Source: Watersipora subatra (Eukaryota; Bryozoa; Gymnolaemata; Cheilostomatida; Watersiporidae). Taken from it: a DNA stretch of 64,000 bases. The notes beneath the pieces were generated by a model. The model did not search any database, was not told where the DNA came from, and was given only the letters and a program-made list of their open reading frames with translations. The stretch lies in contig NC_088717.1 of the NCBI RefSeq assembly GCF_963576615.1, positions 55,569,526 through 55,633,525 on the forward strand. Reading direction: 5' to 3'. Position numbers and translations under genes: made by a program. Positions 1-64,000 of this stretch are shown one piece after another (within the stretch, counting starts at the first letter, position 1; every line of letters begins with the position of its first letter).

Positions 1-1745
1 TCTGACACTTGTTAAAGGTACGACTAGGTTCTGACACTTGTTAAAGGTACGACTAGGTTCTGACACTTGTTAAAGGTACGACTAGGTTCTGACACTTGTT
101 AAAGGTACGACTAGGTTCTGACACTTGTTAAAGGTACGACTAGGTTCTGACACTTGTTAAAGGTACGACTAGGTTCTGACACTTGTTAAAGGTACGACTA
201 GGTTCTGACACTTGTTAAGGGTACGACTAGGTTCTGACACCTGTTAAGGGTATGACTAGGTTCTGACACTTGTTAAAGGTACGACTAGGTTCTGACACTT
301 GTTAAAGGTACGACTAGGTTCTGACACTTGTTAAAGGTACGACTAGGTTCTGACACTTGTTAAAGGTACGACTAGGTTCTGACACTTGTTAAGGGTACGA
401 CTAGGTTCTGACACTTGTTAAGGGTACGACTAGGTTCTGACACTTGTTAAGGGTATGACTAGGTTCTGACACTTGTTAAGGGTACGACTAGGTTCTGACA
501 CTTGTTAAAGGTACGACTAGGTTCTGACACTTGTTAAAGGTACGACTAGGTTCTGACACTTGTTAAAGGTACGACTAGGTTCTGACACTTGTTAAGGGTA
601 CGACTAGGTTCTGACACTTGTTAAGGGTACGACTAGGTTCTGACACTTGTTAAAGGTACGACTAGGTTCTGACACTTGTTAAGGGTACGACTAGGTTCTG
701 ACACTTGTTAAGGGTACGACTAGGTTCTGACACTTGTTAAAGGTACGACTAGGTTCTGACACTTGTTAAGGGTACGACTAGGTTCTGACACTTATTAAAG
801 GTATGACTAGGTTCTGACACTTGTTAAAGGTACGACTAGGTTCTGACACTTGTTAAGGGTACGACTAGGTTCTGACACTTGTTAAAGGTACGACTAGGTT
901 CTGACACTTGTTAAGGGTATGACTAGGTTCTGACACTTGTTAAAGGTACGACTAGGTTCTGACACTTGTTAAGGGTACGACTAGGTTCTGACACTTGTTA
1001 AAGGTACGACTAGGTTCTGACACTTGTTAAGGGTACGACTAGGTTCTGACACTTGTTAAGGGTACGACTAGGTTCTGACACTTGTTAAAGGTACGACTAG
1101 GTTCTGACACTTGTTAAAGGTACGACTAGGTTCTGACACTTGTTAAGGGTACGACTAGGTTCTGACACTCGTTAAGGGTACGACTAGGTTCTGACACTTG
1201 TTAAGGGTACGACTAGGTTCTGACACTTATTAAAGGTATGACTAGGTTCTGACACTTGTTAAAGGTACGACTAGGTTCTGACACTTGTTAAGGGTACGAC
1301 TAGGTTCTGACACTTGTTAAAGGTACGACTAGGTTCTGACACTTGTTAAGGGTATGACTAGGTTCTGACACTTGTTAAAGGTACGACTAGGTTCTGACAC
1401 TTGTTAAGGGTACGACTAGGTTCTGACACTTGTTAAGGGTATGACTAGGTTCTGACACTTGTTAAAGGTACGACTAGGTTCTGACACTTGTTAAGGGTAC
1501 GACTAGGTTCTGACACTTGTTAAAGGTACGACTAGGTTCTGACACTTGTTAAGGGTATGACTAGGTCCTGACACTTGTTAAAGGTACGACTAGGTTCTGA
1601 CACTTGTTAAGGGTATGACTAGGTCCTGACACTTGTTGAGGGTACGACTAGGTTCTGACACTTGTTAAGGGTATGACTAGGTTCTGACACTTGTTGAGGG
1701 TACGACTAGGTTCTGACACTTGTTAAGGGTATGACTAGGTTCTGA
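1..1745. repeat. 29-bp minisatellite, about 60 copies, in HERC2 intron
   Basis: Head-to-tail 29-bp units (core TGACACTTGTTAAAGGTACG, then ACTAGGTTC) run from the left edge to 1745. Units differ mainly at A/G in TAAAGG/TAAGGG and C/T in TACG/TATG. A rarer CTTATTAAAGGTATG variant occurs at 791 and 1227, exactly 15 units (435 bp) apart, with the same order of variants after each, so a 15-unit block was duplicated. The array is truncated by the window edge. It begins 55 bp into the HERC2 intron that follows the exon at 1801-1934. Confidence 0.97.
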
Positions 1746-1800
1746 CAATTGGTCATTTACTTGGTCCAAGAGAGCAACTCCTAAAGACAGTGCTACATAC

Positions 1801-4800
1801 CATTTCTTGAAGCTGTTTTATATCGTACACACTTCCTTTGATTATAACCCACATTCCTCCATCAAGGCAGTGATTTTCTAAATCTTCTGCCCGTATGATA
1901 GGCACCTCCTCCTCCAGAGTATTCAGATCAGGCGCTGTAAGAACAAAAGTAAAAAGCTATCCTGAGAATTTGCTGTATTCTGACAGTCAAGTTGATATTA
2001 GAACAAACAGTACAGACAATCGATAGCTGCAATGATTTATTTACTGGTTACACATGGTTTTACAAACAGCCAATGACCTCTCCATAGTTTTCCGTTCATA
2101 AAATTTCCAAAGTTTACATGTTTTAAAAGCTACAGGTGAGAAAAATGTATACAAAGCCTTCAGTGTTTTAGGAAAAATAAGACAAGCCGATAGTCATTAG
2201 GAGAACATGAAATATATGTAAGTACTAGAGCAACACTAAAACAATAACAACAACGATATATACATGAACAAAAGCAATGACCCGGAACCAATAGTGTGTT
2301 AAATACCTCTTATAGTTAAATAGGAACTTGAAAAGACTACTTACTGAATACTCCAGGCCAGGAGAGATCATTGGAGTCATCCACACTTGCCCCGGGAGCG
2401 AGCTGGTTGAACTTGTCGATGACGTTGAGCATATTCTCAAGTTTGAGAATGGTAGTAGAGCGCAGGAAGGCTGTCTGAGCCGCCTTGTGTAAGAGCAGAA
2501 TGGAGGTGACAAGCTCATTAAAGATCACCCCTGCAATGAGGCAGCATGCAAAGGTCATGCTTTCTTCTCACAACGAACCCATTTAATCGCAAGCACAAGT
2601 ATTCAAACCTGATCAAGTCCAGATACTAATGCATAAGTTTATTCTCTGGTGCTGAAGCTGAAATATGAACTAAAGGTCAATCAAGGAAACTTCAATTTAC
2701 CTGCTTATCATATACGAAGTTCACACAATAAGTACAATAAGTTTAGAAAGGTAAAAACTGTCAAGTGTTTTGGTGTTACAATAATGGCCCATACTTTAAA
2801 AATTGATTCCATTTGGCAGTTTTTTACTTTTCACTGGATGTGTTGGTCCTAAGTAACTGCACAAAATGAGAGATCACCATACTTACAAGTTACATAAGGT
2901 GACAGTTTTCAAATATTCAGCATACAAATCTAAACAGTGTCATAAACAAGCATCCTTAGTGACTAGCGTAGACAGGTGACTGTCACGTATACTTACCAGT
3001 CACATCTTCTTGGATGATTCTGGCCAGGCCTACAAAGTGCTGGGGACCGTATCCAGCGAGGCTCGCTGCCAGAGGCAGCACATCAGCTACATGACTGCAT
3101 ACAAGCTCTGTGTACAGTTCCAACAGCCTCATAGCTCCTGCAGAGTGTAAGAGAAACACACGGTCATGCATACTTATACCTGACTAACTCTACATAGTCA
3201 TTTTCCATCTACTCTGCGATGAGTACATTGAGAACTGTTTTTCATATGAATTTCATCCAAAACCTGACAAGCGAGTTGAAGAAATTCAAAATATTGCACT
3301 GTTCAGCAATAAAAATGTTTTTGTTAATATTGTGGTATAGCACATGATATAGTTTAAATTCTTTAAACTGTCTGTCTTGGAAACCAGCAAATAGATGGGT
3401 TCTGGTAAAAAATATAATATGCTTGTGGCTTGACTTAGCGAACATGTCTTTGAAAGTACATTTACTTATGGAAAAGTCCCCTTATATACATGTAAATACA
3501 GGTATTATGTACACTACAGGTGATAGCACAACTCATTTTGCATGCAATTAGCTGCCTGAGCCAGTATACAAGCTTTCTATCTCAACCAAATATGCGCTAG
3601 CAAATTTGGGATTGCGCCACATGTAAGGTTTTCTTTGCTAAGTAATTTTCCACACACCTCAACATACAAGTGTCCCGACATACGAGAAAATTGAGATACG
3701 ACAAAAGTTTCAAATTAATTTCTGCCTTGAGATGCAAGACAAATTTGCGATATGAGCCTACGAGTCGGTTCTCGATACAACCATGAATGGCCAAATACGT
3801 GAGAGGCCGCTTTAAGAGAACAGGATCATCTGGTTTTTGTCGTCAAATAAGTTAAAAAAAATTTTTTTAAAGGCCAGTTAGAAGTTATGGTGGAAGTCAG
3901 GCAAAAAGTGTCAAGCCAGAAAAAGATAATAAAAAACTAAAACGAAAACAAAATTAAAGTAAGTTTAATAGAAGATTGAAACTTAGCTTATAGTGCATGT
4001 TCAGTAAGCTTTCATTTGAGTTACATTAAAGGTTTAAGTTATGTTACGTAGCATCACAAAAGTTCAGTTTACCAAATGCGTTGCTGTCAAATTTCTCTCA
4101 CACTGCAGTTGGCCTTCTACTTCTGTCTTGAAGATAAGAACTCCATACAGTACTTTACATAGTAATGTTACATTTATTGCAGATCGCAACCACTAAATAG
4201 GTATTTGTGAGCATAGGTAGTGAATTGCAAAAATTAAAAACATGTTTTTCCATTGTAATATCCTGTTTTTAGGTGTTTTTTTTCATAGGATGGGAACAGA
4301 TTAATTTGTATTTAGTTATTTCATATAAAAATATTGCTTTGCGGTACAAGAAAATTTGCATACGAGCGTCCCAGAATGCATTGTCGTACGTCGAGGTATG
4401 ACTGTATAGTGAATGCTGTACACGATACCATTAACTGTCATTGGGTTCCGGAAGTTTGTGTTCTCATGGGGTGTTGGGAGAAGCTTAGCGAAGAGAAGCC
4501 GTTGGAACCTCTGAAGCAGTGAAATACAGGCCTTCACCTCGACAGGTTCTGAGGCAGAGTAAGTTGAGTCCTGGGACAGCGACTGTAGACTAAACATGCT
4601 GTTGGACAGCACCAACCTTAAAAAAAGCAGGGTAAGTACAGTCAACTAATATTACTAGTCTACACTAACAACTGTTACATAACAAGAGTCAACAAAGTAA
4701 CAGTAACTGATAATTATAAGAATTGTGTATGTGGCGACAACTGCTGACAACTAGCTGCAGCCAGTAACTAGATAAAACCAGAACTTATAAATAAATAACA

Positions 4801-7800
4801 ACTGGTAACAACTTACATTCCAAGTAACCAACTAATAGAAATAACGTTCATGTCATAAACAAAGATACAAACATAGATACAAACATAGATACAAACATAG
4901 ATACAAACATAGATATAAACATAGATACAAACATAAAAATAAACATAGATATAAGCATATATATAAACATAGATATAAATATAGATATAAATATAGATAC
5001 AAACATAGATATAAACATAGATACATGTACAAACTGTTGTGATTTTGTACATAAAAGTACCTTAGAAGTTGCTGGACGAGATGAATTAAATCAGAGCTTG
5101 TAGATGTATCAGCAGCAGTGGAGCTCGACTCTAGTAACATATCAGGTGACTTCACTACTGCTCCTTCTCGAGACAACCTCTTGCTCTCATCAGGCTCCTT
5201 CTCATGACAATCCTAATGTGTACAAGTGTACATTATACAAGTGTACATCTTGTAAAAGTGTACAATCAAACCCATTAACTAAACAAACATACAAACCACC
5301 GAATCTATAGTCTGTTTTATGTTTATATAGTACATTACTGTCTTAATTCCTTGCATGCTTAAGAGAGGTAAACTATACAAATTATGTGATCCATGTGAAT
5401 TAGTTTTGCGTTGTTAAGAGTTGTTTGCTCAATACTGTCAAAAAAGTTTTGTATTAGTTGTATCATGTATGTAGATTTCTACATGTAACAACATCTGTTT
5501 AGCTATTCAAGTTTTGCCTTTTTTTGCATAACTATTAGCCAAATTGTGCAGAATTAATTTAATTATGTTTCAGACACAATTAAACATTACAACCATACCG
5601 AAAGTTTACAAAAAAAGGATGGAGCTGTTTACTACTAATAATGTTAATTACTACATCTTTAAGGCAAATCAAGAAATTCTATAAGAAGTTTTTGTGGAAA
5701 CCTTTCTAGCTTGCAGGTAGATATCTAGATAGTGCTAGAAGTTTAGCACTAAAATAACAGCTGACAAAGTACTTTTTATAACAGAATTATTCTAGTTAAA
5801 CAAATGGTTGACCTGCTAACCCTATATAAAAAGGGAGAAGATAATTTCAACAAAAGTATCCAGCTATAATTTTTCTATGCTTAAATTCAAATCAGTAAAG
5901 ATAAGACAACTCCAAAAGACTCAAACTTGCGTTATTATTCCAGAGAATTAGTTATTTGTACCAACTTGGGTACAAAAGACTAAATAAGAAAAAAGCAGCT
6001 ATTTGCAAATCTATAAAACAAAATGACTACTTTCCGATGCCTACCCGAGCACATTCTTTAGCAGTCTCGATGTCTATGGCCCGATCTAATGCCTCCTCCA
6101 ATCCTCCGTGTCCTATTAAACTCTTGACAAGCAAACCAATCATAAACTTCTGTCCTGATGATAGGTTTTGAACTTCTGACACAGCTAAAAGGGTTTACCT
6201 ATTTATTAGCTGAACAGGTCAGGCACTTACATGTAATTTTTGTAGACATAGACTCTATCATTCTCCAAACCTCCTAAGCCAACATCAGTTTGCGTGTCGC
6301 TTTATTTGTGCTAGAAGTACATACTGTATTCTAAAGTGCATCGCATAAAAGCTTTGCCTAGCTAAAAAAATTTTTAGACGATAATATCGACTAGTTCAGC
6401 TGTGCAAAAGATGAGTTGAGGTCAGAAGACATTGTGGAAAGTATTGAACAGTCAGAAGAATATGAAATGGTTTCAAACGGAAGCAACAAACAGAATCCGA
6501 CTGGCCGAGCAAATGATGCTAATATATTTATTTTAAAAATGTTAATTTCTGGTTCAAAATGTTAATTTTTGTTTCTGAATGTATTATAACTATGGTTTGT
6601 TTATGTCACTTGTTCTTGAATATATATTTGTAGAATTGATAGATTATTATATAATTTATAAATTTGCAGAGTTATAGCATATTAATTGATAGCATCACTG
6701 CGGTAATCTGAACTCAGCTTACAATGGATCAACGCTCGTAATTCCTGATCTATTGTATATAAAAAGCTAGTTTTGGTTGCAAACTGTAGCAAAAATACCA
6801 ATAAGTGCAATGAGTTTTTATGCAACCTTGTTAAATAAATTCTAAAATGAAAATATGCCTTCCAATTTAGAATGAAATACAATATTTGCAAGCTCCAACA
6901 AATTGCAACGCAGGTTATAAGATCATCATAAGTTAATTGCAAGCAATAGGTATCAACTGGTAGAGACATGTATCAGCTACTCCATGCATATTTATTTAGA
7001 GATCTACAACAAGTTAGAGGAAAGTTAGCGAGTTTCTTGCATACAATAGGGCTAATGTTGTACCGCCCAAAGGAGAATGCAAAATATAGGTGACATTCAA
7101 TTCGCTCGTGAAAGGGTTCAATTTATCTTCTCAATATTCTAATAAAATGTCTAAAAATTACAGTACATTGCCACCCTTTATTTGAAAGTCACCTCTAATA
7201 AAGCACCACTTTAAAGGAAGAGTTGAAAAATTTAGCACCATAGCATTCAAATAAAGGCTTTACAATATATACAATGTATATATATTGTAAAACCTTTATT
7301 TGAATGCCAATAATGTGTAATTATATTATACATACATTATATAAAAATAAATTATTAAATTAAATATATACATGTATTACATATATAGATACATTTATAA
7401 ATATATATGTATATATATATATATATATTATAAAACCTTTATTTGAATGCCAATAATATGTAAATATATATTATACATATAATATATATAAATAAATTAT
7501 AAAATTAAGTATATATATATCATGCATCTCATATTTTACACAACAATAACTTCAATACAGGTTAAAATGACTGACCAGAAGATTCCAAAGGAAGCAGTTG
7601 CGAGAGAGAACGACTCCGCTCTTCTGCAGTCGGCAGCAAATAATTCCATCCATTTTGTAACGCATTCTGCGCCGCCTTCTGAACCTACACATACATTGTC
7701 ACATCTATGATATTTTTAAGAACTAGAGTTGATATACTTCTAGTTAAGTGTCTGTTATAGATGTACTCAAAGGAGACCAGATTAGCATCCATGTGTTTGC

Positions 7801-10800
7801 GGAATAGAATACAGCATTTCTACTATAGATTAGTTATGGTTTTGGTAAACTTAGCTATTGTGACAGTGCATATTGGTGGTGATATGGCCGACAGAGTGTT
7901 TCTTGTTTGAATTATGCTTGACAGATAGTCTTACGCACTACTGATAAATTGGCCACCTGGCCGACAACAAACCTTCAAGCAACCTTTAGATAAAAATACC
8001 AATTATAATAACTCCCTCCAACAAAATTTCCAGGCCACTTACAGTTTTCAACACTCCATTGTTGGTAGCAAACGCTACTACTTTATGTTTGAGCGAGGTA
8101 GTCAGAGAACCTTCGGGAGAGAGTCCGAGTGTCGATGGATTAACATGATGATGTCGAGTGTTTAGGAGCTAGAGATTAACAATAAAGCAAATATAAGCCA
8201 TAGAGTTACTAGAGAGTGCACATTTAAACCATGTATAAATGAAGCAAATATCCAAACGGGATGTTCGCAAGAGGAACTGCCATTAGAATATATATGGAGC
8301 ACACCTGCAGGTTCAACAAGTTGAGAGTGGTAACAGCGACACACTCTCGCTCCAAAGATGGAGGCCATTCGCTCTTCATTTCCATGCCACTGCATATCTG
8401 TGTAAGCACCTCGTCTATCAGTTCAAAGGTGAGGGAGCAAAGGTCAACAATATATGGCATTCTAACAGCGAGTTCCCATTTCTTGCTGCTTGTAAACACA
8501 AATGTCTGAAAATAAATTAGTAAAATTTCAAAGGGTATACGCGAAAAATTTGATTTGAAATTGTTTGAAAAAATTCTCTCAGCGAATGAAGTATGCTAAA
8601 AGACACTTCTGAAGACAATCAAAAACTTGGAATTTATAAAAATGGAATTTAAGAATCTTCTTTCAACAAACCGTCTAAAGTCTGGTTCAAGTCAAAAGGT
8701 GAATGTGAGTTATGGGCCACTGAGAAATGATAAGGTAGATGTTTCCAGTAAAACACCTTAAAGTAATGAGACAACTACATCCACATGTTTGATACTTTAA
8801 ACTGCCTGCCAAGACCTTCTTCAATAATACTTAGACATGAAAATTGTTTCACGTTATCATCATCCTCGACTGCAAAAATTAGAGTTGGCTCAAACCTAGC
8901 GGGTAGCTCTCTTAGACATACCGCTGACCTACCTGACACGAGCCAGAAGCAGCACCCGCAACAACTCTGCTAGACAACTCATCAACAAGCTGGGGCTCTT
9001 TAATGGTTGGACAGTCGAGGGTGTCAAATGTGCCCCAAGTGTAGACCTTCAATATGGATACAATTAAAGTGATATATTAAGATATCTAGCAAAACTATTA
9101 CCCATTCATGTAAAATAGCTTCAGTTTAAACAAGTTTTGTGGGATAATCTCACCTGCCCGCCCTCTGCAACAGCCACCACATGTTTAGAACCAACACTAA
9201 TATCTGAGATTCGAGTCTTCAATGAAGAAATCCTTTTAGGAACTCTGAGATAAGCTTCCGAGCCATGCCCTAGCCTGTGGCCAGTACCATTACCCCATGT
9301 GTAGACGTGACCCTCTGGTGACAACCCGACGCTATAACACCAACAGTGAATACATAACCTAGGGCTTTTCAGTCGGGCAGAGTAGCTCGCTATAGCTCAA
9401 CAGATTCCTATGTTTTTACAGATAGACTATGATCCTTGGTGACAGATGCTGTTACAACGGTGCAGTGGGTTACCAGCCTAATCTAATACCTGAGTAGCAG
9501 CAACTACATTGACCAAGTGTTATGGCATGTGGTCCACATTCAAAATTGCAAAAATCTCAACCTGAAGGTGACCACTACCTCTAAACCAAAAATGACTGCT
9601 TGAAACCGATGAACCACAATTGTCAGCTGAAACAGTTGCAGATTTGAAACGGTTGCCGAGTCATAATACTACATGTACATAACTCATATCGCCTTTCTTA
9701 CAGCAAATGCTGAGAGAAGAATCAATGGTCTCACTAGTTTAGCATAGGCTCTTGATAGTCACTAATAATATACCATTTTAATGATTGTCAAACTTCATCC
9801 TATTTTAGATGTACAAGTAATATGATATTCTATATAACCATTCAAATTAGTATTTATGCTAGAGTAAACTAAAAGGTAATGAAATTACAAGCATTTACCT
9901 GAAACTGTCTCCATTAAGGACCTTCTTTAGACTGAGATCTTTGGTTGAACACTGTTTGAGCATGTCAGACTCACCCCAAACTAGCAACCCTGAAACATTT
10001 GTTATCAATGTTGTTAATATATTGTTAATGATACATGGTTACATTACAATGTAACAATACATTGTTCTCATGAAACTCCATATCAACTGCTTTAAAATGG
10101 TGAACAAATAAACTAAGAGTAAGATAAAACAACTAACAGTTAGTGATTATAATTAGTATAAACTAAGAGTAAGATAAGACAACTTACAGTTAGTGATTAT
10201 AACTAGTATAAACTAAGAGTAAGATAAGACAACTTACAGTTAGTGATTATAACTAGTATAAACTAAGAGTAAGATAAGACAACATACAGTTAGTGATTAT
10301 AACTAGAATAAACTAAGAGTAAGATAAGACAACTTACAGTTAGTGATTATAACTAGTATAAACCAAGAGTAAGATAAGACAACTAACCATTGGTAGTTAT
10401 TACAAGAGTAGACGAATTCTCACAGCCAAAGCTTATCTGCATAGCTCCGCTCACTCCTTGTACCAGGGTTGGTCTCACGCAATTTTCAGTGTTCCCTAAT
10501 CCTACAGCAGAGTCAGGCTATGCATTGAGCAACCACTAAAAAAAGGTATTTAGAAAAAAATTCTTCAGCGGCTTTATGCATTACGTTTGATAGCGCAATT
10601 AACATTTCACAATTGCATGCTATCCCAATGACTGCATGCACCTTAACGGAAAACAGCCTTTCTATCTCCTGGCACACAAGACACTCTAGGCAGAAAACAT
10701 GGCTTTTAAATATCTATTTAGCTAACAAACCCACATTCAACGTATAATCAGTTTGTTTTATGAACAAAGCAGAACAGCTGTACAAAAAATATAACTACAA

Positions 10801-13800
10801 ATCTACTGCGCTGTTGCAAGGCATAGTAGAAGTTTTTGTTAATAAATGGAGTCAATGACATCACAAGAACTCAAATGCATTTTAACCAGCCAAATGTGTG
10901 GCACCAGACACGGTGAAATAGCAAAGCTTACCAAGAAGTTTCCTGTGCCCCCTGCCCCATGTGTAAAGATCTCCAGATTCTGTTATGGCGGCTGAATGGG
11001 CGGGTCCACAGGCAACCTGTGTCACTTTTTTTCCTCTTAAGCTCTCTATGACAGTCGGTGAAGAAACATGGCTGCAATTTCATAACATCTTCATTACAAG
11101 CAAAAACTGAACAGAAACATATACAAATGTGATGAATATTAATTCATATCATCAACTTAATTATCTCTCAAGCAATAAAGGAGCTTGAGACCGTTCAAAA
11201 TTACAATTACAGATTTCAGAGATTTTAGAATACCAATTTGAACAGAGATTAGTACCACATCGTATTTAATATAATAACTAAACTATCAAAGTGCCAGTTT
11301 AGAATGAATTTGTTACTACATCGTAATGAAACATTTACTTTAGACCCTTGTGCTCAGAGTTAGTAGTGAGTGTAAGAAACTTGTGAAATATCCTTGGCAT
11401 AGTCGAATAATGGGTTAAAACAAATCTTCAGTAGATTTAGTTTTTAGATGCAATGATGGACTATTCATATATATCTACCTCAGGCAAAATACGCATAGAC
11501 TGTTTGCATAGAGACCATTCCCAACAGATCTCGAGCGTTTGCATAGAGTTATCCCCAAAAAATGCATTATCTACATAGAGCTATCCTAACGAAAATACCC
11601 TTGATATGTTGGAACAGGAACTCACTTGGTAGTGTTGTGACCAAGTTGACCATACTCTCCCGAAGTCTCATTGGAGCCCCATGAGAGGACGAGTCCCGAG
11701 GCTGTGAGAGCAAGGAAATGACTGGCTTCAAAATGTGACGCGATCTGAACTACGCTGTGACTGTGCAAAGCATCTACTGAGGTCAGATTCTACAAGAAAA
11801 TATTTGGGCATTTTTCTTACAAAAGCATTTGACTGACTAGCAAGAATTTTTAAACATTGGAAAAACAGTGGTTCAGATTAGAAGACTGATGTAATATTAT
11901 ACAATACTATATTATTAGTATTGCATAGTATTAGTAACGATACTAGTAATATAGTATTATGCTACTCGTATTTTCTAACAATACTATTGTTAGAAAATAG
12001 TATTTTATCTAACAATACTACATTACTATTAGCTAATATATATATGCAAGCAGATAAAACATCCCTTTTAAGTTTGCTTATTTATTTTGAATAATATTAA
12101 AGATATTTTGTGTATTTTATTTCTAAGAACTTCTACCTGCATTTCGGAGCTGTAATTAAGAACAAGCACTCGCCCATCAGTTGTCAGAATATGCACACAC
12201 TTAACCGAGCATGCCAACTGTTTGACACCTGCCAAGTCACCAAGTGCATCTATAGCATGTGGTGATCTCAAATCAGCTCCGAGATTCCATGCAAGCCAAC
12301 CCCATCCATAGACCTGAAGTACAGTAAAAAACATAAACCAGTTATGAAAGCAACACAGATAATTTGACAGGTGTAACGAATTTGCTAAGAACAAGATGTT
12401 GTGTTATGACCATAACGGTGAACTTAGGTGAACGATGAACAAATTTACAATTTGAATGTCTGTGCTTCTCTAAGGCTATCAATAAATCATACCGACAAAT
12501 TTGTTTTTAAAAGTCATCTAGTGTCATGAGCATTTTATTACCGTTGGCAGTAAACTGATCAGCGACTCTAGCGGATGGCAACTTCGTCCGACTAGTGAAT
12601 GATTAGGAAAATGTCAGACGATAGAAATACTTCTGCGGACTCAAAAGGTATGAATGAGCAAAAATATTTTCGCAATGCAGCACTCGGTTATTCCGCACTA
12701 ACATAATACTTAAAAGCTAAAATAATTGCAGCCTCACCTCAGACTGAGCTCCAGAGTTCGTTTCACTAGTAGATTGAGGTTCATTGAGGGTGGGGAGATA
12801 TGGAGCAATCAACCTGTCTATGTGAGACATGATTATCACACAGACCTGCTGCAGGTCCATTATCATATCCGAGTCCTTGGGCAGCTGCGAGTCAGTCAGA
12901 GAAAATTAATGCAATGCTAAGGAGGCGGCCAGCAAAAGTCACTCTCAGCAGCTTAATCTAAACTAGAGTTAACTGATTCAACCGTCTACACAAAACTTAT
13001 ATGATAGTGAAATTTATAAATTTTATTCAGAAAGCTTAAAACTATTTAAAATTTTCTCAACAGTTAAAATATCCATAAGCAGAAATTTTTATTTGCGATG
13101 AGGGTACTTAAAAATGACAACGTGAAGGAGGCAGGTAGATTATAGGAGTAAAATACAGTTTTGTGTAAGAGTGTCTTTGGATGTAGAGATTACGCTTGCA
13201 CCATAGTTCAAGGTAAAAGATTATCTGCTCATAATCACATCACTTTACAAATTCACACTACAAGCTAATTGGTTCCCTCAATAAAATCTTTTTGAGTTTG
13301 TTTTATACAGAGCTTTAGGTAAAGTTTATATATTAAAGTTTAGCAAAGCGGTGAGAAAGGAAGCAATCAAAATTCAGTAACTATATAGACATGACTTGTA
13401 AAGATGATATTTCTAAACTTGTAGCAAGAAACAATAGCTCAGCGTATCCCCATGAATCACTGAGAAAAATATAAACAATTGCTAATTTTGATTTCTCTCT
13501 GATATACTCAGTGGCAGAGAATGGTGAAAAAAGCTAAAACACACAAGTCATCTGTAACTCAGATGTCAACTTATGCTGTCCACATAATACATAAAAGGTC
13601 ACCTGCAAGTACTTAAGGAAGCACGCAGTAGGTGATAGTGTGTGGGTACCGAGCTCTATTCTATCTGTGAAGTTGTCCTCTCTAGCATATCTCATCGACT
13701 GTGAATAAAACACATGACATTCAAAGCAATTAAACATCTTTTGAACACCGCAAATGAGGTCGCATGTGCAAAAGGATGTATTGAAAACCACAATGCCTAC

Positions 13801-16800
13801 TGGCTAAGGGCTCAGCAGATCACGACTGCATAAAACAGCCTTGAACACACTTCCTTAGCTTCCCTATAACTGTACTTTATTATATTGTGATCTCCACTGA
13901 GTCTATTATCTCTACTAGTATGCTCGACAGACCCTTGCACCGTGAGAGATCATCATGAGTAGTCAGTGCGTGCATAATTAACTTTTTCACTACCAAATTA
14001 ATTTCTTTACAAGTACATAAATATGGTTTCAATAAAACCTAATATTTGTCAGGGGCGAGTAATCGGCATAACTTTTGAACCACATATTCTATAGAAAATG
14101 TTTTGATACCAAATTATTAATCATTAAATTTTACCTTAGCTGGTGCCATGAAAAATGCCACTGAGAAGATTCCAATGCAAGAATGAGAACTAACATTTTT
14201 TGGCCATTTTCGGAAAGACCGTGAGCATGTCTGAGTCGAACGATTTATCAATATTATTAGTTTACAGCATTATTATTACTGATAAAATATGAATAATAAC
14301 TCTCAGTAGCCTTGCTCAATAATAATCACCCAAATTTCATAGACTAAAATTAGTAAAAATTCGTAGCTGTAATACGTTTAGCAAAGTTCATTTGAGCAGA
14401 TTACATCCAACCTCTAACAATTAGTTGAAAAAGCTTACGCAAAAAAGTTCCTATTATTAGAAAATGTTTATTTAAAGGTTGACGAAATTTACAGCCATCA
14501 CAAAAATTTCATAGGTTGGAATCCCGTTCCAAAGTGGCTCAAATGGGACGTAGTTGAACACGATGGCTTCCGTTTACACTTTCATGCAATCTCATTCGTC
14601 GAAATATTCTCCAAAATATACTTCACGCATTCAGTAAAACCATGTCTATTGTTCTTACACGCTTATTTCATCGTCATTGTAATTCTGTCACTTTGAGCAC
14701 TGATGTTTAAAAACCTAACGTAAAAATTCCTTTAATTCTTAACCTTAGCTCGAAGGAGTGCATATCCTCTGATAAATGCAACAAACTTGTTGGTTACCTG
14801 TGATAGTCCAAAAATGCTGCAGAAATTGTTCGCACTATTTAACAGGAAGTGTTGGTCACATGATCAGATTACGACTAGATGATTAGACCAAACTGAAGCA
14901 AAACTGTAAAGTAGCGAGCATCTATATTTGATAAAGGCTTTCCGGTAAAACCCAAAGTGTTTGTTATAAACTAGTGCTTCGAAACGTTTTATATTGAGCC
15001 TTTTATTGGTCTTTAATTTCACTGATAACATCATGTGTCAAAACAATAACCACAATGTTTGAATACGTCATCGAAATAAAGAGATTCCACACTACGACGG
15101 TTTTGTGATGGATGCAATTAACTGTTCGTTTTTAAGCTTTCAAGAGCTTGCAATCACATTTCCACATATTTTGCACCTACAACACAGCAGAGTAAGACAT
15201 GGTGAACCTTTTGATACCAAATAACTGTAATGTGAATTTTGTTGCAAGTAAACCTTTAAAGAATTGGATATGCCATGCATCAGTCAATTCCGTATTATAT
15301 TGTAAAATTATTTCTGTAGCACTGCTGCAAGTCGATGATTTGCCCAACTACTGATTTATAATTCTCCGATGCTTACTCGCCTCTGGAGCAGATTCACAGA
15401 AAAATGTTGCAGTTTTGCAATCCGCAAGTTCTGGTTTACCAGGTTACATAGAGATTTAAATTCATGTTGGAGTTTAGTGTTAAGTAGGAAATTCAAACAT
15501 CGCTTAAACAGATAATCAATTTTTATGTTCAAAATTTCATTATTAGTCCAAGGTCATGTTTGCTAATGACCCACAAAGGTCTGCACCGGTTCCGGTCTAG
15601 CAGTGCGATAGATTCCTAAGCTCTGTCAGCCATGTAAAATTACTACAGTTAATAGTGAATTTGTGTAAAACTATGCATAAGCAATAAATACCAACCTGAA
15701 ATCTCTCAACCAAAGGAAGCAGGGCAGTACCCGAGAGTCCCTTACTTCTGTTGTCACCCTTAGCTGACTGCCAGAGGTTCCATAGCAACAAGGCGACATC
15801 AAGGACATCCGTGATAGAGCCGCGCTGCACACTCAGCTCGCAGTAAAGTGACAGGGCTTTCCTCTGGTCATCCAGTGGCACAGCTGGACGCGATGAAGAC
15901 TGTATGACTTCCCTGAAGTAAACAGCGTAAAGTTCTCACACTGATTGAACGACGTATTGAATAATATTCAATATTTAATATATTTAATAATATTGAATAT
16001 TAAATATTCAATATGAATATGAATACAATATGAATACAATATGAATAATATTCAATATTTAATAATATTCAATATTAAATATTCAATACAGTATATTGAA
16101 TAATAAAGACAGCCCGTAACTTTGACAGCAAGACTTTGCTTCGTGCAGTATTTCTCTAATACGTACATCCACAAATAAACACGTGTTAACCTTCCATAGC
16201 ACTCTGTATACGCTGTCTAATTAAATGATGCAACCATGAACTTATAGAAAGACAGGACTAGAGAAATAGGAGATGTGAGCAAATGTTTAAGAGCAAATAT
16301 TTAATTTATACTCGCGTATAGAGAGGGTAAGTAAATGACTGTCAATTGAAGCATACGGGCAAGTTTGCAGACATTTGGCACAGAGCGTGTAGTGTTTCTG
16401 GTCATTGCTTGAGAGTCAGTAGATTACAGGACTCAAGGAATGTCTACAGTGTGACCCCATTAATTAGTACTTATAAAAATGTAACTTTAGTGTGCAGGCA
16501 GATCATCTACTGAATTATAATCGAATGAAATGGCTAGAATTGTTGATGATGGTCTTACAAAGCATGACAAGTTGTCAAGCCAATGTAACGCTTTATAAAT
16601 CCTTGAAAAATACAGAAATCCAATGGTTCAAATAACTGTTAAATATAAGTTCACTCACGGTCAGTTAAGATCTTCAGTGACCGCAAGGCTTAAGTTTGCT
16701 CCACCTCCCCAGCCTCAATACTCAGTAGATAGTTTAAAACAAAAGACTTGGCTAACCCAAATAACATTAATAAATATAGAATGTCCGTCTTCCATTCTTT

Positions 16801-19800
16801 AACAGTCTGAACAGAGCAAAATACGCCCACTAGTACAACAACAATAAGCTCTGTATTATTTCAAAGAGAACATGCTACAGGCTCCATATCATTAGCAGGA
16901 TTTTCAGTGTTACTTTGTAACCCCAAGTTTGCTAAACCATATTTAGAGACAAACATGAGTGTTTATCAGCAGTGATAAACAAGCACTTACCCAGTGATGA
17001 CAGTACGTAGGAACTTGATGCATCTGTTGACAATATCGTACCAGAGTTTGGATACTTGAGACTCATCAAATAAGCTTGCGTTTGGCAGCATCCTGCAAGG
17101 CAGCGGTAGTGAACAACATAAAATTTCTTTACTATCAAAGCTTTATAACTGAACCTCAAGTCTTGAATGTCTTGAGTTAGCGCTTAATTTGAAGTGAAGG
17201 TTGTCCAACTAAATGACTTGACAAGGCTTAATTATTAACATGGAGGCAATTTTTAAGTTGATTCCTAGCAGTCAGTGCGGAGATGCTGTAAAATTATTAG
17301 CTAAAACCTTCGATGAACAATATTTCATAGCTTGATTTTTTTACTCAGTATGTTCAAACTTTATATATGAATGACGTATCTGAAGTTTCCAATAAACAGC
17401 GTGAAATTCTAGCAAATATTTCGCTCACCCCTTGAAATAATTTTTAATATACAACATTTAAAGATTGTTTAAATCGTAGTTTCAACCGTAAAAAAAGCCT
17501 TAGATAAAAAGTGCAAGTTTCACTTTCTCTCCAAAGCTGCAATGTTTCACTTTCACTCCAAAGCTGCAATGTTTCACTTTCACTCCAAAGCTGCAATGTT
17601 TCACTTTCACTCCAAAGCTGCAATGTTTCATTTTCACTCCAAAGCTGCAATGTTTCTCTTTCACTCCAAAGCTGAAATGTTTCACTTTCACTCCAAAGTT
17701 GCAATGTTTCACTTTCACTCCAAAGCTGCAATGTTTCACTTTCACTCCAAAGCTACGATGTTTCACTTTCACTCCAACACTGCAATGTTTCATTTTCACC
17801 CCAAAGCTGCAATGATTCACTTTCACTCCAAAGCTGCAATGTTTCACTTTCACTCCAAAGCTGCAATGTTTCATTTTCACTCCAAAGCTGCAATGTTTCT
17901 CTTTCACTCCAAAGCTGAAATGTTTCACTTTCACTCCAAAGTTGCAATGTTTCACTTTCACTCCAAAGCTGCAATGTTTCCCTTTCACTCCAAAGCTGCA
18001 ATGTTTCACTTTTACTCCAAAACCGTAATGTTTCATGAAATTTGACCATAGCATGCAGCAAAAGGAAGTTACTTCAACGTATCAGCAAATATTTGCTCAA
18101 ATTCTACATGCTGGAAAATTCACGTGCCGAGGTGACCATAAGTAGCGGTTTCACCGAGGAAGTTATGGCATATGAAGCTGACATGACGACTCATCTCTCA
18201 CCTCATAGCCTCAGTAGTCTCCTGTAAGAGGTCACAGCAGAGGTCAGTGTCCTCACCAGACCTCCAGGTTCTCCTCAGAAAGGCAAAAGCAAAGCTGAGG
18301 GCAGTCCTAGAGCAGACGTTGGCCAAACCCTGTTTCATGGCCTCTTCCGGGGACTGTTGACTAAAATCACCATATTTTATCATCTATAAACTGAAACTAA
18401 AATAGTTTGCATCAATGTCTACCTAGTTACTCTATCTGTAACGATTTACGAACATCTAGAGATCAAGTAAATGTCTTTTCACCTGTTAACTTGAGAGAAA
18501 TTCTCGAAATGGAAAGAAAATCTGCAAAAGAAGACTCTCTATTGGGTAAAAATATCCCACAAAAATGGTCTCTGCTGGTAGACAAAGATGAAATAAAATT
18601 TATTAACTAGAATGAAACGCATAGAATGCGCATTTATAGAGTTAGATGATGGTCTATATATAGACAAGCTTTTCTATCCATGTACATGAGTAACGGTCTT
18701 TTTTTAACCAAGGCATACTTATTGTCTCCAACTGGCATGTGAGTCATATTTTGGTCTATAATATGAGTATTTCTATGGATAATAAAGAGTGATAAAAGTA
18801 ATTGTTTACAAGTGATTAATTGGCACTCTTACATTGTATATGAAATATGATAAACATGGTACGAACTTCATTAGGCATGTTGAGTCTCAATTATACAGTC
18901 TCAAAGGAATTTATCTGAGGCACATCTTGGTGGCTGTATAATAGTTTCATATACATTCTATGACGCCGGACATCAACAACAGGCCACCCTTTCCACTGCA
19001 CAAACCATGCCTCTGACAGCAGATTCTGGTTGCTGTTAGTTTGAACTGGAGCTAACTTATTAATGTTCACATAAAGACAGCAACTGACAGAATTATAATG
19101 CTAAACCCATGACTGGAATAATACAAGCTGATGAGGAAACCAAACCCAACTGCCTGCAACAGAGTAAATGTAAAGCAATACTCACGCCATCTGTGTCACA
19201 AGATTGGCCGCAGTCACGTTGCTCTTATGCTTACGAGTGAAACGCTCACCCCCGACCCGGTGTGACTGTCTAGCTAAGGCTAAGAGATATCGCTCCAGTA
19301 TGATCAACCTCTGTATCAAAGTGGAAGTGGATGGCGTGCTGCGGGCTGCTTCATTGCTCACTTTCTTGTTTTCCTCCACAAGTGAGTCAATTCCTTTATG
19401 CAACTCCTCTAGACCTGAACATAAAGAGTCATCTAATTAAGGTTCAGACTTACGTTTGCTCCTGGTGACATTGGTCTGTCAATAAGCCTTGACATAATCT
19501 TAGCTAGAGGATCATTTTAAAAGTTTAAAAAACTTAAATGTTCAAGATTTGGTGCGTTGGTGAATTTTATCACATTAAGAAATGAAAAATCAATATAATA
19601 ATAAAGTATATCAAATTTATATACTGATAGAAAATAACAAATCAATACACTGATAGGAAATAACAAATCTATATACTGATAGGAAATAACAAATCAATAC
19701 ACTGATAGGAAAGAAAAAGTCAATACACTGATAGGAAATAACAAAACAATACACTGATAGGAAATAACAAATCAATACACTGATAGGAAATAACAAATCA

Positions 19801-21729
19801 ATACACTGATAAAAAATAACAAACAATACACTGATAGGAAATAACAAACAGTACACCGATCAGAAATAATAAATCTATATACTGATAAAAAATAAATCAA
19901 TACACTGATAGGAAATAACAAACAGTACACCGATCAGAAATAATAAATCTATATACTGATAAAAAATAAATCAATACACTGATAGGAAATAACAAACAGT
20001 ACACCGATCAGAAATAATAAATCTATATACTGATAAAAAATAAATCAATACACTGATAGGAAATAACAAACAGTACACCGATCAGAAATAATAAATCTAT
20101 ATACTGATAAAAAATAAATCAATACACTGATAGGAAATAACAAACAGTACACCGATCAAAAATAATAAATCTATATACTGATAAAAAATAACAAATCAAT
20201 ACACTGATAGGAAAGAAAAAATCAATACACTGATAGGAAATAACAAAACAATACACTGATAGGAAATAACAAATCAATACACTGATAGGAAATAACAAAT
20301 CAATACACTGATAAAAAATAACAAACAATACACTGATAGGAAATAACAAACAGTACACCGATCAGAAATAATAAATCTATATACTGATAAAAAATAAATC
20401 AATACACTGATAGGAAATAACAAATCAATACACTGATAGGAAATAACAAATCAATACACTGATAAAAAATAACAAACAATACACTGATAGGAAATAACAA
20501 ACAGTACACCGATCAGAAATAATAAATCAATATACTGATAAAAAACACTGACCAACATTTCTTTTCCAGGTCCAGGAGTTAAGGATATGTTGAGAGGAGT
20601 GGCCATGGTTCTCTCCACAGCGTCCCGTAGCCTTTTCTTCGCCATCTAGCTGCGCACAAGCTGTACAATTACAGCCATTTGCCTGACAAACACCGTTACA
20701 GCACCGGCAGGATAAGGTCCTGAGGCCACAATAGTATTTTCCATTCTCTCCTAACAATGAGAGTAAGAAGTATAGCGACATCTGGTTACGATGACCGGTA
20801 TATGGTGAGCAGTTGCATCATGGGAAGGCTAATGATATTCGCTGAATAGTAAATAGTAGGCCTAATGGATACTTTGTCAAGATGCATTAACTGCAAAAAC
20901 CTGAAGTACGTCGTAAAAGTGTTTAACAGTCGAATTAATCAATGATCCTATAATTAAAAATGGTCAATAATACAGAAACATACATGTTGGTGAACATAAG
21001 TTAACTAGCGTTAACTAGTTAACAGCTAGTGTTAAGTTAATTATGTTTAACTAGCTAAACATCTCCAACAATACAAACAATAATAAAACCATTCATGTAT
21101 CCTACCTTTTTTAGAAATATTCCCTGAACTATTAACAACACCATCATTGGAGGGGGCACAGAGTTCATTGGTCTGAACTAAGTCATTCCACATAAAGCTC
21201 AAACTGACAGGATTGAATATATCCTGCAAAAATATAGCCTAAGGTACAAGATTGCAAAAAGAAAATAGCTAAGAGCGAACAAAGACATATATACAACAAA
21301 ACACACTGGTTTTGAGAGCAAAGGATAAGAGCACCGATATCATAAAAGTGACCTAAAATATCCTTTTAAAATTATTTACAAAAATCATCTTGATTCGCTA
21401 AAAACTAAAGCAAACTTCCTGAGTGTTACGAGAAGTCACACTGTGTAGATTATCAAAGAATCTTTTAGGGCTACCACTTCTTCAAATGTTGTTAACTTAT
21501 GCTATCTCTATACTCTGGAGGAGAGTATATACAAGAAAACCATGATGTTCTGGTGTCGTCATTTCAGCTTACCAAAAACTCAATCAAGCAATAGTGAGCC
21601 GTTTATTCAAAACTTACTTGCAAGTTAACTTTGAGCCATTTACTGTCCAGTCTAGCCTGCCGTCTAAGCTTTAGATCAGTAATAGCTCCAAGTGCTTCCA
21701 TAGTAGTTTTTGCTCCACCATTTAGTTGT
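1801..21729 (-). CDS. HERC2: HERC2 giant HECT E3 ubiquitin ligase, N-terminal part (25 exons, continues past left edge)
   Basis: Exons, 5' to 3' on the minus strand: 21618-21729, 21106-21223, 20553-20645, 19186-19414, 18202-18360, 16991-17092, 15696-15912, 13603-13698, 12738-12884, 12137-12313, 11626-11789, 10932-11071, 10388-10501, 9899-9989, 9154-9331, 8933-9046, 8305-8505, 8043-8168, 7576-7678, 6045-6175, 5061-5212, 4429-4616, 2997-3137, 2345-2530, 1801-1934. All junctions are GT-AG and phases agree, giving 1,195 codons from the ATG at 21701. That ATG lies 14 residues before [10 protein letters not shown], as in human HERC2, which supports this start. Other HERC2 signatures are [90 protein letters not shown] and [12 protein letters not shown]. 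Domains: helical N-terminus (1-415), divergent first RCC1-like domain (about 416-741), helical linker, start of the cytochrome-b5-like domain (1151 onward). The family is a nuclear/cytosolic DNA-damage and centrosome ubiquitin ligase; the HECT domain lies outside the window. Confidence 0.96.
3649..4404. mobile_element. Non-autonomous pogo/Tigger-like (Tc1/mariner) element
   Basis: The right end, read on the minus strand, is TACAGTCATACCTCGACGTA, with TA at 4405-4406. The left end at about 3649 is a decayed version (CCACACACCTCAACATACAA). Inner sequence repeats the same phrase (CCCGACATACGAG at 3672). No transposase is left. It sits in a HERC2 intron with its right end 24 bp from the donor of the exon at 4429-4616. 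Confidence 0.7.
4860..5037. repeat. 12-bp imperfect tandem repeat (AAACATAGATAC)
   Basis: Alternating ACATAGATAC / ATATAGATATAA blocks with a 12-bp period and decayed members. It starts 23 bp into the HERC2 intron that follows the exon at 5061-5212. Open frames here (YIYVCIY..., LYLCLYL...) come from the repeat. Confidence 0.9.
6176..7157. other. HERC2 intron, no feature seen
   Basis: AT-rich intronic sequence between the HERC2 exons at 6045-6175 and 7576-7678. I see no coding exon, repeat array or clear element in this part; the MITE copies begin after 7158. Confidence 0.6.
7158..7460. mobile_element. Decayed copies of a GTAAAACC MITE family with AT-rich expansion
   Basis: The stretch holds outward and inward copies of a phrase like GTAAAACCTTTATTTGAATG (7289 and 7430 region) and its reverse GCATTCAAATAAAGGCTTTA (7244 region), around an (AT)n tract. 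The arms at 7244-7263 and 7288-7307 can pair as a hairpin. Related copies lie at 42,930-43,100 and 57,824-57,920. No coding capacity. Confidence 0.6.
10111..10387. repeat. 50-bp tandem repeat flush with HERC2 exon 13 donor
   Basis: Units start at 10111, 10161, 10211, 10261, 10311 and 10361 (AACTAAGAGTAAGATAAGAC...), exact period 50. The last partial unit ends at the donor of the exon at 10388-10501. Read on the minus strand, each full unit contains a donor-like CTGTAAGTTGTC, a better match to GTRAGT than the real GTTAGT. Confidence 0.95.
11900..12040. repeat. AT-rich palindrome cluster in HERC2 intron
   Basis: Overlapping inverted phrases such as TTTCTAACAATACTATTGTT/AGAAAAT around 11974-12000 and repeated ATACTATATTATTAGTATTG. 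It can fold into hairpins. No coding content. Confidence 0.6.
13926..13985. mobile_element. Fragment of interspersed repeat shared with 55,976-56,040
   Basis: CCGTGAGAGATCATCATGAG followed by TAGTCAGTGCGTGCATAATTA matches, with few differences, the segment at about 55,998-56,036, which is followed by a tRNA-like unit. It lies in the HERC2 intron 13699-15695. The rest of that 2-kb intron is AT-rich with nothing I recognise. Confidence 0.55.
15955..16100. repeat. AATATTGAATATT microsatellite/palindrome in HERC2 intron
   Basis: Interleaved TTCAATATTTAATA and its complement form a low-complexity, self-complementary tract that begins about 45 bp upstream of the acceptor of the exon at 15696-15912. 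Confidence 0.85.
17515..18035. repeat. 27-bp minisatellite with higher-order duplication
   Basis: About 19 units of AATGTTTCACTTTCACTCCA+AAGCTGC, period 27. Because 27 is nine codons, several frames stay open on both strands (MFHFHSKAA..., QLWSESETL...); these are not genes. The same run of variants occurs at 17629 and 17872, 243 bp (nine units) apart, showing a nine-unit block duplication. It lies in the HERC2 intron between the exons at 18202 and 17092. Confidence 0.95.
19610..20546. repeat. 26-bp / 74-bp higher-order satellite reaching the HERC2 exon 3 donor
   Basis: Basic unit CAATACACTGATAGGAAATA+ACAAAT. From about 19,849 a 74-bp higher-order unit (CAGTACACCGATCAGAAATA...) recurs at 19849, 19923, 19997, 20071 and 20145. 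The block at 19,617-19,856 is nearly repeated at 20,119-20,358. The array ends a few bases from the donor of the exon at 20553-20645; the intron's own first bases (GTCAGTGTTTTTTATCAGTA) already resemble the unit (TATCAGTGTATTG). Confidence 0.93.
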
Positions 21730-22509
21730 CTACAAAAAGTATAAACTGTTATATTAACAATGGTATCACAATTTTGTTCGTTTACTTGTGAGAATGTAAC
21801 AACAGAGATTAAAAGAATGTATTAGTATGCAGAATAAAACGAGCAGACCAACACCACTTTGCTCAACACCACAACACACAAATGAGCAAAACTAACTAAG
21901 TGGCTAATTGTAAACAGGCTACAAATCTACGGTATTTTTCGCAGCGACTGTGCACAGAAGCTTTGTGAACCACAGTATATAAGCGACATCGATATGGGTC
22001 TATACTGACGAAATTGACTGAAATTGTAATGCTCCAATGATTAACAATAAAGCAAAAGGTTAAAATCATCAAAATAATTTTTTGTAAAACTTTGTGAGTT
22101 TGTCCAAAAAAGTCGCTAAAAGGCTACATGTGTGCAACTGACCACTACTTCAAATTTAAGAAGTGATTGGCCATATATCTACAATATAGTTGTAACAAAC
22201 ACAAAGGGCGTCTTTCTATGAGAGTTTTAAGAAAGTGCGCGTAAACGTATGCTGATCACTCACAAATCCAATAACGCATTGCAAAAAAATCTATGCAGTA
22301 CATCAAATCCTAATGTTGAGTTAGGCTTGGAGCTTAGATACAAGTCGTTACACAATTCTGAAATTAATCAATAGCCCGCGATTCTAGTCAGTACGAGATT
22401 GGAGCTTTCCTTGCGATAGAAGTTATGGCTTCGCGGTCATACTATAGATTCTAAACTATTTCGTTATGTCAAAGAGGCAATAAAAGCACTAGCTTAACTG
22501 TTTACCCCG

Positions 22510-22630
22510 AGAGCCTTTCGGCAAGGGTTACAGAGATTACGCCTACAAGAGGATTCGGCTACAAGAGGTTACGTCTACACTTCCTGGAGGTTACGTCTAC
22601 AGTTATGGAGATGGAGCATACCATTGATTG
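22510..22630 (+). repeat. Left arm of a 5-kb-spaced inverted repeat
   Basis: Contains GAGATTACGCCTACAAGAGG and further AGGTTACGTCTACA phrases, preceded by TTTCGGCAAGGGTTACA. The same material in reverse complement occurs at 27,630-27,780. Each arm is itself a decayed tandem of about 32 bp. Confidence 0.6.
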
Positions 22631-23739
22631 TTGAAGAAAAATGTAAAAAAAAATGGTAAAAAATAATGCAATAATAATGTTTTCACTTAACATTGATTGA
22701 AAAATATACTACCGATTAAAGTGATTTATCAATCAGAACGAAAATCGTGGAAGTGTAAAATAAAAACAATTTATTCTTTCCTTTTTTGGCTTTCTTAACG
22801 ATTACTACCACTGCTACTATTTCTACTGGTGGCTCTTCGGAGCCACAAGAACGCTAAGATGTGTGCTTAAAATCTCAAAGTTTTGGTAGATGCTTTGAAT
22901 TTAATAAAATCATCACCACCTTAAGGTGATAGACTAATAGTACCATTCGTTGTACTACGAATTATTATTTATTGATATTTTGTAATTAATTAATAGTCTG
23001 CAACTAACGGTGGACTAGTATTAATAAGTCGATATATTGGGCATTGATATGTCTGTTTATAGTAACTTAACAGTGAAACGAGTGTGGGTAAATGAATGAG
23101 ACAAATAGGCCTAATATGATTATTTGCGAATAAATAACAAAAAAATAAATAGTTGTTTTATCACTAAATTGTTCCATTCTTCTAGTCACTTTTAATTCTT
23201 ACACATTGCTTTGTTTTAGCTTGCTTTGTAAAACATTGTTTTAGCAATGTCTTATGCATTGCTAATATATACATAGTAGTAGTAATATTATATCTTTTGT
23301 ATAATATACCATATACATAATATATATTTTACATATAATTATGTAGTGGTTTTATTATTTTGTGTTGCAAGCAAGGTTGATTGATCGAAAGGTTGAATCA
23401 TGAGTTAAAACTGTTTGTCTTGGGATGGCTAATTGTGATAAGTAACATTACATTAAAAATTTCAATCCCTGAGCAGTACAATTAGTCTAAAACTGTAAAT
23501 TATGAAAAGCCAACACCGTGTAGCAGGCTGTATGCTACCATTTTCCATGTATGTAGCTTTGTACGCAACATCTAAATTACAAGTCCCAGGTTAGGAATGG
23601 GGCCAATGTCAATATTGGTATATTGATATTGGTCCTGATCAATAAGTCAATATCACCACCCAGAATTTTACTAAAAACATTATGACAAAGTTTAACTCAT
23701 CAGTCTTTCAAAGGTTTCAAAATAATTAATTTCTCATAG

Positions 23740-24190
23740 TTGAAGAAAACTAACTCTGCTTTTTTGTCTATACAAAATCTCAGTGCAGCGTTTTGAGTTC
23801 ACTTTAGTAAAGTAATATCCTTTGTAAGGTAAGGGTCCCAAACCATGCAGCCATACTCAAGACTAGGTCTAACTCGTGAAGTATCAGCTATCTTTCTTAT
23901 CTTTTGATCTACATCTTTCAGAACCATTGTAAGCATGCCGATTAATTGCTCTTCCTCGAATTCAATTTTAAAAATATGTTGATAAAATTTCAGATCATTC
24001 TGCAACTCTACCACAAAATAAGGATTAGAAGTCACACTTTGAAGATGGTGATCACATAAGATGAGAAAGTTATTTGTATCCATTGGCAAAGATGACTTGC
24101 CAATAGAGAGATGGTAATACTTTTGTGGATTAAATTTCATGTGCCAAATTTTGGCTCAAGATTCAAAAGAGCATAAATCTTGTTGCAGCA
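23740..24190 (-). mobile_element. LINE fragment: C-terminal part of a non-LTR reverse transcriptase
   Basis: A minus-strand ORF (23799-24140) reads MKFNPQKYYHLSIGK..., then SLEYGCMVWDPYLTKDITLL. These are the fingers-to-thumb and post-catalytic motifs of non-LTR retrotransposon reverse transcriptases (MKFNPxK; VRPxLEYxxxVWDP). Weak homology continues upstream to about 24,190 across a stop (LQQDLCSFES, then AKIWHMKFN) and downstream (QNAALRFC). It is dead and truncated at both ends. The spacer between HERC2 and this fragment is AT-rich with no gene. Confidence 0.8.
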
Positions 24191-24772
24191 TGGGAGCTTT
24201 GTCTTGTGTAGCCGTTGAGGCTCTGTGTTATCAGCTAAGTTGTCAGTTCATCTTCGGCCACATTCTAGGCACTCGCATAGAGTCCCTTAATACCTCGTCT
24301 CTTAGCCTACCAAGCATCATTTTATGCAATATGTAGCAGGCACAAAAATAGCTCTAGACTCTCTCAACAAGCTGTTTGGGAGTTGTCTGTTAGAGTTTTG
24401 CTGTTGAACACATGACTCCTTTCTTAAAGCTAGTCTAAACAGGTTAAACTAGCTCATACAATGATTAGCAGGGCTTTTGGATCACAAAATATGAACATTT
24501 TAGAATATTATACCTATAACCTAGCTTAGGTTGATTTGTTCTGTATCTTGCAAAAATTATGTGCATTAACCATTAATTCTATGTTATGTACATTAGGACA
24601 ATTTATTTCCAGCATCAAAACTAATTGATAACCTAAATCAGTGAATTCCTAGTTTGTAGATACTTGTAGTTATTTTGTCAAGTCTGGTGCTAGTGAAAAG
24701 TCCTACCTAATTCTACTCCGAAAATTTCATCTAAAATTTACCGAATAAACTGCTATGTTACTGTTTTTATAC

Positions 24773-24913
24773 CTCTCAGAGATATCTTGATGGCTGCTAT
24801 GTGCTCTATTTTGCTCCATCTGAGGTGGTACGTTGTCAATGAGAGGTGCAGCTGTGGCGATCATTCCAGTGACAGGTGACTCTGCCAGAGGTATGGGTAT
24901 ACAATCTTTCTTT
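24773..24913 (-). CDS. Candidate 5' exon of HERC2
   Basis: A minus-strand stretch with acceptor TACTACAG before 24913 and donor GAGAG/GTATAA after 24773. It is open over 46 codons, starts in phase 1 and ends in phase 2. It reads through ESPVTGMIATAAPLIDNVPP and ends in SSHQDISER. The phase-2 end joins exactly to the first HERC2 exon (start 21729), which needs two bases from upstream. If real, HERC2 here starts earlier than the ATG at 21701 and carries an N-terminal extension not present in human HERC2. The residues match nothing I know, so this rests on composition, splice signals and phase only. Confidence 0.4.
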
Positions 24914-27629
24914 CTGTAGTATAAAATAATATTATTAATGCGGGTGATTGGCATACGAATCAAAAAGTAGTGCGTTATCATTACAGTAGCATAAATATTT
25001 GTTATAAATTCAAAAAATTATAACAAATATTTATATTTGGTATAAATTCAAAAGTTTATAGCAAATATAAATATATTTATGTATTTATATTTATTATGAA
25101 TATATAAATAGTATTTTATGTTCATTTCATATAATATTTTATTTTAATTTTAAAAAGTATAAAGATATGTGATTTGATATTGGTAAATATTGACTATAAA
25201 TAAAATTTATTTATATCTAAAGTCAAAAATTTATAAACTCAAACATTTTTAATGATCTAAACCATGGTATTCTCAACAACATAAAATTGCTACTCTAAAC
25301 AGGCATCACCCGTGACAGTGTTGGTGTATGAGTACTTGGTAATTTTATTCCTTTAACATCGGTCTAGAGCTACTAATATTATTAGAGCATTACAAAGCTT
25401 GCAGAAAAATAGTGACAACTGTGGGCCAGCCCCTCTCTGTTATGCGAAATCAACAGAAGTCATCTGCTCTAGTTCACTCATCAATCTTCATTGTATGTCA
25501 TTTTCATCTAAACTACGTCATCCGCACATCCTTGGATTGCGGTTGTAAATAATAAACTTCATCGCATGATTTTTTTAAATACAGTATACCGCTGGTTCCA
25601 TTGAATGTCAAGTTTTTACTTCCAATTCGTAAAATATCGTCAAGCCATTTTCATAGATGAAATGTCAATTGCAAATTTTGAAAAAGTAGAACAGGTTTTT
25701 ATTTGAATGCTTCCTTTTTTATGCAATTATCAAAGAATTGAATCACATACAATCACACTGTATTAATGCCAGTTAGAAAAATCTAATAATTAGTGTTCCA
25801 AATTCCTTATCAAGGTGTATCGAACTTACTGGGTATATACTTTGATTATGATTGCGCCTATGATTTCATGATTATCATGGCTCAGTATTATCACTCAATA
25901 TCATAAATCCCATTGACAATTTTTGTTGTTTTTGCAGTGCTTTCACCTTAAACATACTACGCAACCAATCTGTAGGCAACCAGTCACAGATGAACAACCC
26001 GTACTCTAATACTTAGTGCTCTACGGTTAAGGTTCTTTTGAGTTAATTTTACCAAATTTGTATTTACAGAGAAACCAATTTTACAAATTGTTTTTGTATT
26101 TCATATAAAGTTAACTTATTGATTAATGGGGAGCCAAAACACTTACAATACTTGTTTATAATTGCTGCCATTTTTTTTCTCGTCTCTCTGTGCAAATTTT
26201 CTTATCCGCTCAGTGTTGGATTTTCAATGTATCGAGCTAGAGAAAGTAAATTGCATGATCATACTTTCTAATATTCTCAAAAAACATATTGCTTTTTCAT
26301 GACCTTCTACTCTACTTTGTAGAACATTGAAAGTTGATTGAGAAAGAATGATGACAGTCAGAAGATAGGGTGATATGACGATACATACGTTATTGAACAA
26401 ATACTAGTACAAGTACAGATACTACCATTTCAAGATGTATCACTGGCATGATGGTGCTTATATGTGATGAATGAGAAAATGGAGCAAATAAATCTGTAAC
26501 TGGATGTTTGTATTTTTTTGCAGAATAAATCCTAAACTTATAATATATCTATTGATTCAATTGATGAAATAGGAAAACTTCAGCAAGTAAAAATACTACA
26601 AGGATGTGTACTTAGCATATGAACTGTTGTGTGTACAAAAGTAGCCCAATTCCTCCAAATTATACAAAAGTGAGTAATTTTGTAAAGTCTAAATGATATT
26701 CAATTCTAAATAGTCTTTTAATCTATACTTGTTATATAGCAAAGCTAAAGAGAAGGAGCAGTTATAGTCAATTATAGTAGCTATGCAAGGAGATGTGGGT
26801 TTTTACTTCATTTTAAAGATATTTACTACAGCATTACAAAGTGGTTGAAGCTATGGTCACTAGCATAATTTTATCAAATGTGCTTAATTGTTTTGTGGTC
26901 TTTTTGTTAATTTAGAGTTGGCTCATTTTTATGTCATATTTTTTTCTTGCTAAAATATTATTGTTTAGTAATTAAAATGTTTTGTATCAAAGTGAAATAA
27001 CAGGTTATATGCAGAAAAATCAGATTTTTATGAGAGCCTTCTTTTGCTCATTTATGATGGATGACACTATTGTAAATCATAACTTGTATTTGTAATTTAC
27101 TCTGTATATATGCATATGTACTCAAGGGTGATCTTAACTGCCTGTGAGGGAGGCGCCATGTAAAAATGGAACATAATGGTATGCATTAGGAGATAAAAAC
27201 AACTCTAAAGTTATGCAATGATATATTGACCAACAACCATTGATCACTTTTAGTGATGGGCTGCTGATAACATATAAAAATACTCAGTTATTGACATGTG
27301 TCTGGATGTATAAGAGTAACAACTTCAAAAATACATACGCTTGTTTTTTGCTTAATGATTCAATAAAAATGTGGTTTTAACTTCAATAAAACGCTTTGCT
27401 GCAAATAAATGGCTGTTAAATCACCATGGTTCCCAATAATCAACTCAAATTAAATTTTTATATTTGCAAGGATTTGATATATGGATGATTATAGGATGTG
27501 ATATAAAAGATAATTTACATAATAAAATACATCAACACACGTTCATAACATGCATTCATCGTGCCATTCGAAATTTTCTGCATCACAATTCACAGAATTA
27601 AAGTAGGGGCAATATCCTAGATCGTAGGC

Positions 27630-27780
27630 ATAGTCTATCAGCTTGTAGACGTAATCTCCTGTAGGCAAAATCACTTGTAGACGTAATCTCCAGTAGGCAA
27701 AATCACTTGTAGACGTATTCTCCTGTAGGCAAAATCACTCGTAGGCGTAATCTCTGGCACCCTTCGGCAACATACATGTA
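27630..27780 (-). repeat. Right arm of the inverted repeat
   Basis: Four copies of a 32-bp unit (CTTGTAGACGTAATCTCCTG+TAGGCAAAATCA) followed by GGCACCCTTCGGCAAC. The reverse complement matches 22,510-22,630. It may be the other end of a large fold-back element or an independent insertion in opposite orientation. Confidence 0.6.
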
Positions 27781-28519
27781 TAAAATAATAATTGCCAGCA
27801 GACATTACACTTTCATCAGTGTTTAAGCAGCACATTAAGGTGGATTAAAGCACGAATTATTACAAAAAAGCAAGTAGATTGTTAATTTTGTTTCTATTAC
27901 AATCAGGAATCTATAGAAACCTAATAGGCTAAATATGGATAGATTAAAAGTTTTTGCTTCTTAATCGGCCTTTTTTATCTGTCAAGACAAAATAATTTTG
28001 TTTCTTTACTGGTGTGGTAAAAGTGGGATGTATGAATTGATTGCTTTTTAAAGAAGTAAATGCATTTTCTTGCAAAACTCTCGTTCTCTGGTCATAGAAC
28101 CATAAAAATCTAGGTATATAGCAATTTAACGTGAAACTTTTTATGGAACTAAACGCAGCACTGTTTTTCACTATGTACATGATGATAGATAGTTGTCTTT
28201 TCTTTTAGAGAAGAACCAATCAAAATTGCAGCAATTTAAACAACATTCCGTTTTAAATTGACAAACTTGTCTGACACGTAGAAGGTAACTTTGCAAACAT
28301 GCTTATGTGATGTTACCTACATAAAACATAGCAATTGATGATAAAGATTTCTGAAGCTTTGTATTAAAGAGTAATTCTTCTCATCTTTATATTATGCTAA
28401 GATTATGAAATGAAGAAATGCACTTGGTAAATTTAGAATTCGTAGGGTAGGAATAACTTTGGCATGCTTAAATACTATGTTAAATATACTTACACACATA
28501 CCGTTAATGGTGCGTGTTC

Positions 28520-28970
28520 TATCTATCTATCTCGATAAAATATCTCTTGTGGCCCGATAAGCCTTTAGAGATAAGATGCGACTATAACGATAAAAGAGAT
28601 CAGATATTCTTATAAAATCGAGAGTTAAATAAAATCTGCCATTGAGCTTGTTCCATATATATATCAAAACTTCATGACTCGGTTAAAAAATGAGAACTTC
28701 ATGGCATCTGTATTAATAGTGTGCCTAATATTAGACCCACGAGTAAAATAGGCAGAGTTGCACAGTGTAAACTTTTTAAAATCGACCATAAGGTCTTGAT
28801 TTAAAATTTTCAGTAAAGTGTTTTTATCCTTAGTGCATCTTCTCTCTTCAAGAGTGTGCCAAGACATGTTTTCCATTGAAGATGTAATACTGTCATACTT
28901 TCTAAAACCGCTTGCCCATCTGAACGCTCTTCTGTTTATGGCTTCTAAATCCCTAATGATGTACATAAAA
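28520..28970 (-). mobile_element. LINE 3' fragment with tetranucleotide tail
   Basis: A minus-strand ORF (28664-28966) reads LEAINRRAFRWASGFRKYDS, then MSWHTLEERRC and NSAYFTRGSN. Past a frameshift in a TA tract it continues WNKLNGRFYLTLDFIRIS. This is the end of a LINE ORF2, as after the fragment at 23.8-24.1 kb. It is followed by a GATA-type tract at 28,520-28,536, which fits a LINE microsatellite tail. It is 5'-truncated, and its position relative to the other fragment shows it is a separate insertion. Confidence 0.75.
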
Positions 28971-29114
28971 TCATGTACATGTGTTCAATATCATGCAGCT
29001 TTTATTTATTTTCTCAAGTTTGATTAAACAAATCTGAAAATTTGTGGTTTTGTAATCGCCAATCAGCGACCGGGTCATTAATCTTTAAAAGTAAATTATG
29101 TACTTTGTATAAAG

Positions 29115-32100
29115 ATGGACCCTACAGACAGCCCTGATTCAGATGGGCCAGAGGAAGTTGAAGGCGCAGAACATACATGGGTAATCAGCATTGAGGATGA
29201 TGATGCAGAAGAACTTGATTTTAACCAAGCACGAATAAATAAGCTACAAAATCTGGAAGTTCTTTCTCAGATTCAAGTGAGTAAGCTCAGGTAGAGTAAA
29301 CTGCGTTACGTGGGACAGTAGAACTAATCACTTCGGTGAACTGTATTCTAGCAGTCTTTTTGATTCATTCTTATGGAATTGAGAAAAAACAGGCAAATCT
29401 TTTCCAGCTTAATTACAATAATTCAAATAAATTCGACACAGCACTTTATTTAATATACAATGTAGCCTACTGCTTTCTTGGCTTACTCATTTTTGTAAAA
29501 AAATAATGAATATGGGACTATGTGATATTTTTAAGTGTACTGTTGTATTTCATGTGGCAAATATCACAGCAATAAGGTTAGCTGATTCTAACTGCACGAA
29601 TGCTGATAGTTTAAATACCAAGGGGCTTAAAAAATAGGAATGTGCAATAGCAGCGTGTTAAAGGATCGCACTTAGCAAGGGCATCATTTTGAAATAGACC
29701 AACTTGATTGTCCTCTAAAACATTGACTTATCACCATTTCTTTCATGAGACTGTTTCCTAAACCTCTTTTGTTTTAAATTTAGGGTTGTGTTTTTTTTCA
29801 GAGTCTTTTAGAGCATGTGGTATTCTAGTTAGATAGTAAATCATTTAATTTTTTGACGTTGCTACCATTTTCAGCATTACCAAATTTAGTCATTTTTTGA
29901 TATTCGAATTATTATCAGCGTAAGAAGTCTTTTCTCTATCGCTTCCGCTCATAATTTTTAACTTGTTAGTTGACAAACTGCTTTTAATAGTACACTTTGA
30001 TCAACATAGTAAGATATGACATTTGTTTTAGTTTAGTCACTGGAAACAATTTTTACATCAGTTTTTGTCAGGACCTTCAATGAACCAAGTACTGTGCTGT
30101 GAAAATGCTGTGTTTTGCATTTGAGCTTTTAACATGCTTTTATGTATAATAGACTACAACTTGGTGCTGTCAAGACCTCAAAGTATATATCTTAGATATA
30201 TGAGTTAGATCTTTGACCATTTTCATTGTACACTCAATTTAGTGTGCTAATACATACAAGCATCTGTGCGAATGCAACAGTTTTGATTTGCTGGTACTAT
30301 TTATCTTGGTATTGGAGGCATATCAAGCTCCTGTGTGCTCTCATAACAAGTTGCCTGTGTTCCTGTGTTTCGTGTGTAAACTAAGAAAGGTCTAATAATT
30401 ACAGAGTTTAGGCTTTAGACAGAACCTCATCAAGAAGATTGAAGGTCTTTCAACGTTGACGACACTCGTAGAGTTGAGTCTGTATGACAACCAGATCACG
30501 CAGATCGAGGGCTTGGAGACACTGCTAAACCTTGAGTATGTTTCTCAGTCGAATGAGCAGGCTTGTCTTACAACATTATATCAATAACTAGTTATTCTTC
30601 TGTCTACTATTCATCTTAATTATTGATTGTCATGCTAATATAAAATATGCGGATAGTAATCTAGCAGCACACTTATTTGCAAACATACCTATATATTATA
30701 TATATATATATATATATGCATTAAGGGACCCTTTAATTGTGGCACAAGGTCTCATTGCCACTTGCTCTCTGGTAAAAACCAGTCATCACTCAGCAAGTGC
30801 TGGCGTGAATAGCGTGACAGTTGCGTGTTGTCACTATCTCAGCTAGTGGGGTGAGAAGAGCAGACACACTTCATTCCACGTTTTCCCATGATGCAGTGGA
30901 TCATCTGCTTCATCGAGTTATATGTAGATTTATTTTTTTGAAATTTGACTTTTCAGTTGCATTTCCTTTGATTCAATTAGTATTTACTGTCGTTCTGAAG
31001 CAATAAACCCTGTGAAGGCAAGCGGTTACTTTCTTCTGTGACAAGTGAAGGCAAGTGGTTTCTTTGTCTGTGACAAGTGAAGGCAAGTGGTTACTTTGTC
31101 TACAAAAATCTTAAGAATAGTTACTTTCTTAGTGTTGAGTTGAGATATTTCACTTTAATTACTGAGATTGGTAAGGAGTTATGGAAAAGCAGGTCGCACA
31201 TCATATCTGAGCAGTTTGAGGTGAATAAGGTGTTTACTATCGAGTGGTTGAGAGTTTTGGGTACCTGCTTGTAGTCGTCACTCAGTGTCTAACCTATAAA
31301 CTGAGCATTCACTAGGCACACTCGCAGGTAAGCTAGTTGTGTATGGCCAGTAGTGATGTGGCTAGCAGTGATGTGGCCAGCCGTGATGTGGTCAGTAGTG
31401 ATGTGGCTAGCAGTGATGTGGCCAGCCATGATGTGGTCAGCCGTGATGTGGCCAGCCGTGATGTGGCCAGCCGTGATGTGGCCAGCCGTGATGTGGCCAG
31501 CCGTGATGTAGCCAGCCGTGATGTGGCCAGCCGTGATGTGGCCAGCCGTGATGTGGCTAGGGGTGATGTCCTTGTCTTTTTTACCAGGACCCTTGACCTT
31601 TCCTTCAACAGACTCAGAAAGATAGAGAATATAGAGCATCTGGTGAAGCTGCGTAAACTCTATCTGGCCGACAACAAAATCAGTAAGATAGAGAATTTTG
31701 CTAGTCTCACACAAATAACTTGCCTTGAGCTTGGCTCTAACAGAATACGGGTAAGTCAGGTCTCCATTATATCTAGTCTAACGGCATCTTTTTAAATTGC
31801 TTCATGCTTCTGTGAAAAAGAGCAAAACTTACAGTATATTTGGTTGTTTCAAGTAGTAGGTTTTATCGGCAGCCAGTTGCTGTCACTCACATTTATTTCA
31901 TGTATCATTCATGACTTCATACTCCCTTGGCTATATTAAGCATTAGCGCTGTGTAAGTTCCTACTAATTACGTAAACGAAGACGAAATATCCATAGCCTT
32001 AGCTCCTGAATTATGGGAGATAGTTTGTAGTGTGTGCATCACTTTTAAGGTAATCAACAGACAGCTTTATACTGTTCGTGTGGGTCTACGTCATCAAATA

Positions 32101-34899
32101 ACGGGTTTACATCGTAGTATATTTCTTAACTTGTGGTCAAACGCACATGCACATTTTTACAAGTGACAAGACTACCAATATTTGGTGTTAAACATTGATA
32201 ATTATAACATGGTATCAATAAATTGTTTCTATTGAAAGCGCTGCATAAACCCCTTGATGAATGTCAATATACTAGTTTTTCAAGTGGAGATATCAGTGAG
32301 GACATATTCATTGCCATTTTAAAAATTTGACCTGACAGCTCTAAGCTAGTAAAGAGTTGACCAATACTAATAGAACTAGATGAGCTCTTAAATGGAGCAA
32401 TTAGTATGATGGTTCTACTCCTTTCCTTCTCATTTCCTTCCTACATTCTATTGTTAGAAATGTCTGTTTCAAGTTAACTGGTACTACAAATATTGCATTC
32501 GGTAATTGTAGAACTTTTCAGGATTCCAAAATGTATTATAGCTGTTCTCTACCACATACTCATTGTACAACATAAATTATATGGATGTTCTAACTAATTT
32601 TTGTTGTACTTTTGTATTCTTGTCCAAAATCTCTGTTTCAATGTTGGCTCAAGTACTAACCAATCAGAGAAGTTTAATCCTGTTCTTAACCAATCAGGTA
32701 ATTGAGAACCTGGAGACCCTGGTCAATCTAGAGGAACTGTACCTTGGCAAGAACAAAATTTCCAGACTTGAAGGCTTGGAAGCCCTCAGCAAGCTCACCC
32801 TTCTTAGTATTCAGGTATCCCATGATTCTATCTCAGTCAACATTGGGCTTGAGCGCATAACTACATATATATATGGGTTTTGTACTCCTATTGTTTGAAA
32901 GCTTGAAAAAACATTGGAGTTATCTTTCCATTGTCATGGGTGCCTATTGTAAATTTAGGCTTCCACTTTTCTGCAGCATCTTCTATTTTACTTATGTAAT
33001 TTAGTCATTAGTAATGTCTCCTTGTACCCGTACAATACTGTTGCATAGGAGAAATGTGCGCATTCATTACAATGTGCTAGTTCAACGGAGCCTACTGTAG
33101 TCACCCTCAACTTTTGTATCCAGTGAGCCATACATCATCTTAATGACAAATGGTGTGAAATTAGCACCATTCAATAGGTAATTGTTAGCTAATGAATGGT
33201 TCCAGTGCTGCTATAAGTGCATAGTTATTCTTGGCTATGCCCATTTGCCGAGACTCAGTTAACGGGCATCAAAACTTGTTTGTCTCGTAACTTTTCCATT
33301 GTTAACTGGCTGCCTATAATTCGAATCAGCCAGGATGAGGTGTATATGGTAGACTCAACTAGTATTTGCCAAGCTAATAAACCAAAGCCCATGCGTGCTC
33401 TTAGCAATAAGCTGTTCATTACCTTAGTTCTATGAAATTGGAATCTGTTTGAAGCCTAATCCATGAAATCCTTTTGCGGTTTGATGATCAAATCAAAAAT
33501 GGCAGGCTTTTATAATTTCAGAGTAATAGACTGCTAAAGCTGGAGAACTTGGAGTCACTTCCTCTTGACCAGCTTTATGCGAGCCACAATGGCCTAGAGT
33601 GCATAGAGAATCTGTCTAAGCAGGTGATCTTCATGCGTCTTCTGTGCGTGTACCAATAGCAATTGTTGATACATATATATGGTATATATATGTCTATATA
33701 TGGTATATATATTGGTATATGTTCTCTAAACACACTTCTTCTTATGAACTCTTTTAAAGGTAGCTATGACAACACTTGATCTGGCAGGAAACAGAATTTC
33801 ATCACTCGATGGTCTTAACGAGCTTACCAGTCTGGAGGAATTGTGGGTAGGTCCTCAAAATTGATTTAATCATGTGTTGCACAAGTCACAGTTAATTCAC
33901 TATTAAATTGTTAGTCATTAGAGTAATGCAGGATATGCAGTAATGTAGGAAAGCTCAGACAACCGGTGCTGGCTGAAAATTAACTGTTAAAGCAAGCAAA
34001 GAATTGTCAGTCCTCTAGTTCTGTCTCTTAGTAGCAAACAGCTCAGTACATGCTACATATGGGCCTTGTTTAACAAGACATCAGCTTTCTTGTCAAGTTA
34101 CTCTATAGCTGGATATGGGATTATTTGATATTACATCACGGGTAACAGGGAACACAAAGTTATCTATTTAAACGGATGGAATAGAATTTCTTTTTGACAC
34201 CGTTTATACACGCTGCCACTAATCGTCTGAGCTGATGGTGTCCTCTGCTTGATTGTGCAGATGAATGACAACAGGGTAGCTGACTGGCAAGAGGTGGACA
34301 AGCTTGCTTCACTCAAATCGCTGCACACTGTTTACTTAGAGCGAAACCCTATCTGGACAAGTCCTGATGAGCCCCATAGAGGTAGCAGATATCAGTCAAT
34401 GATTCTTTACTTGTTTACACAGTTTATATTCTTTGCATTTTGCATTCATTAGTGTTGATAGCTGATATAACTCTCAGCTTCTATTGTGTTTGAGATGAAA
34501 GAACCCAGTCTAATTCTCAAACCTAGTTCAGATTAGTAACGCCATACTTCTGTTCTAGCTAGTTAGCACATTGGAATGATGGTGCTTGCACAGCTAGCAA
34601 GAGTTATCCCCCCTCACAATGTTGTTATATATTGTTGTTGAGTGCAGTGACTACTATGCATTTATTATAATTTTGAGGTGTCCAAACGATTTGTAAGGGG
34701 AACCATCATTGACCAATCATGCAGCTCCGCATAGCTGTAGCAATATTGTAGGATAGAGAAATAGATCCCAAGCTATACAAGTTTTATGAGACCCATACTT
34801 ACATACGCTTTCCCCTTTATAGGCAATCCACACTACAGAAGGAAGATGATGCTAGCATTGCCTCAGTTGAAACAGTTAGATGCTACCGCTACAAGATAG
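29115..34899 (+). CDS. PPP1R7: PPP1R7 / SDS22, leucine-rich-repeat regulator of protein phosphatase 1
   Basis: Eight exons: 29115-29276, 30405-30535, 31588-31750, 32698-32814, 33522-33623, 33760-33846, 34261-34381, 34823-34899; 960 nt including TAG, 319 residues (human is 360). Phases are consistent throughout. An acidic N-terminus (MDPTDSPDSDGPEEVEGAEH) leads into 22-residue SDS22-type leucine-rich repeats, for example LVELSLYDNQITQIEGLETL, LRKLYLADNKISKIENFASL and LEELYLGKNKISRLEGLEAL. It ends with the LRR cap VYLERNPIW...NPHYRRKMMLALPQLKQLDAT, the SDS22 hallmark. SDS22 binds the catalytic subunit of PP1 and guides its assembly and turnover in nucleus and cytosol. The ATG is chosen because the acidic leader follows at once. 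Exon 5 codes a slightly irregular repeat (DQLYASHNGLECIENL). The gene is complete and divergent from HERC2. Confidence 0.96.
31013..31100. repeat. Three imperfect 32-34-bp tandem copies in PPP1R7 intron 2
   Basis: GAAGGCAAG(C/T)GGTTACTTTC-type units begin at 31013, 31047 and about 31079. The array is short and intronic. Confidence 0.75.
31345..31570. repeat. 15-bp minisatellite just upstream of PPP1R7 exon 3
   Basis: About 15 units of GATGTGGCCAGCCGT and close variants (TAGCAGTGATGTGG). The array ends 17 bp before the acceptor AG at 31586-31587. As the unit is five codons long it stays open in several frames (ASRDV..., RLATS...), and one frame runs into the true exon; the upstream part is not coding. 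Its purine-rich plus strand leaves only CTTGTCTTTTTTACCAG as the polypyrimidine tract. Confidence 0.93.
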
Positions 34900-35521
34900 T
34901 CTAGAAAAGTGAAAGTTTTAACTGCTATAATTATATTTTTCTTATATCTGAATGACTATCAAAAGCTTGCGAAACTGTGGTAATTATTTTATATTTAAAA
35001 TTATCAATGATGTCATTCATGCTGATTCTAGTTTTACGCTTTTCCATATCTGCTGCTGAGCATGAACCCAAAATATAAGAAATGTTAATTAAATTTGTCT
35101 ATAAGAGCAATATTCGTCTTTGTCTTTTGGGGATTTCCGAACTACATCAAATTTAGCCAGTTGAGGTTTTCCCTCTGCATGTCTATCAAGGAGTTTGAAG
35201 ATTGAGAGCTGGCTGGTGTCAAAAGGTGTCAAACAGATCAATTTTATTGATATAGCCATATAACAAAAGCTTCTACCAAGTGTTATAATTTATGATATTG
35301 CCCATCAAGTTACCTAATGTGATTTTAAGCCGTTTTGAAATAATATTTAGGTCGGAAATAAAGTGGCTGTTAATTAAATATTGTTCATGTTGCATCTTTG
35401 TACTATATAAGACTAGTTATTAGTAGATGTAGTTTTTACTTTTTTCAGATTGTTTTTTAAATACTTCAAGCTACAATTATTTTTATAGTTGAGAAATAAC
35501 TTTAAACTAGCAAGCCCGACA

Positions 35522-36185
35522 TTCTTCATTATTTACCCAAGTCTGTCCTAGGTTCTTCATTATTTACCCAAGTCTGTCCTAGGTTCTTCATTATTTACAT
35601 GAGCATGCCTTAGTCCAGGAGTCATGAACCTTTTTGACTGAGAAACCCAAAAACGCACGTTTCAAAATTTAATTTTAGGAGAGCCATATGTATATTTTGA
35701 ATCTCAAAAACATAAAATGGAAAAACAAGACCAACAAATTTAGTTTGTTTGAACAATTTTAGAGTATAAGAAAACTGAATTTATTTGGAACAAAAATGTT
35801 CAAATAACAATTTTTCTTGTAGCCATCTTTTGGTTTGAAGGGTTTACCTTTTTGATCTAAAAATGACTCGTGCGGTCTCTGTGCGGCCTGTGCAGAGTGG
35901 AGTACAGAAAGCACTAGAAACTCTTTGCTGCGCTCACCACATCAACAAGTTGCAAATGAAAATATATTTCTATTGAATGGACATTATTTTTATTTTGTTT
36001 ATTGTTACTGTAATTTCAAAATTATTTGTATTATTATGTTAATTAAATTGACAAAAAAAATATGGATTATTTTTCTACTAATTTATCAAAGAGCCAGAGG
36101 TAATCATCAAAAGAGCCATAGTTTCCCTACCCCTGCCTTAGGCTCTTCATGATTTACCTGCGCATATTATAGGCTCTTCATATCC
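35522..36185. repeat. 31-bp tandem array split by a hAT insertion
   Basis: Units of TTCTTCATTATTTACCCAAG+TCTGTCCTAGG start at 35522, 35553 and 35584 (period 31). After the hAT element, diverged units resume (CTCTTCATGATTTACCTGCG at 36,143; CTCTTCATATCC at 36,174). Confidence 0.85.
35616..36135. mobile_element. Non-autonomous hAT-superfamily MITE
   Basis: Begins CAGGAGTCATGAACC and ends GGAAACTATGGCTC on the reverse strand after CAGGGGTA, the usual hAT terminal pattern (CAGGGGT...AACC). It is flanked by an 8-bp target duplication: CCTTAGTC at 35608-35615 and CCTTAGGC at 36136-36143, one mismatch. About 520 bp, no transposase. It interrupts the 31-bp array. Confidence 0.88.
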
Positions 36186-37249
36186 TAGTATTTTTCCTAA
36201 TGAGTTATATAGCTGGTATATGTAACCATATAAGTAGTGTAGTCCTTGTTCAATCTGTTAATGGTGAAAACAACATCCTTGGATATCCCGAGCCCCTAAT
36301 CTCAACAACATCTTTTTATTGCTGTCGGTCAAAGTTGTTTGAACAAAGGACTGCTTAAGTAATTATGGAATAAGTCCAAGATCACACCTTCTGGTGCCTC
36401 GACCGCTGCCCCGACCGCTGCCCTCAATGACCATACATCGCTGAGAACCTGCACACTGAAATAGTAAAGACAAAAAGCCGACGCTGCACATTTTGTTAGA
36501 CACTGGCAAAGTTTTTGTTCACCCGTAAAGTTCCAACGCACTTTTAAAGTCATTGTAGAAGCTGAGCAGCATGTGGTGCTTATAGTGTTGATACATGACT
36601 AACGAACAGAATGGAGGAATTTATGGACTAGGAATATCAAAAAATGTTTTCATACTGATACAGCACAAGTACCTGGATATTGAATTAATTTAGATAATTT
36701 CCAGATTGATAACAAAAGCTCGCTGGCAATGAAAACTAAACAGCAAGCAGCTAAGCATTTTACAGTTGAGATTTTTTTCAAATCTATGCTGTATATACAT
36801 ATGACATTAAGTAGAACATTCCAACATGGGTGACAAGTTTTTCTTAACTTGAAAAAACTGAAAAGCCAATAAGTTTGTCTGATGGAAAAACTAACAAGTA
36901 CACCTAGACATTGATTATGAAAAAAGCATAAAAATTAGTTCGCAGCAAAGAGAGCTTGATTTCTATACAATCTAAAGAATTAGGGAGCAGCCTGTTTACT
37001 TGCATTGATATAAAAGGTTGGCTGATCTTGTGTATGTCATGTGAAATACTGAAGATGTTTAGCTGCCTCTGTAGGTTGAGTATCCGTATGGGCTGAGAAG
37101 CAGAGGTATGTGATAATGTTCTGACGGGTTGGTTATACTGAACACTATCTGTAATCAAGCCAAGCTGACTATAACAACGCAGCTCTTTACTCACACCACC
37201 CAATTTCACTACACTGTTGTCAGTAATACAGTGCTGACAACATATATAT

Positions 37250-37440
37250 ATTAATATATCTAGTGGAAATCTTCTGCCAAAAAAGTGCTCAATGCCGTAA
37301 AGGCAGTGCATATATATATAATAGTCAAAATTCTTATCTTCTTTTAAATTATTTTATATATATAGATATATATATATATATATCTATATATATATCTATA
37401 TATATATATCTATATATATACATCTATATAGTATGTCATA
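37250..37440. repeat. (TATATC/GATATA)n low-complexity tract
   Basis: A self-complementary AT microsatellite between URAH and PPP1R7. Open frames here (YIYIYISIYIS...) are artefacts. Confidence 0.9.
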
Positions 37441-37473
37441 CCACATGTAGGATACAGCAGTGTGTGTAAGGTA

Positions 37474-38008
37474 ATTATATCTTATCATCTAATGACCATC
37501 ATGCCAGATTAACACAGCTGATATCACACTCCTACCACGTCCAACTCTTATCATCTAATGACCATCATGCCAGATTAACACAGCTGATATCACACTCCTA
37601 CCACGTCCAACTCTTATCATCTAATGACCATCATGCCAGATTAACACAGCTGATATCACACTCCTACCACGTCCAACCCTTATCATCTAATGACCATCAT
37701 GCCAGATTAACACAGCTGATATCACACTCCTACCACGTCCAACCCTTATCATCTAATGACAATCATGCCAGATTAACACAGCTGATATCACACTCCTACC
37801 ACGTCCAACTCTTATCATCTAATGACCATCATGCCAGATTAACACAGCTGATATCACACTTCTACCACGTCCAACTCTTATCATCTAATGACCATCATGC
37901 CAGATTAACACAGCTGATATCACACTCCTACCACGTCCAACTCTTATCATCTAATGACCATCATGCCAGATTAACACAGCTGATATCACACTCCTACCAT
38001 GTCCAACC
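37474..38008. repeat. 66-bp minisatellite, 8 copies
   Basis: Nearly identical 66-bp units (TTATCATCTAATGACCATCA..., CACACTCCTACCACGTCCAA) start about every 66 bases (ATGCCAGATT at 37501, 37567, 37633...). Only a few substitutions separate units, so the expansion is recent. It lies about 560 bp past the third URAH exon. Confidence 0.96.
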
Positions 38009-38573
38009 CTTTAAATGCCAAATCACAGAACTGTGGTTTTAATATACATCACGTCTCTTTAGCTGTATTTTATTAGCTTAGATGGCGCTTAGGGTCATTA
38101 ATTAGCACAGTTGACAGTTACGCGTAAGGGAATGGTTATTAAGCCATCCACAAACACAGCCGTTGTTTTAGTAGAGGTAAGCTTACATGTTACTAGCTTA
38201 CCAGGTAAGTTACTTGAAAATTCATTGGGTAATTATTTTATTACCCGTGCAACGCAGGGCTTTCGCCTAGTGTATATATATTAATTGTAATGGAATGAGC
38301 AAAGGAATATTTGCACGAAATGGACATACACAACACCCTCTGTGGCCGCACTAAACTTGTCTGAAAGCACAGTGTACTAATTTACTGCTGTTCCTAGGCA
38401 TACAGGCGATTTACAAATGCGCACCAAAGATGTAAGGAAAGTAACACCTTCGCAATGACATTAACATTCAAAAATGGTTTTATTGCAAACAATCTTAACA
38501 TGAATCAATAGCACAATACATCAACCTCAAACACCAAATTACACATCAAAGCAAAGGCTCAAACATAATTTAC

Positions 38574-39453
38574 CTCAACATAGGGGTAAAATCCTACTGT
38601 CCCACTCTGTTTGAAATAATCTTCTGTCTCAAATCTCATCATGTAAGTACCAGCTGTGAACTCTGATGCCGTGAGAAGTCCTGGCAGACGTCCATCAGAG
38701 TTAGTTCGCCTGGCAAATTGGATACTTACTAGTAAAGTAGTGTCTTTATTTAATCTAGTCTAGTGAGACATTGACAACATTGATATATCACTATTATCAG
38801 GCTTTATATTACATACCCTTCTTTTAATAATGTTGCCTTCGTTCCTTCTAGCCTATGCAGTTTTATAAGAAGGTTACTGGCAGGTTTGCCTGTAGATGTA
38901 TTCAAGACATGAGTGGTCATCGGGCTAGAGATGGCGGCCGCCATAGCTGTTGTCGTCTGTAAGAAAGCGTATTCCGATTGCTAGCTTTAGGGAAGCATAG
39001 TCCTAGGGCCATATTGCTTTTAAATGTCATTTTTTCTGTGTTGGTTATTGTAAGCAAAGTTTGGTTCAAAAGCCATAGCAAGACTAGTTCGCTATAGTTC
39101 AAGACTATATTCATTACTAGTAGTAAACCCGGCAATGCCCCAAATCTCTTTCATTTCTATCAGACGGCGGGTGTTTTAAAGCTGGTTCTCAGAAACCAAA
39201 CAGAGTTTTGCAACCAAATATTTTAGTGACCTGGTGGAAGGCACATGGGTGAAGTTTGTACAAAGTCAGCACAAGATGTAGAAGTGGTTAAGTTGACTAA
39301 CAGACACGACCACAATGTTTGAAGTGACACAAGTGAGATTTATTCGTATAAAAGCTACAGATCGAAAAGGGGCATCTAACTTACAGCGCTTTGAGATGCA
39401 ACAACTTGAAGACGCTCCCTTGCTTTTGTAACAGTAGATTTCACTGCACTCAT
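38574..39453 (-). CDS. URAH: 5-hydroxyisourate hydrolase (transthyretin family), last exon not found
   Basis: Three minus-strand exons: 39385-39453, 38817-38956, 38574-38709, phases 0/2/0, giving 115 residues. They read MSAVKSTVTKARERLQVVAS, then SSPMTTHVLNTSTGKPASNL, then TNSDGRLPGLLTASEFTAGT and ending GFYPYVE. This matches 5-hydroxyisourate hydrolase rather than plasma transthyretin. The family catalyses the second step of urate breakdown, often in peroxisomes. The THVLN histidine and SDGR arginine of the active site are present. RLQVVASQS near the N-terminus resembles a type 2 peroxisomal signal but has Ser at its last position. The final exon should code VVFTI...HVPLLLSP...YRGS. I could not find it between 38,573 and PPP1R7. 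A weak candidate with VVFTIN lies at about 36,184-36,262 but lacks the HVP and YRGS motifs. The gene may be broken, or its last exon diverged. An acceptor-like CAG precedes the ATG, so a 5' UTR exon is possible. Confidence 0.88.
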
Positions 39454-39914
39454 TAGCCTGTGAACAAGTAAATGTACCAGACTACTCTAACATGAGAAAC
39501 TGTAAGTTGGTATTGTAAAAACCTTCAGGGTCTGTAGTAGATCGTTTCAATAACAAAACAGAAAACATCCTGAAGCGTATACAGGTATTGGATGTATGAA
39601 GTGATCTTGTCAATGCTTGAGCAACAATATGTCCAAATTACAGACATTGGAAATACATGAGCTTATGGAATCACATTGGAATTACAATTACATTATAAAT
39701 TACATTGGAATTACCTAAGTTCAAAATATTTATATAATATATAATATTATATTAAGCATTTCTAACAGCAACTCGCAAAAGAATTGGTTTTAGCACCTGT
39801 TAACTACATTGGCAGAAAATAAGCATAACCAGCCCAAGATATGGGCTTACTATTATGATTAGCTCACTTAGCCAGCAATTGCTTTCTGAACAAAAGTCTG
39901 GGAAGTTGAATGCC

Positions 39915-40032
39915 CAGACCACTGTTCAGATTGTTCTAGACTGTTCTAGACCACTGTTGGCCTAGACCACTGTTCTAGACTGTTCTAGACTGTTCAGATT
40001 GTTCTAGACCACTGTTCAGATTGTTCTGCTCT
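39915..40032. repeat. Short imperfect repeats of CTAGACCACTGTTCAGATTG
   Basis: Six or so mixed copies of TTCTAGACCACTGTT and TTCAGATTGTTCTAGAC upstream of URAH. Non-coding. Confidence 0.8.
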
Positions 40033-40609
40033 TGAAAAAAACAGCACACCAACAACAGCTTAACTATGCTAATAACAGTTACTGTGAACCGACTTAAGGA
40101 CATTTTTGTCACCACTTTGTGCCTATACACAATAATTCTACAACATAACAATGTCTTAGAAAAACCAAGTAACAAGCTGCTGTGATGCAGTATTAATTCT
40201 TTAAGTCAGCAGTTTCAGTTAGGAAAGATAAGTGAAGAACTTCGTCCACCTGCCTGCTGTAATGAATGTACTGTAGCTAGAGAGAGCACTCAACTTGACT
40301 AGTTGTCTAAAATCTGGCAACTAAAAACAATAGTAATGGAAGATAATTCAGAGTAATAGTCTAAACCGGGCCTTCCTAAGTTGGTATTCTTTACTGGCGG
40401 TTATACTGCTGTTAGACTGCTTTACATGAATGTCAACCGATTCTTAATGCAGATCCTTATGTTTCTCCACCATGACAGTTTATAGGCATGTAGGAACTCA
40501 TAGCTTTCAGTATTTATTCAAATATGTGTACATATATTCATACTTCAAGAGCTCAATGAGCAATATTTACCGATAGTTTTTCAGTTTGGTTTTAGTAGAA
40601 TCACAACTC

Positions 40610-40648
40610 AATATACTTATTGGCTTTACAAGTCAATAAGTATATTGT
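40610..40648. repeat. Perfect 14-bp inverted repeat
   Basis: CAATATACTTATTG, an 11-base spacer (GCTTTACAAGT), then CAATAAGTATATTG. It is a strong small hairpin in intergenic DNA with no assigned role. Confidence 0.7.
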
Positions 40649-41299
40649 ACTTGAATATATATTTTGTATATAATAATCAACACACCTGCCAACTTAAAAC
40701 CATAAACCTGCACAAAATAAGTTTCTCATAAAAAATATTTCTTTAATGTTCTGTCTTGATTAAAGAGTTTACGTATCTATCAGGAATACCATGAAATTCA
40801 AATGTTGCAAAAGGATTACAAAACGCACAAGCAGCAAAAATTGCATGATTGTGTGCGTTTGAGTAGGATATGTTTTAGGTACAAATGCTTCAGTCAGCAA
40901 GCAACAAAAAACTTCTTTGTTGAAAATTTTGCTTATATATGAATAACTGAAACACAAAGAAAAACATGACGCTGATTTGTTATTAACAACAAAAGACTCA
41001 AATATAGTAATCCTAATTACTATTAGCAGTAATGTACATGTATATAAAGTGTGCATCATAATATTTGCGCACATCTGTGTAGTTGAGAGTTATCTTCCAT
41101 AAGTTTATAGTGTAGCAGACATTTTTATTGCGTAGAGAGAACCCCAGTAATTATGGCATTAGATATTGTTGTTTTATGATCTTGATTGGTTAAAACATTA
41201 TGTACAGTTCTTGCTTAACTGATTGACAAGTGGCTATGCTGAAACACTGTGTAGGCATTGAAGCAGTTGAAATCATTGAGACAAGCCCGCAATATGTGG

Positions 41300-44200
41300 A
41301 GGATTCGTGTAAAGTGGATGATGTTCTTTAAATTTTACATGTATATTGTATCAGAGAACGTAATGCCATAAATGATCAAAATCTATTCAACTCTACATCA
41401 CCGAATGAGGGACAGTCATTTGAGGCATTTTATTTTGAGTTGCATCAAAAGGCTCAGAAGTGCCAATTTGGTTATGTAGAATTGGACCTAATTCGCGACA
41501 GGATTGCTCTAGGCATCCGCAACGAAAGTACTAGGAAAATGCTGGTAGCCTTTGAGAATAATTGTAAACCACAAAAAGCAGTGAAAATCTTGAAAATTAC
41601 AAAAATTGGCTTCTAAGACAATAGAAAATATCACCTCGCAAGAACTCACCTCTGTCTTGTCAACTAAACCAGTTGAAATCGTATCCCAGTCATCTTGACG
41701 ACAAAAACTAGCTTATGCAAGTAAATCAAGTGGTGGCAAGTCAAAAAACATGCAGCTACTGTGGAGGAACAACACATCTAAGGTCTCAATGTCCAGCCCG
41801 GTCAAATAGGTGAAAAGAATGTAACAAAGTTGGCCACTGGGGAAAGATTTTTAGATCAGTAAACAATTCCAAGTGAGTCCACTTGGCTAAAACAGGGTCT
41901 GATGACCTTGCAGAGAAAACTCTGTTTTGCAAGAACCTCAAGATCGATAAAGTTCACAACCAACCAGGATGGTCAGCTATTATAGGAATTAATAACACAC
42001 CCGTGAAATCAAGCTTGATTTTGGAGCAAATGATTCGGTTATGAAAATTAAAGAGCTGGCCCATGGTCCATCTGGCCCATGGTCCAGATAGTCAATCTTG
42101 ACCAGGGACAGTTTCGTCTCCATGCTCCTGAAAATCACATCATTAATCTCTTAGGAACTCTTACAGCGTACCTCAAATATGGCATGAAATTTACTACTGA
42201 GACTATATACATGTATGTGATAACTAACCAGAAAACCAACCTACTGAGTAGAAAGGCTTGCAAAAACCTTGGGCTGCTTATGTGCAATGTTTACCAGGTT
42301 GATAAGGACACAGAGACAATTTATCAGCAATACCCTACAGTCTTCAACGGTCTGTGGTTTGTCAAGGACTGATAACTGGTAACTGATGATAACTGGTAAG
42401 TAATAAAAAATGTTTACTGTTGAAAATCAAATGCTACATCGCTATTGCAACAGTCCCCGTCATTCCCTAGAACTTGCTCATTAGGGTCAAATAGTTTAGT
42501 GGCTTTTTTATTGATAATACCAGCATTGGTCCCCGCTTGCTGGAGACATTCTGGTCCAGTCTTAATCCAGTCGCCTGACCTGAAACGATGAATCTTGTTA
42601 TCCTCAAAGCCATCTAAAGCGTTGGCCAGCCTACATCCCTTGAACGACTTGATGGTTAGCGTCTACGGGTGCGTGCGTGCTCAACTTGTCTGCCAAAGTT
42701 TATAGGTACATTCTCGTAGTGCTCTGAGGAAGTTAGACACACAACTATGCGGTAGGAGTTTTAATTATTGAAAGCTGAGGCCTAAATGTAGTAGCATCAA
42801 ACTAGGAATACGCATGATCAAGGTGTATTTATTCACATGCTTGATGCGTGATCAATGCATTTAATATTGCGAAATAGCACTAGTACTAGCACGGTCTTTT
42901 AGTACTATATGCCTAGTTAGGCACCCTGGATTACCAATTACCTGAATTTCAAAGTGTCGTTCAAATATATGTGGCCTTCAAATAAAGATGGCCTTCAAAT
43001 AAAGGGTGTCATTCTATTTTTCAACTCTTCTCCTATAGTGGCGTTCAAATAGAGTTGGCCTTAAAATAAAGGTAGCGTTCCAATACAGGTTTTACGGTAT
43101 ACACTGCCTGCTCGGTACCACCTCTGCTTTCTAAGGTTAAAGATAAACTCCAGGAGACAGTAGAGATGGGTGTTATATCTCCGGTAAAAGAGGTCACAGA
43201 ATGGTGTAGTGGAATAGTGCCGCTACCAGATGGATCCACGTGCATATGTGTGAATCTGTCCTATCTAAATCAGTCAGGCGAGAAATTTATCCAACTGCTT
43301 GTGTTGATGACAGTCTGGCTAAGCATGGACAGAGTGAGATTTTTTTCGGTTTGATGCCAATTAAGGGTTTCATCAAATCAATCTCACAAAGCACTCTCAA
43401 TTGCTGACCATTTTACTTTAATACTTTAATAAGGTGTTTCTACCAAAGCACTCATCTCTGAATTGCATACATAACGCTCAGAATGATGACCCAATTCTGC
43501 AAAATTTAATAGAATTATGTCAGTGTAGCTGGCAAGCCTAGAAAAGTGAAAATCTGTAACTTATGCCGTAGTTTGATCCTCAGAACCACCTGACTGTAGA
43601 CAGGGAAGTGTTGCTCTATGATAGGAGGCTTTTGATACCTGGCGGTCATCAGCTAGAGATGCTCAAACTTGTACACAAGGGCCATCAGGGCATATCAAGA
43701 TGTAGAGCGCGAGCAAGGCAAGATATATGGTAGCCAGGCATGAGTGGTGACATCGAAGCGTTAGTTCGTCAATGCAACATCTGTCAATAGGTTCTCTCTA
43801 CTCTAAAAAAAACACTGGCACCAAGTTCCTTCCCCGATCGGAGATAGGAGAGACCCAAGATAGACCTGTTTGAATTAGACAGAAAGGTCTACCTTCTCGT
43901 TGTAGACCACTACAGTTGTTGGATTGTGGTTCATGAAACTATTAAGAACCAGACTTCAGTCAACACAGTGACAAATTTTAGACGAAGTCTTTGCAACACA
44001 TGGGTTTCCAGACTCAATAGTATCAAACACTGGTGCTCAGTTTGCAAAGTTCTCAGCGGTATGCAACAGACAACACTTTTACGCTCATTACTTTATCACA
44101 TCGCTATCTCCAAGCTAACAGAGAGGCAGAACATACAGTTGGCACCATGAAATGCCTCATGGTTAAAACAGGGAACCTCTCCACAGCTTTTCTGAATTAT

Positions 44201-44650
44201 CGATCAACCCCTCTAGAGATTGGATAGTCAATCTAGCCAATCAGCAAGATATTAGCAGCCGTGAGAATGACAAGTGCAAGTACCCAGCTGAGCTTTACAA
44301 TACACGTCATTGTGCTAAAAACACTCCAGAGGTAAAACCAAGTCAACAAGTACACATCTGGGATCAGAAGGCCACAGGAGTAGTCTTATGACAGGTAGCT
44401 CTTCATTCCTAAAATATAACTAAAGAAGCAGACAACACAATGCATCAAAACAAATCAGCCGTCATCTTAATGACAGTCCCTATGGATAATCAGATGATCA
44501 CACCAGCAAGACTACAGTGTAGACTAGTAGATACACCTAAAAGTGGCAGAACATTCAGCCTCCGAACATTAACAATAGGCTGCGGCATGATCGAAATCCA
44601 CCACCATGTCTTGTGAAAAACTACCAAACATCCCTTTGATAATGACATGC
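41300..44650 (+). mobile_element. Fossil Ty3/Gypsy-type LTR retroelement (decayed)
   Basis: The usual order of a Ty3/Gypsy element can be read along the plus strand: gag-like segment with a CCHC zinc knuckle (about 41,390-41,860), protease-like region (about 41,940-42,370), the beginning of a reverse transcriptase (about 43,100-43,330), and an integrase with its zinc-binding and core parts (about 43,600-44,400). Much of the reverse transcriptase/RNase H part is absent and no clear long terminal repeats are seen, so the limits are approximate. A copy of the GTAAAACC MITE family sits inside at 42,930-43,100. The element is broken in many places (of the order of ten or more) and is an old fossil. 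Confidence 0.8.
42930..43100. mobile_element. GTAAAACC-family MITE inserted in the Gypsy fossil
   Basis: Read on the minus strand it begins TACCGTAAAACCTGTATTGG and continues with repeated TATTTGAA(C/G)GCCA phrases, then AGAGTTGAAAAATAGAATGA. The same family is at 7,158-7,460 and 57,824-57,920. A TA beside the end fits Tc1/mariner-type insertion, but the other end is not sharply defined. Confidence 0.6.
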
Positions 44651-45365
44651 ATACCTTATGACGTACTTTTTATACTGCAGCGAATCTTACTGATAATCCT
44701 TTTTATTTTATTTTTGGATTGTACCATGCACAGTGTAAGTTGCATTTGTAGTGTTTTAAATTCCAGAAGAGGAGATGTAGTGTAACTAGTCTTGCATATT
44801 AAGTGTTGTCTTTCCTTACATATGTTTGCGTTACGTGTTATTTTTGTTGTCCTAAACATGGGGGCATTCTGGATGCAAGTTAAGTAAAATAAATTGCAAG
44901 CAAAACTACAATTCTTGCCCAATACAAACCTCTAGCCACTGAAGATCCAAACACAATAATACTACAACATTAGTCAACTCAAATTGATCAAAACTAACTT
45001 GGTAAATTTTTCATACTTCTGCTAAATTAAAATTAGAGTAATAAAATTTTTTGTGTCTTTTACAGTTGTTGTTGCGGTTTGTGTTCGCCTAAAATGTACG
45101 TAACAAAGTTTTACATTACCGATTTTGATTGCTCGCCCACTTTTTGTAGACCTTGACATAGCAGCTATGTCAAGATCGACTAAAATCTATTAATTTACGG
45201 TAATTTTATTCAAAAGAGCGAACGATTTTGATTTATAAGGTTATATTTTTCAGCGAACCCTTTACGTCTATGAACTACGCGATAGTAAATGTGAACTTAC
45301 ACAACATTTTAGTAAATTTTACCAGAATGTATAGGTATTTTTTTCTATCAATGCAATTGTTTTTA

Positions 45366-45450
45366 TGTTTGGGATAATCTGACTGCTGGCATGTTTCAAG
45401 ATTTAAGTTGACAAAACTTGATGGCAGTTAAAACGTTTGATAGATCCTAA
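45366..45450. repeat. Solo copy of interspersed TTTCAAGATT repeat
   Basis: GATAATCTGACTGCTGGCATGTTTCAAGATTTAAGTTGACAAAACTTGATGGCAGTT matches in parts (each under 20 bases identical) the arms of the element at 60,596-61,950. It is a family member in intergenic DNA. Confidence 0.6.
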
Positions 45451-48400
45451 CACTTTTAGTTCCGCAATCTGATTGCTTAGCGTTAGCCGCAGTTTATTCA
45501 AGTCAACCGTTATACATACTCTGCACATCTGTTTGCACTGCTGGTTGTCCTATTTTATTAAATTTAGACATTTCCTGTCACAAATATTTCTGCTAGTAAA
45601 CCTGCATAGATATATTTACATGTATATCAATTTAACGCATATATTATTATACGTAACAGATTTCCATTATTAGTGATGTGCTGCAGATTTTTATTATTAG
45701 TGATATCAGTTAAGAGGGGCTAGTTTTTAAACGCAGTAAGGTATTCTTTGTTTGAGTTGTAATCCATGTGTTTGGGGTTTGAGAGGTTGACGTACCATAA
45801 TAAAGGATTAGCTATTTTTATAGAACTTTCTGTTCATTAATTTATACATGTTCTTTTATCATGCACTTAGCTCATGTGTAGGTTGCATAATATAACAACA
45901 TCTTTGTAGGGTCTGCGCTAATGTTATGTTTGTAATACATTGACATGCCTCAAGATTTATGTCCCATCTATAAATACCATAGCCTTTTCAAAAATGTTGA
46001 AAATTGCTGGCTGTTGAAACTATTTCAATGCTGATTAGGTGGAACTGATTAACATATTATGTTTTGTTCAATACTTACCCTAGATAGTATTTTAGTTTCT
46101 GTTTCCACTTTGCAAGTAAAATTGCTGGTAGTGTTACTAATGGATTACAAAAAGCCAAATGGATTACAGCACACTGAATGCTCAATAATAAATAATAATA
46201 AAAATTAAAGTAGTAGCTGCTGAAGCAGTTGCACTGATCATGCAGACGCAATATAGTGGAAGGGGAACTGAAAACTAATAGGATTTTGTTCCAGTAATTT
46301 TTAATGTATGAAGGAGTGTTATAATAGCGCTGTAACGATGGCATAGATTACTTCTCAATTATTGATAATGTTAGCGTGGAAGAAGTATTTAAGTTGCATG
46401 CAGAATTCCGAAGGTTTCACTTTAGTAGTCTAAGTTGTTTAACGATACCAGAGTGGAAATGTTATATTGGTTTTTTGTTTTGTTTCAAGTGTTTAAGCCT
46501 CTTTGCCATTTTGTTAGCAACTAACAAGAAATACTTTTAAGTCATAATTTTTTAGGTTTTTTGTCTTAACTAAATCCCGCTAAACATTTAAAGATCAACT
46601 GAAATACACATTGCGTGACATTGTAAAAAATTTAATGAAAGCTGATTAACAAACAAAAAGAAAAACTTGCAGGTTTAATTCAATTTGTGTTCTTTATTTG
46701 CACATCTAAAACACATTGTAACTATCTGAACTAAACGATAGTAACAATAAACAGTATGTTAGATAGATTCACCCAAAATTGGAAATGCTTATGCATGTGC
46801 TTCTGTATTTGTATGTATACGTAATTTAGGTGAATTCAGCTTAGGTCTAATAGTATTTACTTGTCAGGCTCAAAAAAGCAGGACTGCGGACCAGTCCTTG
46901 AAATATGTATGGAATTCTAAGCAAGCTGGATATCAGAATACTGCTTAAATTGACATAACAGATCTGAGTCCTTTTTCAATTATGCTACTTTTGTGTGATA
47001 TATCAAGTTTTTATAGGTTGGTGAACTACTGAAGTTATTCTTAAGTTAAATAATAAAGGCGGCAGCGAATAACAATAATTTTTAAGTACCTCAACTCACA
47101 ACACCATACAATTCCAACCATCTATCTGCAACCTAGCAACATACATCCATACATTTTGAAATAAGCAGAATAGTTCAAAACTGATTAATACTTGCAGTTC
47201 CAAGTTAGTTGTGACTGTTTCTATTAAAGCCATTGTAATTTTGACCAAATACTGTATATACTCATATATCCGTCGATGTTATGTACAAGTCAATCGGTAT
47301 TTTAAGACAAAAATTGAATTATTGTAGGTATTATTTATGTATATGACATCCATCGCTGTTCCAGAATATTTTTGAATAATTATATCGATGAGTTTTGCGA
47401 GAAGAATTGGAATGTAGAAAAATCTGCTAGCACTTTTTTGGAAGTACAAACCAAAATCCATTGAGACATGCTCCACTGCAAAACTATTGCAATGCCTCTG
47501 TGACGTATGTGAAACCATTAACCTTCTTGAAAAGAGTTCGCTTTCAATAGCTAAATTGCTACGAGTAGCAGGTAAAAGGCCGGCGAGCCATGTTCTAGCT
47601 TTTCCCCCACTCTGTCATTCTTATGTGCATTTCCTAAATTAGGTTAACAGAAAATGTGAGTCGTGTAGCATTGAAATAGTTATTGAGTTGTGGAAGATAG
47701 CAGGGAATATAATTGGTGGTCCACATGCGAAGTGGTAAAAAGGGTTCTTTAAAGCCAGCCATTGAAAAAGCTTACTAAGGTTGTGTGCTACAGTTGGAGA
47801 AGCGGAATTCCAAAAATTAATCTGCAGAAACTGGTTCCTTTTGGAAGGCACGTATATATAGACAGGTCCCAACCACGATCTTATCAGCTCTGTCAGGACA
47901 AATCTTTAGAAGAAGAATGTTTAACCGTTGTTAACTTGGCTCAAAATTCTACCCACCATAAAATAGATTAATTCCTTCATTATAATTTAGCATTGTACAA
48001 TATACACTATGTGGTTACAGATGTGTTTATATCTGCATATCAGTGTCGGAATGAAATTATCTATTTGTTTAGGAGTTGTCCCACTTGTATTAAAGTTTTA
48101 GTGATTAGGATGAAGCATACAAAACACCGCAATATATTCCTGCAAGTCAGTAAACACGAACTGACTCGTCATGCTGTGCTACAATGTTCATTAAGCGCCT
48201 TATGACTATCATGTTGTACACTTGTGGCGTGCATCCTGACAATACATCCCAAAATCATCAATATATTATGGAACAATAGGCCGATTTTAAAATTGTTTAC
48301 AGCTTTGCATAGCTAACATGTTATATTACGACATACTAAAATTTCAAAAAATATAAAAAATTTTACACAAGATTCTCACAATAAAAAATCTTACTCAAAT

Positions 48401-49231
48401 TGGTATCAAGAAATAGTAAAATTGACTGCCTCATAAAACAATTAGTGAATTCTCAGATGCTATAAATGCAAGACTCGCGGATCAGTTGTTATAGTCTGTC
48501 TCTTATGTTCTTGAGCTATATTATATGGCTAGTACTTCAAGACAGGATTAGTTCAGCAGTCTAAAAGTATTAGTAATGCAGTAGGCCATTAAAATTTTAC
48601 TTCAGTTTTGCCCACACTAATGTCAATAGAGTAGCAACTGTTATGCTAGCTCGCCTTTAGTTTGAGGAGATCATTTCAGAAGCCTGACGCAAATTAGTAT
48701 TGGTCATAGAAAAGTAAATTCTGTCCTCCATCACAAGATGTACCTGCGACCTTTTATTTGTTTTGTACGTCTTAGGGATTTGCCAGGCCTTCAATGCTCT
48801 CTTTGTCGAAAGGTGGTGTCAACATTAATGATTTGCTCTTTTTGTTAGGCTTACTGAATTCCTGATCAAATGCATTTAAAATCTTTTTGTACTAATTACA
48901 TCAGCATATTGCGCTACTTTTCAATAATTTAGCAAAGTTTTTTGTTGCTTGCACAACTTCTTTTTTTTGTTTGCATATTCTAATTTTATATATTATTTAA
49001 AACCTGTTTTTCAAGTTTTACGCTTTATTTGTATTGTTTCTCTGAGTTATGCTTTTCAAATAGTCTGAATTTCCTAACAACCAGATTGTTTGAAATATAT
49101 ATAATATATAGGGCTGTGAGTGCAAGTTTCTATTTTTAAAAACAGTTTCAAATGTTTTGGATTATTTCAGTGATGCTTTACCACACATGTTTTTTAAAAC
49201 TAATAGAATATGTGTTTAATTCAAACTGAAG

Positions 49232-52200
49232 ATGACTCAAGTCGAGGTGACCGGAACTATCACCAAATTCCATAACTGCAGACTGTTAAAGAATCACTCG
49301 ATATACTGGGAAGATATATGGGTAAGTTAATGCAATAACTTCATTCCCAATATTTCATTGATTTCATCAAGATGGTAGTAAATGAGTCTACTAATGTAGG
49401 CATTTGGTAACCAACTAACAAATACTTTCATGTAATATAGGATGCTAAATACACCAAGTTTGTTCAAAGTTGCTTTAAAATAACAATTTATAGTGTTTAT
49501 TGTATCGTGTGTATTTCACTTGTGTACGTCCTGTGATTGCACTATAACTGTTGCTTGATTTGGTTTGTAGTAAGTTGCTGTTGTTTCAGGTCAGAGATGG
49601 CATAATTATTGATCCTCAGAAGTGCTTCTATGGAGAAAGACGTGATCCAGACATTAAAGTGAATTGTGGAGGCAACATAATTGCACCAGGTTATATTGAG
49701 ACACAGATCAATGGTGAGTTACAGTCTGTGAGTAGTCATCACCTCACTAGTCAGTGGCTGTCAGCTCACTAGTCAACAGTTGTCAGCTCACTAGTCAGTA
49801 GTTGTCAGCTCACTAGTCAGTAGTTGTCAGCTCACTAGTCAGTAGTTGTCTATTATAGTAGTTTTGAAATAAAATATTATTTTATTTCAAACAAAAGTAT
49901 TTTCAAAATTATGTTATAGATGAGTCGTAAAAAAGGGCAACAATTAGTAGAATCAAATGTTTGGGATGTCATTTAAATTACGTTTTTCTGTTAAGAAAAC
50001 GGATATTAGGTTCTGTCTTATTATAGTGGTAGTATAAACTCTATTTACAGAGGTCAATGCCATTTACAGCAAATCAGACCATGAGGCAAAAGTAACAACA
50101 AAAGATAGTAAAGTAAATTATGTATATTGAAAGAAAAAGCTCTTTTCACATAACGCCGTTCTATAATGTAAATTGGCAAGGTGTTGGTGTTTGGTACAAG
50201 GTGTGGTGGTTTTTTGGGAAGCAGGAAAGTCATTATTCTTCCTTAAAGTATTATTTATTAAACTGATTCATTAGTGGTTATGAATGGCATGAATTGTACA
50301 TTTTGTTTAATCACTTGCAATGCGTGCAACATTCTACCTGGCTTTTCAGAGGTTTTTTTACAGTAAACACATTTCAGAATACATATAAAATGACTATGCC
50401 CAGTGTGAATGCCAACTTTGTAGTTATCATGTCAGCTGAAAAGTGAGTGAATATTTACAGGTGCATTTGGTGTAGATTTCTCAAATCACTCCTTAGACAT
50501 GCAGGTAGAGATAAAGAAGGTAGCAGAAGGTCTGATGGCACATGGGGTTACTTCTTTCTGCCCAACTGTTATAACGTCACCCAGTGATGTCTACAGAAAG
50601 GTCAGTGGTAAATTCATTATTATGCCTCTCACAGGACCACAAGATGTTTATATGAATATATTTGTATTCCCACAACCAAAAACGAGCGGAGCGATTGTTT
50701 GGGAGATTTATGATAAATGCATGTGCACACAACTCACGAAAATTATTCATCAACGCAGTCGCAAACCCTTATACCGAAATCTCATCAGCAAATTTAACCA
50801 TTTTTCAATGGAGCCGTTTAAGTATAATAATGATACAAAACACATATAAACCTATTTAAATATGTTACCAAGTCTTTATTATTTGTAGATAATATCCTAA
50901 ACCTTACCCATCTGATCGGATGATACACAAATAGACAGATTAATTTGGCCTAAATTCACAATAAAAAAACTTGACAAGCCTTATTTTTAACAAAATTAGG
51001 AGCGGCCAACGATACGCCAATAAAGCCGTGCGACAGATAGTAGAACTATTAAGCAAGGCGCAGTTCACGAGAAAAACGTGCTCATTTCACCTGTCTATAG
51101 CATTGTCTAATTGCCGAAGGTTTCTAATATTTTTCCAATGTAGGTTTTTAATATCTTGCAAAAATATTTAATTATTAGAATAATTGTTCGATTTTATAAA
51201 ATTATTATAAGATGTAATTATAAGAATAATTATTCGAATTTATTTACCCCAATTTTTCTGTAATATACATAGACCGTTTGAGGCGTAGACCGATTTACAG
51301 GTACGAAATTGTGGTACACAGCTTATCAGCCTATGTTTTTTTCTAATTACCGAAAGTTTCATTAAATTATTTAAAATGTCAGCCAAAATTCGTTACATCT
51401 TATGTACAAGCTAGGGCCGAACTACAATGCCCCTTTACAACGAGAACTTTTTTTATTTTGCTCCAGTTTGCAGAAAACTTCCAGGCGTGTAAACGCTCAT
51501 ATTTGCTTTCTGTTAAAGATCGCTATCAAAACCATTCTACATTCAACACAACCAACTTTCAAACTGTGTATATTACACAGCAGCTTGCCATTTTACTTCC
51601 AATACTGCATTTCAGAGATATAATAAACATATTTCCTTATTACTGTTGTTAAATTACATACATTACAGTAGGTTAGGCCTACAGCTTTAATTAATATTCA
51701 TTTTATTGTTGTAAAACATAGGCTTGAGATAGTAGTAGATTAGGTGCGATTTTTTTACAACCTTTTGTTTCGCATAATTGACTTTTTGAATTTAATTTCA
51801 AAACAACTTGACAACTACCATGGGCATACAACTTCCTTAAACACCACGTCGTGGTTGACGCAGTGGCCGTCCACGTGTCTCTCAATTATTACAGCTCAAT
51901 AGGAGGATAAATAGAAGGTCCTCACAGCAACTATCAACATCAACTGCTAATGTTCAACAACACACTTCTCAAATTAATAACAACACGACTCATTTGATTC
52001 AGAGAATTCTTTAGTAGATGTTGTAGGTGATGTAAATGACATGGACTTGGCAGCCCTTTGTTTCGAGATGATGATCATGATTTTATGGACATCATTGACC
52101 ATGAAAATATTGCACAAAACAATATTGCTCCTCCCAATGCTGCCCCCTCCCCCCCCTTCATCACATTCCTCATTTTCAATCTTTAGATTGTCCTGATTTT

Positions 52201-55200
52201 CAAGAACTGCGTAACAACTTTCTAGGTAGACTTGACAACAACATATCACAGCTCACATGTACTGGATGTAATGAGAAACATTTACACTATACTCTGTCAA
52301 TTCCTGCTGACAACTACTTTTTCAACAACCCGCACTACCATTTCTTTTTTCCATTATCACTTATTCCATTATCAGGTCGTGGGCTGTATGACAGGAATAT
52401 TTCTAGTTTATAAAATGTAGTTATTATTTTTCTTTCACATTTAAAATTGTATTGAAAGACTCTACTATGAAACGTAATAGCTTAGTTTCACCATATTCTA
52501 GATTCTTCCGACCATCAGCCGGTGCAATGGAAGCAGGGAGGGGGCTGGAGTGCTAGGGCTTCATTTAGAAGGGCCATTCATAAGTAAAGCAAAGAAAGGT
52601 GCTCATCCAGAAGAGTGCATAGCCTCAGATCTAACTGGAGGACTAACTACAGTGGACGAAATGTACGGCTCACATATGATTGATAGGACCTCGATAGTAA
52701 CGATTGCACCGGAGCTACCCGGCGCTTTGGAGGTCATTTCTGCTTTAAGCAAAGATAGGGGCATACGAGTCTCTATAGGTTTGTAGCTATCATCTTCAAA
52801 ATCGACATTCAACTTGAATATATAATTATATTCAAGATGAATGCCGATCGTGAAGAATGTATAAAACAAAAAATTATATTTTTCATATTACCAGTTTTGA
52901 AACGACTGTAGTAGTTGGGCAGATGAAAGGCCGTTTTGTTTATCTTTTGTAAAAACAAAAGATTGTGGGACTATTCCTTGTATTAGTCAAGCAATACCAT
53001 TTTTACTACTTTTTTCAGTACTTATTCGTAGGAATGAGGAAATCATCCGCTCTATTCATCAGTTTTTGCATATTTTTCGTATCTAATTTCAGACACAAAA
53101 TGATATTCATATGAACTGATGGTATATTAACAACTTGGTTACACAGTGAAGAAGTTCTATCTACATGCTAATGCCTTTCAGGTCACTCAGAGGGTACGAT
53201 CAAGGATGGTGAGAGAGCTGTGAGGGCTGGCGCTACATTCATAACTCACCTATTCAATGCTATGCTTCCAGTAGGTGTCTCTCAGCGAATCATGTTAGTT
53301 TGTACTATTCATTTCTATGCTAGCGGTAGCTGCCTCTCAACCAATAATGTTCGTTTTTGCCATTCAATGCAGTGCTACCGGTAGGTTTCCCTCAACCAAT
53401 CACATAGGTTTTAAATGGTTTGAACGCTTTTGTTTAGCGCAAATGCATCAAAGTCACGGCTCGGGGGCTACATCTGGCCCACCTTGTAATCAGTTCTGGC
53501 CCGCAAGATCATTTTATACTATTGTTATTCGTGGCCGATCGATATAGAGCACTGATTACATAATACTGCACAGAACTACTGATCTCATAATGCAATGCTT
53601 CAACTGCCTTGCTGCGTACTTCTCGAGTCAATCTAACCTGAAGTTTGTTTTAGAATGATATTCCTGTCGGTTTTTATCTATACTTATGTTACAGAAACAT
53701 TTTAATGTTTTAATGTGTTGAATAAATGTTTATCCTGTTCGGCCCGCGACCTCGATTGTGTTTTGAATTTTGGCCCCTTGTACAATTGAGCTTGACATCT
53801 CTGGCTTAGCGTAATACAGTCAAACATGGATAACTCGCCCACGGATAGCTCGAACACATGGCTAACTCGAACGGTTTCTTTGGTCCGTTCCCACGTAATG
53901 ATAAATTGCTATAGATAACTCGAACTCAACACTGTTAACTCGAACTGTTTTTTGCCCAACGGCTACCGAAACGGTTGTTATCGCTTTAGAAAGTCACTTT
54001 ATTCCAAGCCATAAAGGTAAACCTCCATTAAGGCAAACCATATTCCATAAAGGTAAACCTCAACTTTTCGTAATTCATAAGCGTCGTTATTACCACCATC
54101 GGCAAAATATTTTTGTCAATGACTTTTCTAAAGGTTTGGTGAAATTTGATTTATACCAAACATCCGCTTAGCGATCGCCCTTCGGAAGCAAGGTAAAGTG
54201 AGGTAATCTCTGCATAAACTTCAAGAAAAATCGGCAAAATTGATCGTGGGTAAAACGTTCAAAAGAAAAAGATGTCTTTTCTTTTGAGCATTTCAACAAC
54301 GATCAAGTTTTGCCAATGTCAATCTAAAAACGTCCTGGCAATAACATAACCTCAAACAACAAACCAATCTCAAGTGATGGAAAAATCTCTATACTTTTTG
54401 ATAAAAACGTTTTAAACTTTACATTAGAAGCATTTAATTTGAAACAAGCCATTTGTGCTTTTGATTTATATTATAGTTTGTATATGTACATGTATCTACT
54501 AATAAATAAGTAAATACATGGACTTGTGACAGTGCTCTGATAACTTGAACGCTCTGATAATTCGAACACTTTCGCTCGGTCCCGTGAAGTTTGAGTTATC
54601 CATGTTTGACTGTACTCAACTGTTACAGTGGGACTCGTCCACTCTTGACTCATCAATCATTGATTTTGATCAATAAGTCAGTAATCAAAATTTGTTCTGA
54701 TTATTTTGATGGAATCAAATTACATGTAATCAAAATCTCTTTTGATTATTTTAAAATAGTCAACATTTTGATATTCAAAATATTAAAAATTACTTTGATT
54801 ATTGAAAAAAATAATCAGTCTATCAATTTTCCCTCAAACAGCGCCTGTCCTTGGCAAACATTTCTCTTCATGTTAGCTGTTGCAAATTACTTTGACTTGT
54901 TTGCTTTTGTGGCACGACATGTTTATGCTGCTATTAATAAAAATGAACATCTCGTCTGCTGCAGTTTCACCATAGAGATCCTGGTCTAGTTGGATTGCTC
55001 ACTAGCTGGAAGCTGCCTAAAGACTCTATGGTGTACTATGGAATAATTGCTGACGGTATTCACACACATCCCGCTACAATGCGTATAGCCCATAGGACCC
55101 ACCCCAATGGTAAGCCTTAGCCCATAGGACCCACCCCAATGGTAAGCCTGACTAGCGAACTGCTTGTACCCTCCATTTTTATCAGCTGCACGGCAGAATC

Positions 55201-58200
55201 AGCCATGATGTCATACGCTGTAGTGATTGTTGATGTCTTTCACGGGTACATTTTTTTGTAACAGTTTGTATAGTGCATACACCATCTTGTCAGCATCTAA
55301 TGAAGATTTGACATATTATTTTGTAGGGTTACGGTTAATATTATGTGGCCATATTTGTACACAATGTATGTAATTTGGCTGACCAGTCTGAAGGGTAATG
55401 TTGTTTCCAGTGTAATGCTGATACGGATATGGATTTGTTTTTGTAACAGAAAACATTTGAAACTTCCCTATCATTGTGACTATAAACTGAAAGTTGTCAT
55501 GTCTAATATTTTGCGATTGTGTAAGCTTCATATCTACATACGGGTAGATATATACTAACCGGTAGATATATACTAACCGGTAGATATATACTAACCGGTA
55601 GATATATACTAACCGGTAGATATATACTAACCGGTAGATATATATACTAACCGGTAGATATATACTAACCGGTAGATATATACTAACCGGTAGATATATA
55701 CTAACCAGTAGATATATACTAACCGGTAGATATATGCTAACCGGTAGATATATGCTAACCGGTAGATATATACTAACCGGTCGATATATACTAACCGGTC
55801 GATATATACTAACCGGTAGATATATACTAACCGGTAGATATATACTAACCGGTAGATATATACTAACCGGTAGATATATACTAACCGGTAGATATATACT
55901 AACCGGTAGATATATACTAACCGGTAGATATATACTAACCGGTAGATATATACTAACCGGTAGATATATACTAGGACACTTGCCAGTCTCGTGTACTGTG
56001 AGAGATCGTCATGAGTAATCAGCAGATGCATAATTATTCAGTGAAGCGGTAAGGCGGCCGAGTGATGCAGTGGTAGCGCTTGCTTTTGAATCTGACTCCC
56101 GGGTTCGATTCCCATGCGGGACACTCTTTTTTCTAACACTCTTAGCATGGCTTTGGACAGACAGACATTGTTCATATTATAGTAATTATTCTCAAGTGTG
56201 ATATTTACACTTCGTGTGTGTATTTCTGTCTTTACTAACTGTTATACAGGGATAGTTCTGGTGAGTGACTCGATGTGTGCAGCAGGTCTTAGCCCGGGCA
56301 CTTACCACTTTGGTCAACAGACTATAGATGTAAAAGAAAAGAAGGCATATGTTGCTGGAACTGAGACACTTGCAGGCAGGTTGGAAAACTTAGCTGTTTA
56401 AATGGTAGTGACTGCCAGTATTTCTATATCTTGCGTGTATGTCTGTGTTATATCTCATTGCTAGCCAGACTGGAATTGGACAAAATAGATGCTTTAAATG
56501 TGGAAATAATGCTATCTTTTAATTTGAAAATTGAGGTATTGTTTATTAATTCCTCACATAAACAGATCTTAGCCCAACTGCGAAATTATATTGTGTCTTA
56601 TAGTAACACCTCAATCAAATGCTTGGGCTTCTGCATGCCGACTATGGGATAGAAGTTAGATAAACTTGTGCCTTAAAATTCAACTTTATAAGATGATTTT
56701 GAGATGAAATTTCAATTATAAAATATAATAACTCTTCATAAAATTACTGTCAACTTTTAACACGCTGCTTGTGTATAGTCGGTGTTGGCCAATAGGACTC
56801 AACTAGGATCAGCCAATGCTAATAAAGAAGTGATACGTTCAACATAACAATAAATATGGCCAAGACAAAACAAGACTGATACAATAATATAAATATGTGA
56901 ATACGAATATATGCAAAATGTGTAATTGCTGAAAAGCAAGCGTGTTCCACCATTGGCTAATTCACTGTGACAACTCAGCACACATCGATTGCTGAAGTTA
57001 TCAGCACATATCGATTGCTGAAGTTATCACAATCACAGCTGAGCGATTCACGATTTGCTGTGTCGAGTTTGTATTTAACTGATGTGAGAGAGAAATGTGT
57101 GGCTTACTAAGTCACTTGCTGTATATGAGCCTAGAGTGACTCCTCTTAGGTTGTCTAATGTGTTAGTTTAGTAATAGGAACCTATGTAGGAAATTCATAG
57201 TTCCTGAGAACCAGCTATGTGTAGAACAGAAGCAGCATGATAAGACATGTTTTTGCAAGAATTTGTTTCAGGCATATTTACTAATTAGTTTACAAATTTA
57301 TTTCCCATTGTAACAATTGGATTATTTGCGGTATAGGGAAGAACTATGGTCAAACTGTGGTTTGCTGCGTTTTAGCATAGCATTCCTTGATGAGTGTGTC
57401 CAGACATTTTACAACGGGACAGAGTGCAGCAAGGTAGAAGCTTTAGAAGCTGCAACACTACATCCTGCATTACTTCTCGGTTGGTAGATACATTTTTATT
57501 AATATCTGTCGTGCTGCCGTAAAGTGACTAACTTCTTTTCAACACTAATGGTCAGCTACTTTATTTCATTTTCAAATTAGCACATTATAAATTTGAAATA
57601 TTTTGTATGCCAAATGTAAATGATTTCGCATGAATAATTAGAGGTTGCCAGCTTTTACACAACAAAATAATACTCAACATACCAAGGTAACAACATATAC
57701 AAGTTTTTAGCAAGTCCTGTTGGATAGAGAATCTAAACTGGAAAACTGTACGCCAAATAAAATTTGTACAACATACAGCTTTTGGTAGATTGTGTTATTG
57801 AAAAACAGTATAAATTATATGCCTAAAATCTATTTGAACGCCACCATATGGAAAAGGGTGAAAAATTCACCGCTACTCTTTAATTGAACACCACCTCTAT
57901 TAGGCCGCCACTTTGACATTTCTTATGTTTGATCTTTATGAACCCATAATAAAAAGTTATCGATAGAAAATTATCCACAAAATGGTACTAATAATGACTC
58001 AGTTATATCAAAAACAATTCTTTCATTGTTGCTGTAGTGATTGCCATGAATTTAGTGACGCTGCGATTGAAAAGTTCAATCATCACAATCGTCAGAACTA
58101 TACTCTGATTTGAAATCGCTACGGTCTAAATCCTATCCATTGTCTGCAGATTCATTTGTAAGATGGTTTGCATTCTTATCTGAAGACTTTCAAATGGGTT

Positions 58201-59174
58201 GATGAACGATGAGAATACTCTTCAGGAACACCGAATAATGTAATAGCAGCCATTTTTATGGCATACCGAAGTACATTTTCTAGCTACAAAGCTTCAGTTT
58301 TTTCTTTAAAACTGAAAGCGACACCATCGAAGTAATTAATGACTGTATCCAGCTAAGATCTTTTACTCTAAGTCGTTCCTTGTTTAACTCGATATGATAA
58401 TTCGACCTTAATGAAAATATGGTTTAGCATTACTACTGAGGCCAATGGCAATAACTTACTATACTATATATACTATACATTATATGTAATATTTGTTAGG
58501 ATTATACAAACAGAAAGCTGAAGCGCGGGTATAGTAAAACATTGATGACAAAAACAGAAGTACCGCCCTAAATTTGATTCAGTGTTTGTATTGGGTAACA
58601 GATTTTGCAGCCACTGGCGCTAGTACCAATTTGAAAATGGATGCATCCAATTTTCATGGTAATATTGGTAAAACCATGTCTTCCATTATATTGGTGTGTC
58701 AAAATATTGACAGTTGTCTATTCATGTTGTACATTGTCATCTCCCATAAAAAATATTGTAGTTGTGACCTTTGTTACTTTTGCTAGACTTTTCCGTTAGT
58801 CATGAATATTTATCAGAAATAAATAAATATTGTAATAGCATACAAACTGTTGCATACAGATTCTAGGCTGTCTTGCCAGTTTAGAGTTTACGTAGTGATG
58901 AAGTTAGTGTGCCAGAGACCACCTTTTCTCTACAGTTGCAGCAAGTTTGGGTCCTGCCATAGAAATCATTGTAAGTTTATTACTAGCCCAGTTTTTACTG
59001 GAGCTAGTAACAGACAACTCCATATTACACACAGGTATAGAGGACAGGAAGGGAACATTGGAATATGGCACTGATGCCGACTTCCTAATCCTTGACGATG
59101 ACCTACAGGTGACTCACACTTACATAGGAGGACAGTGTGTCTACAAACTACCCACAAGTCTAATTCAACTATGA
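49232..59174 (+). CDS. AMDHD2: AMDHD2, N-acetylglucosamine-6-phosphate deacetylase
   Basis: Nine exons: 49232-49321, 49590-49713, 50461-50600, 52502-52778, 53182-53270, 54965-55109, 56250-56379, 57376-57479, 59035-59174; 1,239 nt including TGA, 412 residues (human 409). Phases agree at every junction. The enzyme is a cytosolic metal-dependent amidohydrolase that removes acetate from GlcNAc-6-P, feeding amino-sugar turnover and opposing the hexosamine pathway. Visible motifs, in order: [34 protein letters not shown] (metal-binding Glu), [19 protein letters not shown] (His), [38 protein letters not shown] (catalytic Asp) and [13 protein letters not shown]. All expected catalytic and metal ligands are present. 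The start has no upstream in-frame exon signal and its first residues align with the family. An AATAAA sits at 59474-59479. Donors of exons 5 and 6 are tandemly duplicated (see findings). Confidence 0.97.
49743..49852. repeat. 22-bp tandem repeat next to AMDHD2 exon 2 donor
   Basis: Five units of CTCACTAGTCAGTAGTTGTC+AG start at 49743, 49765, 49787 and so on (period 22), 29 bp into intron 2. Confidence 0.95.
51800..52410 (+). mobile_element. Unidentified transposon remnant, possibly Helitron-like
   Basis: AMDHD2 intron 3 (50601-52501) contains coding-like but interrupted plus-strand sequence, for example [11 protein letters not shown] near 51,850 and [20 protein letters not shown] followed by [16 protein letters not shown] near 52,190-52,300. 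The pattern of a short helical stretch followed by CxxC resembles the N-terminal part of some Helitron proteins. No Rep or helicase motif is visible, so the family is a guess. The rest of this intron shows nothing clear. Confidence 0.3.
53250..53414 (+). repeat. 55-bp tandem triplication spanning AMDHD2 exon 5 / intron boundary
   Basis: Copies start at 53250, 53305 and 53360 (CTATTCAATGCTATGCTTCC / CTATTCATTTCTATGCTAGC / CCATTCAATGCAGTGCTACC), each followed by a GGTAG donor-like site at 53271, 53326 and 53381. The first copy holds the coding FNAMLP and the true donor; the others are decayed copies in the intron. Confidence 0.92.
53817..54612. mobile_element. Non-autonomous pogo/Tigger-like element with TA target duplication
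   Basis: Terminal inverted repeats CAGTCAAACATGGATAACTC at 53817 and its complement ending at 54612, perfect over about 20 bases. TA flanks both sides (53815-53816, 54613-54614). Subterminal ACTCGAAC / TTCGAAC phrases recur, as in Tigger-type MITEs. The interior (54,200-54,420) shares sequence with the repeat family at 60.6-62.0 kb. No transposase. It lies in AMDHD2 intron 5. Confidence 0.92.
55086..55149 (+). repeat. Perfect 32-bp tandem duplication of AMDHD2 exon 6 donor
   Basis: TAGCCCATAGGACCCACCCC+AATGGTAAGCCT occurs at 55086-55117 and again at 55118-55149. Both copies carry the same donor (AATG/GTAAGC). The first keeps the protein frame; use of the second adds 32 nt and brings a stop at once (AAG CCT TAG). 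Confidence 0.97.
55543..55973. repeat. 18-bp minisatellite, about 24 copies
   Basis: GGTAGATATATACTAACC repeated with very few variants (GGTCGATATA, ATATGCTAACC) in AMDHD2 intron 6. The high uniformity means recent expansion. The six-codon period keeps frames open on both strands (MLTGRYIL..., YIYRLVYI...), which are not genes. Confidence 0.97.
55976..56132 (+). mobile_element. tRNA-derived SINE candidate
   Basis: An A-box-like TGATGCAGTGG (56063-56073) and a perfect B box GGTTCGATTCC (56102-56112) have tRNA spacing, and a T6 terminator follows at 56127-56132. The acceptor ends do not pair, so it is not a working tRNA gene. The upstream 60 bp is shared with 13,926-13,985, which suggests an interspersed SINE-like family. 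Confidence 0.6.
57824..57920. mobile_element. GTAAAACC-family MITE fragment in AMDHD2 intron 8
   Basis: CTATTTGAACGCCACCATAT, GGTGAAAAATTCACC and ACACCACCTCTATTAGGCC match the 42.9-43.1 kb copy. Ends are unclear. The rest of intron 8 (57480-59034) shows nothing else. Confidence 0.5.
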
Positions 59175-59947
59175 TTCTGATTCGTGCAATTCATGCTGAG
59201 GAGGTATTTTTGAGTTGAATCGAATTACTCTATAAGCACACTGTAGCATTTTTGATGTTATTTTGAACTATTTTATGTTGTATTGTTTATTTAAAATAAC
59301 CAAAATGCTCATGCCTAGCAAATAATTTTTAGATCTCATCTCAACTGTTACCAGATCTACTGAAATATGCAAATTGTTTCGCAAGTACTTTGGCAGTTAC
59401 TGCCTAAGCATGAAAATTAGCAATTTGATGTGAATTAAGAATATGATATGTGATCTGAGCTGAGGAGGTAGGAAATAAACATTTTGCTGTAAACTTGTTA
59501 TTTTTCTTAATATTTTATTTATGTTCATTTATTCATTGTTGGTGTTTTTAGACAAAATTATTTATATACAAAAAAATGTAAGTTGTTGTCCATGACTCCA
59601 TGATTTATTGATATAGAATTAAGTTGTTCATCGCTATTTTATGGCAGACTCTCGAAAAGATCTGTTACTCAGCTGTGTATATTTCCCTAAAAATAAAACT
59701 GTACTCAATGCAAGCCAACAATGTTCTTCTCCAAAATGCATTCACTTAGAAAAATGAAAACAAAAGAGAAAGCAGTCACAAATGAAAGACAAATGAAAGA
59801 CAAATGATGTAGTCAAAGGTTAAGATGAAAATAAGTTTATCACCTCAGCCGAAGTAGTAACTGGTGTCGCAAGTGGGAAGAGTAAAAGCTGGTTACGAAA
59901 GCTGGTTCCACTAGCAGCTGTAGTTAGTGTCTGAGGCAGATTCAGGG
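59175..59947. other. AMDHD2-FUNDC1 tail-to-tail spacer
   Basis: 3' UTRs of two convergent genes. AATAAA on plus at 59474-59479 and on minus at 59604-59609 suggest the transcripts nearly meet or slightly overlap. ACAAATGAAAG is tandemly repeated near 59,775-59,800. Confidence 0.55.
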
Positions 59948-62846
59948 CTATGAAAAGGCCAATCCAAGTAGAAACCCACCTGCAAACCCTCCAGATAAAG
60001 GTACATTTCGCTTGATGAAATCCACTACCTAGAAACAGACAATTTAAGTTGTCAATGCAAAGCAAATTCCAAAATTACCAAAGCCGTAACTAGTTTCAAA
60101 GAGCGAACCTCGCAAAAAGGATTTACAGAGATGGCAAAAATAATTGAAACTTTGTAAGCTCTAGGTCTGAAGTTCACATTTATAACCGGCTGATGCTGAA
60201 AGATGTTTCGATATATCTTGGTAGTATTTAAATGCATCATCGACTTACCCTTATTATGTTGAACGGTGTCCATACATCAATATCACATTCAAACAGCTAG
60301 ACTAAACTACCATATCTCACATTGGTCATCTTGACCCAATAGTATACAACGTAACAGAAGCCCCACTCTACTTACCGACTTTTTATGTCGACCAGCCACT
60401 CGTGACCTCCTGATAAACTCGGTGCCTCTGTGACCAAGGTCCTTGTGTATCTTGGCCCAGTCCACCCTCACATACCCCATGTAATGAGCCACCTGTGAAC
60501 AAACAATAACTAAACATTTAAAAATCTTACAAAGGGTTTTATCAGAAACTATTGGTATCTTTCTATCATTTGTAATTGTTTTTGACGTTTGAGCTGATCT
60601 GACAGACAGGATGTTTCAAGATTAAAATTAACCCTTTCGCGGGCAGAGCGACGTTTTTGTCGCTTCGCGATACGGCTGCTAATGGGCAGTTCGACGTTTT
60701 TGTCGTTTCGGTAACGTATTTTATTATTGCCGTTTCTGGTTAGCTAAATGCCGTTTTTTGTTTACTTTTTTACCAATAGCAACCTACGATATGGCAGTTT
60801 CGGTAGCCTCAAAAATTGACTTTAAGGTTGAAAAACGATCGTTTTTAGCAGTGATAAATGAACAAACTTTGGAAAAAAATTAGAAAATTATTCTAAATAA
60901 TTTATCAACTTTTATTTTTCTAGATTCGGTTTTAGCTTTTATTTACCGAATTTTTTGAGGGTTTGAATTTAGTTTACCGTCATGGCGACTTCTAAAAGAA
61001 CCCCCCCCCCCTCCCCGAGATTATTCTAATAAAGCAAGTACTAGTACCGAAATTACTAAGAGATTCAGAGCTGATAGTGACTTTTTAGATTTAGTAGCAA
61101 GAAATGACAGTGAATCAGGTTCGGATTGTGATTGGAATGACTTTACATCTGGAAGTGACAGTGATGAAAAGGCTGGTAGCAGCAATGATGAGGATGTGAG
61201 TAGGAGTGAGGCCAGTGCCTGGAAGAATATAACCAACATGAACAGAGATAAATCTCCTACAATTCAGCAGTTTATAGCAATGACAGGCCCAGTATTTACT
61301 CCAATAGATGCTCAACCACTAGAGTATTTTGAAAAGTTTTTTTGAACCTGTCAATCCAGGAAGTACATCTTTGTGGGAGCTCTTTGTTACACGAATAAGT
61401 AAATGGTGCAAAGACAGTGATGTGGGCCTTTGTAAAGGAGAATGCTTTTGAAAATATCATTCATAAATAGACAATTATTATGAAAAATATATATTTTATG
61501 TTATACATTTTTATTCGTTTATAATCTATATATATATGCCTATGGACATATACATGTATACATATGCACCTTTAAACATAGATATATGCACATAATAACA
61601 CACAGAAAAGTGTATGAACCTTTAAAAAAAAATTGATTTTTTGGAAATTTAATTCGCCCATGGGGGTCTGATTTAGTTTTGAAAATTCGCCCGCGAAAGG
61701 GTTAACAAAACTTGAACGCAGTTAAAATATTCAAAAGCAAAACACGTGCAAAATGATGTCACCAGTTGCTATCATTGCTATAGTTAATATCAGCTATTGC
61801 GTTCAAGTTGCAGCGCCACGGTTCTTTATTTTGTCGGCCTCTTCCCAACTACAGACGTCATAATCACACTTTCACTTGATCTGAGCGTTTTAATCATGAT
61901 CAAGTTTTTCCATTTTAATCTTGAAACATCCTGGCAGTCAGATCACCCTCAACATCAAAAATAATCACAAATGGTAGAAAAACACTGATACTTTCTGATA
62001 AAATCTACTAAAAATTCTGTGGAATTTCATTTTTAACGATAAAAAGCTGATTACCATCAGCCCTCATCAATGTAAATAGTGTAGCATTTAGGAGAATTTT
62101 CCGTACTGCAACTCAGTAACTCAAGGACACAGGAATGGCAATCTTCTCACAAAAAGGATTATACTTAACCTACGGTTTAATTGCTAGTGGTCTTTGATGA
62201 TTCGTTATCATATCACTGCTCATAGACGAACAATCATCAGCTAAATTAGGCAGGTAAAACCAACCTGTAAAGACAGCAGGCCACAGCCTATTGTGAAGGC
62301 AGCAGTTTTACCAATCTTTGTGAAAAGAAAACCGGCAACACTACAAACCAATAATAAGAATGTAAGTATTTAGTCAGGCAATATAATGAGAACCAAGGAC
62401 TCTTCACATAATTGCTAGGGACTTCTGAGAACCTAAGGCTATTGACCAGAAGTATGTTGTGCACTCTGCATAAATTATGTTGGATTAAAGGTGATATTGT
62501 CTGTACCAGATGTGAGAAATAGCAAAATAACACAAAGCAAACTCAATAAGAAATGAACGGATACAATAACCGTGTAACTGCGCCAACTAAACTAGGAGTA
62601 ATAGTATTTATAATAAACAAATGCTCAAATAAACTAATATTAACATGTGTCAGTATATAGAATCATTCTCTCTGATATCTGAGTAAATGAGGTTTATGAC
62701 ATAACTTAAGTGTAAATAAATATTACTTATTTTTACTAAAAAGATAACTAAAATTAACTCAATCCATTAAAATTTTCGGTTCACTACCTGAAGAGTGTGA
62801 CAGCGTGAGACATAGCTGTAGTAGTCGAGGTTGTCTCACTTTTCAT
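59948..62846 (-). CDS. FUNDC1: FUN14-domain mitophagy receptor, FUNDC1-like
   Basis: Minus-strand exons: 62788-62846 (tentative), 62265-62340, 60376-60492, 59948-60028. The joined reading gives AGFLFTKIGKTAAFTIGCGL, then VAHYMGYVRVDWAKIHKDLG, then VDFIKRNVPLSGGFAGGFLL and GLAFS with a TAG. This is the FUN14 domain, including the terminal SGGFxGGFLLGLA motif. FUNDC1 spans the outer mitochondrial membrane and recruits LC3 during hypoxic mitophagy. The cytosolic N-terminus with the YxxL LC3-binding motif is not in these exons. The first listed exon joins in phase (TTC AG/T) and begins MKSETTSTTTAMSHAVTLF. It could extend to an acceptor at 62866 (exon start 62865), so earlier exons may lie upstream or beyond the right edge. 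A tTTATT (AATAAA on minus) at 59604-59609 may be the poly(A) signal. Its first assigned intron carries no insertion; the piggyBac/MITE nest lies in the intron between 60493 and 62264. It is convergent with AMDHD2. Confidence 0.88.
60596..61950. mobile_element. Fold-back MITE interrupted by piggyBac
   Basis: Left arm (about 60,596-60,631, resuming at 61,702) has GACAGGATGTTTCAAGATTA and AAAACTTGAACGCAGTTAAA. The right arm (about 61,880-61,950) is the inverted form (GATCAAGTTTTTCCATTTTA, ATCTTGAAACATCCTGGCAG). Without the piggyBac insert the element would be about 285 bp. Related pieces are at 45,366 and inside 53,817-54,612. It lies in the FUNDC1-like gene. Confidence 0.7.
60632..61701 (+). 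mobile_element. Internally deleted piggyBac transposon with partial transposase
   Basis: Flanked by TTAA on both sides (60628-60631, 61702-61705), with ends CCCTTTCGCGGGC and its complement, the piggyBac signature. Plus-strand coding remains start near the ATG at 60981 (MATSKR) and pass a long C-run frameshift. They then read SDFLDLVARNDSESGSD, QQFIAMTGPVFTPIDAQPLE and YFEKFF; after another shift, LWELFVTRISKWCKDS. This is the acidic N-terminus and first domain of a PGBD-type transposase; the DDD catalytic part is absent. Near the left end, CGACGTTTTTGTCG occurs twice (60649 and 60691) as a subterminal palindrome. Confidence 0.92.
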
Positions 62847-63026
62847 TATTCTTCTTATATGTAAACTAACATAATGATTGGATAGCAACAGTTCATCAGC
62901 AATTTCTTTAATGATTATAGTAAAACTGAAAAGTATCTTTTGAGAAATTATGGTTGAAGAAGTGCATGTCAGATGAGTAGATGTACTCCTTGCAACTTGC
63001 CTGGAAACACATTCGAAAACTGAATA

Positions 63027-63522
63027 TGGTTGTCCGACATTATACCTTTCACCTATCTTATATCTAATAGCTGGTTGTCCGACATTGTACCTTACACCTA
63101 TCTTATACCTAATAGCTGGTTGTCCGTCATTGTACCTTACACCTATCTTATATCTAATAGCTGGTTGTCCGACATTGTACCTTACACCTATCTTATATCT
63201 AATAGCTGGTTGTCCGACATTGTACCTTACACCTATCTTATATCTAATAGCTGGTTGTCCGACATTGTACCTTACACCTATTTTATATCTAATAGCTGGT
63301 TGTCTGACATTGTACCTTACACCTATCTTATATCTAATAGCTGGTTGTCCGTCATTATACCTTACACCTATCTTATATCAAATAGCTGGTTGTCCGTCAT
63401 TATACCTTACACCTATCTTATATCTAATAGCTGGCTGTCCGACATTATACCTTACACCTATCTTATATCTAATAGCTGGTTGTCCGTCATTATACCTTAC
63501 ACCTATCTTATATCTAATAGTA
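63027..63522. repeat. 45-bp minisatellite, 11 copies
   Basis: GGTTGTCCGACATTGTACCT+TACACCTATCTTATATCTAATAGCT repeats with period 45, as seen at 63073 and 63118. Fifteen codons per unit keep two plus frames open (WLSDIVPYTYLI..., LIAGCPTLYLTP...), which are repeat artefacts. It begins about 180 bp upstream of the first assigned FUNDC1-like exon. Confidence 0.96.
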
Positions 63523-64000
63523 ATTTGTTGGATTTCCACCCATATGTTAGCAAAAATTTGGCAGCATGACTAAATTTGTAAAATGCTGCAACATTTTTTT
63601 GTGAATGCTAATCATTTTTGGGACAGACTCAATAAATGTTTCCCTCGATCAGTTTCTTGGACAATCTTTTTACTATTTTAGTCTTGACTCATCAGTAATG
63701 CGATAGGTCTAATCAATGCACCTAACAACACCTAACAGAAAGAGTTGAGAGCTCGCCGTGCAGACATGTTACTTGTTAAAAGATTTATTGGGCGATGTTG
63801 TAATATGGTTGTCACCACAGGTGTCCTTTAGCGGGATATTGCCGAGGCCGGGCCGTAGTCTACACACACAAAAAACAACAAAGGTCCATGTAGTTATGAG
63901 CAAAAACAAAAGTATCCACCCAAATATCTCACCAATCCAATGAGCTGCACACACAAAAACTAAACCAATCAACAGAGCCACCCATCATGTCAAAATATTC
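63523..64000. other. Right-edge sequence upstream of the FUNDC1-like exons
   Basis: A 70-codon minus-strand ORF (63769-63981) has a hydrophobic start (MALLIGLVFVCAAHWIGEIF), but no FUN14 similarity and no clear splice signals. N-terminal exons of the FUNDC1-like gene could lie here or beyond the window; I cannot identify them. Confidence 0.35.

What the first reader, a model, noticed from the sequence alone, without database searches (positions are those of the whole stretch)
1..56249. Tandem repeats repeatedly start at or contain splice donors
Of roughly a dozen arrays, seven lie within about 60 bp of a 5' splice site: HERC2 exons 3 (20553), 13 (10388), 21 (5061) and 25 (1801), and AMDHD2 exons 2 (49713), 5 (53270) and 6 (55109). 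An eighth touches an acceptor (PPP1R7 exon 3, 31588). In four cases the repeat unit carries the donor or a close copy of it. About 45 introns with 60 bp each make only about 4% of the window, so chance placement looks unlikely. Donor-seeded repeat growth would create decoy donors and could drive intron length and splicing change. I know of no described process that predicts this bias.
Basis: partly seen in the sequence, partly recalled or inferred. Interest (0 to 1): 0.75.

Follow-up and report, generated by a model that had tools for sequence, protein, structure and literature searches.

The report
Minisatellites beside intron start sites
Short repeated DNA blocks really do sit at several intron starts in this animal's genes, but a small independent sample gives only weak support for a general preference, and repeats spanning such boundaries are already known from amphioxus and human genes.

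Summary
All eight arrays exist at the stated places, in AMDHD2, HERC2 and an LRR gene consistent with PPP1R7. With a fair null the excess survives inside the genes: 7 near donors against 2.0 expected, P=0.001; 5 against 1.8, P=0.024, without two unconfirmed exons. The test is post hoc. An independent sample (119 exons, same genome) shows donors 4 against 1.7 (P=0.09) and acceptors 2 against 1.8 at score 80; P ranges from 0.046 to 0.42 with the score cut-off. Donor junctions lie in a tandem duplication as often as random intron points (6/160 against 21/475); acceptors less often (2/159), not significantly. The donor itself is repeated clearly in AMDHD2 exons 5 and 6, decayed in HERC2 exon 13. 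Donor words are over-represented in arrays genome-wide, but two AGGT-bearing control words are raised too, and AGGT is about strand-even in gene-region arrays. Boundary-spanning minisatellites are known as amphioxus "mirages". Verdict: real repeats of a known kind; a general donor bias is possible but not established.

The parts
55086..55149 (+). 32-bp unit x 2.0, 100% identical; the copies hold the last 24 bp of AMDHD2 exon 6 plus the donor GTAAGC
   Evidence: TRF; donor and decoy both score 10.3; the exon 6/7 join aligns to human AMDHD2 7nut without gap
53250..53400 (+). 55-bp unit x 2.7, 76%; copies hold about 20 bp of AMDHD2 exon 5 end plus the donor; exon ends at 53270 (CCA|GTAGGT, weak, score 1.0)
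   Evidence: TRF; self-alignment score 21; the exon 5/6 join aligns to 7nut; copies at +55 and +110 score 3.2 and 5.3
10108..10384 (-). 50-bp unit x 5.5, starts 3 bp into the intron after HERC2 exon 13; units hold a decayed copy of the exon end and a weaker decoy ACT|GTAAGT
   Evidence: TRF; self-alignment score 18; donor 8.3 against decoys 5.3
19608..20540 (-). 26-bp unit x 36.8, 12 bp into the intron after the predicted HERC2 exon 3 (20553); no donor copy found
   Evidence: TRF; exon by model only; no decoy of score 4 or more within 320 bp
49731..49850 (+). 22-bp unit x 5.5, 17 bp into the intron after AMDHD2 exon 2 (49713); one weak decoy (5.0) lies before the array
   Evidence: TRF; exon supported by 7nut
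4857..5025 (-). 12-bp unit x 14.1, 35 bp into the intron after the predicted HERC2 exon 21 (5061)
   Evidence: TRF; exon by model only, low score
1..1751 (-). 29-bp unit x 60.4, 49 bp into the intron after HERC2 exon 25 (1801); reaches the window edge
   Evidence: TRF; exon supported by 2keo
31344..31569 (+). 15-bp unit x 15.1, ends 18 bp before the acceptor of PPP1R7 exon 3; the frame is open from array into exon
   Evidence: TRF; ORF 31337-31795
17508..18035 (-). 27-bp unit x 19.6 in a HERC2 intron, 166 bp from the donor: an array not near a splice site
55543..55973 (+). 18-bp unit x 23.8 in an AMDHD2 intron, 433 bp from the donor: an array not near a splice site

Best explanation
These are ordinary minisatellites of a minisatellite-rich animal genome with short introns (median about 0.7 kb among 40 listed window introns, one of them with a stand-in length). 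Most arose by tandem duplication inside introns. A few duplications happened to span an exon-intron boundary; these are of the kind called 'mirages' in amphioxus. When the duplication copies the exon end with its donor, the first copy still sits in place. If the spliceosome uses it, the message is unchanged and the extra copies fall into the intron, so such events survive and the intron grows. The acceptor side may tolerate this less. The crowding at donors in this window is largely a cluster noticed after the fact, perhaps on top of a modest real excess near donors. Shown: the arrays, the boundary-spanning copies, the intact reading across the AMDHD2 joins, and stops or frameshifts if later copies were used. 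Inferred: use of the first donor, neutrality, and origin by slippage or unequal recombination.
For: Junction test: 6/160 donors, 2/159 acceptors, 21/475 interior points; in the window 3/43 against 11/129. Independent exons after dropping 3 predicted exons that lie in arrays: score 50, donors 4 against 3.33 (P=0.42), acceptors 3 against 3.33; score 80, donors 4 against 1.70 (P=0.09), acceptors 2 against 1.78; within 20 bp, donors 1 against about 1. The window differs from that sample: 7/43 against 4/119 donors, P=0.008. 71 units: sense donor score of 8 or more in 3 against 1.8 expected, antisense 2 against 1.6. AMDHD2 exon 6 read-through gives GKP then stop, and HERC2 exon 13 stops after one residue; exon 5 stays open for 37 codons, but its copies at +55 and +110 would shift the frame. 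The joins align to human AMDHD2.
Against: The window excess is strong against chance (P=0.001 inside the genes) and donor-sided at score 100 (7 against 1). In the independent sample the excess is donor-sided too once artefacts are removed, nominally significant at score 100 (4 against 1.49, P=0.046); the raw run gave donors 5 against 1.99 (P=0.045) and acceptors 4 against 1.94 (P=0.11) at score 80. Donor consensus words are over-represented in tandem pairs genome-wide. In gene-region units GTAAGT is 2 sense to 0 antisense and GTRAG 6 to 3. A blind motif search hit an array that starts at the end of a predicted exon (L075). The acceptor shortage is not significant (P=0.08 against interior, 0.28 against donors).
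Confidence: 0.57

Rival explanations
1. Donor-seeded growth: the 5' splice-site region is a preferred birthplace of tandem repeats in this genome, because of a mutational hotspot or because spare donors are favoured at weak donors.
For: Window: 7 against 2.0, P=0.001. Independent donors 4 against 1.49 at score 100, P=0.046, acceptors 2 against 1.56. Blind hit L075: the array begins 11 bp inside a predicted exon and carries its donor, with stronger copies (11.1-11.3 against 7.6). Kinase exon in L018: array starts exactly at GTGAGT. AMDHD2 exon 5: authentic donor 1.0, copies 3.2 and 5.3. Donor words in tandem pairs: AGGTAAGT 5557 and AGGTGAGT 2819 against 1670, 2433, 1294 for dinucleotide-matched words; hand-counted C1 loci 12 in 9.2 word-Mb against 25 in 90.2, P=8e-5.
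Against: Donor junctions are not duplicated more than interior points; the independent result fades at score 50 (P=0.42) and within 20 bp (1 against about 1); units carry no excess of donor motifs; AGGT is twofold enriched in units while GTAAG is not (5 against 4.7), and AGGT is about strand-even in gene-region units (11 sense, 15 antisense); of three flanks that could be judged, L077 shows no exon at the array start and L074 only a weak 47-bp prediction (score 6.9); the L075 exon has no Pfam match.
Confidence: 0.3
2. Splicing filter (a possible part of the best explanation): boundary-spanning duplications arise everywhere, but survive at donors and are purged at acceptors, giving a donor-sided pattern without any mutational preference.
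For: Donors 6/160 near the interior rate of 21/475, acceptors 2/159; stops or frameshifts if a later donor is used.
Against: The acceptor shortage is not significant (P=0.08); arrays near acceptors are at the expected number, not below it (2 against 1.78).
Confidence: 0.4
3. The repeats are functional: arrays of donors regulate splicing or give alternative isoforms.
For: Equal-strength second donor at AMDHD2 exon 6; stronger copies at exon 5; human cases are in print (passages; title).
Against: Use of the second donor at exon 6 would run into a stop and the exon 5 copies shift the frame; no RNA data here.
Confidence: 0.06

Closest known systems
[quoted passage not shown] Adh3, globin genes), PMC3087553, abstract and passages seen
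   Same: Tandem units span an exon-intron boundary, many carry splice signals; both boundaries can be affected there; unit lengths of 10-72 and 150-160 bp there, 32-55 bp here
   Different: Here only 2 clear and 1 decayed of 8 window arrays span the boundary; splicing and length polymorphism untested; organism not identified
[quoted passage not shown] title seen in a reference list; paper not held)
   Same: Minisatellite with repeated donors
   Different: Use of the repeated donors is unknown here; that the transcript is G1P3 and other details are recalled
Internal tandem repeats at exon-intron boundaries of human paralogs, PMC2812944 (passages)
   Same: Minisatellite expansion at exon-intron boundaries
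   Different: The human study reports novel introns and alternative transcripts; here existing introns seem merely lengthened
Intron gain by tandem duplication of AGGT segments (Rogers model), PMC4974935 (passages)
   Same: Duplication carrying AG/GT signals leaves the message intact
   Different: No new intron is shown here

Membership tests
Amphioxus-type mirage | tandem units span an exon-intron boundary | tested here: met
   AMDHD2 exons 5 and 6 clearly, HERC2 exon 13 decayed; HERC2 exons 25, 21, 3 and AMDHD2 exon 2 do not
Amphioxus-type mirage | repeat units carry splice signals | tested here: met
   AMDHD2 exon 6 decoy 10.3; HERC2 exon 13 decoys 5.3; exon 5 copies 3.2 and 5.3
Amphioxus-type mirage | normal splicing undisturbed | not testable with these tools
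   needs RNA; the reading across the joins fits
Amphioxus-type mirage | copy number varies between alleles | not testable with these tools
   one assembly only
Minisatellite with multiple used donors (G1P3 type) | several repeated donors are used | not testable with these tools
   no transcripts
Intron gain by AGGT duplication | a new intron in formerly exonic sequence | not tested
   no intron-position comparison with other species was made
General donor-seeded repeat bias | excess at donors over acceptors and over interior intron positions in independent genes | tested here: inconclusive
   donors 4 against 1.5-3.3 by cut-off (P 0.046-0.42), acceptors at expectation; no excess over interior points

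The most novel reading that the evidence does not exclude
In this genome tandem repeats are born preferentially at 5' splice sites, above all at weak donors; later copies can be stronger donors than the authentic one (L075: 11.1 against 7.6; AMDHD2 exon 5: 5.3 against 1.0), making arrays that lengthen introns and could reshape splicing across many genes.
Probability: 0.26. Interest if true: 0.6.

Novelty: new member of a known kind. Interest (0 to 1): 0.3.

Why it matters
If donors were true seeds of tandem repeats, intron length growth and new splice choices would have a simple mutational source that can be tested on any annotated genome. As it stands, the case adds examples of boundary-spanning minisatellites in an unnamed animal, and shows how a mis-set null and one rich window can suggest more than a broader sample yet supports.

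Tried and rejected
Not accepted as proof of donor seeding: the 12-fold excess of AGGTAAGT pairs over the reversed word. The two AGGT-bearing dinucleotide-matched words are also raised, listings show single huge arrays giving many pairs, AGGT is enriched in 85 units while GTAAG is not, and AGGT is about strand-even. The listings are capped, so loci were counted only in the listed part of C1.

Mended on re-check: (1) In the raw independent run predicted exons lying inside arrays made one donor hit and two acceptor hits; one search drops 3 such exons and is the figure to use. (2) My scripts up to one search put the AMDHD2 exon 5 end at 53271; 53270 is right, so the exon 5 donor score and read-through are void and come. 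(3) The Fisher test used 118 donors typed by hand; one search repeats it with 119.

Other: I judged flanks at the first exact motif copy; TRF showed the arrays begin earlier, and (with a lower exon penalty) turned L075 into a positive. L076 lay wholly inside its array and was not used. Two HERC2 exons (3 and 21) were dropped in a sensitivity run. The same filter left 162 exons (43 window, 119 others). The exon model merged the PPP1R7 array with exon 3; I used 31588. The full HERC2 and AMDHD2 joins contain stops from wrong exon edges and were not used. Interior controls are up to three per exon, not independent, and may touch neighbouring exons.

Full report
Setting. The window lies on contig C10 of an unnamed 784-Mb assembly; that it is an animal is inferred from the genes.

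Observation. TRF finds all eight arrays. The donors read as described. An exon model built from 74 Pfam exon hits of the same genome predicts exons ending at six of the seven donors and puts 53270 23 bases too far; protein alignment across the joins fixes 49713, 53270 and 55109. HERC2 exons 3 and 21 have no protein support here.

How unusual. Placing arrays at random off exons gives 1.23 near donors against 7 seen, acceptors 1 against 1.23; at score 50 donors are 8 against 2.53 and acceptors 4 against 2.53. Inside the four genes: 1.99 against 7, P=0.001, and 1.83 against 5, P=0.024, without the two unconfirmed exons. Inside the same intron: 1.93 against 6 of 12, P=0.004. So the window is unusual, but it was picked because it looked so.

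Independent test. From 45 merged segments (about 187 kb) around kinase and CCT exons I took 122 exons, 87 of them overlapping a Pfam hit. Raw result at score 80: donors 5 against 1.99 (P=0.045), acceptors 4 against 1.94 (P=0.11). Some of these are predicted exons lying inside arrays; without 3 such exons (119 left) donors are 4 against 1.70 (P=0.09) and acceptors 2 against 1.78 (P=0.53). At score 100: 4 against 1.49 (P=0.046) and 2 against 1.56. At score 50: 4 against 3.33 (P=0.42) and 3 against 3.33. Within 20 bp: donors 1 against about 1, acceptors 0 against about 1, except at score 50 where about 1.9 each are expected. More sequence could not be had.

Does the repeat contain the donor? I aligned each junction with its own downstream (donor) or upstream (acceptor) 205 bp. 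Scores of 14 or more: 6 of 160 donors, 2 of 159 acceptors, 21 of 475 interior points. The six are AMDHD2 exons 6 and 5, HERC2 exon 13, kinase exons in L018 and L036, and a weak CCT case. Donor junctions thus behave like any intron position, while acceptors may be spared (P=0.08 against interior). Among 71 gene-region units (22 window, 49 elsewhere; not all proven intronic) donor motifs are not in excess.

Genome-wide word test. Pairs of a word 15-45 bases apart, both strands: AGGTAAGT 5557 and AGGTGAGT 2819; matched controls AAGTAGGT 1670, AGTAAGGT 2433, AGTGGAGT 1294; the same words reversed, in this order, 459, 641, 538, 427 and 2428. Hand-counted distinct loci in the listed part of C1: 12 in 9.2 word-Mb against 25 in 90.2, P=8e-5; in the same first 4.24 Mb, 11 for two donor words against 4 for three controls, P=0.009. 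Single-word counts in 322 kb are 12 and 8 against 12, 10 and 7. So donor-like words are commoner in arrays. But in 85 units AGGT is twofold enriched (29 against 14.9) while GTAAG is not (5 against 4.7), and AGGT is about as common antisense (15) as sense (11) in 72 gene-region units; the longer GTAAGT and GTRAG lean sense on tiny counts (2 to 0, 6 to 3). Of four donor-word arrays fetched, three could be judged: L075 starts 11 bp inside a well-predicted exon end (score 20.5) and repeats its donor, though that exon has no Pfam match; L074 has only a weak 47-bp prediction at the array start; L077 has none. This signal remains partly unexplained.

Mechanism. At AMDHD2 exon 6 a perfect duplication of 32 bp copied exon end and donor. 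The human protein aligns across the join as if the first donor were used, and read-through gives GKP and a stop. Exon 5 is an older, decayed case: its authentic donor is weak (1.0), the copies score 3.2 and 5.3, read-through stays open for 37 codons, and either copy would shift the frame. The simplest reading is a neutral duplication absorbed by the intron. Which donor is used is inferred, not shown.

Known kind. [quoted passage not shown] Human paralogs show tandem repeats at exon-intron boundaries (PMC2812944, passages). Intron gain by AGGT duplication is a standing model (PMC4974935, passages). A human minisatellite with multiple donors was reported in 1995 (title only). I saw no genome-wide test for donor bias in my listings (titles and abstract starts), which is a narrow search.

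Verdict. Real repeats of a known kind. The window's donor excess is real as a count and weakly echoed elsewhere; donor seeding as a general process is possible but unproven.

Noticed in passing
31337-31795 (+): The 15-bp array before PPP1R7 exon 3 is open in frame with the exon (repeats of DVASR), so an upstream acceptor could add a peptide repeat to the protein.
   Followed up: no
38574-38956 (-): HIUase/transthyretin-family exons (PF00576, E=9e-21) lie near a 66-bp x 8.1 array of 98% matches at 37480-38011.
   Followed up: partly
41332-44391 (+): Broken open frames that look retroelement-like (resemblance recalled, not searched).
   Followed up: no
L042, L043, L045-L051, L053, L054, L057 (C3, about 22.6-30.7 Mb): Twelve fetched Cpn60/TCP1-like loci with long single frames (391-519 codons) clustered on C3, unlike the many-exon CCT genes.
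   Followed up: no
C1:3480598-3483800 (partly L076): A 28-bp minisatellite of about 110 copies, the listed ones each with the donor consensus CAG|GTAAGT.
   Followed up: partly
L075 (C1:1754350-1755350, minus strand): Array starting at the end of a predicted exon, with units that are stronger donors (11.1) than the apparent authentic one (7.6).
   Followed up: partly
array units in window and loci: AGGT is about twofold enriched in tandem-repeat units (29 against 14.9) while its reverse TGGA is not (12 against 14.7); about strand-even; cause unknown.
   Followed up: partly
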